Positions 1-64,000 of a stretch of DNA of 64,000 bases are shown in pieces. The position numbers and the translations under genes are program-made. The notes beneath the pieces are model-generated. The model was not told the origin of the DNA and ran no database searches. It saw only the letters and a list, made by a program, of their open reading frames with translations. Where the stretch lies: contig NC_091137.1 of the NCBI RefSeq assembly GCF_041381155.1, positions 13,883,765 to 13,947,764 of the forward strand, read 5' to 3'. Positions within the stretch are counted from its first letter, which is position 1, and each line of letters begins with the position of its first letter. The DNA comes from Argopecten irradians (lineage: Eukaryota > Mollusca > Bivalvia > Pectinida > Pectinidae).

Positions 1-2465
1 TGCAAGTTGATGGTTACATTTAAAAGTAATTCATAAGTGCATGATCACAAATACACTACAAAACAATTAATCAGCTTGTTACATTTACATACACATGGAC
101 TTCAAGTTGGTATATTTTACAAGGTTTAACATCTGTAATAATTTTGTTAAATATAATTAAAATTCCGAGCCGGTTGTACTTTACACGACAAATGCTCCAC
201 ATGCAATAATTATAAAAGCTGATTTCCATTTTGTTTGACACTCTTGTAAACAAAAAAATCCAATGAAGCAAATAGGTCATCATTTTTTTATCAAAGGAGG
301 AAGTCAAATAAACCAAGGAATAAACATATATTTTTGAACATGTACATATACGAGCTGTTATCACTTATTTGTAGTATCTGATCGAACACGAATATATTAA
401 GTCTTATATATATCAATCACAAATACGTGAACTATATATTTTATGATGGGTACGAGTTCGCCAAATTCCATGAGTACGGGTTAGCCATGATTGGTTGAGA
501 GTTCGCCAAATGTGGGTACGAGTTTGTTTGGGTACGAAATTGAATGGGTAAGGGATTACCATAATTCGATCCAAATTAGTAACTGACAACTTAGAACGCA
601 CTGTGGAAATGGACATGTACCTTTCATTGATTATAGGCAATTAATGGCTATTATAATATAGGATTCTTTCATGTCACTTGGAATTATATTTACTCAAAAC
701 CTAATACAACTTGTCAATATCTTGTAAGTGTCATCATTCAAACAAATGAATACTGTGTAGTTGCTGTATTTGAAGTGGACACAGAGAGAATATACTGTAG
801 ATTAAGGATTTTTTTTCTCATTATAAACAGCACCCTTCAATCCAAAAGTCTAAATAGGATGACACTTGTGTATACATAGATTTCTTTTCTGCACCATAGG
901 ATCTGGAAATAAAACTGTTAAAACTTACCATCACTGTTTTGTCAATGTTTCTGCTACTTGGAATAGTTTGAAACAATTGTTTATGTGAAAACAAATCTTA
1001 AATGGATTATTTGACTTGTACTTTGAAATGTTTGCTTTCTTCTGAAAGACTTGGTAAATGATGATAGTCTTTTCATTCAAATCAGAAATATTTCATGCCA
1101 TATCATGATCCCTTTAGGTAGATAAATGTATTATTATTATTTATATTCAAAATGAAATACACATGCACTCTTTACACATACTTCATAGCACTTTATTTAG
1201 ATATACATGTATGAATCCTTATGTGCACATAGTTTCAAATAAAACCAATTTGAATTGACCTACATGTAAATCTTAAAAAGTTGATAAGCTGATGACAACA
1301 AAAGGTAATCAGTGGTAGGTGTTGCTGTCTAAAAGAAGAGGACGCTGAAAGAATGTACATGTTTGTACTTATGTGCGTTTGCTTATGTGAATTGTATTCC
1401 ACCGCTTTCATGAAGAAGTTAAACTGTTATCTCTTTCATTTTATGTGGTTATATATTAGAGCTGATTGTCAGCAATTAAGCAAATTATTATTTATTTATA
1501 ATTTGATGATAACTATATACAAATGATAAATGCATATACATCAAACCATACTGTGTTACAAATGCACTTTGATGATGCATGATACTGCAGCTATTGATGT
1601 AAAAATGCATGTAATAAAGTTTTTTTTTTTTTACTTTTTAGAACATAGTACATTGTAACTATGCTAGAAATCCATCTATACATTAATCACATTTTAGCCA
1701 GAATGGTACCTTCAAACTTCAGAAAACACAGAATCGGAGATCCTATATATAAAAAACTGGAAAGAAAACCTGGCTTATATACACATGTTACATGTATTGT
1801 ATATATTTTTATTTGTTGGATATAAATACATGTACAATACACTCAGGTGCATCAAACTTCTTTAGTGATTGATATGCATGTAAATTTCTTGTGAAATTAC
1901 TGATGCTAGCAAACTGCTCAAACCAAAAGAAAACTATCTTCAAATCTTGATATTTGCAATTATTTTTTCAAGCTGACAGAAATCTTGTGTATCTAGCCTC
2001 ACTGCATTGTCTCTTTAGTAAGGGATATGGCCATGACAGCGACACATAGGAAAACTGCCAAAAAAATTACACTATGTGTATTATGTAACGAACATCATAA
2101 AAAAATGATGATTGTATGAGAATTTGAAGACATAATTGTTTGTTATTTGATTTGGAATACAGATGGAAAATACATTAGAAATTTATGAGAAAATGATTCT
2201 TTTAGGTACACTTTCAGACATAACCTATGATCTTTTTCTAATCAGTGACATTTTCCCACCCATTTCTTCCAGAAATGGTTAATTATTTTTCAGGTTAGTT
2301 TATAAGTGTTCAAGCCCTTGGTTTGAAGATTTTATTGCTTTCAGCTGGCTGTGACATTGTCTTAGGACTAGTATAAACCAAAGTCTTAGAAGTAAACATA
2401 CATGTACATTGTAATAACCAAATATGCATTATATATTTGTAGCGGGATTAGACTGGGGCGATCAT
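1..2465. other. AT-rich intergenic DNA, no gene recognised
   Basis: I see no credible coding exon here. The short open frames have no start context, domain or signal peptide. Around 440-560 the phrase 'gggtacgag' and the word 'ttcgccaaat' recur in a small degenerate direct repeat. Words such as 'tacatgta' recur, as they do through the whole window. Confidence 0.6.
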
Positions 2466-2469
2466 CGGT

Positions 2470-2541
2470 GACCAGATAGCTCAGTTGGTAGAGCACTCGG
2501 CTAGTGTTCTGAGGGTCCAGGGTTCGAATCCCGGTCTGGCC
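2470..2541 (+). repeat. tRNA-derived SINE head (tRNA-like sequence)
   Basis: A tRNA-like fold is visible. The ends gaccaga/tctggcc pair over seven positions with one A-C mismatch. A perfect D stem gctc/gagc encloses the box A-like agttggta, an anticodon stem ctcgg/ctgag closes an oversized 8-base loop, and a TtcgaaT T-loop supplies box B. The mismatches, the enlarged anticodon loop and the unrelated AT-rich tail that follows argue for a tRNA-derived SINE or pseudo-tRNA, not a working tRNA gene. The tail probably continues to about 2700, but its 3' end is not clear. Confidence 0.6.
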
Positions 2542-3379
2542 GCTACATTTTCTCCTGTATATATACCAGGGATCAAATCTAGGTTGTGGGGAAAACTATG
2601 GTCCTTTTCAAAATTGGGAAAAGTTTATAATAGCTGCATTATCAGATATTTGACCATTCTCATTTTGGTAGAAATAATCATTTTGAAGTGTTATAACACC
2701 TAGAATGTTATTGCAGGATTCAGTAAACAGTTTTTTGATGCTGTGAAACAGCATTCTTAGGTACACTCGGCGAGCCTGTGCACATCAAAACAATGAAACC
2801 ACTCTGCGATGAAATTTAAAAGTTGTTTTGTTCATTTCACGTAATACTTGATAGTATGAAAAAATAAAACCCCAATATTCAAAACCACAGACATAGAATT
2901 TGTACATACGTATACACCATGAATGGAGTGTTTTAAGTATTCAGTTGGGACTCTATGATATTTGTATTACTCCGAGAACACTGGTCTCCCGAAAATCACG
3001 AACAACGCCTTCTTCGCTGTCTTCCTCCGCGACAGACTTTCGATGGATTTTGGATTGTGTATGTTTATTTAAATTTTACGTAATTCATGCTAATGATCGA
3101 TTATTGTAATCAAATGTTAGGAAGGTAACTGCAAAAGAAAGTTCTTATAACGCTTATAAAGTTTTTTGTGTTGGTTGTATTGACGAACTATATCTGAGAT
3201 ATTATTGCGCAGTAAAAGTTAATAGTTTTTAGTACGTACGTTTTCCTCCCTTGATCTGTCACTGGGAGTTCTGTCTTTTGTTTCAACATAAAATTACAAA
3301 ATATAATGATAATATAGATCTATTTATGTACGGGCAACTTAAAGTGACAAATAAACTTATATTGCCGTGTAATGTACGG

Positions 3380-3672
3380 TAGCCTTATGAAGACTTGCTA
3401 AAGTCCGATGTATTGCAGGGAGTTTTCATGATGTTAGCGTTCTTATGAATTCAAAGGAAATTTGACTGTTATAACCAAATAATGTACCCTTTACTTGACA
3501 CACGATAAATGTTCTGCACGATAATATCTCGCCAACCAGTTACTGTTAGGCTTACGAAGACTTGCTAAAGTCCGATACATTACATGAAGTTTTCTTGATG
3601 TTAACGGCTAGCGTTCTTGTGAATTTAAAAAGAAATCCGAGTGATATACGTAATGAAATAATGTACCTTTTT
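3380..3672. repeat. imperfect direct duplication, two copies about 167 bp apart
   Basis: Two diverged copies of about 115-125 bp (about 3380-3492 and 3547-3672) share the block 'agacttgctaaagtccgat', then a 'gttttc.tgatgtta' block, 'agcgttcttgtgaat' and 'aataatgtacc'. They form a local tandem duplication with indels. No coding content is apparent. The surrounding 2.7-5.5 kb holds nothing else I recognise. Confidence 0.6.
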
Positions 3673-5540
3673 TTTGGCAAAAGTATCTGGCTATGATTTA
3701 TTAGTCAAAAGTCGTCAAGGCAACCCATGTTAGTTTTCTAAAAAGGAAACCAAAACATATCGGAAATGGTGATATTTCTAATGTTATATATTTCCGAAAA
3801 TATTCTTCAATGTTAAGTGGATATCAAGATACGAAAAATGTTCACTTATTATTTTTTTGTCTTTGAAGAAACATTGATGAAATTGATAATTTAGTAATTA
3901 ATAAAGAATTATAAAAAATGATACTCAGATTCTGAACGGTTTTATTAGAAACATATATACATATATGTATTTGTGTTTCTGGTTTCATTGGTGTTGAAAT
4001 CGTTACTTCAAAAATAATTTAGAAATAAAATATTACAGTTTTTTCAGGATAATAAGTTATTCGACTTATTGTTCTTGAAAAACTTCATATATCATAAAAT
4101 AAATAGGGTATATCGTAAATATTTTTTGTTAAACTCTGAAATTCAACACTGCACACTTATATATAGTTTACTAAATTCTATCTTTAAATGAAAAACCAAT
4201 TTCTTTATTCCTTTGTTTGAGTCCTTCATTCACAGCATCTATGAGTGGCCTTGGCACTTTGATTATGCTCCATCATCATAGATATATGTAGCAGATGTAT
4301 AATAAATATGAAGACATTTACAACCAAAGGCTTAAAATGTGATGAAAAATAAGACAAAGGGGGATTTTTGTCATAAAAAGTGTTCAGTTTTAGCTTCAAA
4401 TAGGATTTTTTTTTTTAAAGTTTAGAGGGGAATTCAATCCTTGAGGGGAACTAACCATAAACGGTTCTAAATCAGAGCTAGATTGATACCTGTATGTACA
4501 TGTAATTGTTGTAAAAACAAAAAAACATACTCTTTTGAATGTTGTATACATCTACATTTGTACATGTTATGATGTACATACATGTAGTAACAACATTCAT
4601 TTAATTATTTACATTAAGCATGTTTTCATATGGTTTATTAGAAGACAAATTCAGTCTACAGGTTCATATTTGTAGTCTGTTCCAATATGGTTATGATATT
4701 GGGAAATGTTTTTTTTAGATTTACATTCATACAATTTAAATACACATGTACATAAAATTAACAAAATGTTTGTTACGAGGTGACATTACATAACTTTATT
4801 CAGTTTCTAAATCATAAGTTTTGTTAATTATAATTTTATAGGAAGAGGTATTTTTATGTAGATACTGTAGGATGTTATTCAAATGCGTTGAGACCTCCAA
4901 TACACTCTTCATGTGCTCATGGTCGAAGAAGACACAATATTTTTTGACCTGAAACACGGCTACTGTTACAGTCGTTCCTCAAAGCAACTTTTGATTCAGC
5001 CCAGTTGCTTACAAAACAGAACATGTAGAATAATTGTCTAAAGACGTTATAACCATGTCTAAATGTACATCTTTAATACAAGCTATGTCTAGAAACTCAC
5101 CGTCAAACAAGGTAGCTGTATCTACAGCGAAAGGTAACTTGTATGTAACCAGTGTAATATAACCGCCATTATATCCAGTTACCGGGCGACTTAGAGTCGG
5201 TAGTTTTTCTAGTGAATATGACTTGACAGTTAACTATGTTCTTTCACTTTGTTTAAACAACAGTTCAAAATCCAAACATAACATACATGTACCTCTAAAA
5301 TTTCGTAATTTAAGTGTTTTACGCAAAAGATCAGCTGACATCTACTAAACCGGAAGTTCCTTTACTCCCGGCGCTACTATCGCTTTACAAAGGGCGATAA
5401 CTCAAAAAAAGTTATGTTGATACGTCTATACTAGTAAATTAACATGGTTTACCTGCTATTGAACTTGCAGTCTAGAGATCGAGTATAAATTATTTTGGTG
5501 TAAGTTGTTTACAGTACAAGATTTTAATTGTATGTTACAG

Positions 5541-6239
5541 GAAGATCCCAGCTGTCCGGTGACATCATTTAAGAAGTATGTGGGCAAACTGCATCCTGAA
5601 AACAGCAACTTCTGACAGAGACCTAAGAAACATTTTGATGAGAATGACAGTGTGTGGTATGAAAACATTCCAGTTGGAAAGAATGCATTGTATACATATA
5701 TGCAAAAATTAAGTATTGATTATAACCTCACCAAGAAATATACTAATCATTGTATCCGCGCAACTAGCATTACAACACTTGACCACTTTGGAGTCGAAGC
5801 CCGACATATTATGGGTATTTCTGGTCACAAGAATGAAAATTCTATAAAGTCATACAGTTCGAAACTGTGCGATAATAAGAAACGCCAAATGTCGGATATT
5901 CTGAGTGAAGGTATTGTCCCACCTAAAAAGAGTATTAAAATGTGTACATCCACAGCCAACAGTCACAGCATTGTCAGCTTAACTCAACCTGCTCCTCTTC
6001 TGCCCGCTAGTTCACAGCCTCTTGAAATACCAGACTTTCTTGAAAGTGATGAAATTGATAGCATTCTATCAATGATAATGAGCAGAAATGTACAATCACT
6101 GGCATGGGTGACATGGGTGAACCTACAAATCCAAGCATGCCTTCTAGCTCTGCTTTCACCTTTTCAAACTGTCATGTTACATTCAATATTACAAAACATT
6201 AAATATGTTTTGATGATAGTGTTTACTGACTGTTGTTGA
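5541..6239 (+). pseudogene. Crypton-type tyrosine recombinase, C-terminal remnant
   Basis: This is the catalytic end of a tyrosine recombinase of the kind encoded by animal Cryptons and related uncharacterised genes. An apparent 3' splice site (tgttacag) at 5540 opens a frame that runs into the catalytic core. There, the motif HCIRATS (about 5752-5772) carries the H-x-x-R box, and SGHKNENSIKSYS (about 5820-5858) carries the G-H-K segment with the putative nucleophilic Tyr in SYS. Two lesions mark it as dead. One is an in-frame TGA at 5613-5615. The other is a frame change near 6095-6110, after which the better C-terminus continues in the next frame and stops at 6200-6202. Only one exon is seen and no upstream recombinase exons were found. 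The frame from the GTG at 5652 is open, but that is unlikely to be a start. Family assignment rests on the motifs only. Confidence 0.65.
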
Positions 6240-6960
6240 GAAAACAAATGACAAGATGTCATGAAAATGTTACACTGAACTTTTAACTGTTAAATTTCCA
6301 TGTTATATTACAACAGGAAGTTTTGATGATAAAGTTTAATGGCTCATTTCCAGTGAAAAATACACATTTTTATCATATAGTTGTTGCATTGCATATATTT
6401 AAATACAATTGGTGTTTGTTTAACATGCAATAATTTGAAATGAATGACTAGTATTTGCTGGTAAAAATAAATGAATTGATACCTTAAAATCTCTTTTGTG
6501 TTATTTGATTTACCCAATTTACTCTGCCTATGTAAACAGAGCCTATAATAATCATGTTTCCACTAATAACAATGTTGTGTGTTTTATCAATATTAATATC
6601 TCACATAAAATTGGTTAAAATAACTTATGAAAAAACACTGTATTTTTTGTTAACATTTTAATTGGAAACATGAATCGTTATGGTGTTTGGTTAATAAGGA
6701 AGGGTATTCAATTCAGCATATTACATGTAGCAGCTGATGACTACCACAGGGACAATGTTGCAAGAACCATGCCACATATATTGACTACAGCAAATTGAGA
6801 AGGTTCATTTTCCTTAGAAGATAAGTATCAGAGCACAATAGGTGTGTAGGAGTTTTCTTTCCACTCCAGATCTTCACTTCGCGATTCAGATATGATTTAA
6901 AACAACACTAATGATTTTTTTTTTCTGTTAAATTCATATCTTAAGTTTGTATCGGTATAT
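6240..6960. other. AT-rich spacer, no gene recognised
   Basis: The spacer runs between the recombinase remnant and the foldback/minisatellite block. I see no coding exon or repeat that can be delimited. Confidence 0.5.
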
Positions 6961-6964
6961 CAAA

Positions 6965-7067
6965 ACAGTTAAAGTATGGGGTTGAGGGATATAGAAGCCT
7001 CGGGAAATAGACATGATCTCGGGACACCAGAAACTTGCTATATCCCTCAACCCCATACTTTAACTGT
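6965..7067. repeat. foldback (hairpin) element at the edge of a minisatellite
   Basis: The arms 6965-6993 and 7039-7067 are perfect 29-bp inverted repeats (core 'tatggggttgagggatat') separated by a 45-bp loop. It looks like a small foldback MITE. It sits directly before the 50-bp minisatellite and may have seeded or bounded it. Confidence 0.8.
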
Positions 7068-7074
7068 ATACTAA

Positions 7075-8728
7075 GATATGGATTGTATATATTTTATACT
7101 GTTATAGTAGTTGATAAATATCTAGGATATTGATTGATATATCTTTTATACCGCAAGTAGTTGACAAAAGTCTAGAATAAAAACAAACATAGTGTAATAC
7201 CGTAAGAAGTTGAAACATGTCTAGAATACGGTTTGATATATATTTTATACCATTAGTAGTTCATAAACGCCTAGGATATATATTGTATATGTTTTATACC
7301 GTTAGTAGTTGATAAATGTCTAAGACATGAATATATGTTTTATACCGTTAGTAGGTGATAGATGTCTAGGTTATTGATTGATATATGTTTTGTACCGTAT
7401 GAGGTTGATTAATGTCAAGGATAAGGATTGTTATATATGTTTTATACTGTTATAGTAGTTAATGAATGTCTAGGATATAGTTTGAAATATGTTTTATACC
7501 TTTAGTAGTTGATAGATGTTTAGGAGATAGATTGATATATGTATTATACCGTAAATACTTGTTTTATACTGTTAGTAGTTGATACATATCTAGGCTATGG
7601 ATTAATATATGTTTTATACCTTAAATACTTGATAAATGTCTAGGATATGGATTAATATATAGTTCCTATCGTAAGTAGTGTATAAATGTCTAGGATATGG
7701 ATTGTATATGTTTTATACCATAAGAAGTGTATAGATGTCTAGGATATGGATTGCTATATGTTTTATACCGTTAGTAGTTGATAAATGTCTAGGATATAGT
7801 TTGATATATGTTTCATACCTTTAGTAGTTGATAAATGTCTAGGATATAGTTTGATATGTTTCATACCTTTAGTAGTTGATAAATGTCTAAGATATGGATT
7901 GATTTATGTTTTATACCGTAAGTAGATGATAAATGTCTAGGATATGGATTGATATATGTTTTATACCGTAAGTAGTTGATAGATGTCTAGGATATAGTTT
8001 GATATCTGTTATATACCTTTAGTAGTTTATAGATGTTTAGGAGATAGATTGATATATGTATTATACCGTAAAAACTTGTTTTATACTGTTAGTAGTTGAT
8101 ACATATCTAGGCTATGGATTAATATATGTTTCATACTGTTATAGTATTTGATTAATGTCAAGGATATATAATGATATGTTTTATACCGTAAGTAGTTGAT
8201 AAATGTCTAGGATATAGATTGATTTATGTTTTATATCGTTAGTAGTTGATAAATGTCTAAGGCATGAATTGATATATGTTTTATACTGTTATAGTATTTG
8301 ATTAATGTCAAGGATATATAATGATATGTTTTATACCGTAAGTAGTTGCTAAATGTCTAGGATATGCATTGTATATGTTTTATACTGTTAGTAGTTAATG
8401 AATGTCTAGGATATAGTTTAAAATATATGTTCTATACCTTTAGTAGTTTAGGAGATAGATTGATATATGTGTTATACCGTAAATACTTGTTTTATACTGT
8501 TAGTTGTTGATACATATCTAGGCTATGGATTAATATATGTTTTATACCTTTAATACTTGATAAATGTCTAGGATATAGATTGATTTATGTTTGATACCGT
8601 AAGTAGTTGATAAATGTCTATGATATGCATTGTATATGTTTTTATACTGTTAGTAAGTGATAAATATTATACCGTTAGTAGTTGATAAATGCCTAGGATA
8701 TAAATTGATATATATTTTATTGGTAATC
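7075..8728. repeat. minisatellite, about 50-bp unit, about 33 diverged copies
   Basis: The unit reads roughly 'gttttataccgtaagtagtt' followed by 'gataaatgtctaggatatgg' and 'attgatatat', 50 bp in all. Copies differ by substitutions and short indels (for example ccgtaag / ccgttag / cctttag), and a few units are shortened. Blocks of several units seem to recur (for example 'ctaggctatggattaatat' near 7590, 8110 and 8520), which suggests higher-order duplication. There is no coding potential. Confidence 0.85.
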
Positions 8729-8776
8729 GTTCAACATAGTTTGTCCAATCATTTATTGCAATTCGTTACTAAAAAC

Positions 8777-8914
8777 ATTATTGCCTTCTTTTGAGGGCAT
8801 TATGGTCTTACAGTGTTGTCTTGTGATGGCATAGTATCCTCGCCTCCGGCTCGGTACTATACCATCCCTCGACAACACTATTAGACCATAGTGCCCTCAA
8901 AAGAATGCAATAAT
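8777..8914. repeat. foldback MITE, family shared with 43.8 kb
   Basis: The arms 8777-8807 and 8884-8914 form a 31-bp inverted repeat with two mismatches (core 'ttttgagggca'). The loop has a second, inner complementarity and the phrase 'gtatcctcgcctc'. The same core and loop occur at 43757-43895, so this is a dispersed family. It lies about 160 bp downstream of the stop of the minus-strand peptide gene. Confidence 0.8.
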
Positions 8915-9075
8915 ATATAATTATTTTATTATATATAATAAAATTTATACGTATATGATGCTTAATTAATTTTATTTAATCTTTGCCTGATCACATCAGT
9001 CCTAATTCACTAGATCCTCGATACTTTTTTTAACTAGCAGAGTCATTTTTTATAAGTGTTCCATGAGATGAGACA

Positions 9076-9285
9076 CTATCCTCGTCGTATACAGTTGTTC
9101 ACACAACTTCGATACTGTGGGTAACAACGTCGACAGCGCCTTAAGATTTGTAAACATCTCCGTCGACAGAGAGCTAAAGGAGCGGGACCTTTGTAGTACA
9201 CCCAGGCATCCATTTCACGTTGGGCCAGAGTCGTGAGGAACATAGTGGATATAATCACAATGCTCAAGATAAAGGCGATCTTCAT
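9076..9285 (-). CDS. secreted Arg-rich six-Cys peptide, copy 1 (shortest central loop)
   Basis: This 69-residue precursor has a hydrophobic signal peptide of about 21 residues ending TTLA. The mature part is about 48 residues with 11 Arg, 1 Lys and 2 acidic residues (net about +10). Its cysteines at 40, 44, 51, 54, 61 and 65 give C-x3-C-x6-C-x2-C-x6-C-x3-C, the same mirror frame as the other copies but with the shortest centre (N=2). The C-terminus is RRG, so the last Gly could serve as an amidation donor. It is the most diverged member: its signal lacks the acidic 'E/D-Ala' end, and no 5'UTR intron is evident. A TATA box (CTATAAATAG on the minus strand, 9357-9366) lies about 72 bp before the ATG. 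A possible polyadenylation signal is at 8971-8976. An antimicrobial role is inferred from charge, cysteines and secretion; I recognise no named family. Confidence 0.82.
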   Translation of the reverse strand: MKIAFILSIVIISTMFLTTLAQREMDAWVYYKGPAPLALCRRRCLQILRRCRRCYPQYRSCVNNCIRRG

Positions 9286-9356
9286 ATTGGCGAAACTAAA
9301 ACGTAATATTATATTTAGTTAGCTAGTTGTACCTCATAACGAATACAAATGGATAT

Positions 9357-9366
9357 CTATTTATAG
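9357..9366 (-). promoter_or_regulatory. TATA box of copy 1
   Basis: CTATAAATAG on the minus strand matches the TATA consensus closely. It would place the start site about 45 nt before the ATG with no intron between, unlike the other members. Confidence 0.5.
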
Positions 9367-9399
9367 CAACACATTGTTTCGATTTCTTTGTCGTGAAAA

Positions 9400-11580
9400 A
9401 ACGTACTTGATTTCTGACATTATAGCCATTTATAAAAATGCTGATGTAATACTAGTGTTTTACCAAGCAACCCTGAATTAGTATTTAACTTAAGCTAACA
9501 AAATCCCTATCTTTTTAAATCATTCAGCTATGAATGTTCATAACGAATCTGTCCAGCCTTTGAATAAGACAAGTTCCAAACAAAACCATGATACCATATA
9601 TCGAGGTTACACAAAGTTCTGTATGGGATTTAATATACACAGTAATTATATAATACATACAAAGGGCAAGCTTTAGCAACTGTAACTTTTAAACAAGACC
9701 TTACATATGCTAAAGTTTTAAAACTTCGATCAAAGAAAATGATATGTCAGCACTCTCATTCAACATCGCATGCATGAAATCCTCTTTTAAAAGTTTTCTT
9801 TCAATGCAATTATAAAAAATGAAGTGAATAAATTAACGAAATGCCATCATTTACGTTGTGCAAATAATGCTTGAATATTCATTATGAATAATGAGCCTCG
9901 ATCTGTCCACTCCATTACCCACTATGCTGTTACACATAGGTCGATTGCTTTCTTAATCGAATGAACATCATGACGGTTGATTACACTTTAACTTATCAAC
10001 TAAATCTTTATATTTAGTTTATTTGTTGCCTTTATCACAAGACACCAAAACCACCAAGCAGTTTAGACTAAGCCAACTTATATGTGCCGCCACAAGCAAA
10101 GTCCATGTAACCTGGTCGGTTACTCAAAACATGCGTCTAAGATTATTTCGGGATTCTGAAACTTATCATAGATATAATCGAATTGATGGGATTTATCGAT
10201 ACACAGTTTGTTCAATATTTATACAAAAAGAGTTGGAAGAAACATGTAATTATGACAAATATTTATATCATTAACAGGGAAAAGCCGAAAAATTAAAACG
10301 TGCTGGATAGGTTTTTTTGTTTTGTTTCTGCAAACTATTTATTATATACACAAAATTATTTATAATGATATATATATAATAATTTATACACAAAACTTTA
10401 TTACTTTAAACAAATCGAAATACCTTTAACAAATATAAAAAAATGATTAATGCAATATGAGCAAAAACATAGGAAGGCTATTTTCAATTTCTGATATCTA
10501 AACACACTAGTTATATCAGTTGAAATATGGCTATTGTTTTTGAAATATTCGATTTTCATTATTTATGGTTTTTTCATATTCACTTACTGGTCTAATATGA
10601 AATAAATAAGCAGTTTTCAGAGATTTTCTATCAATTTGTTCTTAGACAGTGTATAGTTGTTCCTTTAAATCTTTTCATATACATTTGAAATATGTTGATT
10701 CCATTTTGCCTCATCAATTAGTGAAAGACCAAGATAAATAGGTATTTTATTTTCATCAATCGGATTATTATAAACATCTATACTATAAATTGTCATTGGT
10801 AAATTTGACGGCTTTTCACCAAAAAGGAATTTCTGTCAAATTAATTAATATTAACAAACTTGACAGCACTTTATCTCAACATGCTACATGTTTCAGGTGT
10901 CTAGGCATTTCAGAGTTCAACAAGAAGTTGTTTAAAGATTTAAGGATTTTGGTCATTTATGTCAGCATGCTTACATATACCTCATATTAGGTCTCTGGGC
11001 CTAGGCCTTCTAGAACTTGAGAAGGAGAACTTCTTGAACTATCGAAAAAATAGCACCTTTGAACTTTGAACCTTATGTCCATACGGAAGTTTTACAGAAA
11101 AAATGTTATTTGCTCTAATTTTGATTCTACATAACATATAAAAAACAGAAAGAAATTTGTCAAGCCGTTAAACGAGATATTTACATAATAAATTCATAAA
11201 ACATGAAGTCAGGTCATAGCGGCCATATAGTGGATTTTTAAACAACATAAAAATGCTGCTGTCACACCTTCAACTCATGTCCTACAATATGGTGACATGT
11301 TCCATTTCGGAGATCCTTTGTATATACCTTTCTGCGCAGAAGAATAATAAAAACAGAAAAACACAGTAGATCTTTTCTTCCATATTTGAAACGCCCTTAT
11401 TACACAGATTCTGTTTTATCAGGATTAAATTTGTCGTATCATTTACATATTAGTATTATTGACATCACATGACTAACTTTGAGCTAATTCATGCGGAGTA
11501 CTGTCACATAAACCATACAAGAAAGTATCATCGCCAAATGTTTTAACCATACGCCTTCTAGCTTCGCGCTAGGGGGAATT
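9400..11580. other. AT-rich intergenic DNA, no gene recognised
   Basis: The short open frames near 10023-10274 and 10790-10990 lack signal peptides, domains or repeats. Nothing else can be supported. Confidence 0.5.
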
Positions 11581-11583
11581 TCT

Positions 11584-11650
11584 CGTTAGATCAGTCGGTA
11601 GAGCGGCGGACTAGTAAGTCCGGGTCGCGGGCTTGAGCCTGTCTGGCGGC
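11584..11650 (+). repeat. tRNA-like SINE fragment
   Basis: A D-arm-like 'gatcagtcggtagagc', an anticodon-arm-like 'ggactagtaagtcc' and a T-arm-like 'gcgggcttgagcctgtc' occur in tRNA order. The T-loop deviates from TtcgaaT and the acceptor stem does not close. This is a tRNA-derived SINE remnant, not a tRNA gene. Confidence 0.55.
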
Positions 11651-11776
11651 ACACTACTCTCGCCCAGTTAAATTTGGTTCCATAGACCACTCCAAGCGAA
11701 AGTTATACGAGATTGAAAGGCTTCGTTGGAGACAGAGCCTTGGTTGTTCGGTGTTCCGTGGCGAACACGTCTGAAA

Positions 11777-11807
11777 GGGGGGGCGGGGGGGGGGGGGGGG
11801 GGGGGGG
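11777..11807 (+). repeat. poly-G tract (G-quadruplex-prone)
   Basis: The tract is thirty-one bases, all G except one C at 11784. It can form G-quadruplexes and is prone to sequencing or assembly error. It lies between two SINE-like fragments. Confidence 0.9.
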
Positions 11808-11863
11808 TAGTGTAGCAGGTTTTATTTGTACATAGTGATACGGTCGCGCTATGAGGAATGTCC

Positions 11864-11925
11864 CTTTAGCGACAGACCAATAAGTCAGGGGTGTCGCGGG
11901 TTCGAGCCCGGCTGGCGACACACCA
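11864..11925 (+). repeat. second tRNA-like SINE fragment
   Basis: It contains a good box B / T-arm (gcgggttcgagcccggc) and the tail 'tggcgacacaccactatcaccc', which resembles the tail 'tggcggcacactactctcgccc' of the fragment at 11584. The two are probably members of one SINE family interrupted by the G tract. The box A half is poorly preserved. Confidence 0.5.
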
Positions 11926-12713
11926 CTATCACCCTGTTGCAATGAAATATAAATGAACAGAAATTATCAAGCAAAGCTACATAGCATTTTAGCACAATAC
12001 TGCGATATGATATAAATGAAATACAATAAACATAGCTACATGATAGTATTTTAGCACAATATTACAATATGAATGAACTACATTTAAGCAAGGCTACGTA
12101 GTATTTTAGCACAATACTACGAAGTGATATCAATGAACTATAATTAAACGTAGCTACATAATAGTATTTAAGGACAACACTACAATATGAATAACTACAA
12201 TTATTTACAAATCTTCATGGTAGTAAATGCATTTTTGGCTTTTCCATCATTTAACAGAACAGATATCCTCAGATAATTGTACTACAGGAACTTGCAGAGT
12301 ACTTGACTAGACATGTATAACATTTCATGAGATACTTCTCCCCTTCTTGTACTGTGATATGTGTTTTTTGTTGTTGTTGTTACTACAAGCTATAAAGGGG
12401 CATGATGGATATGGGTCCACATCGCAGATGGCAGATATAGTAAAATTTTAGGGAAAGGTCCAGATTACAGTAAGAAGTATATAGAGGCTATTTCCCCAGG
12501 GAATTAATTAAGTTATCCAAACTATTTACATTTGCTACATTTCTTTAATTGTAAAGGTATGTCAGAAGTCAACCCGATCATCAAAATTAATCAATGGGTA
12601 GACCCCGATAAACGATGGGGCACAATTACAATTTAAATCTGTAAGGCTGCACTTTAAATATGGTGTCACATAACCGAGCCAATCCAATTAAAGTTAGCAC
12701 TGCAGAGGCATGG

Positions 12714-14210
12714 TCATCCACGCTACACCAGTCAGGCTGTGATAATATTGAAAGGTGTATGTCATCCACGCTACACCAGTCAGGCTGTGATAATGGTGAC
12801 AGGTGTATGTCATCCACGCTACACCAGTCAGGCTGTGATAATAGTGACAGGTGTATGTCATCCACGCTACACAGCAGTCAGGCTGTGATAATAGTGACAG
12901 GTGTATGTCATCCACGCTACACCAGTCAGGCTGTGATAATATTTGACAGGTGTATGTCATCCACGCTACACCAGTCAGGCTGTGATAATAGTGACAGGTG
13001 TATGTCATCCACGCTACACCAGTCAGGCTGTGATAATAGTGACAGGTGTATGTCATCCACGCTACAGCAGTCAGGCTGTGATAATAGTGACAGGTGTATG
13101 TCATCCACGCTACACCAGTCAGGCTGTGATAATAGTGACAGGGTGTATGTCATCCACGCTACACCAGTCAGGCTGTGATAATAGTGACAGGTGTATGTCA
13201 TCCACGCTACACCAGTCAGGCTGTGATAATAGTGACAGGTGTATGTCATCCACGCTACACAGTCAGGCTGTGATAATAGTGACAGGTGTATGTCATCCAC
13301 GCTACACGAGTCAGGCTGTGATAATAGTGACAGGTGTATGTCATCCACGCTACAGCAGTCAGGCTGTGATAATAGTGACAGGTGTATGTCATCCACGCTA
13401 CACCAGTCAGGCTGTGATAATAGTGACAGGTGTATGTCATCCACGCTACAGCAGTCAGGCTGTGATAATAGTGACAGGTGTATGTCATCCACGCTACACC
13501 AGTCAGGCTGTGATAATAGTGACAGGTGTATGTCATCCACGCTACACCAGTCAGGCTGTGATAATGGTGACAGGTGTATGTCATCCACGCTACACCAGTC
13601 AGGCTGTGATAATATTGACAGGTGTATGTCATCCACGCTACACCAGTCAGGCTGTGATAATATTGACAGGTGTATGTCATCCACGCTGACAGTGTACACC
13701 AGTCAGGCTGTGATAATATTGACAGGTGTATGTCATCCACGCTACACCAGTCAGGCTGTGATAATATTGACAGGTGTATGTCATCCACGCTACACCAGTC
13801 AGGCTGTGATAATAGTGACAGGTGTATGTCATCCACGCTTCACCAGTCAGGCTGTGATAATATTGACAGGTGTATGTCATCCACGCTACACCAGTCAGGC
13901 TGTGATAATAGTGACAGGTGTATGTCATCCACGCTACACCAGTCAGGCTGTGATAATAGTGACAGGTGTATGTCATCCACGCTACACCAGTCAGGCTGTG
14001 ATAATATTGACAGGTGTATGTCATCCACGCTACACCAGTCAGGCTGTGATAATAGTGACAGGTGTATGTCATCCACGCTACAGCAGTCAGGCTGTGATAA
14101 TAGTGACAGGTGTATGTCATCCACGCTACACCAGTCAGGCTGTGATAATATTGACAGGTGTATGTCATCCACGCTACACCACTCAGACTCTGATAATGGT
14201 GACAGGTGTA
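12714..14210. repeat. minisatellite, 48-bp unit, about 31 near-identical copies
   Basis: The unit (for example 'caccagtcaggctgtgataa' then 'tagtgacaggtgtatgtcat' then 'ccacgcta') is 48 bp, a multiple of three. Several frames therefore stay open on both strands as artefactual repeats. Copies differ at a few sites (accag/agcag; atagtg/atattg/atggtg) and by 1-7 bp indels that break every frame. The variant order could define higher-order units. I see no evidence of a protein. Confidence 0.92.
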
Positions 14211-14339
14211 TACCTTATCAACGACAGCGAGCACTGTAGAGGCCTTCCAATGGGGGTAAATGGGGTTCGTCATAGGAGAATTTGCCATTTGGGGTACGCG
14301 CATTGTACCATACTGTCCTCAGGACAGCCTCGCTAATAC

Positions 14340-15110
14340 AGTTATATAGTTATAGTTAATAGTCAACATACTACACACCATTTTGATATGCCCTTCTACA
14401 GATGAACTAGGGATCATTCAGACTATTGATATTGTCCCTTTAGTTTATCTATATATTCTGTATGTCCCTTAGTTTATCTATATACTCTATGTGTGTTCAT
14501 TGTTTATGTTTTTGTGTACGTCTGTGACCGTCCTTAACATGTAATTTTATTTGTTCTTCTTGTGTCTTGACAAAGGGGCAGATCTTTTGTCCTATATTAT
14601 AAATAGTATATATACCAGAAAACGAACAGGGTTAGAGAATATAACCATGTACCCCCTTAGTGTAAGACAGAGTAATCAAAGCCATTTGGATAATATTTCG
14701 ACGTTGTCAAAGACTCGACGGGCCTCGTTGATGACAACTTCAGAATCTTACCATGCGTTTAAGATTCTCCTATCTCACTCTCAAGGAGATGAAATGTTCT
14801 AAAAGTATTAACTATATAGGAGTTATTTTATACTGTTTTACCCTTTTTAACCTTTTCATTTGCAATTTTAAATTTCCCAGTATCGGCATGTTTGAAAGTT
14901 AAATTATTTATTTTTGAAAGTTTTTATGTTTGTGAGTGAAGTCCTGAATTTGTAACAAACAGATGTTTTCCGGTATAATTTAGGACAAAAAAGAAGGTGG
15001 GAAATAAGATTGTAATTGTATCTAATTTAGGGCATAAATCAACTTGTATACAAACAACAATTTAAATGCAATGTTACTTGGAATTTTATTTCAGGCATTG
15101 GTCCTAAAGG
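14340..15110. other. intergenic, no gene recognised
   Basis: This holds plain unique-looking DNA. A short direct repeat 'gtcccttagtttatctatata' occurs around 14433-14485. The 3' flank of copy 2 begins at the right end, with a possible polyadenylation signal (minus strand AATAAA) at 15085-15090. Confidence 0.5.
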
Positions 15111-15140
15111 TGAATGTCTCTTTAACACATTTTGTCCTCC

Positions 15141-15377
15141 TCATCCAACGACCCTCTGACGTCTTCGTCCACACCTCGACAGACATGCGAAGAGACGTTG
15201 ACGACAACTTCTAGAATGACGACAACGCCTAAACGCAAGATAACATCTGCCTCTACAGTTTTCCCTGTGGGGTATGGTAGGACGATATCCCCAGCGGGCC
15301 TCTGTTTCAGTTGGAAGCAAAACTAGAAGCAAGAGTGTGGATAAGATAGCCACTGCTATCACGCTGGAGGTCCTCAT
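15141..15377 (-). CDS. secreted Arg-rich six-Cys peptide, copy 2
   Basis: This 78-residue precursor starts at the ATG at 15377. An upstream in-frame ATG at 15428 lies inside the intron and is rejected, because a 3' splice site (actgtttcag) ends at 15388, ten bases before the chosen ATG. The signal peptide is residues 1-27, with a Leu/Val-rich core followed by PTETEA. The mature part is 51 residues with 16 Arg and 1 Glu (net about +15). Cysteines at 41, 45, 52, 58, 65 and 69 give C-x3-C-x6-C-x5-C-x6-C-x3-C. It ends RVVG, a plausible amidation Gly. Its closest relative is copy 3: same orientation, same cysteine positions and a homologous promoter. Function is inferred as a cationic, possibly membrane-active host-defence peptide. 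Confidence 0.88.
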   Translation of the reverse strand: MRTSSVIAVAILSTLLLLVLLPTETEARWGYRPTIPHRENCRGRCYLAFRRCRHSRSCRQRLFACLSRCGRRRQRVVG

Positions 15378-15387
15378 GTTGGTGGAG

Positions 15388-16898
15388 CTGAAACAGTAAA
15401 CATGTGATTGAAAATCATAGCAAAGCACATTCTAGATGAATTATTAGCTTTATAATAAGCATTTTCGATTAGTAACAAAATTTAGATATAAATCGATTGA
15501 TGACATGATAACACGTATAAATGTCTTACAAATGGACACATCATTTCACAATTTGTAAATGTTTATTGCAAGGCCCAAAACTACCCTATTGTGATTTGCA
15601 TCTAAAATCTGATATTGACAGCATTGGAAATTGAAGACAAAATTAGAAACAACACGGTATTGATATGAACAAGAACGCTTTCATTACAATTTTGTACATT
15701 AATGGATGGGTAGGTTGGTTGGTACGTCTTACCGTCCTATTCACAGCTAAGGTCATTTAAGGACACCACCATTTGTATACATTTCATTTTGCGTGTAAAT
15801 ATATACATGTTTTGGTCGGCTGCGGTAACATTTTGTAACAGGACTCTTGCCATTTTTATAGTGATATTTCACTGAAGCATGCTGTCAAATACACCATATT
15901 AGTTTTATATACACAATTTCAGATTTGGCACAAATGATGTTTTAATCTCCTTTTGATAAACAAAACTCATATTCTATTCATGCAATATTGATTTTCAATG
16001 CAATACCATCCCAAGAATTGTATTTGACATCTACTATTCACTTCTTTTTCGTTTCAAAAGTTTTCTAGACATTAGGAAAAACAATATTTTTATGTTTAGT
16101 CATCACTGATTAACAGCATTATAGGAGTTTCAGTAGACGTCTAGTTAAAATGATACGTTAGATATTCTTTCTCTACCGATAAATGTTTAATTTCCTTTTA
16201 GATGGTTCAGTTCCGCAATCTTAGAAAGAATTTGTAAGCAGGTTTTGTCAATTGTACAACTGTAGCAGTTCAATGAACCATATGATAATATCGGATATCG
16301 ATTTGGCTAATTATGATCACAAGTGCAGTGTGCAATCAGGGTTTTTCACATAATTTTCAATACTAGTCTGTTGATGCATCTTTTCAATTAACGGCAATAC
16401 ATGCATTTTGTTGCGTCATTAAGAATGCATACAAGGTCGCAGTTTGTTTTAGCCCAGCTAGTTGCGCAAATATTGTATATTATTTATTTCTTTTGAAGTG
16501 ACAGTTAGTTATAGCTGATCTATAGCCGTAAACATTTTACCTTTCATTTATTTCTATTGACGTGACAGCTAATTATAGCTAAGTAAGTCGTGAAAGTATC
16601 CTTTTTCATTTCTGTCGAAGTGGCAGCTTATGATAGCTTAGCTAGACATGAGATGTTGTTTTAAAATTATTTTTATTAATGTGGCAGCTAAGTATTGCTG
16701 ATCTAGTCGCGAAAATGTTATACTATCCTTTCATAATATCAATGAACTATTAAGACTATTGATCAACTTGTTATGGATAACATGCTAATTACACAAACAT
16801 TTTAATGTTTGCTCTGTCATTAGTGATTTCCTTAAAAGGATCATGTTTCTATATAATATACAAGAGCCTATATCTGTCTAGTGAAGTTAAAAACGTAC
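15388..16898 (-). other. 5'UTR intron of copy 2
   Basis: Read on the minus strand, the donor is cag|gtacgt at 16898 and the acceptor is tgtttcag ending at 15388, giving 1,511 nt. The same donor context (gtacgttttta) and an almost identical acceptor occur in copy 3. The intron carries a degenerate tandem repeat at about 16485-16732. Splicing is predicted, not observed. Confidence 0.65.
16485..16732. repeat. degenerate tandem repeat, about 60-bp unit, four copies
   Basis: Four diverged units share 'gaagtgacagtta.ttatagctgatct' followed by 'gtcg.gaaa..t' and 'cctttcatttatttct'. The repeat lies inside the predicted intron of copy 2, about 170-410 bp from exon 1, so it may be either inert or an intronic regulatory array. 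Confidence 0.6.
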
Positions 16899-17000
16899 CT
16901 GTAGATTGGCGTCGGCTGTAAAATGATTATCGTCGGCAGAAATGCACTTATTTTATAACTTAGACTAGACCAATCATTTACACTGGATAGACACAAGACA
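16899..17000 (-). promoter_or_regulatory. promoter and non-coding exon 1 of copy 2
   Basis: On the minus strand the TATA box TATAAAA (16951-16957) lies 58 bp before the donor end of exon 1 at 16899. Upstream is 'gtaaatgattggtctagtct' with an inverted CCAAT. The block extends past 16990 ('gcactctgtcttg') and matches the region upstream of copy 3 over about 100 bp, with the same TATA-to-donor distance. Confidence 0.7.
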
Positions 17001-17004
17001 GAGT

Positions 17005-17985
17005 GCGCTAATTATGATACATTGCTAGTATCGTGTATACAATTATCACTTTGACAATAAAAAGAATAGTTATTTTACAAACAAAAACTTTCTGATTTTT
17101 AAGACAAAATGGCTGTGTTAATACTTCTTGGCACTGCATCGTACGACCTAACGTAAAATAATTTCTGTTAGAAATTGACTTGTTACTTATCCAAATTGAC
17201 ATCAAAACAGGAGATTAAACATTTTCATATTTATTTGATATAATGTTTCAGCCTAACACTGTTATAAAGCCAATGTATAGTGGATGGTTTTGCACTGACA
17301 TAAATATTGTTGTCTGTTTCATCACATTAATGAGTACTATTGCGTTAAAAAAAAGTATTGCTGAACATCAACGTTCTGAATTTCGATTTACTGACTTATC
17401 TAAATGTCTAACTTAGATTTAATCCTGATATCAACCCCAGGTCCTCTGTCCTCTAGCTGATATCTGGACCATCGGGCACATAATGAATGTGATATGAAAA
17501 TGGTAATATCTTAATATTCTTTCATATCACACGAAATAAGAATTCGGTTAAACGATTAAATATTTTGATAAAACGTATTTTTCCTCTAAATGAAATATTG
17601 TTTCGATAAACGAGATGTTCTTTCAATACGATAAAAAGAAATTTTGTATCGAGAAAACGTTAAAACAGGATAAAATTTGTTTCAATCTTTACAGTCAATG
17701 GGTTCCGTAGAGACTTGCGTATTGCCTTGACATATTTGAGACGATGTTATATCAATGTTTTTTTTTTTTTTTTTTTTTTTTAATCTTTATATAAAAAAGC
17801 AGATAACGGAAAACAGTGATGAAGTGGTTAAGGTACATGTATCTGATATTGCATCACGAGCCATCTAATATATGTGCCGTAACTGGGCGAAAATTTTGAC
17901 ATGCTATTTTTTCTTCATTTATCCTTTGAAAACCATAAGGTTTGATGAATTAAGCTTTGGAAACCATTCACATTGCTTCGGATGC
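17005..17985. other. intergenic, no gene recognised
   Basis: A small hairpin 'gtgatatgaaa...tttcatatcac' lies at about 17490-17531, and a T tract at about 17759-17781. No coding exon is supported. Confidence 0.5.
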
Positions 17986-17988
17986 CTT

Positions 17989-18175
17989 ATTCCGTATTTG
18001 CATATTACAGAGTTATCTGCCCTTGCGGGTAGGTATTGATTGTGACGTCACGTGTATGCGAGCGTAACGTCATACTTATCGCACAAAACGACGGGAATTG
18101 CGCCCACAAAATAATGACGACACAGTGGATACCTACCCGCAAGGGACCTAGCTCTGTAATATGCAAATACGGAAT
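17989..18175. repeat. foldback MITE, second family (half-copy at 43.45 kb)
   Basis: The ends 'attccgtatttgcatattac' and its complement at 18156-18175 form the outer arms. Inner arms 'cccttgcgggtaggta' pair with 'tacctacccgcaaggg'. Total arm length is about 45 bp. The left half recurs at 43454-43545. The middle contains CRE-like TGACGTCA. Confidence 0.8.
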
Positions 18176-18956
18176 AAAAGTTAGTTAAAACACAGAAATT
18201 GTGTACCGTAAACCGAATGAGAGTGTACTCCTTTTTACTACCGTTGGAAATATATAAGCACATTCGCAAACAGTACCAGTAATTCTATTCAGTGTGTAAT
18301 ATCACTGAAATAAAATGAAAATACTCAAAAGACAATAATTACATGATACCTGATACCATCAAAATAATTAATACATATGTATCACTAATCAGGCCGATAC
18401 CCGGTGCTTTATTTTTACAAGCTGCGTTATTAAATCGTTAGTACTGCAAAGATACAGTTAGTCGTTTTTTTATGTTCGCCGCCGCCATTGGTAGAGGTTT
18501 GTAGAATTTACGGAACGGTAAATAGCGAGCCACATTATTAGTAACTCATACTCAAAACTGTTACATTGCACAACTTTGGCGTAAATACTGGAGCAAATCG
18601 ATCATTCTAAATCGAAGTATTTTGTAGGAGTTGTAGCGCTTTCGGTTCCTCCTTTTTAGTTTCGTTTTTACAACGTGTTTTCGTTTTTATATTCATTCCG
18701 TAATATTAACCATCGCTCAAATAGTCACCAAACTAACACTTGTACATGGGTTAGGCCTAGTAAACGTAAGTCTTGTTTATAATATACGTATGTATTGCTA
18801 ACGATAACAATACATGTGATTAATTGCATACTTCGTTTTTTATTTTGTTTTGCATGTGGTAAATACAATGATTATAAAGTTTACGGAACGGAGATGGCAT
18901 GTACACAACTACCACAGTTGGTCATGGTAAAAAAAACCATCGGTCTAATTTCAACC

Positions 18957-19032
18957 ACGAATAATTCGAAGTCTCGATGTTTCGAAGTTTTTCTGACGGT
19001 CCCTTGAACTTCGATACATCGAGGTTTGACTG
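18957..19032 (-). repeat. pogo/Tigger-like terminal repeat remnant
   Basis: On the minus strand it begins 'cagtcaaacctcgatgtatc', followed by 'gaagttcaagggaccgtcag'. This resembles the termini of pogo/Tigger-type Tc1-mariner elements, and a flanking TA is present. Only one end was found, so it is a truncated copy or a MITE remnant. The assignment is from remembered terminal sequence and should be searched. Confidence 0.45.
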
Positions 19033-19897
19033 TACCTACGTTACAATATATACCTTTGGCATGAGCAAAGAAAAAGACGACACCGCCATACGAGATTTTC
19101 GATAACATAAAATCGACGTCATTCCGGTGAATGTGACGTTATATTTTTGCGGCACTGAATGACGTTTCATTTACCGGAAAGTAAAAGTTTTTCGTTAAGT
19201 TAGAAAGAGTTCCGTCAGATGTGGAACAAATTAACGAGATCGTGTTGGCGAATAAAGCATTTTGTATTGACGGATAAATCACAATTATATCCGACAGCAG
19301 TTATCGGTCAGTATGTGGGGCAGATACAGAATGAATGATTTTAAATTCTGTACATGTTCTGTGTATATTAATAGAATAAATTATCTATTTAACATCGTTC
19401 ATATATTCAAGGGTAATAACTCAGTAATTCGAAATTTTGAACGTTGATATTAAGCGATGCTCCCCCTTAACAAAACAAACAATAATATTACATCAGTGCA
19501 AAACATTAGCCTACGAGTAAAAGCCAAGATTGTACACAAACGATACATTAACTTCACACCAATAACGATCGATTGTCTCATCACCGTTTTGTATAAACAG
19601 TTCTGAATCCTTTCCTAATAAATCAATTAATCAGATATAGAATAAAATCGCTGGTGATTAGTAGCCAGTTACTGAGTTTAACAATAGGGATACCAATATA
19701 CTTATATCTTACAGCAAATATTGAAGTCTTTCTTCTTGAATATTACTGGATTTGTTTAGAATTTTGTGAATCATTATTATTATTGAAAGTAACCTAAAAT
19801 ATCGGTGTCGTCATAAAACCTAATTCTAACCTCTCATACAGTTTGAGCTGTCAGGATAATCATTGCCCTGTCCATTCTACAGAAATGCTTCTCATAC

Positions 19898-21920
19898 TTA
19901 AAGGGTTTGTGACACAAAAACCTTTTAATAAATTTTCTGATAGTTTGACCCCATCAATGATGGCTGATACACGTTTCACAGCACTCCGCAAAGCTGTTTG
20001 TCTATCTACTTTAGGGCAGTAAGGGTAAATTGCTGCGGCTGAGAAAACTTTAATGAGCTAGCCGGTCACGTGGTACCAAAGCGTCATCCGTTTCACCATG
20101 CTCTGCTGTCTGCTGTAGATACTGTATATTTACAGAGAAAAACTACAAAGTCTTCTAGTATTTTTTAAAATATCTACAGTAGAAAACAATGACAGTGATA
20201 TCCCTGCTTTGGGTTTTGTTCCGGACATTATCCCATACCAGTTTGACACTTTGATGAGCACTCATAATTCTCTTTCTACAAGAAGGGGGATAACATCGCC
20301 ATATGTTTCAGATACTGATCAAGAAAAGCAAGAAGGTAATGAAGAGGATCGGTTGACAAACACAGCTTGGGTTGTAATACACCTATTATTATTTTAATTT
20401 ATTGGCATTAAATATAGATGTGGATGCCTCCATGGGGATTCATTAGATAAATTATTTTCAATAATGAATATAATCTGTAATATATCTTACATAATTACAC
20501 TTTTTACATTAAAATAATCCATTGAAAACAATTAATTTCTCCTTTTATTACATTATATATATTTGTATAATTGATATCAGTGACTTACGACTTATATAAT
20601 TACTACACTAATTTTACATACCTACATATTACAAATATACATGTATTTCAATAAAATCTTTTTTAATCAACATCAATGACAACGATGTGTAATACACTTC
20701 ATTACTATGTCAATAAACAATTGTGAGAATTCAGTAAATGAGGATTATATTCTTGACAACAGAGGATTGTATAATAATGACATGGGTTACTACTGTGAGA
20801 CAAAGCTAATTACATGGTACAATTTCCAAAAGTCAATTTCTCCATTTTATGTTGTGGATACATATTTAGTTATATTTTTTATTTTCAACAGGTGTTAATG
20901 TGGTTTCTGTGATCCAATGGTTACGGAATCGGAATCTACGGTCTGCTGTCGTGAGATAAATGATATCAATTCTATAGTTTTCAATAAAAACTTCTCTGTA
21001 GATTGTTTATATTGTTATTAAAGATGCTCCACCGCCGACAGAGTATAAATGATATTCATCATTTGAACAAAAATTGGCGTTTAATCGTGTATATATATGC
21101 CTAATTAGCAAAAAATAACATAAAATAATTTAGTTCGCCTTTGGTGCATGCGCAATTATTACTTTATTCTATATATGATATAGTGCCACAGAATTTTTTC
21201 GGGATGCAATTAATTATTTTTCATATTTTTAACTTGAAGTAAAATAAGAAGTTCAAACTTTTCACGGTGGTAATGGTGTACATTAAGTAACTTTTGTAAC
21301 TGAAGACAAATACTAAATTGTCTGTTTCTGTTTTTGATAGTGAAAAAATATCATTTGTCAGCGGTGAAGCATCTTTAATTTTACCTATTGATATATTTAT
21401 TATTAACAAAATGTTACTTTTGTTGCAATATTTATATACATTACATCAATCCTCTTCTTGATATAATTCATTTATATGACTATACAGCCAGATAGTATTA
21501 CTGATATTATGCAATTATCTTTTTGATAATGTGTACTGTAGCATTGGTATGAGTAATTAAGCAGCAGGCCATGGTGAAGTCAGTAATTATAATATAAATG
21601 TACAATAAATACCATTATCAGGTCATATATTATAGGTCACCTTTTCAAACATGAATTGAATTGACCCTGAAGTAATTTAATGCCTCCAAATAAAACCCCA
21701 TTCACACAAATGATGATTTTCTGTCAGCTCAAACTTGACACTTGTGTAATGCAATCATGTATTTTAAATACTTTTTTTCTTTGAAAAGTGAAAGAACTTG
21801 TTTTAAAAAACTTATTTTATTTTAACTTTTGCCATCCCCATGGAGTGGGGTATTTCGTTGAACTTAAAGGGGGCCCAATCTACAGACAACTTATCATTTT
21901 TTGTGTCACAAACCCTTTAA
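19898..21920. mobile_element. 2.0-kb TTAA-flanked inverted-repeat element (piggyBac-like ends), non-autonomous
   Basis: The left end TTAA-AGGGTTTGTGACACAA (19898 onward) and the right end at 21898-21920 are identical over 23 bp in inverted orientation, including a TTAA at each edge. TTAA target duplication is characteristic of piggyBac-type insertion. No transposase frame is visible. The only coding-like piece is at about 20190-20385 (LGFVPDIIPYQFD...), which resembles a fragment of a transposon-associated or host exon I cannot name. A second MITE (21018-21378) is nested inside. The element lies between the promoter of copy 2 and the 3' end of copy 3. Confidence 0.6.
21018..21378 (-). repeat. 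MITE 'AAAGATGCTCC' family, full copy nested in the TTAA element
   Basis: The terminal inverted repeats are 'aaagatgctccaccgccgac' on the left and 'gtcagcggtgaagcatcttt' on the right. The interior is homologous, in reverse orientation, to the copies at 25.3, 53.1 and 57.1 kb (for example 'tactaaattgtctgtttctg', 'gtgtacattaagtaac'). There is no coding capacity. Confidence 0.75.
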
Positions 21921-21924
21921 AATG

Positions 21925-23010
21925 CTCCAGTTTGCTTTACTGTCACTCGCTATTGTACAACTAATTTTACTCACAACATATGTTCTGTGACCTTTTGACC
22001 TTGTAAAGACACAGGCGTCTGAATGTTGTTACATTGGTCTACAGGCAATTGTACGTAGCTGTGATAGGTCCTTTATCGTTAAATTTAATTTAATTTGGTT
22101 TGAGTTCTTTAACTGCCAGAATTGTATAGAGCTCTATATTTTTCATTGTAGATGGGTATAAACAGGACCTGAAGATCTATATAACACAACAATGCCTTCA
22201 ATACCTAGTACCAAGTGGAGCCCTTATATATTCTGAGGAAACAGTGTGTACCGTGACATCTCGTATAAGGCTATTAGAAAAATGTGTTCATGAAAATGTG
22301 TACCGTGACAAATCAAACGCACTTTTTTTTCTACAACATCCAATCACCAACAATGGGCCTAGTGCCAGCATATTTTGATTCTTGTATTATTATTATTGGT
22401 TGCAATCAAAAAAGTTTTTTTTAATCATCGATGACAACACCTCCGCGACCTGTTTAAGACGCGTTATCTTACGTTATGCCAAATATTAATTCTAAGGTGA
22501 TTTTGGTATAGATGAAGTGTCGTAACTTCATTTTTCATACAAAACAACGAACTTGTCTGATGTATTCAATGTTTGAAGTACACATTTTTCGTATTTGCAT
22601 GTAAAAGGTGTCATGGTACACATTTGTCAGCAAAATGGCCTAATGCCATACTTTGACTTGAAATAGCATTGTCGTCTTTGAGATCATCTTGAATAAAAGG
22701 TCATTTATTAACGAATTCAAAGACACACCATACAATACAAAAATGTTTGAAAACAATTTAATAAAGTAGTCACTATAATTGCATTTTACATTAAATTACA
22801 ATATTTGAAACGTTCTGTTTCAATAATTGCTTCATACATATCATTTTCTCTTACATACATTATAATTCAATGTTTTGAAATTATATTTCAATAAAAGATT
22901 AGTCAATATCAGTGTCTCTTGCATACAATATATCTATAAAAAATAAAATTTGACACGCTTTATCCAACCCTGTTTCTTCATTATTTTAGGAATTGTTGTT
23001 TTCACGCAAA
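21925..23010. other. intergenic, 3' flank of copy 3
   Basis: No gene is recognised. A plus-strand TATA-like 'ggtataaacagg' near 22154 has no recognisable exon after it. A possible minus-strand polyadenylation signal for copy 3 is at about 22704-22709, about 300 bp from the stop. Confidence 0.4.
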
Positions 23011-23014
23011 GCCT

Positions 23015-23248
23015 TCATCCAAAGATTCTTCGTCGTCGATTACAAGCCGCCATACAAGATCGGAGGCGAGCGCCACAGTTGCTGGAAAAGCGACATCCCT
23101 TGAAGACCCTCGAGCACCTAATTCTACAGCCCAAGCCTGAGATTAGTCCTCCCCTTCGTCTGCCCCAGGCTTCAGTCTCAATCGGAGCTACAGCCAGTAG
23201 CAAGATTGTTGATAGTATTGCTATCGTAAATACGTTAGGGGTCTTCAT
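23015..23248 (-). CDS. secreted Arg-rich six-Cys peptide, copy 3
   Basis: This 77-residue precursor has signal residues 1-27 ending PIETEA. The mature part is 50 residues with 13 Arg, 1 Lys and no acidic residue (net about +14). Cysteines at 41, 45, 52, 58, 65 and 69 fall at exactly the positions of copy 2, giving N=5. It ends RIFG. The ATG is ten bases after a 3' splice site (tgtttcag|ctgcatcacc) almost identical to that of copy 2, which fixes the start. The long overlapping plus-strand frame is a shadow. Copies 2 and 3 are the most recent pair by architecture, although their mature residues differ greatly outside Cys and Arg. Confidence 0.9.
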   Translation of the reverse strand: MKTPNVFTIAILSTILLLAVAPIETEAWGRRRGGLISGLGCRIRCSRVFKGCRFSSNCGARLRSCMAACNRRRRIFG

Positions 23249-23258
23249 GGTGATGCAG

Positions 23259-23826
23259 CTGAAACATTAAAAAAACTGCTTGAAAGCCCTAGCGAGAATT
23301 TTGTTTTGGATAAGTTGGTAATAATTTCAGAATACGCATTTATGGAATAATAAATTAATTGTTGAAAAGAGAAAGCAAACTAAATGTGAAAATATTAGGA
23401 ATATTGCCAAGACATGCGCCACCCTCCTACCACCCTCCTTTAGCATTTTCTAACAGTTGTTTATAGAAACATCGAATTAAGATATGATTCTAGACTACCT
23501 AATATATATATAAAAAAAATATAAAGAATACTATCTAATTGAAACCATGTTGAACAAAATGTCATGTGTGTTTTGTAATGAGGCTATGTACAGCTTATGG
23601 ACACCATTTCTGTTAGCGTCGAACAACTGAAATAACTTTTATTTTTGACCGTCGCAAGTATCCATACATATATCAACTTTTTATTTAACCAGTTTTTTTT
23701 ATTAGAAGGAAACAATCTTTTGAAAGAAGTGACTATTTTGTCGATTTATTTTCCCACGTTTTAAATAATAAAATGATGTTTTTGTAAATTATGCAAGAAC
23801 AATATTTAGAGAAGTTAAAAACGTAC
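23259..23826 (-). other. 5'UTR intron of copy 3
   Basis: Minus-strand donor cacag|gtacgtttt is at 23826 and acceptor tgtttcag ends at 23259, giving 568 nt. The first intron bases match those of copy 2. Splicing is predicted from sequence only. Confidence 0.7.
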
Positions 23827-23945
23827 CTGTGAGTTGGGGTTGATTTTCAGATTATTTTCCTCGGTAGACACGCACCTGTTTTATAGGTTAAACCAGACCC
23901 ATCATTTACGTAAACCTAAGACGGAGTGTCTTAATTATACATAAC
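23827..23945 (-). promoter_or_regulatory. promoter and non-coding exon 1 of copy 3
   Basis: Minus-strand CTATAAAAC (TATA at 23879-23885) is again 58 bp from the exon 1 end at 23827. The upstream segment 'acgtaaatgatgggtctggt' aligns with the copy 2 promoter, and so does the further upstream 'acactccgtctta'. Exon 1 itself is only loosely conserved. Confidence 0.72.
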
Positions 23946-25317
23946 GTCATGTAAATAATTACCGCAATGACGATAAATTAATATTTGATACCTCAGCTTT
24001 TCAGGTATTAACCGGGGGGGCAAAAAATATATAGAATGATAAAGAATTTCATTGATAAAATATGGACAAAGATTTGTTCAATTTTATATAAACACCCATT
24101 CATGCCGACGCAAAGGAGTTTATTGCTTTATATAATGAAACGATCCAGGTTTTCTAGACCCTTTTCATTTTACCTGTATCAAAATACAGGTAAAAAAACT
24201 AACAATGCTTTCTGATTACAAAAGATTATTTCGCACTGACGCACCTAGGGTCGTATGTTTTATAAACAGTCAAGGATGTTATGGATCGCGTCCCCATTGG
24301 TTACGTATATCTCAAACGATGATAAATACTCCGAAATTCATAGAACTATTCAAGGAACAAAAGCGGATCAGGTGTGCGATATATATACTGTTGTAGGCCG
24401 CTCACACATAAGTTGGGGAGTGTTAAGTTAGCGTAGACTGCGGATACGTAGAAAGATGAAACAATAATCACAGACAACGTCACAACGGTACCTAAAACTG
24501 GCATAGTTGTTATTATATTTTCGTTATTTTTCCTTTCATTCTTTATAAATCTGTTATAGTTTGGAGGGAATTCGTAAGTGTCTAGACCAAAATGGAAATG
24601 TTATTCAAATAAAGCATACTAATATAATTTAATGACATTAAACCATACAGATCAGTAAAAAATCTACATGCCATTCTTTTGGAATGCTTAATCGTATTCA
24701 AATGCTTCCATCAACAAACGTTTTTTAACCACAAAGAATGAGCGCTACTAGCAAACCCAATTTTTAGCATTTGGAGATTGTTTTCTTTTAAACTTAAGTT
24801 AATTATATGCAGACTTAATTTAGATTACCGCGTATGTATATGTGGCTTGCCGTTTAATTTATTTGTTTACTTATATTTATATGATAATCTCTTTGTTTAT
24901 TGTATAGGTATTAATTCATTTGTATATGTATATATCTATTTTGTTTATGTATCAATTGATTTATTTATTCATTTTGTAGATATCATTTTTTGTTTTTAAT
25001 TCTAATCTAAATATAACGTTCTTAAAACACAATATGTAAATGCGCGAATTTGTATAACAGATGACTACAGGTGGTATGACCGACTGGAATACGTAAAGGA
25101 TAACTAGCTACATCACAGAGGATGAAGGATATGACCCCATATGATAAAGGACAGCGAGTTTTTGTAGGCCAGTTAATGTCGCGTTGTAATGATGACATCC
25201 ATTTCGACAGTTTTATCGATCATACTACATCTTTTAAATTGAAAGTCGGTGGTCTTTTTTAAATGATTTTGAATTGAGTAAAATAGTAAGGCATGTATAT
25301 GTTGTCGTTGATTTTAC

Positions 25318-25460
25318 ATCGCTGATGAGTGTTATTTGTATCTCTTTCAAAAAAGGAGCAGATGAAACAGCATTTTTCTTCAGTTACAAAAGTTACTTAC
25401 TTTATACCATTGTACTACCACTGAAAGGTTTGAGCTTCCTATTTTACTTCATGATAGTAC
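25318..25460 (+). repeat. truncated MITE of the 'AAAGATGCTCC' family
   Basis: The interior phrases 'aaaggagcagatgaaacagc', 'cagttacaaaagttacttac' and 'gtttgagcttcctattttac' match the interiors of the 53.1 and 57.1 kb copies. The terminal inverted repeats are lost or unrecognisable ('acatcgctgatga' may be the left remnant). Confidence 0.55.
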
Positions 25461-25978
25461 ATGCATTAAGAATGATAAATTGCGTCCCGCAAAAAGTTTA
25501 TGGCACTTTGCCTAATACTGAAAGTGCATCCACCAAAAGCAAAACAACTTTTCTTATGTTATTTTTGTGTTGATAATAATCAATTATATCCTTCAATAGA
25601 ACCGTCAAAATATTCCTTAATCTTAAAATATAAATGTGAAACTGTTTTTCTTAATGATGTGTTCTTCTGGGATTTCACTCCTAGATAAAATTGCTTTGAT
25701 ATTATGACATTAAAATATCAATAAATGTAAGAATTTGATATATGCAAAATTAGATTGTCATTGTTCCTTTGTGCCTATATTTTTAAACAGTGACTTTGAG
25801 AGAAAGTAACTGTTTGGTGCAAGGTTTGAGAATATGTCTTTCTTCGGTTTGAGAAGAGTTAACTTTTCTTCTTTCTAATTTGAATCATTTGTACTTTACC
25901 CTCAGGTTTACCAGTTGTGTGATATCAAAAATGGTCATGTAATAATTTCTAAGTATTTCAAGGACAAATAGAAGTCTT

Positions 25979-26131
25979 AAGCATTTAACTGTATTCAATT
26001 GACAATTATGGGATTTTGAACGCCAACCGGACAGCGGCAAATGAAGCGCACTAAAGCTTCATGTTTATTTTGCCGCTGTCCAGTTGGCAATCATACTCCC
26101 ATAATTGTCAATTGGATGCAGTTCAATGCTT
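25979..26131. repeat. foldback element, arms about 63 bp
   Basis: The arms 25979-26041 and 26068-26131 are inverted complements with few mismatches (core 'ccgctgtcc.gttggc' and 'caattgacaattatggga'). The loop is about 26 bp. A partial relative of the core may occur near 41600-41690. Confidence 0.8.
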
Positions 26132-29100
26132 ATATATGTATTTATATTTGATAATAATTTTATGATAACATCCAGAGAATTTGTAACAATTTAGACGCCA
26201 CAATGAAAATGACGACATAATAAGTAGATGGCAGTTAATGCACTGATGAGTGTCAATTTAGTTATGTTCACGTTAACCTAAGAAGTGATATACATGTACC
26301 GGCATACAAAATACCACTAGTGTTAACAGAGCCTAATACCTTAAACACAATTGCAATGATGGAAGACAATTGTATCATATTCGGCAAGTAATCATATTCA
26401 AACATTCATTACCACATTAACAGTTTTAAGTTTGTATTTGATCAGTTAGCACTTACGTTTACAGCTGCATTGTAATTAATTAAAACTCTATATTTAGTAT
26501 ACCTAGTTTTAGGGTCATTCGCAAGGAGTCTAACTACATAGTTATTTTCAATTTTTATCTACACATCTAATTTCAAAATCTAATTTATTAGTCTTATTAA
26601 GAAACATGTATAGAATGTTCTCCTGGTAGCGTTATTTTTTGGGATAAGTCATTTTTAAAAGTAACACTCAGATATATTTGCTATGATAAATAGGAGTTGT
26701 CTCCCCTTCTACATTAAAGCACACATTTTCCAATTCATTTTTTTTAAATTTTAGTAGCCACACAAAATCTATAAAAACAATATGATTTTCATTTCACTTT
26801 CATTATTTGGTAAACAGTGGTATCAACTAAAAAAAGCTACTGCTAAATATGAGATTACAGTGTTCCCCTTTACATGTTTCGGTGCAATACAGGATTGGTG
26901 ATGTTGGCCGCAATATTTAAATTCCATAATTATGCTATTGATGCATGGTCTACAAATGAAACATGGATATTCTTTATGAATGTATCTTTACTTAGTTTTG
27001 TTCAATTATTCACAGATTCGACAAAAATTCAGATTAAGATATATGAAAATAGATCAGAAAAAATAGAATTAAACAAATGTGTTTGTGTAGAAATATTACA
27101 CGTGTCTGTACGTCTCCGGATGACCTTTGTATTTGGGACAGACTTGAAAAAATAGAATTAAACAACGAACACTTCAACTTAAAAAGCGCAAGTATGACAG
27201 GGCGTTTAAATTAAACATTTTGTCTTAAAAGCATTATTCCCACTATGTTCAGATGACATTATAACATTGAATATGTACTTTGGTATCTATTGGGGCGCCT
27301 CATATATTTTATATTTGCATGTTATAATCTATAGCCGCCATTTGTATGAAGATATCAAAAAGTTCGATGTGTATGCTTTTGTTAAAGTTGTATGGTCTAT
27401 CACTTTCGTTCTTTTTGTCATAGTGAAAACTGTTTAAGTGTTATACATATTTTTCTCCGTTTGTCTGAGTTTTAAGCTTTCTAATTTTACCACTTTTTAT
27501 AAAGTTGCAGAACTGGAAGTATTTTTAATTATAAAAGTAAAAAATCTTTTTAACGTGTACACGTGAAATTGGCTCGAACGCGGCCGAATCATTTCGAACT
27601 CTTCCAACCATCGTCGCGACAATCTCGAAGTAACACGAGACTTGTGAAACCAAGAGAAATGTCAACAATTTTTCGTAAACAAAACATGTGGTCGACCTCA
27701 GTAGACTGGATCTACAAAGTAAATAATGCTCGCACATTACAATATTTGATACACATATTATTGAATTACGGCAATGTGTGAATTAGATGTTTAAAATACT
27801 CGCTCTGTGGACATATACCAGCACGATTTGCTCATATTAGCCAGAAGGAAAACGTAAATAAACCCATGTGCGTTTACGCTAGTTACCTGGATCACCACGT
27901 GCAGGACGTGTGGACGTCAGTCACGTGATACGATTCGGAGTTCCGACAAAACCCGAAGGTATTATTCAAAACCAGCAATATATTATCCATAGATTTCGGC
28001 TCTCTTATAGCCTGACATATGATTTTGGGGAGCTTAATCAACAAGATACATGTCCATGTTCAAATATCAAATGTTAAAACGACATATCGTTTTAGTAAAA
28101 ATAACAAGAAATACAACTTTAAGTCTAATCGGGTCAAACAAGCGCTCCTAGTACATGCTATAATATTTGGTATCAGAAATATGTACTGAACCCTGAGGAG
28201 TTATACTAAACTTAAACGTACATTTTATGCATATTATGGAAAACACTCACCAACAACACAACAGTCTACAAGTCAACAACAATATTGTCACTTTTATCAA
28301 CTACGTGGTGTTCAAGTATACAGATATATGCTATATAGGCATAGAAAAAAATCACTTTTTAAACTGGGTTTAAAACCCTATCTTTCATTTGGCAAAACTT
28401 TGTATTTTTTCACGAATAGAAATATTATAAAAAAACATAATGGGGCTTTATTTAACTGTTGCGATATTTCAAAGTCCATTGTCGTCTTTCGACATATCAC
28501 GGCGCTATCTTAAATACGGGTAGGTATCGATGGTGACTGTCGTTGTTTTTCGACATGGCGTATATATTTTATGTAAGCATATTTCCACTTACATTTTAAA
28601 AATGATTGTATACTAATCCCTTCATGACTTCAACTGACACATGAACAGAATCACTAGTAGTGAACATAGACCGATATAGAGGTATATCGAGTCACTTCAC
28701 TACTTATTTTATGTCATGTTCAGATAAAAACAAGCTTTTTATTATATTGTTATCTTTCATAGGGTGTTTTCGTCATTGAGACACATATCAAGAAAAAATG
28801 AAAAGTTGCGTAAATTTTTTCGATTTGGAATATGATTTACAGAAAGCTCACTTTTTTTACTCCCAACAGAGATCTTCATGTATATACACATGTACATATT
28901 TGTTTTAAATAATCACTTTTATCAAAACTAATGACCTGAACAAATCAAAGTCATGATAGATTTATTAAGGATATAAATATTTAGATTGTAGAACTCTCAT
29001 TTGTCATGAAAGTATTTGATATAAAATAATTGGTTTAATCAAGTGTTTCCTTGTAAAACTTATTGTGACCGAATTCAAAGTCTGTAGCAAAGCGGGTTTT

Positions 29101-30233
29101 TCCTGACCTGTTAATGGCATGAACACTATCTAAGTATTAAACTATCTTCCAATGGTATCTATGGTCCATATCGATGTCAGAACTTTGCAGAATATCTTCA
29201 TAATGCGCGCTAACGATGTCATAATGGTCACGTTTTGGGTGTCAGATATACCGTCATATACTTGTCTTGGTTAGTTACATCATAGAAGTGACAAGGAAAT
29301 ATAAATATATATATTTTAAACCATTAACATATGAGAGGGACACCATTAAACATGTAAAATATTCGTACAAAATCATATAACTATGTCATCTTGATTAGGT
29401 AAAAAATATCCAGCAGAAAAGGGGATAAAAGCCTTTTTTTGCAAAACAATTGATGGCAGTAAAAAGTTTTGAATATCATGATTTATTTCCCATGACACCG
29501 TGCCTAACTACAATTTTGTACTGTCACTAGTTAAATAGAAGAATATCAATTATCACTTATATTAATGTATACATTGGAAATACCATATTTATAAATGAGC
29601 GACATATTTTTGTTTGTCGTAATAAAACTTTGTTCCGTCGAAATTTTACATGTTTATCAAAATGTCTAGATTGATTCCACGAACATGTTTTTCCTAATTG
29701 GGTTTTACTGTTGAGACATCCTTTAGCAACAGCGACGTATCTAGGAACAGAACGCGCAGACCTAAACATTTCCTTATACAGAAAACCTGTCACATAGAAC
29801 TTTTTTGAAGGAGATATTTCTATCACCTGTTAGGTTATCTTTATATAGAACATAATAGGTAAACACATTGTTTATAAACAAATATACAGATATGAATATA
29901 TATATCTGCGTAATCTGTTGCAGTATTTTAATTTGACTTTCACAAATTTTAAACATCACCGAACGTTTTCATTCCATATAGTTACAAACAAAAAATGCTT
30001 ACCACAACAGGATAAGGAAGATAAAACTGAAAAGATATTAATCAAACTCGCAAGATCAAGTGTAAATTTGCGAAAATAGCTACAGCTGTAGCTCAAGCTA
30101 AATACATACTTATTATAAAATATTGCTTCCCGTTAGTAAAAGCATAACTGTAGTAAGAGTTTTACGACATCTCAGTTTTGAATAGTAGTAAACAGGAGTT
30201 TTACATAAATGGTTATTTGACACCAACATAATT

Positions 30234-30351
30234 AATTACTCATGATGTTTCGACAAATGCACTGTTACCTCATCAGACGTAAATGACCAGTACACTATTA
30301 CATTTACGTTGATGAAGATAACAGTGTGGTTATCGAAACGTCACGAGTAAT
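30234..30351. repeat. foldback element, arms about 51 bp
   Basis: The left arm starts 'attactcatgatgtttcga' and the right arm ends 'tcgaaacgtcacgagtaat', with about 80 percent complementarity along 51 bp and a 15-bp loop. Confidence 0.7.
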
Positions 30352-31439
30352 GATTTCGGTGGTTGTTTCAAAAACATTTACATGCATATACCATTATTTA
30401 ACAACTTTAGGAGTATGTTTCAGAATAAAACAAGAGGTTCAATGTGAAAACCATGATCCTGCAACTATCAGTCGTGACTTCTAGCAGGGAGAGAAAATCA
30501 TAGATTTACAACTAACCTATATAGCTGGATTATTAAGAATGCTGTTTCTAAACATACACACAGACGTTCATCATTTTATCAAAATATTAACAGATTTGAT
30601 AAAACACATAATTATTAGGTTACCTAACATAACCAATCATGAAAGAAAAATGCTATTACAATATTAAATAAAAGATTTAGAAAAAGAGTATACATAACAT
30701 TGTATTCGATCAAAGCCCTATTTATTCCTAACATTTGAATAGAAACAGGAGAGCAATATTTGTTTGTTGTCTCTCTGAGTGTAGACTCATACCGGAATGT
30801 TGAAATGTATTTGTAGATCGAGAGTAAGACCGGAAACAAATGCTGTCTTTTGATGATAAACTCATCAATTATTGTTGTATATTGTTGTATACATTAATAA
30901 TAACGACGATATTGAGTCACAAACTTCTCAATCTTGTAAGTGTCAATGACCAGTGCATCTTATCTTAATAATCGTATAATGAGTTACACCAGTTCACAGT
31001 CAATAGAGTGGAATCGCTAACGCCAATCAGGATAAAAAGTAAAGTATCGAATATTACTTATAACACAATATAGGATATGATGGATACAAGATCTGTGTTG
31101 AATGGGTGCCCTGTGGCAATAGAACTCAAGCGTGACATTTTCTAAATGTTAAAATTGAATAATATTATTTTCTGTTGGAATTGAAATACTAATTTCAATA
31201 AAAATTGGGAAAGAACATATGTCGCATACTTTTAAAAGAAATATATCTTTGGATACATTTACTATATTCTGTAAGTGAATTTTACTGGGATACACGAAGT
31301 TTGTCCTTGGGACATGTTTATATATATATAATATCTGTTTCCCATGTTCTGCCGAACACTTGTTTTTTCACGATCTGATTTATTGCATGTAGTATCTTAA
31401 AATGACATGACATAACTAATTCATTTACAAAAACATCAA

Positions 31440-31532
31440 CGATTTGACCAATGAAATGGATCAAGATTTTGTATATAAGTCTTGATATCGTGCTCATTAA
31501 AGTATTACCAATATTCTCATCATTTGATCAAG
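31440..31532 (+). promoter_or_regulatory. promoter and non-coding exon 1 of copy 4
   Basis: TATATAAG at 31472-31479 is preceded by a CCAAT-type box (gaccaatgaaatgg). The predicted exon 1 ends at 31532 with the donor tcaag|gtaagagt. TATA-to-donor distance is 60 bp, close to the 58 bp of the minus-strand copies 2 and 3. Confidence 0.6.
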
Positions 31533-32508
31533 GTAAGAGTAAATTTATTTCTGATGCTTATTCAATTATTTGAGCGCTATCTTCTGTCTCAAACATTATT
31601 GTTTAAAAAACAGAATGAGAGGTCTTTTAAATCTTCTATTTCTATTATTTAAGCATTGAAGTCACTACTTTTTAATTTCATCGGGGTATGAAAGAAAACT
31701 GTGTGAATCCGCGTAGCTGTTGTTTATAATGTTTAAAAATTCTTTCATACCCCGATGAAATTAAAAAATAGTGACTTCAATACTTGTAATTAATTTCCCA
31801 GGCTACTTTATAAAATGAAATACATTTACACGTACGATTCCATTGATTATTCCAAGGAATTATTTTTTCCAAATCAATACGCAACGTCAATGTTTCTATT
31901 GTAACGTCATGATAACGTCGGGAATTCCGCGCCATTCTCGGATTTTTTTTCATCGTGGAATGAAAAAAATGAATAGACCAATCAGAAAGCCTGTAACAAA
32001 GAGAAAATTAATTATATCTATTTGAAGAATAACATCTCTACGTCTTGTGAATTATATAGGGATATTTTTTCTTTTATGGTGTTAAATTATTTATTATCCA
32101 TATACATAAATGTGATTCATTTTCTCACTTTCAATAGACTTGCTATTACCAAATACTTAACACATAAAATGGGTTATTGGGGAAAAAGATACCGCAGATT
32201 ATTTCATGTTTGCGAGGATGATAATTTTGCAATTCTATCTGACGTTTTAATGGTCGTGAATACTAAATTTGAGAAATTAGCAAGGTATACCCATGTACAT
32301 CTTGATTTTTTCAATTTCTTATCTTAGTTCTGTTTCTATTTTACACGCAAATATAACCTTTTATAAACATGTATAAGAAAAATGACAAATACCTACTGAC
32401 AAAAAGACAGTCTTAAGGACTTTTTAATTACTTCCTTTTTAAGGAAATATCAAACAGGGTCATACAACAAATAAAAAAGCCCACAAATGCTGTGTTTTCC
32501 TATTACAG
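31533..32508 (+). other. 5'UTR intron of copy 4, with repeat-family A insertion
   Basis: Donor aag|gtaaga at 31533 and acceptor tattacag ending at 32508 give 976 nt. A foldback and its associated repeat (31651 to about 31994) lie inside and probably account for a third of its length. Confidence 0.6.
31651..31994. repeat. dispersed repeat family A with terminal hairpin
   Basis: A foldback at 31651-31785 (arms of about 46 bp, core 'ttcatcggggtatgaaagaa') is followed by a body with 'caatacgcaacgtcaatgt', 'taacgtcatgataacgtcg' and an end 'gaccaatcagaaag'. Related pieces lie at 35500-35590, 35925-36166, 50735-50945 (reverse) and 55437-55530. Several copies share the word 'ctacgcggattcacacag' or its complement. 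Confidence 0.7.
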
Positions 32509-32520
32509 ATAAGATCAAGG

Positions 32521-32754
32521 ATGAAGACGAGCTCAGTAGTTCTTATGGCTGTCATCGCCACCATTCTTCTGGTGGCGTTTATGCCTGAGGAAGTGGAAGC
32601 CCAGGGCTGGGGAGCTGGAGGAGGCTGGGGATGTAGGAGGAGATGTAGGAGGCGTTTGTGGCGATGTATCCGCAATAACTCCTGGTGGAGATGTATGCGT
32701 CGATTCAGAAGGTGTACTGGTGACTGTCGTGGAGGAGGTGGTGGATGGTGGTAG
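32521..32754 (+). CDS. secreted Arg/Trp/Gly-rich six-Cys peptide, copy 4
   Basis: This 77-residue precursor has signal residues 1-27 (MKTSSVV... to PEEVEA). The 50-residue mature part has 14 Arg, 1 Asp and 7 Trp (net about +13), with Gly/Trp-rich arms at both ends (GWGAGGGWG before the first Cys, GGGGGWW at the end). Cysteines at 38, 42, 49, 58, 65 and 69 give N=8. It is the only intact copy that does not end in Gly. The start is fixed by the acceptor twelve bases upstream (tattacag|ataagatcaagg). Possible polyadenylation signal: 32868-32873. The opposite-strand frames are shadows. Trp/Arg richness supports a membrane-active antimicrobial role by analogy; this is inference. Confidence 0.9.
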   Translation: MKTSSVVLMAVIATILLVAFMPEEVEAQGWGAGGGWGCRRRCRRRLWRCIRNNSWWRCMRRFRRCTGDCRGGGGGWW

Positions 32755-32879
32755 ACCTACAGTCGTGTACTGTGTAGTGTCAGTGTATACTATAACAGAC
32801 CTCAACAGGGACTCAGCAAAGCATCACTAAATTAAACTAGTTATACAGGATAATAAGATCAAGCAAAAATAAACTTCTT

Positions 32880-34840
32880 TATTGTTGTTATTGACAAATG
32901 ACTACAGTGAATATTGCAATTGTGCAATTTAAAAAAAATCTGGAAAATAAAACTTTGCCAGAGATCATCTGTTTTATCGATCATCTTTTAATGTTGTCTA
33001 CTAACGGACGTTTGCATCCTCATCTTATTGTATTACCTTTACCATGCAGATCAAATTAAATACCCCATGTATGGCAATTGGGATAATTACTGTTTTTGGC
33101 CAAATGATGCTCAAGACAACAGTGGCAACATTATAATCAAATACTAAAGATTATTTAATGGCCTTTTACATAATATTTGAATTTGACTTATCAATGGATT
33201 AGTGTTCTAATAAGATAATGTCAGGTTTCTGCGCCATTTTTGGGAAAATTTGTCATAACGGTATTAAACAATCAGAATTAGATTAGAAAATTAGATTTAT
33301 TATGATCATATCACATAACCTTCTCAGTAAATTTTATGTTGTGATGCATGTATATACTGATTACACAAGATTACACAAGTAATTACACTAGTGAACCCTA
33401 ACTTGGGCGTTGTCTTGATATTTCAAATAGATAAGTTCGTTGAGATCACCTGCCGTATTCGACACAATAAGTTCCCCTCCACTTTTTAGGCTTCAAATAG
33501 TAAACAATATTGTTATTACACACAATAATACATAGCATTGCTTTACATTCCTTAGGGAAAATATAACAAAAAATATTGACAAAATTGAAATCATATTGTA
33601 AATATAATTATAGCTATACAAGTAAAAGTAGGTTTCGCACAATCAAATAAACATTTTAGTTAAATGTGATGAACGGATGAAAAAACATATTAAAATACCC
33701 CAATTTAATTTCTTTATGCGTAAGAGATTGAACAAATTAGTCTTGAATACAAAAATTGAAGGAAATCCTTGATTTATTACGATGTCAAGCTGACTGGATA
33801 GTATGCAAATGAAGCTGCAATGGATTGGGTTGTCGAGGTTTCGCGATATGCGCATTGTTGCGTACTAAAAGTAAACAAAATGGCTGAACGACAGCGTGCG
33901 AGAAAATATGTCTCTTAATCACCAACAAAGACGAGGAAAATAGAATGGAATCGGCAGCACCCTATGATATCTATAGGGAATGATAGTCAGAGATTGCAAG
34001 TAGCAAAAGATGAAACAGAAGCCGCATCTCAAGCGGAGCTTGCCTGGATTCTGCTGGACTCGTGTTGCACGTGGTGAGTTAAATTTCAACACATGCCAGC
34101 GGACATGCGGTGGCAGACTATCTACATATATGTTTGATGTACTAAGCTAACACGAAGTGTTGTAGATTATATGATATGTGTTTATTATATAAACAATCCA
34201 TCGCAATTCGATTTTTAGTTGTTTTATTTTACAACATACCGTGCCAAAACTGTCACTGTTATCTGACATTTTGTTGCACGCTTCCTTTTGTTGATGCGGC
34301 CTCGTTTTGGAAAAAATACGTCATGTTCTATGTAAAGCTTGACTTCGCTCTAATTTTAGAGAAATATTTTCCTGGTCTAGCTAGGCAACTGACCACCTAT
34401 ATTGTTTGATGTGTTAATTGAAAATTGCCTGAATATTATATCTATGAACAGGATAAATTTCAATTTTGTAGTCTTTATATTTTAGTGGACGAAACCTACC
34501 TTTAAGCAAGTACAATATGTAAGCTGTGAGCAAATGCCATGTACGTTAACAAATGCAATTAATACGTAAACATTGAGAAATTTTTGAAATTATTTTTAGA
34601 CATGAACAACTTATCCAACTTCCATTTAAACTGGGTTGCTTTCGATATATGTTTGAATTAAATTTTCCATAGACTGAATTGTCTCTTTTACGTTTATGTC
34701 AATAAATTTCAGAAAAAACTTATTGTAAGTATACAAATAGTAACAAATAAATGGATATAACATAGTAATTATGATTCATTCCCTATCAAGGTTACTATAA
34801 GATGTTTGTAATATGTGTATAACAAAATGTGCTTATAAAT
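32880..34840. other. intergenic, mostly unrecognised
   Basis: A short piece at about 33880-34076 looks weakly exon-like. An ATG in good context has only 12 codons; a later Lys/Glu-rich frame runs to a gtgagt donor at 34074. The frames do not join, so I do not call a gene. Nothing else is supported. Confidence 0.4.
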
Positions 34841-35499
34841 GTCAAGGCCAGTTTACACAATGTGGTTTTACCACATGTGGTCCAATTAGATATGCACTGA
34901 CCCCATAATATCAGGTAATCCTGTTAACACCGTCAGCCGTCTCATATGGGTAATCAAATTATTTTAGTATAACTGTTCGAAAATAGTTTTAAAACATATA
35001 GGTTATATTTCATTAATTTCATTTTCACCCGATAATTACCGATTACTTTCATCGCTGTAAGTAAAGTATACCAGACATATAGCGATGTCTAAAATTAGAA
35101 TACATTTTTATGTCATTGATGTCTGATATGGAGTAAATGCTACAAGTTCTGATACTGTAGAGCTGACTATAAATCGCAGGTGCCTGGTTTATGTCTAGCT
35201 CCAGAAAGCTGGTTTTCTTAATTTGAAACATTAGCGTTTCCATATTGCGATTAAAAAATGGACTGAATTCTAAATTTGAAGAGTTTCGTTCATCCGATAT
35301 TTTTCTAAGCTCACAGGAAACTTATTGTCCAAATACAGAGTCTTCATCTTCAATGTTAGGAGCATGCTTTACTATTCGTTTTCCTTTTATCCTGGAGACA
35401 TATCATTGCCTCTGTCATCACTCTTTCCGGTCCTGATTGTCTATAGCTTAAATCTCACAACCAAAGAAAAATAATAAATTGTGTTTGCAAACTTTTGTG

Positions 35500-35590
35500 A
35501 GAATCCGCTACGCGGATTCACACAGTTTGCAAAAAAAAAATTTCTTTCATACCCCGATGAAATCAAAAAATAGTGATTTCAATGCTTAAT
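35500..35590. repeat. repeat family A, partial copy
   Basis: It contains the palindrome 'gaatccgctacgcggattc', then 'tttctttcataccccgatga' and 'tagtgatttcaatgctt', matching the right arm of the 31.7 kb hairpin. It lies between exons 2 and 3 of the MADF pseudogene. Confidence 0.65.
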
Positions 35591-35924
35591 TAACTACCAA
35601 TTTTTTGTATTTTTTTTCAATACCAATTGTAAGATAATCTTGCTTATGATACAGAATCAGACAAAACCACTACCTAGATAAGGCTGTGACACCCGTGATG
35701 CGATATGCTTCTTGTTGAAAAGTTGTCCAAAGTCTTGAAATGAACCAAGAACTCGAATATACTTCATGTTGTCCAGCTCCACCTTTCTTTGATTTGTTTA
35801 CCTTGGCAAGTTCTTTCGAGTAATACCTTCTCAAATATGACAGTTTACATTGTATTTCTTCAACTGTGAAATGTAATATAAAAAAGAGCTGATAGATATT
35901 ACTTTTGTTTTAAGTTTATCTAAA

Positions 35925-36166
35925 CATTGATGTCACTATTCTTTTAACTTCATCGGGGTATGAAAGAAATTTTTGATATGTACTTGATAACATAAAATAT
36001 GTTTAAACATAAGTTTCAATAGATTTTCCAATGGATTATTTTTCTATATCAGTACGCAACGTCGACGTCTCTATTGTGACGTCATGATAACGTCGCGTGA
36101 TCGCGCCGTTCTTGGAATTTTTTCTTCATAGTAGAATGACAAAAAGAACCTGCCAATCAGAAAGTC
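35925..36166. repeat. repeat family A, body copy
   Basis: It begins 'attgatgtcactattctttt' with 'catcggggtatgaaagaa' and continues into 'cagtacgcaacgtcgacgtc', 'gtgacgtcatgataacgtcg' and 'gccaatcagaaag', colinear with 31820-31994. It sits in the intron between MADF exons 1 and 2. Confidence 0.65.
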
Positions 36167-36719
36167 GGATTAGGTATAGAAACACATAAAAAATAATTAT
36201 TAAGAACTAATTACTTTAGTATGTAATGTACTGAATTCAAATATACTACATAACTACACACATGGAACACATATTTACTATATGTCAAATATTTAAATAA
36301 AAATGATAACAACATACCAGAACAGACAACTCATACTCTTCTCTCATTTTGTCTTTGATCCTTTGCAGAGCATGTCGTCTTCATTCTATTTTTAAATGAA
36401 ATGGAGATGACGACTTCCAGAGATAGGTTTCTGAGAAATATAGTTCTATCAGTTTTCCAGTTTGGTCAGTTGTGATATTTAAACCCTTCTTTGTCTTTTT
36501 GTAAGTAGCCATGTTGTATTTGTAGATCGTAAATGTTCTACTGTACATGTGCACGTGTTGTGGGGTTAGCAGGTAGAGATTAACCTCTATGATCTCTTTT
36601 CTGATTGGTCAGTTACGTTTGCTCTGCTTTGCAGATGTTCCTCTAGTTGTCTATTATACACGACACATGTGGTCAAACTACAACCACATGTGGAAACATA
36701 CCGTATAAACTGGCCTTAA

Positions 36720-39580
36720 CAAGACACTTGATGTAAAAACAAACAGACATGGGCGAGTTCTCTTGGGTTGAGCAACGGTTTTATCATGTATGTGTTCTTC
36801 TGTTTCCAAAACGAGTATTTTAGAATTATAACTGTTAGCAAAACCGAAAAACAAATAGCTTTGCTTTAGTTTTGACATCTTCTGCACCCAGGAATCTAAT
36901 GAAATTTGATTGTATACATATAACATACTTTCGGATGTAACAGTAAAATATCAACATTACTTCCAATTCATTACACAATGTTTAAACTGATCCTTTAGAA
37001 ATAACGAATTGATTGTTATAAGCTGTCGCATGTTTGACATGCATTGTTGTCTAACACACATTGCGCTACTTATTTATAGGAAGGAAGGCGTTGTTGAATA
37101 TGAATGTATCCGAATGTAATACCGCCAAAACTTACATCTTCATGTTAGCGGATGACAAATAAAAAAGATTTATATACTGTATAGAAAGATAACCTGTTTG
37201 TATTTAATGTCAGGGTAAATTCAGATTGAGAACAGTTGTCAGTAGGTAAGATAATAGTGACAAAAGTATCCAGTAAACGTGGCTTCAATAAAACAAAATT
37301 TAACTATGGATACCGAACGATTCTGTTCTATCGGTCTGGCATTATAATTGAAAGTACTGCTTCATTTTCAGGTTCGCTTATATAAGTAACACTCAGCAGT
37401 TTAGCATGGATTAATGTCAGTGTAGATTAAACGACTGAAACACATTACGAGCAATAGCATTCCGTAGCGATTAAATAGTCTTTTTCCGACGTTTTTACAT
37501 CATTAATTTCATAGAAAAGTAGTTCCAAAGAAAGAGTCAATCAGACCGGCAACTGGTATGTATATATGTCAGTTGTTCACAGAAACGTGCGAGAGCCTTC
37601 ATCAAATGATGCCTTTTCTTATTTTCCTATTGCATTCTTTTCTTAATAATATTTTATACAATGTACATGTAACATGCTATCCAATAGTAATTTTCCTATG
37701 CTTTAGAAATACTGGAACGAACATATGAATACAGGTATAACTACAATATCAATAGCATTATTGTAGATGAGTTTACCAACAGAAACCACAGTTAACTAAT
37801 GTGTGTAAAAAGTTGATAAAAATGTATAAAAAAAAATTTTTTGTATATACTGTGAATTTATAGTCTAGCAAATTTTGAAGAATGCAATGGCTTCAGTATA
37901 TGTCTTCTAAACGAGTGTCAAACTAACCTCAGTAAGTCTTCGCATACACATACAAGCGTATATGTATACAAACCCATTTACGTTTGAAGCGATATATTGT
38001 CTATAATCAAAATAAATATTTTCTATCACAAAATGTGTTATAATCCAAATTCTGATATGAGATATAAACAATAATTCCATTGATACTTAAATATGCCAAT
38101 CAAATAATTAAAAACATTTTTTGGATATCATTAATTGTTCTCTTGTTACTATTATATCGATAAGTGTCAATAATGATTTATACAGTAATAACATCAGAAA
38201 AACTCATTATGGCAGCACGTGCAGCATATTGTAATAACGTGTAGTTTAAACCTCATAACAATAGGATATTGTACTAGTTTGGTAATAAATTAACGTAGTA
38301 ATTACACATTTAATTGACCTGAAACACGATATATTCTTAACCACTTACCGAGTAAAGCCATTACAATATATACAGTGCTGACACTCCATGGTGTACATGT
38401 ATATTACAGTAAATTCAAAATGTTGTTTTTAGATGTTTTATGTGTTTTACGTCTGCTTTATTTTGTTATTTATTTTTGCTTAACGTATCATGATTTCCAA
38501 CAATATGATAATGTGTACATATAGTAGAGATGAAAAACCACCATCATTATCCAGCAGATTGAGCTGAAGACAGTTACACATACAAACCAACTTACAAAAA
38601 TATCAACCAGAAAAATGATAGATAAATAAAACAATCTAGACATTAAGAATTTAGAAAAAAAAGAAATACACATTTTTATGACTAAGTAATCTTCACATCT
38701 CTGATACAGAAATCGTTCATAATATCTGTATGATTCTCAAATATAAACATTGCTACGAAATTAACATTTTCATAATAGGTATTGAATTCTAATTGATAAA
38801 TAGAGGTTCATGTAATATGATTTCAAAGAGATTATAGGGATCAACCAACTAAATAAAAAAAGACCTTCGAAATGGCCCCTGTGTATACAAGATTGAGCCC
38901 AGGATAGAATTTTAACCCGGCCGCTGATTGGCTGGCTAATTATGAATTTCAAAAGTAAAAATGTTTTCTGACAGGTAATTATTCCTAGATAACCATGATA
39001 TCAATTTGGAAATTCATATTGAGATTTAGGTTCAAAATATCAATTTTGATAATGAATAGGTAAAAACATTAGAATTTCAGGATTTTTTAGTGCAAAATGC
39101 GCCTGATTTCAATAAAGCTACCCTGGTTGGAGTTTGAGCAGAAGGACCCAAACTTTATTTTTCTATCTACATGTAGTGTTATATGAGAACCTAGACTTTA
39201 ATTATAGAACACAATACCTAACTAATATTTCTTTGTTTTAATAATACAGTACAAAACTTTAACAAAGTTTAACACTGTGGTCTATGTAAAATTATTTAGT
39301 TGGTTGCTCTCTATATATGAATTTATATATCTTTGAAAACATTTTTTTATTGAATGCTTACATGCTTTAAACGACATATTTTCTTGTGGCTTGGGGTAAC
39401 CTCAAGTCGGTTTTTAATACATTTGATTTTTTTCCTATTTTAACGACTAAATTTAAAAAGTTATTATTACCATAGATCGCTTTATATCTTCTAGATAAAA
39501 AGACAGTCCTTCCCTATATGAAATATGGTAATTTGTTACCTATCTATCATTCCTTTTTATATTTTCCCTATCGATCAATT
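36720..39580. other. intergenic, no gene recognised
   Basis: This is AT-rich DNA with no coding exon or clear repeat that I can delimit. It ends at the promoter of copy 5. Confidence 0.45.
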
Positions 39581-39709
39581 TCCCACGCCCTATATATATA
39601 CTTTTTGCCTCACACCATCTGCGTTTCACTCCATTTGTTGGGCGAGGTTCCGGATCGTTAGAAGTCACTGTTTGATCAGATCGTGGCCAGTCGAAGTACC
39701 GCGTTATCT
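39570..39709 (+). promoter_or_regulatory. promoter and non-coding exon 1 of copy 5
   Basis: 'atcaatttcccacgccc' runs directly into a TATATATATA box (39591-39600). A predicted exon 1 follows and ends at 39709 before the donor gtaagtaatta. The exon contains 'gaagtcactgtt'. The same order of motifs is found at 47625-47759 before the copy 6 pseudogene. 'GGGAAATTGAT' on the other strand resembles a kappaB half-site, which is speculative. Confidence 0.65.
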
Positions 39710-40753
39710 GTAAGTAATTACTTATAGAGATATTGCTAACACTTATATAGTTATACAAGTCTTGAATGTATTACGCATTGGTTGTCTTACTTATCTGATC
39801 CGTTTAGTTATGTAATAAGATGATGTCATAACTATCGTAAGTCACACATGTAATCATACTACTACATTGTAATTACAAGTAAATATATGTCCGTTATTAC
39901 TAGTCATGTAGTTCATTGGTAAAAGTTAACGATTCAAACAAGTAGTGTGGATAACAAGCATAAGGTCTTATAGAACACGCTTACAGAGACCATAAGTAAA
40001 GCTTACTTTTTATGAACAAAGAAACCCCAAATACTTATATTACTTCTTTCTAAACAATTGTGAGGACACAAAGTATGTATATTTGAAACCACACAGGCTT
40101 TGTGTACATATTTTTAAGGTATATAGAAACCTAATGTGATATCTGTGAAATAGTTGCCGAAAACATGACAACACATATCAAAATGCGGGTTTACATGGAA
40201 TTAGTAAGTCAGTTGTGTTCATTGGCAAATCACATCCACAATTAGATTTGATCACCGATTAAGCCTGTCATAGTTTTAAAGTGTGTAGGAACAGCTTATT
40301 ATAGTCAAATTTCGTAGAAGCAATTTGTGTGAATTGCAAATCAACGTGACCAACTTATCTCATGCGAGTTTAGATACGATTTCTGACAATATGCATTTCA
40401 ATTTACGGTAAAATAAAATCATCTAGATAGAAATAATGTTTTGTTCCAAAATAGGTGGAGACGAAATGCTGCAGATGTTAAGGGAATATCTTTGTTAGGG
40501 TAAACGTGTTTTCTTACCACACTACAACCTACCACACTACAACCTTGTGATTAAAGTTCTATTGGGAGGTATTACTCCCCAATTAATACAAATCAAATGA
40601 AACTTGCAGTCGCTGTAAATGTGTGTCTTAATGTGCTCATTGCTCATAAATTAGACATGTGTTTGAACAGTTACCTCTGAGTATTAATACATTGATAATA
40701 CAATGATTTTTGTGTGTGTGGTGTAAACTGTTTTTCTTTCTTTTGTGCCAAAG
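39710..40753 (+). other. 5'UTR intron of copy 5
   Basis: The donor atct|gtaagtaatt is at 39710 and a long pyrimidine tract with gtgccaaag ends at 40753, giving 1,044 nt. The acceptor is AAG rather than CAG; the identical 'gtgccaaag' is used in the 49 kb pseudogene. Confidence 0.65.
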
Positions 40754-40766
40754 GTCCGATTCAACG

Positions 40767-41027
40767 ATGAAGAAAAGCCATATTGTTTACGTCGCTATTG
40801 TGGCCTCTATCTTATTGGTGTCGCTGATGTCACAAGAAGCAGAAGCTCAAACTTCATTCCTCGGTGCGGGGAACTGGTTTAGACCAGGCAGGCGATGTCA
40901 AAGACGGTGTCAAAGACAATTAAGGGTATGCCTACGACGTAGACTGTGGCCAGCTGTGTGTTATCGACAGTACTATATCTGTATGTGGCGCTGCCGTCGC
41001 CCTAGACTCCCCATCACAATAGGGTAA
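40767..41027 (+). CDS. secreted Arg-rich six-Cys peptide, copy 5
   Basis: This 86-residue precursor starts at 40767. An upstream in-frame ATG at 40710 lies before the acceptor and is rejected. Signal residues 1-27 run from MKKSHIVYV to SQEAEA. The mature part has 59 residues, 15 Arg and no acidic residue (net about +15), with cysteines at 44, 48, 55, 65, 72 and 76 (N=9, the longest loop). It has a 16-residue N-terminal arm and ends LPITIG, so an amidation Gly is available. The second helix segment is aromatic (YRQYYI, MWR). Possible polyadenylation signals lie at 41107-41112 and 41121-41126. It is closest to the 49 kb pseudogene by promoter, acceptor and sequence. Confidence 0.9.
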   Translation: MKKSHIVYVAIVASILLVSLMSQEAEAQTSFLGAGNWFRPGRRCQRRCQRQLRVCLRRRLWPAVCYRQYYICMWRCRRPRLPITIG

Positions 41028-41129
41028 TGGTGAGAAAATGAAATGACGTTGTGACCAGATTTTGTGTTAATGATAACTGTGTGTGTTATTTATTTCTACG
41101 GTTTGAAATAAATCCTCGTTAATAAAGAA

Positions 41130-42615
41130 CAACATTGTTATTTTTTAGTAATTAAACATTCATGCATTCAATATATTCCGGGCACAATATCATAATCTGA
41201 ATATATAATCCATTTTTATCAAATATCATGAATATAGGTCTGTAAACTATTTACTATTGATATGGTTTTTTAATGTCCTCGTCCATAGCAAAATAAGCAT
41301 GATGTGAAAATGGTACAACCGACCAATCATACCAGAATGCATCGATAACAAAGCCTCATACGATGAAGTGTTTGCGTAAGATAGACTTATCCCGTCTGCA
41401 TGTGACAAGCGTACAAAGCGATGTAACCTCTTATAATTATCAATCATCATAAATGAAAAAAAACTAACTTCGGAGAAGGATTTTGCTCCTTATAAGCTGT
41501 GAACTTGTATTGTAAATTTATTTTAAATTGATGTCACATGTTTGCTATATGACTATTGTTCAGTAGCGTAATGTTACTAACGTCTTTCATTTGGCATTCA
41601 TAGCGTACTTCATGGAATTTGCCTCTGTCCAGTTGGTATTCATATTTACTATGAAGGCGAAATGAAAGACATTCAATGTTTATATTTACATTTAATAATA
41701 ATGTAATAATGAAAGAGACTTTGTATCGGTAATGAATGAAGAATTCATTATCGTCAAAATAGCAAAAATTTGAATGTCGTCCGTGATTGCAGGGAGGACA
41801 TTTGTGACGTCATAGTTCATATTCCTCGACTGATGAATGCCAACTGCGCTTGGTAAGTTACATACACGTAGTAGGGCTGCAGTGAAAATGTTAATATATT
41901 AGATGATTTCTGGAATTACAATTCATGTTACAAAAAGAAATACAGTAAAAGATTTACCTTTTTTAAGTGACAGATTGATACTTATTGTTTAATGTGAATA
42001 TTAGTAGAAAAGTCCATCTACACAAGAACTCTATATTGGAACCTTTTCATTGATAGGCAAATTGTACATTGCAACGAAATTCTTAAAATCAAAAAGATAA
42101 AAAGATTTAACGTTGATATGTACGTGTTAACGAGAATTGTTATACATATATCAAATTGGATCCGGAAATATGAAAAGTATAAATTTCAAATTCAGGTCAA
42201 GTTATAATTTAACATTAGAATAGGATGACTATCAGGAAGTAAGCCTTTCTTGCTTAAGAGTTATATTTGTAAAGAATACCAGATAATATTGTGTTTTATC
42301 AACCCGCCAGACGCACTTTGAAATATGCCTGAATATGTGATGCGCCTTTTGATAGGCCCCTATCGTTCATTATACATATTATACTAGCGTGCAGAGGATG
42401 TGAAAAAATTAAAACAACGGGCACAATAATCATTCAGTCATAACTCAGTTATACTTATTACCATGCTTATAGTATAAACGTCTCCAGTTCAAAGATTGAT
42501 AAATCATTTGTGACGTATCGCTTTTCTCTCCTATTGCAGCCCATCATGCACATATATCTTATGTTAATTAAAAATGGTCACTTTTAATGTGTTTTCAAGT
42601 TATAAATGTTTGATT
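41130..42615. other. intergenic, no gene recognised
   Basis: A weak inverted repeat (gtctttcattt ... gaaatgaaagac, about 41583-41671) is present and may relate to the 26 kb foldback. No coding exon is supported. Confidence 0.45.
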
Positions 42616-42620
42616 TATAA

Positions 42621-43258
42621 TATAAGGGCGCAGCGCTTCGTGTCCGAAGGGCACGAAGTGCGAAGCACTTCTAAGGTAACAGATACACGAAAATATAAGA
42701 AAAAATACAATCTTTAAAATTCAATCCTACACACTGACAGCTTCAGTTTGCGGCCGCCTTTTTTTCATTCATATGGGGAGTTTGTGCGTCCCTCCGATAC
42801 TGCTCTCCCCAGTAAATATATATTTAACTAATGCAAATGCATAACAGGAGTAATTAAACGTTGTTATTATTATTTTTTTGATAATAATAATAATACTTTG
42901 AAAATCAAAAGCTATAGAATGCAATCAAAATATCAATCAAGGCGAAGAGGAGCACAAGGAATCATGACGTCACATAACGTCAATAAATGGCGCGAAATCA
43001 TAGGATTCGCATACGCGGCACTCCAGGCCTTGAATGGAAACAGAGAAATCCGAATCTTTGAGTTAATTTCTTTGAGTTTATGCCAGAAAATTATACTTCT
43101 ATAGTTTAAAGTGCGTCCTTTTTTTCTAAACTGTGTCTTCTACATGAAATAGAAAATAAAATAATCAAGTAGAGCTTCGCTCTTCCTATGCCGTGCATGA
43201 TTTATATTAAAACATCTGGCTGCGCCCTTTAAGGCCTTGCCTTCAGTCATATTATATT
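42621..43258. repeat. dispersed repeat family C, about 0.64 kb, copy 1
   Basis: It starts 'tataagggcgcagcgcttcg', shares 'gaagcacttctaaggtaaca' and 'caatcctacacactgacagc' with the copy at 47854, and ends 'ctggctgcgccctttaagg ... cttcagtcatatta'. The start and end contain the inverted pair aagggcgcagc / gctgcgccctt, consistent with a MITE. The two copies differ most in their centres. Confidence 0.75.
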
Positions 43259-43265
43259 ATGTATT

Positions 43266-43933
43266 TAAGGATTAAGGTATCTTTCTGGTGGCTCGCTCGA
43301 AGGATTAAGTTGAGTAGGGTATCGATATTTGGAATAGACTGCTAAGCTGTCCATGAAATAAATATTGATACCCTACTCAACTTTATCCTTCATTAGTACA
43401 TCACGTGACAGAATACTGGATTCTGATTGGCTACACACATGGGTAGTTTTGCAATTCCGTCTTTGCATATTACAGAGTTAGTTCCCTTGTGGTAGGTAGC
43501 GATTGTTACGTCATGATTTTTAGAGCGCAATACACGTCATTTCCTCCGAAACGTATCACTAGTTGATCTACTTTTAATCTTCATGAAGTTGAATCCCGGT
43601 TTATATAAACAGGTTTCTGCGATAATTCATATGTTATATACCTTTAATGTAACATTGTGACGTTGAAATGAAGATAGCGTTGTGAAGTGTCGCTTGACGT
43701 GCTTTTGATATGATGACATTAGAACGGGTCTCATGTGAGGGTGATGTACTAAACCCATTATGGCCTGGTTTAGAGGGCACTATTGCCTCATAGTATTGTC
43801 TCGTAATGGGATAGTGTCCTCGCCTTCGACTCGGGCACTATTCCATCCGTCGACAACACTATGAGGCAATAGTGCCCTCTCAACCAGGCCATAATAGATA
43901 AATAGAGCCACCAGAAAGATACTTTAATCCTTA
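43266..43933. repeat. nested inverted-repeat element (three foldbacks inside one)
   Basis: The outer arms 43266-43294 and 43905-43933 are 29-bp inverted repeats with one mismatch (core 'tatctttctggtggctc'). Inside are a complete foldback 43301-43389 (30-bp arms, core 'agttgagtagggtatc'), a half-copy of the 18 kb foldback family (43454-43545), and a complete foldback 43757-43895 of the 8.8 kb family. The order suggests successive insertions into one host element. Confidence 0.75.
43757..43895. repeat. foldback MITE, same family as 8777-8914
   Basis: The arms 43757-43793 and 43859-43895 are near-perfect 37-bp inverted repeats ('gagggcactattgcctcata'). The loop has 'gatagtgtcctcgccttcga', matching the loop of the 8.8 kb copy. 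Confidence 0.85.
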
Positions 43934-43939
43934 TATTTA

Positions 43940-45080
43940 CAGTCTTAATTATCATATCCATGGCTCAATATTACCCTATTTAGTGCTTATAACATTTATA
44001 AGGTTAAAATAAAATTATAACGTTTGGCTAAGACGGGCAATTGGAACAGCCACTCGAAGTGTGGGAATTCCCGCAAATTTATCATTGAAATTACAACTAA
44101 AATGAGTTCCGTCTGATGAAGCTTATATCTGGGATTTCCCGATATCAAATTATAAAATCGATATATTCATCTGATGTCAAAAACTCCACAGTGCAAATAA
44201 TTTTACTTTTAGGCGTTCTTCAACTTTAGGCCTACAATCCGACTTCAGTTCTTCATTGCTCAATATGTACGTTTAAAATTATTTGACAACATGGATGTGA
44301 TAATGGTTCCGCACTGAAACATGACATTATTTCCGAATTTAGGAGGTTTTCAAATGAAACGGACGTTGATAGAGGAACATGTACAAACACAGGTAGGCCT
44401 GGTGACAGTTGTGTACTGTACAGTACTCAGTAAACGTTATGTACATATCTAACACGTTACCGACTCTAGGAATGATAGCATAAAGTTTCATCGCTGTTTG
44501 AATCACTACTGTTGTTTTCCCGTCATATCTTTTCCATTTACATGCAAGGAAAATGTTACAAATACATATAGGATATGTACATCTTGTAATGAACAACACT
44601 AGTTCAGCGTTGCTGACACATGTAAACATTGCGACGTCATCGGTATGTGAACAACTGTACTTTGTACAACATTGGATATTTAGCATACGTTCCAGAGACG
44701 GTAGTAACATTAACAATGTAACTTTTTGCATGTACACGCCTATATGTACATATGTGTTAAAACCTATTTTGATAGGTCTACATGTTCCTCAACCGTACGA
44801 TCGTTAGGCCTAATGAAAATACAGTGTCTGATGCGGACAATCGTATATCCATCCGCGTGGTTCCGAATTGCGCGTGACATACTCAATCTATCGAGAAATA
44901 AAGTTGAGTAGCCTTTGGTATAAATCAACGGGGTCTATACTATCAATTCACCAGTGACTGTAAATATATATATATATATATAAAGAATCCCAACAATGTG
45001 GATATACGACGTCAATATTGCATTATCCATGCAGTCATTATTAATCAGCTAGTATTGCACTAAAAAGTAAAAAAGGTCAA
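43940..45080. other. intergenic, one unrecognised open frame
   Basis: A 132-residue minus-strand frame at 44339-44737 is the longest non-repeat open frame in the window. It has no signal peptide, domain or splice context that I recognise, and an overlapping plus-strand frame exists, so I do not call it a gene. A short (TA)n tract lies near 44960. Confidence 0.35.
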
Positions 45081-45083
45081 AAG

Positions 45084-45513
45084 CTTTAAAGACCAACATA
45101 CAACTATATTGAAAAGCAATTCAGAATCGATTATTTTTATGTCATACAGAAATCTTCCTTTTGTTATCCTGGAATATTTACGCAATGTAATTTGTATGAT
45201 TCTCATTTGCATGTAAACCATTTTTGCGACATGATAGGTATGAATGCTGTCTTTCAATATGTTTTTAAAAGGTGCTTAATTGATTTTGTTCATAGACCTT
45301 TAAAGACCAACATACAACTATATTGAAAAGCAATTCAGAATCGATTATTTTTATGTCATACAGAAATCTTCCTTTTGTTATCCTGGAATATTTACGCAAT
45401 GTAATTTGTATGATTCTCATTTGCATGTAAACCATTTTTGCGACATGATAGGTATGAATGCTGTCTTTCAATATGTTTTTAAAAGGTGCTTAATTGATTT
45501 TGTTCATAGACCT
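45084..45513. repeat. tandem duplication, two apparently identical 214-bp units
   Basis: Unit 1 (45084-45297) and unit 2 (45298-45511) read identically throughout by eye; both contain 'cagaatcgattatttttatg' and 'gcgacatgataggtatgaat' and end 'gttcatagacct'. The absence of visible differences in AT-rich intergenic DNA implies a very recent event or an assembly duplication. Confidence 0.85.
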
Positions 45514-45583
45514 ACATGGGTTTTGAAAAAATAATGCATTCATGATGCAACACTAGCATATATATATAGGATCTTACATGAGT

Positions 45584-45700
45584 GTTCATTTCATATGAGA
45601 TTTTATGAAACGAGTCTAAGAAGTTTTGATTTTTGCGAGAGTTGGCGAGCAAAAATTAAAACTTCGAGACGAGTTTCATAAAATTTCATATAAAATGAAC
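45584..45700. repeat. foldback element, arms about 52 bp
   Basis: The left arm 'gttcatttcatatgagattt...' and right arm '...aaatttcatataaaatgaac' are complementary over about 52 bp with several mismatches. The loop is about 13 bp. The following 380 bp contains TGACGTCA-type words, and no gene is called there. Confidence 0.75.
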
Positions 45701-46599
45701 AAGAATTTGAGATACTTTGAATCACATACCTACAAATACCTACATAACAAAGAATTTCACGTCAAAATGGATTCTAAAAAACCAGCAAATGCCGCCATTT
45801 TGTCCCGCCGTCCTCGTACTCCTGACGTCACGTCATTTTTACTGACGTTATTTTATCATTTCTGTCTGACGTTACAATGAATTTCCAGCCAATGAAAATC
45901 GCTCCGGCTCATATTACACTAGTGACATGTGCAAAAACATTACACGGGCGAAATCGCTGGATATCAGGCGTAATATGTGATAAAACATGGTTCTTAACAG
46001 CACATTCATGCTTGTTAACTATATATATTTATTATTTTAAAGACTGGCGCCTTCAATTATTTACGGCTTAGATCACCCACTTTATTAATGAGTTTCATAG
46101 TTTCCCTATTTTCATGTTAACTTGTTTCTGAAATTAAAAACAAGAATTTCCTGAATATAAAATTGGCTATTGACGATTTATATCTTAACACAGTTGAATT
46201 TAAAGTTGGCTGAATATCTAAGTGGGACTTCTAAATAATCCATTTTCACGATCGAAATTTTGTAGACTAGTTGACTCTCAAACTGAACTATTACAGCAAA
46301 ACGCCAACTAATAGCTATGGGGTATCAAATTAAAATTCCGTAGACACCATTACACTTTTCGAAAGGTGTTGTGTCTTTTAGAATGAGCACATCCATTGTT
46401 TATTTCCTGTGTATAACGTAAGGAAATATAAGATGGTTACTACAGTGTCACATATTTCTTTCACTAGTTCTTAATGATAATCATTTCCTTTGTGCGTGCT
46501 TTCTCGCCAGAGTGTCGTCTTCGACCTTGATGACCTGATGTGACATTACATTACCGGGTTACCATCGTGGTTCTAACTTGTCAACCGTCCATGGTCAGA

Positions 46600-46990
46600 G
46601 TTAACATCAGAAACATCGGGTTCAGGGATGTAGGAACTCTTCCTGTTTCCAACCTAGTTTCACCTAGATTCACATATCGTAAAAGATGTTCCAGACTTCC
46701 CCGGCAAGATGGAAAAGACACCAGAGCCACATTCTGCGAATGGCTGATTTGTTTCTCCTTAATTCGTATGAAGCACAATTCCTCATTCTTGTGAACACTG
46801 AGTGGACATAGATGGCACAGGTGAATTCTTTGAGGTCATAAATGAGGTCTGCAGTGACATTTCACTCTTTCCCAAGTCTGGAAAGTACTGTAGAGAACTT
46901 TTTACTGGAGAGTCTCCAATGATCTCTTTACGCATACACCAGATGTGACACATCCAGCACCTTCAAGGGAGTGGAAAAAGTCAGACTGAA
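46600..46990 (+). pseudogene. decayed coding remnant of an unidentified (transposon-like) protein
   Basis: Protein-like segments occur in successive plus-strand frames: DGTGEFFEVINEVCSDISLFPKS (about 46812-46880), then YAYTRCDTSSTFKG in another frame (from 46929). The 'GCDTxS.F.G' phrase is familiar from uncharacterised repetitive proteins of marine invertebrates. That resemblance is from memory only. Frames change at least twice and stops interrupt, so nothing functional remains. Confidence 0.3.
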
Positions 46991-47122
46991 TGATTTCACA
47001 ATTGTTGAGCTTAAAATCTTATTTTTTGATTTCTTGCGTACAAATCACTACATATATTGGATTATTTGGTCCATGTATTTCTATGTATTTCATATGTCGT
47101 TCTATTGTGGTCATTTTGATAA

Positions 47123-47541
47123 CTCATTTGTCTACTTCAGTTGAAAAATGTCAATGTTGTGACTATTCTTCATTTTTCAGTGAAATTCGAGATGGTGGTC
47201 ATCTTGATGACGTCATAACTGGAACTTATGCGATGTTAACATTGGTTTTTGATGCTTTTGTTGTTTAAACTGATTGATATGTGGTCAAAAAACTTATTAG
47301 AAATAATAGTTTGCTTTTGGGAAACATTTTTGCTGCGTCAAGCCAAATATGAAAAAATTGCTGAAAAATCACCATTTTTGAGCTTAAAATCAGATACCTC
47401 ATTTGTCTTCTTCGGTTGAAAAATGTTAATGTTATGACTAATTTACAATTTTTAGTGAAATTCGAGATGGCGGCCATCTTGATGGCGTCATAACCGGAAG
47501 TTCATCCCAACTTATGTGCAATGTTAACATTTTGATTTGTG
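47123..47541. repeat. diverged direct repeat, two units 275 bp apart
   Basis: Units 47123-47255 and 47398-47541 share 'cggttgaaaaatgttaatgt', 'gtgaaattcgagatgg.gg', 'catcttgatg.cgtcataac' and 'atgttaacatt'. The repeat lies just upstream of the copy 6 promoter. Confidence 0.65.
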
Positions 47542-47619
47542 ATCAGTGGGTCATAAAGGTTCAGAAAAATATTGGTTCGGAGGTTTAGGGGGGGGTGCAT
47601 GTGGGACCCTACTAGCCCA

Positions 47620-47759
47620 TGGCCTACTTCCAATCAATCTCCTACACCCTATATATGCACTATTTGTCGCTTTTCAACTTCACTTTACTCTATTTGCTGG
47701 AAAAGGGTACGGTCGTAAGAAGTCACTGTTGACCAGAAAGCCTAGAAACCGTGTAAACT
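47620..47759 (+). promoter_or_regulatory. promoter and exon 1 belonging to the copy 6 pseudogene
   Basis: 'atcaatctcctacaccc' abuts TATATAT (47650-47656). A predicted non-coding exon follows, containing 'taagaagtcactgttgacca' and ending at 47759 before gtaagtaatta. It is homologous to the copy 5 promoter (39570-39709). An intact promoter before a broken coding exon could still yield a non-coding transcript. Confidence 0.6.
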
Positions 47760-47853
47760 GTAAGTAATTACGTACATAGGCATTTCATTTCAATTTACTT
47801 CTATAATTATGTACAGCTTTCCGTTTGTCAAACAAAGGACTCGTTTGACAGTT

Positions 47854-48404
47854 TATAAGGGCGCAGCCCATCGTGCCCGAAAGGGCACAAAGTGTGAAGC
47901 ACTTCTAAGGTAACACATGCATGAAAATATAAGAAAAGACTCAATATTCAAAATTCAATCCTACACACTGACAGCTTCAGTTTTGCGACCGCCATTATTT
48001 AACCCATTGTAAAAAATCACATCAGCGTGAATACGATGCTTTTAGGTGAGCTCATTTTATAATCAAGTGTTTCAAACGCTTTTATGATCCGACAAACGTA
48101 ATCTTCATCCAGCAGAACCTCCGTGCTATTGCTCTATATTTGCAAGAGTTCAAGTGATAGACCACCTTCCATTAAAAAATAAGCTGACCAAAAACGGAAT
48201 ATCTGTTACGGAAATAAAATTTTCTTCCTTTTGTTATGTGGATTTCCTTTTCAAATTGGGATAGAGTGTGAATATATGAATAAAAAAATAATCAGAGAAT
48301 TCGGGTCCGTTATTTCCATAAAATGAACCTTTTAACAGTGCATACTTAATGGTCACTGAAACAGCTGGCTGTGCCCGTTAAGGCATAGCCTTCAGTCATA
48401 TTAT
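47854..48404. repeat. dispersed repeat family C, copy 2
   Basis: It starts 'tataagggcgcagcccatcg', shares 'gaagcacttctaaggtaaca', 'caatcctacacactgacagc' and the end 'cttcagtcatatta' with 42621-43258. It is inserted in the predicted intron of the copy 6 pseudogene (47760-49089), which explains why that intron is the longest among the plus-strand copies. Confidence 0.75.
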
Positions 48405-49089
48405 TTACATGAAAAACGTGTTCTGTTGGGCGCCCATTTACAGATTTATTTTACGAATTTGGCTATTTATGCTCTATGCTCGTTAATGGTAACTTGTAAC
48501 AGGAACATTTGTTTTACTTATGTGTGGGAGTTTGTTTGTACCATAAATATCAGGAGAAGACTGAGAAAGGCTATGCCTGATGTCTAATCCTATTGACAAT
48601 GATTATCTTTTGGCAATAAAATGTTTGGGAATTGAAAAAAATATCTATCATAAGAGTTTTAAAGAAGACAAAATACAAATCTGATGTGATCCATGGCTGA
48701 AATAAGAGGCGTTTTTTGCTATAGAAAATAACGTGAACATACTATTGATAATTAGTTAATTACCAATGCAGAAGATGATATCACTTGACTAGTGGGATGA
48801 TACATTCAACACAATGTATAAAACAAACACATCAACCACTTTGTGATACGCAAAATGCTACCCCAAGATTGATAATAAAACTATCTCATCGGTATAATGG
48901 TTAATGATAGATATTAGGACAATGCTAACGATGAATGTTTGGACTAACGGAATAATGAATGCATTATTAACATAAATCACAGACGTCAAGTGCCAATTAA
49001 AAGGTGGTAGTAAATACATGTGGAGCAGGGTGAACAATGTGTCGCTTTGTAAGTACTTGTCTTTATTGTTTTGTATTTTTGTGCCAAAG

Positions 49090-49316
49090 GTTCGAAGTCT
49101 TATCGGTTTTGTCACCATTGTGATCTCCATTTTATTGTTGTCGCTGATGCCCCAAGAAGCAGATGCCCATTTTCCACCGGGTTTGTTGGATCTAGTTGGT
49201 GGTGTCAAAGGAACTGCCTTAGACGATTTTATGAGTGCATACGACGTAGACCTTGGAATGTGTGCCTTCCACCGTACTACCGATGTCTCTTGCACTGTCG
49301 TCGTGCGATTGACTGA
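49090..49316 (+). pseudogene. six-Cys peptide pseudogene, copy 6 (start lost, frameshifted)
   Basis: It is homologous to copy 5. The acceptor gtgccaaag (ending 49089) is intact, but the segment that holds the ATG in copy 5 is deleted. The signal-peptide core (SILLLSLMPQEADA) is in one frame. The mature part is in the next frame (WWCQRNCLRRFYEC onward), so a one-base shift lies at about 49165-49180. All six cysteines survive in that second frame with spacing x3, x6, x8, x6, x3. It ends at TGA 49314-49316 with the residues RRAID, not Gly. Possible polyadenylation signal: 49483-49488. Decay is recent: the cysteine half has no stop codon. Confidence 0.8.
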
Positions 49317-49499
49317 TGGTAACAAACTCAAGCTGAAGCGTCATACAAAATAATCTCCGATTACGTTCACTGACATGTTTTTGAACATAAGATACTATTT
49401 GTGAGATTCGAACGTCTAACATTCAAGACAACATAAATATGTTGAATTGATATTAACAACTGTACTTTATTTAAACAATTCAAATAAAGCATTTTCACT

Positions 49500-52400
49500 C
49501 AGCAACATTGTTAAAGGTATTATTTGCTATGCTATTTAATTTGAAAATATGTGAGATGTTGAAAGCATTAACCAAAGATATAATCAGAATGGAAAATAAC
49601 GAAATTTGGCCCTATTTTGCTGTTAATTACAGTTATCTATTTTATTTTCCTATTATATATGTTATTAATGAGTTAATAAACTTATCACCGTGTATATACA
49701 GTTAATTTTCTCCTTGATAACAAATTAAATGTAAGATTTGATCAAACGTTGTGTTCTTGTCACCATAACAGGCAGCGTATGTGTTTGCAATAGTATAGGT
49801 TAACGACCACGGGTAGCGCTACAAGATGTATGCCATGCACAGTATAGATGTACACCGCAAGATATTTACATCGCGTATTCTATTTTCATTGTATTGAATT
49901 GAAATCGAGTCAATCCGTCGTATTTTTGATATATAAATAGATATAATTTAGGAAATCATTAATAAAGTGTTTAATAGTTCCGTCAACGTTTTCTTTATTT
50001 ACACACAACTAGCATAACTTAAGAAGCAACAAAAACTATCTTTGAAATTTATATTATCTTATTTTTAGAGACACTTCACTAAAACACTTTAATTCGGGAA
50101 CAAAATTAATGCTGTAAAATAAAATAGCTGTTAAAAAATGTAAAATCTCTTAAAAGAAACTCGCGTTGTTTTAAAAGAAACGAGATTATAATTGTGGAAA
50201 TGGATTCTGATGGAGTGAAACGAAGGGAGGTAACACGGATAAATAGGAAGATCTGATGTAGCAAACCTAGAAAATTCATATTCAAATATGTTTAAAATAA
50301 AATGTTGTTGAACGGAGTCATATCTTAAATATATCATGAACACATACATTTAAAAACAAAATGTATGTATACTTTTATGTTTTGAACAAATACCCGAGTA
50401 GTTATGTTTTTGAACAATTCAAAAAATTATATTACTTTCATGAACATTTTGGATCAAATATTAATGTTTCATGAACAAATATTTAATATGAGAGAATATT
50501 GTTTTTATCTATAAATATTTCAACTTTTCACTAGTCATACGCGACACGACGATATGAATAGCATAAATAGTATTGTGTAATACTATTTTGTTAACTCATA
50601 AAAGGACCAAAAATATTGTAGGTGTCGCCAAACTGTCGTGACCCCACCGCACCTAGTAATATTACACTAGACAGGTATATTGTGTATATATATTTCAGAA
50701 AATCAGTATCATATGACTTTAATTAATATTTCTTTGTTTCTGGCTTTCTGATTGGCCTATTCATTTTTTTCCCATTCCATGATGAAATCCTACGTTACCG
50801 TGACGTCACAATAGAAACATTAACGTTACGTATTGATTTGGAAATAATAATTTCTTGGAAAAATCAATAAAATCGTACGTGTAAACGTATTTCATTTTAT
50901 AAGTAACATGGGAAATTAATTATAAGCATCATTTATCTAATAAGCATTACAAGATATCCGAGGTCAAAAAATCTAATTTGAATTTGACATTTTTCGTTTT
51001 GCCAGCTTATCTTCAGAAAGCTAATCTGTTTGTAACTGACTCGATACATACCATCAATCATTGGTATTTTGTACATATTACGTATTAGGATATGTAGTTT
51101 ATAATTAGCTTATATTTCCATTCTACTTTCAGTTTTCCGTTTAATCTGTGTTAAACCAGATGAAAAATAACTGGCTATGAACTCCCATCTGGTCAAGCGT
51201 ATGAATATTTAACGTTTCCGTCGCGTCCCTGACAATGTATACGATGTATACTTACGCCTATACATAACGGTGAAATAATTTAAAAATTGGTTTGATTTTG
51301 CACAGCCTTGTCATCTCGGCTTTCCTAAGTCTTGCACCAAAATAACCCTTGTATTATAAGACACTAACCATGTATTCTCTATATCCATGGCGCCCAGGGG
51401 CGCAATATTATTTATCTTTCTTCCGGATTTGATTCATATATATCAACTGTATGTCAAATCTAGTGACATTTTATTGCTAAAATATTCACATTATCGACCA
51501 AATTGCAGTTTTGATAAAGACAGGTATATAGATGGAATATATGTTTCATTGACAGAGTCCCTATTGAAATAAAATTTGTACAGATGCTTTTTCATTTTAG
51601 TTTTTCCCTGGTGTTATAGTATTTAAACACTAGTACATATATATGGCGATTCGAATTTGGTCCCTTTGTGTGTTTATGCCTATAGTAACCCAAAAGTCAT
51701 CCAAGTATATATATATCAACAGATCGTAATGGAGCATTGGACATAACTGTAACACGAACTTAATTTATAAATTATATACGTGTCTAAAGAGTTAAATGTA
51801 TATTTTGATTGATCATACCTTGATAAGGAAGCCGATAAATGCGGTTGTCATGTTGCAGTAATTGAGATGAATGAGTTAAGAACCTATTTAGAATACAAAC
51901 AACCTGTCTATTACCTACAGAACAGTTTGTCAATTATGTCATTATAATACCTCATATGATAAAACTCTTGAAAACCAATGTCTAGTTTTAAATCCTCATT
52001 ACAGCGTAGTTATGTAACATTTGTAAAACTTTTAGATTGGTTTGTCGACCATAACGGTTACATTGAAGATAGCAATTGATAGAAAATAAAACATAGTTGT
52101 TGTTTTTTTAATATATATGGTGAATGAAAGAGCGTTAGAAGTGGAATCCTTGAAAAGTCGGAGCAAGCAGAAAAAGACATCGACCTATTTTCTTATTTTT
52201 CACAACTCCCAGGCTCTAACAATCTCGACATTTGTAGCGTTATTCAATAGTAATATAATCTATAAACCCCGCATGACAACGTTAATGTTTGATAAGATTG
52301 TATTCGTTTAAACATACTATTATTAATATTTTTGTTTTATGCGGCAATCTCATTGGACACTTACCCAATATGTCCCTGTAAATCAATGATCGACTGTTTG

Positions 52401-52770
52401 AAAAAAGTTGATTCACCGATCTGTCTATATAGATTGGGAATCCAGAACCAGTGCACCGAAGCGTCGACGTTCTGGTTGACTGCAAATACCTAAGAAAACA
52501 AATGCCAATTTTAATATAACTGACAAGGAATATTTAAGTAAAAATCATATCAAAACAAAGCAACAGGAAATCAACTTCTGTTCAGGGATTTTAAATCCGT
52601 CAATCGAACAACTTATGTGACGAACTAATAAACAGTTATTTTTAATAATAAATAATGATTTGTCATCAAAGTCAAATATTCAGGAAGGCTGCCTCGGATA
52701 CGTTTGGCATGTAGACTGATCAATCTTCATTTTAAGAAATTTTTTACTTGATATTTTAAAGGCTATCAAT
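49500..52770. other. intergenic; one reverse copy of repeat family A
   Basis: Apart from 50735-50945 (family A, reverse orientation: 'ctttctgattggc', 'gtgacgtcacaatagaaaca', 'cgtattgatttgg') I recognise no gene or element. The small open frames have no supporting context. Confidence 0.45.
50735..50945 (-). repeat. repeat family A, body copy in reverse
   Basis: On the minus strand it reads colinear with 31790-31994: 'cgtacgattttattgat', 'caatacgtaacgttaatg', 'gtgacgtca', ending 'gccaatcagaaag'. The hairpin half is reduced or absent. Confidence 0.65.
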
Positions 52771-52783
52771 CTTCTGATATACA

Positions 52784-52890
52784 TATATATATAAGTGATA
52801 TTTATCTGTACCTCGCGTTATGTGCTAAACACGACTAACGATCAGAAGTAATTTGTCTCACACGAGTTCAGAGGTAGAGAGGCATCACCT
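52784..52890 (+). promoter_or_regulatory. promoter and non-coding exon 1 of copy 7
   Basis: TATATATATAAG (52784-52795) is followed by a predicted exon 1 ending at 52890 (catcacct|gtaagtaacc). The TATA-to-donor distance of about 102 bp and the gtaagtaa donor resemble copies 5 and 6 more than copies 2-4. Confidence 0.6.
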
Positions 52891-53710
52891 GTAAGTAACC
52901 ATTTATGTCTCTAATTTGTTTCACTAACCATTCCTCAGACAACGATTTTAATATGGGCGTTAAGATCCAAGAGTTAATTCATTCACGCATTTTCGGGACA
53001 GGTAGTTAGTATCTCGGACAGAAAGATCTAATGCGATGTATGGTAAATATTCTTAATATGGTGTTTAAAGATGCTCCACCGCCGACGAATGGTACTATTT
53101 TTTCTCTGTCAAAAACAGGAGCAGACGAATTAGTATTTTTATTCAGGTTCTTACTTTACACCATTACTATCATTGAAAAGTTTTGGACTCTTTTACTAAT
53201 TCAAGATAATAATATTTTTGAAGATGCACGAAAGCAAAATGTTTTTTTTTTAATTAGACACAATTATACATCAGGTATAGTTTAAATGATGGGAATTGTT
53301 TATGCTCTGTCGGCGATTGAGCATCTTTCATGAATGTTAAAAGATCGAAAGAAAGCATTTGCTAGTGGTTCTTTGCTGATCAGATCCTATCGGACAGACT
53401 TATTCTTGCCGATCTTACTGGTATCGACACAGGACAACGCTTACTTACCATATATCATTTGCTTCAATATTGATCGGCCAATTTTTGTCAACTTTGATCC
53501 AGGTATTTTATCACTTTTGCTTCTTAACAGGAATGCTTAGTTAGGTAAGGCTTTTTTTGTCTGATATCATTCGACCACAAGTAATTGTGGACAATAATAT
53601 CATTCACCTATGTTTCGACTTATATCTTATAATTTGACTGGTTTTTCTGATTGAAATGATTTCAAGAAAAATGTGTTGAATTTGATTCATACAATTTGTT
53701 TTATTTTTAG
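52891..53710 (+). other. 5'UTR intron of copy 7
   Basis: Donor gtaagtaacc is at 52891 and acceptor ttatttttag ends at 53710, giving 820 nt. The MITE at 53065-53328 is inserted within it. Confidence 0.65.
53065..53328 (+). repeat. MITE 'AAAGATGCTCC' family, full copy
   Basis: The terminal repeats are 'aaagatgctccaccgccgac' and 'gtcggcgattgagcatcttt'. The interior includes 'aaaacaggagcagacgaatt' and 'ttacaccattactatcattg', shared with the other copies. Confidence 0.8.
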
Positions 53711-53729
53711 CCGACGGTACATTACAAAG

Positions 53730-53939
53730 ATGAAGAAAAGCAGCGTTGTTTTCGTTGCCATTTTGTCCGCTATTTTGTTGATATCGTTGATGCCTCAGGA
53801 GACGGATGCTATTGTTGGTCTGATATTATGTCTGAGAAGATGTGACAGGCGATTCCTGAGTTGCATCCAGAGTAACAGTTGGGGTTTTTGTAGGAGCAGA
53901 TTCATAAGATGCCGCAGGCTTTGCCTTTTTGCTGGTTAA
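53730..53939 (+). CDS. secreted Arg-rich six-Cys peptide, copy 7
   Basis: This 69-residue precursor starts at 53730. An upstream in-frame ATG at 53673 lies in the intron before the acceptor at 53710 and is rejected. Signal residues 1-27 run from MKKSSVVFV to PQETDA. The 42-residue mature part is the shortest and least basic, with 9 Arg and 1 Asp (net about +8). Cysteines at 34, 38, 45, 54, 61 and 65 give N=8, as in copy 4. It has only a six-residue hydrophobic arm (IVGLIL) before the first Cys and ends LFAG, so an amidation Gly is present. The central NSW matches copy 4's NNSWW. Possible polyadenylation signal: 54168-54173. Confidence 0.88.
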   Translation: MKKSSVVFVAILSAILLISLMPQETDAIVGLILCLRRCDRRFLSCIQSNSWGFCRSRFIRCRRLCLFAG

Positions 53940-54199
53940 TGTTGACAAGCCACATAAAAAGCGGAATTCATTCAGTCATTGGACCATATATACCTTTATA
54001 TATCTATACTATTTTTATGAAAGGAAGACAAAACAATTCGATGTAAACATGTTAACAGGAAGAAATGCCCGATTTGGATGGCTTTAAACTTTTTTGTATA
54101 AATCAAAATTTGCTACAAGCACAAATTGACATCTAGTTCTAAAACTATGTTTGTTGTTATTATTCAAAATAAAACTTTTCTTTATGTACACAGCATCAT

Positions 54200-56640
54200 C
54201 GTTCCGTAATTCATAACACTACATTAAAACATTATGGAATAAAATGTGTTGTAAGTAACGTTTTATTTAGCGTTTTATATGAATCCTCACGGGGGGATGG
54301 GGGGGGGGGGCGGGGTGGACTACGTCACTACGTCACACACATGGTTGCCGATGCAATTTAAATGGTGGGTCATTGATCGCTTCAAGGAAGAAAATGGTAT
54401 GCCGTGTAACCAATGAGTGTATCGTAACCCGAACGGCTGTATCTCAGAACGCCAATATTTTGGATTTACCTGTAGGGTAGTTTGTTGTGACAGTATTTAT
54501 AGTCTTATTCCTGAAAGGAGTCTCCATGCCAACAGGTAAATTTACCTGTAAAAGTTACCTGTTGATACTTATCTACATGTATATTGATTAACATATATTA
54601 GTTTTTATTTCAATAAGTGTTCGGAATTAATATCAGAAACATATATATACATACATGTTTCTGTTGCTGCCAGTAATATCTGTGAAAAAATATTATATAC
54701 ATGTAGAATTTATGAATGAAATCAAATTTATTATAATTTTACTTCATGAATTTTCAAGATTTCCATGATATATCTAAAAACAGATGGTATCATTCGCATT
54801 AGATTTTCAATAGATTGATACTAAAATCAAACAAAATCTTTTTAAACTCTATTTACATGGTAGTAACTTTTCCATTCAGTAATATCCAAGAAAAATCTAA
54901 TGTAATTGACTGACTTTTTTTAAGTTAACATATTATACAATATATCTTAAAAATTGTTTTACAGTATCAGGGTGCATCCTTTATCAAAATTAAAAAGTTT
55001 GCTTACTTTATTATCCTAAGATGGTATTTCTAGATCAGTGTGATATTACGATGTGAATGTATTTTAAAAGATATACATTTAGACAGAAAAGACCTGATAG
55101 AATCAGTGAGACAGCTAGCTATTATTGCAAAAGAGCACCCAATAGTTAAATTGCTCTCCGTTTAAAATGATATCTTTTTGTGCATGTTACATGGAAATAA
55201 CACATTTTCTTTCCTTTGGTCGATCTTCGAGGTGAAACATTGTTACTAGATACTAATTGGTGTATTACCAAAATCTTTATACAGACATATTAAGACAAGA
55301 ATTACGCGTTATTATAAATATCGTCCGTAACACATTGTAGATTTATTACATAACTATCATGTAATATTTTAAAACATCTGAAAGAAAAACAAAATCAAGG
55401 AAAAGTGAAACGCACCATAATTATGTCCTACAGCATCTGAATTCCACACAGCTACGCGGATTCACACAGTTTGCAAAGAAAATATTTTTCATACCCCGAA
55501 GAAGTTAACAATAGTGACATCAATGCTTAAATGCAATCAAATGCTTTGCCTCAGATACGTTGTTATGTTTCACTGCTAGAATAATTCTAGCCGATTGTCC
55601 TTGCTTTTGATAGTATCATCGGAGTAGACTTTCACTGCCATTTGCCTTGTAACAAATAGAAGCCCGATCGCCAAAACATTTACCATGAAGGGAACAATTC
55701 AGGATGTATACGTCATCTGCAAAAATTAAGATCATTAAATCACAGTGACAATTTATACTCCACTATTTCTATAAGAGGATTTTAATTTTTATAATTGATT
55801 ATTGGTGCAATCTTAGAACTCTTTGAATGTTTTACTGTTTTAGAAATGATCTTTACATAAGTTGTGCAACTTTTGCCCAATCCCACTGCACATTTAGCAA
55901 TAGAATATGTTTAAATCAGAAATCAGAAACATGTAGATAGGGGCAAAATATAGTTTGATAAATACTTATGATAATTTAAAATAACAATTAAAATTCAACA
56001 TACTATATTTAAGAAAAGAAAGTCTTCCATCATCATTTCAGATATCAAAATCAACATGATGAATCGTCTTCCTGTTCTAAATACATATGTTAGATAATAT
56101 ATTTTGTGTAGTGCAACGTTGATACATATTAAACATCATTTCTGAACCAAAATAAGTATATGTAAAATGTGTATTTGAATTATGACGGTATAAGATATAG
56201 AATTTGTGACAATTAGGATGAATAGTTTTACCACATTTCCTTTACAAAATGGATAGGTGTTGCCACTCAATTCCAATATACATATTTGTTCTAAGAAGAT
56301 GTATCTCTTTGCGTCAAGTTTTTAAGGTATAAAGGTGCAAATTTTTAATAACTTATTATTGAGTCTCCAATATGGATATTTCTGAGCTGTACTTTATTTT
56401 AACATTTTATTGTTAATTCGAATACTTACCAGGGCTGCCCTATAGAAGAGCTATATCAATTCAAGACTCATTGGAAAATGAACACCCAGAAACGCAATAT
56501 TCTTAATAAGTCATCTAATATCTCAATTTCCATCACCACATTTGATGAAAGATATGTCAAAATATATTATACCCCTATATGTGTTGCATTGCATGCATGT
56601 TCATTCCAGTTAACACTGTGTTCCTTGTTTCAATGCCATG
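54200..56640. other. intergenic; G-rich tract and a family A half-copy
   Basis: A G-rich tract (54291-54318) and a family A half-copy (55437-55530: 'ctacgcggattcacacag', 'tttcataccccgaagaag') are the only structures I recognise. No coding exon is supported. Confidence 0.45.
54291..54318 (+). repeat. G-rich tract (G-quadruplex-prone)
   Basis: G6-AT-G12-C-G4-T-GG: it can form a quadruplex and is liable to length error. It lies about 350 bp after the copy 7 stop. Confidence 0.8.
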
Positions 56641-56709
56641 CACCTGACCAGGTATAAACCCAGCAGGAATGTGTGTGACATCGCTTTACCACGGCAGTAT
56701 CAGTGGAAG
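56640..56709 (+). promoter_or_regulatory. possible promoter and exon 1 of the copy 8 pseudogene
   Basis: A TATAAA (56653-56658) is followed at 56 bp by a donor-like ggaag|gtcagt at 56710. The spacing matches the 58-60 bp class of copies 2-4. The exon sequence is not obviously homologous, so this is tentative. Confidence 0.35.
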
Positions 56710-57052
56710 GTCAGTTTGATTGGCAGTCAATTTTACGGTAGAATGCTTTAGAATGACCGAAATGACTACATATCTATTGATAAATATACCAAGTGGCAAT
56801 AATTTACACTCTACATTTAGTACTGCTGGTCGATCGACTTCTTACATTGACAAGACCTTTTGATTACATCCGAAATATTACACTCGGGTTGGTAGTAAAA
56901 TTCCATCACGTTTTTGCAAACATTTTCAAAGATGTACATTGTGTATTAGAGTCGTGACTACTTTTACTTAAAATGTAAGCTCAAGATAAGAGAGGCAACT
57001 CATGATATTTTCATTCAGACGAATGAATTATGACATATGATTTATTAAGCTC

Positions 57053-57409
57053 ATTAAATATGCTACACCGCTGACGCATTTGATTTTTTTCGCTATCAAA
57101 AACAGGAGTGGACAAATTGGTATTTTTTACAAATACAAAAGTTTAATTACCACTATTACCATTGAAAAGATTGAGCTTCCAATCTTACTTTAAGATAAAA
57201 ACAATTATTTGAGCCCCTAAAAAGTTCATGTCAGTATGTCCTATATGGAATAAGGTACTCTCTGCCCATTCCCTAAGAGCGAATTAGATAATTATATATA
57301 TATGTTTGGATTAATTAGACATATATATATATATATACACACGATTAAACATCAGTTATTGCTCAAATAATGAGTACCATTAATACTTAGTCGGCGATGG
57401 AGCATCTTC
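57053..57409 (+). repeat. MITE 'AAAGATGCTCC' family, older full copy
   Basis: The ends 'aaatatgctacaccgctgac' and 'gtcggcgatggagcatctt' flank an interior with 'tcaaaaacaggagtggacaa' and 'accactattaccattgaaaa'. More terminal mismatches than in the 53 kb copy suggest greater age. It lies in the putative intron of copy 8. Confidence 0.75.
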
Positions 57410-57928
57410 AAGTAATTGAATGACCGTGATTTTATGTTAAATATATATTTTTATATTAAAATGTTGACATACAGATTAAATCATAACAGAAAAACATGCA
57501 TTGAAATGATAAAATAAAGGTAGGTAATGTTTATTATAATTAATGGCAAATATAGCTTTATGGTGCCAAATATTCTATCTTAAAAATATCATAGCTCGAT
57601 TATCGTGAAAAATGGAAATATGTCAGTCATTCGCATATTATCTTCCTGTAACTAACGCAATTCTGATCTATTTTCATTATTGTGAGAAATTTTGTTACTT
57701 CTTACTCTTTTTTGTGATAATATTAATGAAAAAAATAATGCGTGTAATCTAACGAGGTCATAAAATGAAAGAATTGTTTTAGAAAAGGTTTCTTTATTTA
57801 TAACGACTCGTTATGAAATATCTCAGACAATTATATTAGTTACAATCCTCAATAAACATGACGATGTTTGAAATTTAAATAATAACATTTATTTTTGTTT
57901 TCTTTGTTTTTTTTAAGAAATATACAAA

Positions 57929-58157
57929 ATGAAGAAAAATACTGGCGTTTTTTTTGCGCAATCGTGGCCGCTGTTTTACTGGTGTCATTGATGTCGCACG
58001 TGGTGTTTGCTTAAAGACCGGCCAGATATGTCCCACCGGTATTTACGTATCATGACAGATGCCGCAACCATTTCCAACTCTAACGATCCGTCTTACGGGA
58101 TGTTTGGGACAGTACTACAATTGTCTCTGGCGCTGTAATTATCCCCCAATACTTTAA
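57929..58157 (+). pseudogene. six-Cys peptide pseudogene, copy 8 (heavily broken)
   Basis: An ATG (57929) follows a 3' splice site (ttttttaag, 57917) and starts MKKNTGVF like its relatives. A frame change in the T8 run (about 57950) moves the signal core (AAVLLVSLMS) into another frame. A TAA at 58012-58014 lies exactly at the usual signal cleavage point. A further in-frame TAA and shift break the first helix. The last half is still readable in a third frame: TGT codons at 58101, 58122 and 58134 keep the diagnostic C-x6-C-x3-C (CLGQYYNC, LWRC), ending at TAA 58155-58157. Possible polyadenylation signal: 58208-58213. It is clearly non-functional and resembles copy 5 in the YY/LWRC half. Confidence 0.75.
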
Positions 58158-58259
58158 TAAGTACCAGCGGACAAAATTATCATGATGTGAATCGTAAATT
58201 AACCCTGAATAAAATTTGCCTAAAGTAATGATGTCCTTTTAAGCATGTGTATGAAGTAC

Positions 58260-60085
58260 AGTTTCGTGATTTTTACGTTATTATGAAGAAATCAAAATAG
58301 TTGATATGCATGTACAGTTTACATGAGACTATATTTCTGCTCCTTGAAAATACTAGTGTAAGAACGAATCTAGAAAGTAATGAATAATTTTGGACATGAT
58401 TGTTATAGTAAAACGCACATACTTCTCATTGGTATTCAACTAGTAAATTATGTCATGAAGGATTTCTATTCCAACTCTCACTTTCTTCGATTGCTAAACA
58501 CTTTTTTTTAATTATTATGAGATGTTTAACGTTTTTTGTCATTATTTGCAAGCAAAATTCTATAGAACACTTCATTGTAATATATTTACACTTGCTAGGC
58601 TTGATCACTATACGTAAGTACTAGCCGATTTTGTTTACCATAACTGCATGGTAACATTGAACTTTGAACTTGCGTATGAAAATGTTCTATGCAACTTACA
58701 GGGGCTACTTTTTTGTTTACATTTTGACGCAACATTACGCAATACGTGTATATTGTTGTTTTTCATAGAATTTTGGAAAAATGTAAACAATATATATATG
58801 TTTTATATTTATATATGATACAAACATATTTAAAATTAACAATTGTATAAAGAAACGGGAAAAAATATCCCGACCGGGGCGACGTGCAGTGTTTTCATTT
58901 TTGTTAAAAATGATGGATGTCAAATGTAAACATTACCTCTGTGTCTGTGTCTTTGGGGTTGACGGGCGTGAGACCCTCTGACAGAGCTAGGTCAGTTATA
59001 AACATATTCCCTTGTCTTTGTTCTTTGAGAATTTAATCATGTGTATTATAAAACATGCACCGCTAGTAATCCATGTGTTGACAGTTACGCGTCACCACAA
59101 ATACATTGTATCCATCGAACACAAGTGAAGTTGTTCCATCTATAGATGGCGATGGATCTAAGCGTAGATTATATAATCACATGGCTCCAAATGATGTTAT
59201 ATCGTCAAGTCAGACGACAATCTCAAACAAATTTAGCTACTTGAACACTGGTGTTTTGACAACTTCGGAAAACTCCAGTGTGTAAACGTGCGTCAGCCTC
59301 GCCTCGCTGCACAATAACGGTCACCGAGTTCACACATGTGGCCGAGAACAAATACTTTATCTTATTGCGCTATATATGAACTTTTAGCAAAATTGAATAC
59401 TTATTTAAAGTTCTGATCTGATTAAATAAAATTATCTCTGAAATTTACTTTGTTTGTTATGTTTATTTTACACTAAAATATTGAACTTTTTTGTCGTCGC
59501 GGATGAATAATTCTACCTTACGTGAAGCGTCATCATTCGCTGTTAATTGAGTAAGCTCCTCCCACTTTTGACCGACATTTATTGAATAATTGCGTCACTT
59601 TCAAATGACGATTTTATTGCATAAAATATAAATAAAAAGTCGTGTGAGTGTAAATATAGGGATTGGATTTCGTTTTTATGTTAACCATGCTTGTATGGTT
59701 ATTTAATATTTAATATCCACAGGTAATCAAACTTATGGAATAGAGGAATTGGTGTGTTGTATAATAATCTCCAATATGCAGGACTGGAATAAACGGAATG
59801 ATAGCATATTCACCCGCCATTCACGGATTTGTCACCGATTTTAGCCGTGGGGGATTTCTCTGTCAACTCCTAGGGTATGGCAGATTGCGCGCGCTAACCT
59901 TTTGAAACTGAAGATAATTACGTGACGCCATGACTTCATGCGGTGTGACCGTGACGTGCATTGTCGATGCCGTCATCAATATTAATATTGACGTGTAGAC
60001 GATGTAACCATGTTCATGTCGCGGTGAAAATGCTTCTGTTTAGGCTATCATCTCCTTTTTTTCTTTTGTATGTGGGAGAAAAAGA
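58260..60085. other. intergenic, no gene recognised
   Basis: No coding exon, peptide-gene copy or delimitable repeat is seen. The peptide cluster appears to end at 58.2 kb within this window. Confidence 0.45.
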
Positions 60086-60091
60086 ATTATT

Positions 60092-60236
60092 CCCTTCCTA
60101 TAAGGGTGTGACATAAAAAAAATCACAACCCTTGGGGAAATTCCTGAATGTCCAACCCTCGGCAAGCATCGGTTTAGACATTCATGAATTACCCCTCGGG
60201 TTGTAATCTTTTTTTACGTCCTCTAGGTAAGGAAGG
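60092..60236. repeat. foldback element
   Basis: The left 'cccttcctataagggtgtga' and right 'cgtcctctaggtaaggaagg' ends are complementary with mismatches. The inner arms ('tcacaaccc..ggggaaattc' with 'gaatt.acccctcgggttgt') extend the stem. Confidence 0.65.
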
Positions 60237-60253
60237 TTTCTATTAGCCAATGT

Positions 60254-60328
60254 TAAAGATGTATGTTTCATTACTGGAGAAACCTTTTTTAATGTTTCTC
60301 CAGTAATCTATTGAAAACCTACATCTTC
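60254..60328. repeat. short foldback next to 60092-60236
   Basis: The arms 'aagatgtatgtttcattact' + 'ggagaaac' and 'gtttctcc' + 'agtaatctattgaaaaccta' form a hairpin with a bulge. It is separate from the preceding foldback. Confidence 0.6.
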
Positions 60329-60399
60329 GATGAATCTAGCGAAGACTAACACTTAAATGATCTTCTTAACGGTTATGGAAAAGTTGGGCAACAGGAACC

Positions 60400-63230
60400 T
60401 AAAAAACCCCATCATAGATCGTAAGGTCATACCTTACAAATCCGAGCCAAAGCAAAAGTAATAGAAATGCTTAGCTTTGGTGTAGATAACGTCAAACAGA
60501 ATTATCGTGATTACTTGACCGGCCAAATGATCACTCGGTACAATTTCCGGATAATAGCATAAGCGAAACGAGCTGGTTCGTTGCACAATTGAGTGGTTAC
60601 TATCATTATATGATTGACTACGATACATTTTTTTTTCACTACAGCATATACTTATCTAGAATGAGAACAGGGCTACGCCGAAATATACAACATCTACTAA
60701 GTATTCAATAAATAAAGTATGTCTTTAGAGTATTGTTTAATGATACCATTGGTATGCTATCTCCACACATAAGGGGGTGGCCTCAAACAACCATATCACA
60801 TGCAAACGATATCTACTTAGGTAATACATAATGTGAAACTATGTATTACTTAATCCGCCGGTTTTCGAGAAATCCTTGCAATATTTTGCATATATATCTA
60901 GTGTAAAATATACATGAAATGTTTGTATTTGCTAAGCCTGGCAGGAAGTTTACAGTGAGGTCTTGAAATTTCGCAGCACATTTTAGCAATGGCATTCTTT
61001 GAAAATTAAGCTTTGGTATAACATGATTTGTTCTGGTTAAAGACATTTCAAAGGGTCAATTTCAAATGGTAAATGAAAGAATCTTTCAGCGAAAAGTACG
61101 AAATTCAGTTTTGGTGATTGAAAAAAAGTTATAGTTAAAAAGACAGAATAACACCAAAACATCAAAAATAGAGAAAGGAAAGAAAGCTGATACTGAATTA
61201 AAAAAAAATACAAATCGATTTATTAATGAATCTTCAATAAATTGAAATTAACACCTGGAGTTCCAATTTACCAATTTCGTAATAATTTTGCAAAAAGTTT
61301 TATTAATCTTGCAGAACTAAACATCCCTTATATAAAGAGATATCTACTTACTAAATATAAGTATAGGTAAATGAAAATGGAAAAATAACCTTCTTGTAAT
61401 TCTTTAGTTATGTAAGTACCATCCGTCATTTCGTGTTATTCCCCCACTATGAATGGCATAGTGTTGAGCTATGTCGTTCTATAAACACTGTTTTCACTCT
61501 ACTAAAACAACTGATATCAAATTTTAGAAAAAGTGTTTTTAGTTTACATATACTGTATGCAGTCTCTATACATTTGCATGTATTTCGTTTACAGGAAACA
61601 AAACCATTATATATACTTGGCAACCCAAGTAACACTGCAATAAGAGATGTCAATGTCTTCTGTAATTCAAGATTCAAGGACTTCTCTTACTTGACTACAC
61701 TCATAACATACATGTACTAATGTTTCCCTCTTTTCCCTGTGTTTGGCGGAATCTAGAACATTGATGGTATATACCAATAGTTGGCAATATGTGGTTTGAT
61801 AATGCAGTCTTTGTAATATTCTATCTTTCGGGATGTAATCAAACTTCCATCACCCATCATATTTTTATGTTCGAAACACGATTCCATTATTATATTACAT
61901 TCTCTTGCGTTAGAATACCTAGATTTGTTAACCAAAGCTTAAATAAACGTTGGATACAATGGCATACCGTTGGATGTACTCATCTTGAAGCACATGAAAC
62001 ACTTCCGATATTGTCTTTTTACCAATGCAGATATTTGTGTATATATGCAATACATCTTTCGATCAACGTCAAATGTCATTATAGATTCCAATGTCATTCC
62101 TTTCCCTCTACAAGATATAGTAGATATATGTCTTACCCCAGATGACAGTGAGACGTTCTTTATACCACTATGGTTTAGACAGTATAAACTAAGGAATACT
62201 TACCTTTTTAAATTTATACAGCAATTACAAACATTTTACTGTAAGATATACTTTTCTGGAGCTTTAAAGTGGTTTAAAAAATATTGATCACAACCGAATA
62301 TAGTTTTAGAGAATCCTAGCAAAATATGCATCCAGAAAGATATTTTGCTAATTTCGTTATCCAACTGATCTATTAGGTGGTAAGATAACAATTTCTTTCC
62401 ATCAAAAGTGCACAGAGAGCAGATGGTAATAGATGATTATGATGATCGATCTCCAGGAAACCAAACCGAAAGTGACATTTGCTGTGATCAATGACATGGA
62501 GATATTAAAACGTTTTATACAAAATAAAAACCTAGAAACCGGATCTCAGATTATCAATAAATCTCCCCCAAAAGAATTTAATATGGCACTATACAATTCT
62601 TAATATATGTCTCATTACAGTTCTCATTACAGTTCTGATAAGCCTTGGATATATGGTATATAGATAAACACTAACATACCGGTAAGTTTGTTTTTTACCA
62701 AACTTTAATTCCTATGAAGCTGAAATGTTGACATGCAGTGGTTTTTGAGCTACCCATTAGAGCCCTGGCGTGTTTATCAGAGGACACCACAGTGTCCGAC
62801 CAGTTGAAATCTGGCTGTTTTCCGATGTTTCTGGATACCTAGTGACATCTATACGGCATGCTATATATTGTATCATATACCAAATTAAAGATAAATTATC
62901 TGGCTGTCGATTGAGAGTATTCCTATTGTCATATCCTATACGGTTGGTTAATAATCATACTTTTTCTGAAATTGGGTAGTGTTATATGGCCGGCCGAGTT
63001 ATAGACCTTGACCCTATTATACTTATACTTATATTAGAAACGAACACCTGTGGACAGCTGGAGTATATATAGCTAAACCCAGAGATGGAGGGTTGTGGTA
63101 ATATGTTGGGACATCTGAACCCCTCGCCAATTGGGTCATCCCTCCTCCCACAATATTTTGATAGCTACAACAATATGCCATAAGAAAATATGTACTCGGT
63201 ATATTATCTATGTTAGATGTTGAATTTCAT
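60400..63230. other. unrecognised; possible decayed LINE upstream part
   Basis: Several overlapping short frames occur (for example plus-strand 61433-61720, 61789-62145 and 61970-62287), but I cannot match them to a domain. Because a reverse-transcriptase remnant follows, some of this may be older LINE sequence, but I cannot support a call. Confidence 0.3.
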
Positions 63231-63259
63231 TTGAATGTAGCCATTGTAGATGAAGCTCT

Positions 63260-63900
63260 TAATTTTGCTCCAGATATTACAACCGTCAAGGTAGCCTACC
63301 TGTCGTCGTTTCTACCAAACAAAATGGACTGTCGCTGTTAAGGGGGTCATATCGACCCATTTTGAAGAATGATAAGATGCTAGACGGTTATCGTTACGAT
63401 AATGGAATGCAATTGTCACGTATGCAAAATCTCTGGTTTAAAACTTAATGTTGATAAAACACAGGACTTCTAGATTGGGAGTAGGCTCAACGGAAATGAC
63501 GCTTTTCTACCGAAACTAAATTTACAACCATGATTTAACATGACGGGAATCAAATTTAATGTGAACCTACAAAATATTCCGTTTGATAAGAAATAAAGTA
63601 AACTAAAGACACAAATTAACATATAGCAGATTTGAGAACTTAAAACTAATGGTAGAATAAACCTTATTAATTTCGTTTTTTCCCCAATTTTCAAAGAGCT
63701 CAACTCGATCAGTTTAATTTTTTATTGGGAGAGTAAAGAAGATAACAGAGAGAGACCTCTAAACATAAAATTACAAAACAAAAGGCTAGAAATAATAAAC
63801 ATGTACTTATTTTGTCCATCATCTTGAAGTTTAGTTGGGTAAGACGCTTGTTAAAAAGTATGCAATTGATATTTTTTTTAATACGCACACTGTTTTACAA
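63260..63900 (+). mobile_element. non-LTR retrotransposon (LINE) reverse-transcriptase remnant
   Basis: A decayed plus-strand frame reads SGLKLNVDKTQ (from 63432), then a stop, then IGSRLNGND, as in the palm/thumb part of LINE reverse transcriptases. Downstream segments follow in the usual order of a CR1/Jockey-like domain: GIKFNVNLQN, LKTQINI*QI*ELKTNGRINLI, FYWESKEDNRERP and finally FSWVRRLLKS (about 63825-63860). Several stops and at least one frame change show it is dead. Upstream of 63430 the catalytic ADD region is not clearly legible. The element is cut by the window edge or truncated. Confidence 0.6.
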
Positions 63901-64000
63901 ATGTTAAGTAATGCAGAAAATTGTAACCATAAAAAAATGTATGACATAAAAGCAAATGTAAGTAATCGAACACGTGTATTGATTTAACTACCATAAAGTG

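Follow-up and report, generated by a model that had tools for sequence, protein, structure and literature searches.

The B-neurotoxins, or beta-nemertides, of the nemerteans Cerebratulus and Lineus are described as peptides that act on crustaceans and paralyse them (PMC6410017). Neurotoxin B-IV has cysteines at residues 12, 16, 23, 26, 37, 41, 48 and 52 (PMC6410017, Table 4), and its NMR structure (PDB 1VIB) is a helical hairpin with helices at 13-26 and 33-49 and four disulfides. A Trp of the loop as well as Arg, or basic, residues are presented as important in B-IV; B-I, a sibling of B-IV, has six cysteines (PMC6410017).

In aphids, BCR3 is listed with the pattern CX3CX6CX21-25CX6CX3C (PMC9604261, Table 3), and a further paper (PMC6594739) reports that it kills E. 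coli, arresting it at 5 uM, with an increase in membrane permeability. The ascidian turgencins A and B are amidated, antibacterial peptides with a C1-C6/C2-C5/C3-C4 disulfide ladder (PMC7024374). Plant alpha-hairpinins are characterized as helix-loop-helix peptides with four cysteines (abstract of PMC11591084). The myticalins of mussels are antimicrobial peptides that are secreted and encoded by a multigene family with pseudogenes; Pro, Arg and Tyr abound in them (passages of PMC5577615).

The window, i.e., the whole stretch of 64,000 nucleotides of Argopecten irradians DNA analysed here (NC_091137.1), contains six intact and two broken genes for predicted secreted peptides whose cysteines follow the frame C-x3-C-x6-C-xN-C-x6-C-x3-C. 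This set had been proposed by a sequence-only reading of the same DNA. The open reading frames were found at or inside the span it gave, g6psi and g8psi were recovered as the broken copies, and the spacings 3-6-N-6-3 were re-read exactly as proposed, with N = 2, 5, 5, 8, 9 and 8 in g1, g2, g3, g4, g5 and g7 and with constant outer spacings (3-6 and 6-3). The predicted mature part has six cysteines in 6/6 window genes. The genes are as follows:

9076..9285, minus strand: g1, intact, 69 amino acids, N = 2, C-terminal Gly
15141..15377, minus strand: g2, intact, 78 amino acids, N = 5, C-terminal Gly
23015..23248, minus strand: g3, intact, 77 amino acids, N = 5, C-terminal Gly
32521..32754, plus strand: g4, intact, 77 amino acids, N = 8, C-terminus GGGGGWW
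40767..41027, plus strand: g5, intact, 86 amino acids, N = 9, C-terminal Gly
about 49093..49313, plus strand: g6psi, broken; signal-like part at 49093-49167 and six-Cys core at 49203-49298, in different frames
53730..53939, plus strand: g7, intact, 69 amino acids, N = 8, C-terminal Gly
about 57928..58157, plus strand: g8psi, broken; signal remnant at 57952-57996 and C-terminal half frame at 58101-58136

In g6psi, the complete cysteine frame is legible in one reading frame (N = 8). The homologous place has no ATG, and the ORF 49018-49353, whose ATG lies further upstream, crosses the signal-like part. In g8psi, only the C-terminal half of the cysteine frame remains. A scan of six reading frames with N from 1 to 14 gave seven strict frame matches in the window (the six intact genes and g6psi), versus none in 200 simulated windows of equal length (first-order Markov).

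The previously proposed cluster span holds the window genes but falls short on the left side, where two more intact members, both longer, are located at distances of 21 and 46 kb from the window. Their N values are 10 and 7, compared with 2-9 in the window genes, and they bring the intact members at this one locus to eight; one degraded family copy was found 7.7 Mb away. The cluster is fast-changing and would represent a rapidly diversifying peptide family. Synonymous sites are saturated or incomputable in many gene pairs, and dN/dS was dropped for this reason.

Each intact gene would consist of one coding exon. An AG behind a pyrimidine-rich stretch was recognised by eye 2-19 bases 5' of the ATG in 6/6 window genes and in both long genes, and a 5'UTR splice acceptor is predicted from these letters directly ahead of the ATG in all intact genes. 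Blocks with a TATA and a predicted first exon were recognised for four of the eight window copies:

16840..17015, minus strand: candidate promoter and non-coding exon 1 of g2; TATA at 16945-16958, donor CAG/GTACGT in 16883-16904
23773..23938, minus strand: candidate promoter and non-coding exon 1 of g3; TATA at 23873-23886, donor in 23811-23833
39574..39724, plus strand: candidate promoter and non-coding exon 1 of g5; TATA at 39588-39601, donor CT/GTAAGT in 39705-39721
47633..47774, plus strand: candidate promoter and non-coding exon 1 of g6psi; TATA-like sequence at 47647-47660, donor in 47755-47771

The upstream blocks of g2 and g3 are 71% identical, and the profile of this pair found no third site in the window at E<=5. 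Those of g5 and g6psi are 72% identical, their pair profile matching elsewhere only at E 0.5-4.7. Upstream blocks common to g7 and g8psi were also considered as promoters; the first of them also matches 21018-21379 and 25317-25566, and because of these further matches inside the window it was discarded as a repeat element.

The six mature peptides contain 77 Arg, 2 Lys and 3 acidic residues. Counted from residue 28 onward, a signal end that was set by eye without a signal-peptide program, the net charge is +11, +15, +14, +13, +15 and +8 in g1, g2, g3, g4, g5 and g7, which agrees with the earlier estimate of about +8 to +15. A nuclear protamine-like protein was also considered; it is ruled out by the signal-like N-termini. 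A C-terminal Gly is found in 5/6 intact window genes versus 15 of the 329 window ORFs of at least 30 amino acids (the five counted in), which suggests amidation.

During maturation, the signal peptide would be cut off, and the C-terminal Gly would be converted to an amide in most short members. The two long members would also shed an acidic, Gly-rich spacer (41% and 26% Gly) ahead of their basic C-terminal part. Gly-rich composition occurs in matrix proteins too, and such spacers would suit basic peptides that are secreted into mucus, the shell matrix or an egg coat, for instance, and have a structural or chaperone-like role, with Arg binding acidic polymers and disulfides providing stability. 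However, the six short members lack repeats, and effectors more typically show hypervariable cores together with ends of the amidation type; a structural role is very unlikely.

Conservation is unevenly distributed along the peptides, with a mean identity of 45% in the signal-like N-termini versus 25% in the non-Cys core residues (15 pairs). Within the core, a hydrophobic residue occupies C2+4 and C4+4 in 7/7 window cores, i.e., one per half; in the proposed fold, one such residue of each helix would pack between the rungs. The two long members keep these positions only in part. Core similarity beyond cysteines and composition is low (z 0.9-4.5 in six short-short pairs and -1.5 to 3.0 in 12 long-short pairs). 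As the cores are otherwise little alike, the long genes are assigned to the family by their frame, position and gene layout.

An antiparallel three-rung hairpin had been proposed for these peptides, with the three cysteines of each half on one helix face, and the latter arrangement is borne out by helix geometry. For each of the two members folded, g1 and g4, the AlphaFold2 model consists of a pair of helices connected by a turn. The predicted helices span 36-50 and 52-68 in g1, where 10-residue blocks over 41-69 have pLDDT values of 84, 85 and 80. In the mature part of g4 they span 10-26 and 29-44, with blocks over 11-40 at 82, 91 and 88. Confidence falls at the outer rung, to 64 in the block 31-40 of g1 and 63 in the block 41-50 of g4. 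The models were built on 6-7 sequences, have pTM values of 0.38 and 0.51, and come without Cys-Cys distances in the output. A Foldseek comparison with solved structures gave no confident relative (four matches at E 4.4-9.2 for g1 and none for g4).

When all 15 cysteine pairings were placed on an antiparallel helix pair, the ladder C1-C6, C2-C5, C3-C4 alone was strain-free (0.00 A), and the second-best pairing, C1-C5/C2-C6/C3-C4, was strained by 1.50 A in this crude rigid-body model. Among 60 random inner spacings, 12 can likewise accommodate a ladder, so this permissive geometry tells pairings apart, not spacings. The mature part would form two antiparallel helices joined by an N-residue turn and stapled by this ladder. 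The helix-turn-helix of the original proposal is supported by prediction and its ladder by the strain-free geometry; the disulfide map is the part that we infer.

A different disulfide map, or a non-helical fold in which the symmetry is incidental, would compete with the hairpin only and would be compatible with an antimicrobial role. The shallow alignments under the models, the indirect derivation of the ladder and the small strain of the second-best pairing leave room for it. However, 6/6 window genes, g6psi and the two long genes, which differ elsewhere, all retain the palindromic spacing, and the frame sits on a hairpin in B-IV; we consider another map or fold unlikely.

The earlier reading did not recognise a three-rung, arginine-coated hairpin of this kind. 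Sequence and profile searches gave no confident match in Pfam-A, the PDB or 5.8 billion proteins. In Pfam-A, nothing exceeded the curated cut-off for the six window proteins, seven mature cores and two long proteins. Among the 5.8 billion proteins, profile A1 produced 1420 candidates, none at E<=10, and the g7 query produced zero. This search is prefiltered by 5-residue words, a weak filter for peptides as short and variable as these, and such genes may escape gene callers; the set contains bivalve proteins, so the blank result carries some meaning. A transposon fragment near the genes has 18 relatives in this set, of which three bear the name of an organism, in each case a bivalve. Among PDB chains, vicilin peptides were the sole matches to the family profiles and were not significant (3/3 for A2 at E 1.6-5.2 and 4/4 for A3 at E 0.21-8.9). 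One of them is named hairpinin, and the remaining ones are presumably hairpins as well. In the open literature (titles and abstract starts), no publication on the peptide family was among the matches listed, and a spaced-cysteine string search gave, among the matches listed, only the BCR4/BCR3 paper as relevant.

The family is best explained as host-defence (antimicrobial) peptides, i.e., secreted, clustered and diversifying helical hairpins that are laddered and arginine-coated, an explanation in which we place rather better than even confidence. It is favoured by the Arg-rich charge, the C-terminal Gly, the activity of BCR3 and the turgencins, and the predicted 5'UTR intron position shared with the myticalins. 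The rigid, arginine-covered rod would attach to negatively charged surfaces of microbes (lipopolysaccharide, phospholipid and perhaps nucleic acid), and the bound peptide would permeabilise or aggregate the microbes.

The likeness to BCR3 also raises a role in symbiont control, in which epithelial secretion would permeabilise or restrain resident bacteria, as proposed for the aphid BCR peptides. The CX3CX6C and CX6CX3C halves are identical in BCR3 and the window genes, BCR3 permeabilises E. coli, and in both cases the peptides are small and secreted, with no relatives known beyond their own group. However, BCR3 is an insect peptide expressed in bacteriocytes, and its loop has 21-25 residues versus 2-10 in the window family including the long members. 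Such a role appears distinctly improbable. In chemistry it overlaps with host defence, differing in role.

If active, the peptides would provide an antibiotic scaffold that is compact and arginine-only, with their natural range of N as a ready structure-activity set. The locus contributes a so far unclassified gene family whose predicted hairpin is compact and genetically variable: the rungs would stay constant, with turns of 2 to 10 residues and a freely changing surface. It also offers a simple rule, namely that mirror spacing may indicate an antiparallel ladder.

The frame had been regarded as new, but it is present in B-IV and, with the longer loop, in aphid BCR3. In B-IV, C-x3-C-x6-C corresponds to Cys 12, 16 and 23 and C-x6-C-x3-C to Cys 41, 48 and 52, and the ladder sums of these frame cysteines are 64, 64 and 64. 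B-IV is the closest solved relative by frame; it is a crustacean neurotoxin, not an antimicrobial peptide, and its hairpin was solved by NMR, whereas that of the window peptides is predicted by AlphaFold2 for two members. Additionally, B-IV has an inner pair, Cys26/Cys37 (C-x2-C-x10-C-x3-C), which brings its disulfides to four, and its third and fourth frame cysteines are 17 residues apart; the window genes lack this pair (six cysteines in 6/6).

The same scaffold could belong to toxin-like or deterrent peptides whose targets are the ion channels of predators, competitors or parasites, much as the nemertean B-neurotoxins act on crustaceans. The C-x3-C-x6-C-x17-C-x6-C-x3-C frame on the NMR hairpin of B-IV and the six cysteines of B-I speak for this, as do the loop Trp and the Arg residues important in B-IV, given that an aromatic residue (Trp/Tyr) occupies C3+6 in 6/6 members with N>=7 here. 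However, this aromatic is absent from three members (N = 2 or 5), and venom use is not known in bivalves. PDB chain searches (queries g4, A2, g5 and A3) gave no B-IV match to E 10, which is informative only if the set contains 1VIB. Lysine is nearly absent from the window peptides, in contrast to several among the B-IV residues given in PMC6410017. A toxin function is, in our judgement, quite unlikely.

A doubtful but broader possibility is that the nemertean B-neurotoxins share an ancestor with the window family, namely one lophotrochozoan mirror-frame, laddered helical hairpin that served in innate defence. One branch, leading to the window genes, would have kept six cysteines and become arginine-coated defence peptides, and the nemertean branch would have gained the inner fourth rung and become a neurotoxin. 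The loop aromatic would then be a relic of common descent (C3+6 here, and Trp-30 at the third frame Cys +7 in B-IV), and aphid BCR3 would probably be a third, convergent use of the frame.

Other known systems were also compared. CHCH twin C-x9-C proteins are helical hairpins with mirror cysteines, two disulfides and mitochondrial import; their spacing is x9, whereas the window genes have 3-6-N-6-3 and signal-like N-termini. Alpha-hairpinins carry C-x3-C on each helix, but they are plant peptides with four cysteines and two disulfides, compared with six cysteines here. The two-rung limit earlier assumed for known helical hairpins does not hold, given the four disulfides of B-IV and the three-rung ladder of the turgencins. 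The latter resemble the window family in a helix-loop-helix-like build with C-x3-C at both ends, the ladder and amide being only predicted here. However, their spacing is C-x3-C-x4-C-x7/8-C-x2-C-x3-C rather than one with inner x6 and x6, they have fewer basic residues, and their helices are unstable in water. Myticalins share the 5'UTR intron right ahead of the ATG, which is predicted here (passages of PMC5577615), but they have no cysteines and an anionic C-terminal extension into a third exon, whereas the window genes encode six cysteines and no acidic tail.

One palindromic cysteine spacing ties together nemertean B-toxins, aphid BCR3 and the window family, a trio not juxtaposed in the literature passages covered. 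The hairpin frame itself is already known, and the window peptides are most likely its arginine-coated, six-Cys, short-loop, antimicrobial version.

Six intact genes (g1 to g5 and g7) and two broken copies (g6psi and g8psi) span positions 9076-58157 of the window (G000:C4:13883765-13947764 of the 845.8 Mb genome), with g1, g2 and g3 on the minus strand and g4, g5, g6psi, g7 and g8psi on the plus strand. The protein of each intact open reading frame starts with what by eye looks like a signal; after a short segment come six cysteines spaced 3-6-N-6-3, where N is 2, 5, 5, 8, 9 and 8 in g1, g2, g3, g4, g5 and g7. The gene count and spacings proposed in the sequence-only reading agree with both the open reading frames and a strict scan of all six frames (N of 1-14), which returned seven matches, namely the intact genes and g6psi; no match occurred in 200 simulated first-order Markov windows. 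From residue 28 onwards, the six intact proteins together contain 77 Arg, 2 Lys and 3 acidic residues, and their net charge runs from +8 to +15, as had been claimed. Mean identity among paralogues is 45% in the signal vs 25% in the non-cysteine core.

The predicted fold is a helical hairpin. AlphaFold2 was run twice, once with g1 heading the six full-length proteins and once with g4 heading seven mature cores. The g1 model has helices at 36-50 and 52-68 around C40/44/51 and C54/61/65, with a mean pLDDT of 64, 84, 85 and 80 for residues 31-40, 41-50, 51-60 and 61-69 and a pTM of 0.38. In the g4 core, helices at 10-26 and 29-44 surround C12/16/23 and C32/39/43 (mean pLDDT of 82, 91, 88 and 63 for blocks 11-20 to 41-50; pTM 0.51). 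Both predictions show the two helices expected from the earlier proposal. When all 15 cysteine pairings were scored in a crude model that sets two ideal helices antiparallel as rigid bodies, the ladder C1-C6, C2-C5, C3-C4 was strain-free and the next pairing was off by 1.50 A; as a ladder was accepted for 12 of 60 randomly chosen inner spacings too, this model discriminates between pairings, not between spacings.

The frame was also sought (N of 1-30) beyond the window, in 100 kb to either side plus another 40 kb on the left; together with the window this made 304 kb, with a GC content of 34.9%. Two long intact genes were detected in this way, and a genome search added one degraded copy:

L011:3672-4175 (window coordinates -46328 to -45822), plus strand, long intact gene, 168 aa, N=7
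L013:8722-9099 (window coordinates -21278 to -20898), plus strand, long intact gene, 126 aa, N=10
G000:C4:6192155-6192367 (L002), same contig, 7.7 Mb away, degraded copy: stop codon inside the core, no C6, Gly as last residue

Both long proteins begin with a signal-like N-terminus, which is followed by a Gly-rich spacer of acidic character (41% Gly and net -3 in L011; 26% and -7 in L013); the frame sits in the C-terminal part, which is strongly basic (+14 and +18). No further frame matches occurred in the 304 kb, even when inner spacings from 5 to 7 were allowed. Searches of the genome that started from g1, g3, g4 and g5 returned cluster members and the degraded copy, and L013 matched only itself; the L011 search returned its own locus plus 11 more places (E 2.1e-5 to 0.45), mostly on the Gly-rich spacer. 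As far as seen, the family consists of one locus with eight intact members; since the short-gene searches missed both long genes, diverged members in other parts of the genome may have escaped.

One hydrophobic residue is conserved in each half, at C2+4 (L/F) and C4+4 (Y/L/F), each in all seven window cores; the corresponding residues are Y and R, and A and A, in the two long members. In the six members with N of at least 7, g6psi and the long members included, C3+6 is Trp or Tyr. Glycine precedes the stop in five of six window family reading frames vs 15 of 329 window reading frames of at least 30 aa (those five included), which suggests C-terminal amidation. The long members lack this terminal Gly.

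The coding part of each intact gene is a single exon. In all six window genes a run rich in pyrimidines ends in an AG 10-19 bases 5' of the ATG (by eye), and an AG lies 2 and 7 bases before it in the L011 and L013 genes. Four upstream blocks combine a TATA box with a good splice donor:

16840-17015, minus strand, block upstream of g2, paralogue of the g3 block
23773-23938, minus strand, block upstream of g3, paralogue of the g2 block
39574-39724, plus strand, block upstream of g5, paralogue of the g6psi block
47633-47774, plus strand, block upstream of g6psi, paralogue of the g5 block

Paralogous blocks are 71-72% identical and have no significant match elsewhere in the window. We read them as candidate promoters with a non-coding first exon, followed by putative introns of roughly 0.5-1.5 kb; such a block was recognised for none of the other four window copies. 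Up to the coding exon, this layout is shared with mussel myticalins as described in PMC5577615. A separate 129-base block occurs about 2.6 kb 5' of the gene in L011 and 2.9 kb 5' of that in L013; its two copies are 71% identical (E 2e-8), and it could be the promoter/first exon of these genes or a repeat.

The region contains other elements. A tyrosine recombinase transposon fragment at 5700-6239, which we take to be Crypton-like, matches Pfam Phage_integrase below the cut-off and has 18 protein relatives; three of these carry an organism name, each time a bivalve (Argopecten, two Saccostrea), and a bivalve is the probable source of the window. Tandem repeats include a 50-bp unit array at 7071-8690, which also shows periods of 70, 120, 150 and 220 among others, and a 48-bp satellite at 12713-14211 (31 copies, 96% matches), which on each strand lacks stops in several frames and so mimics long reading frames. 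A 214-bp unit is tandemly duplicated at 45084-45513; its copies are 100% identical, so the duplication is very recent or an assembly artefact. A tRNA-like match at 2470-2543 (44 bits, odd anticodon loop) is perhaps a tRNA-derived SINE. Downstream of the window, near-alike reading frames are repeated (L017:5439-5906:-, L018:1511-1978:-, L023:881-1435:-) and by eye resemble cytoplasmic tails of a receptor family.

The shared signal, fixed cysteines, free surface, duplication, pseudogenes, near-exclusive use of Arg and amidation-type ends fit antimicrobial effectors, and the products are probably laddered helical-hairpin host-defence peptides. Aphid BCR3 has an outer frame identical to that of the window family (CX3CX6CX21-25CX6CX3C, with bonding listed as not known in Table 3 of PMC9604261); it stopped colony formation of E. 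coli at 5 uM, and it raised permeability (PMC6594739). Turgencins, described in PMC7024374 as antibacterial and amidated, have the C1-C6/C2-C5/C3-C4 ladder.

The earlier view that known hairpins have only two rungs is contradicted by nemertean neurotoxin B-IV, which has four disulfides. According to PMC6410017, its cysteines lie at 12, 16, 23, 26, 37, 41, 48 and 52, its NMR structure shows two helices, 13-26 and 33-49, arranged as a hairpin, and the related B-I has six cysteines; nemertide beta-1 is reported with four disulfides (PMC5864730). The register of the B-IV cysteines, with computed ladder sums of 64, 64, 64 and 63, suggests its disulfide pairing. PMC11896702 describes further disulfide-stabilised helical hairpins, namely acrorhagin I and, by AlphaFold2 models, two octocoral peptides. 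Kinship with the B-toxins is possible; PDB sequence searches with the family returned no B-IV, only weak matches to vicilin peptides. The fold is likely similar to that of the B-toxins, and BCR3 and the others are likened to the family by cysteine spacing or description. Without its inner pair 26/37, B-IV reads C-x3-C-x6-C-x17-C-x6-C-x3-C, the window-family frame with a longer loop. The scallop genes form a genuine orphan family of peptides whose six cysteines make a palindromic frame, a new variation on a kind already known and not a kind of its own.
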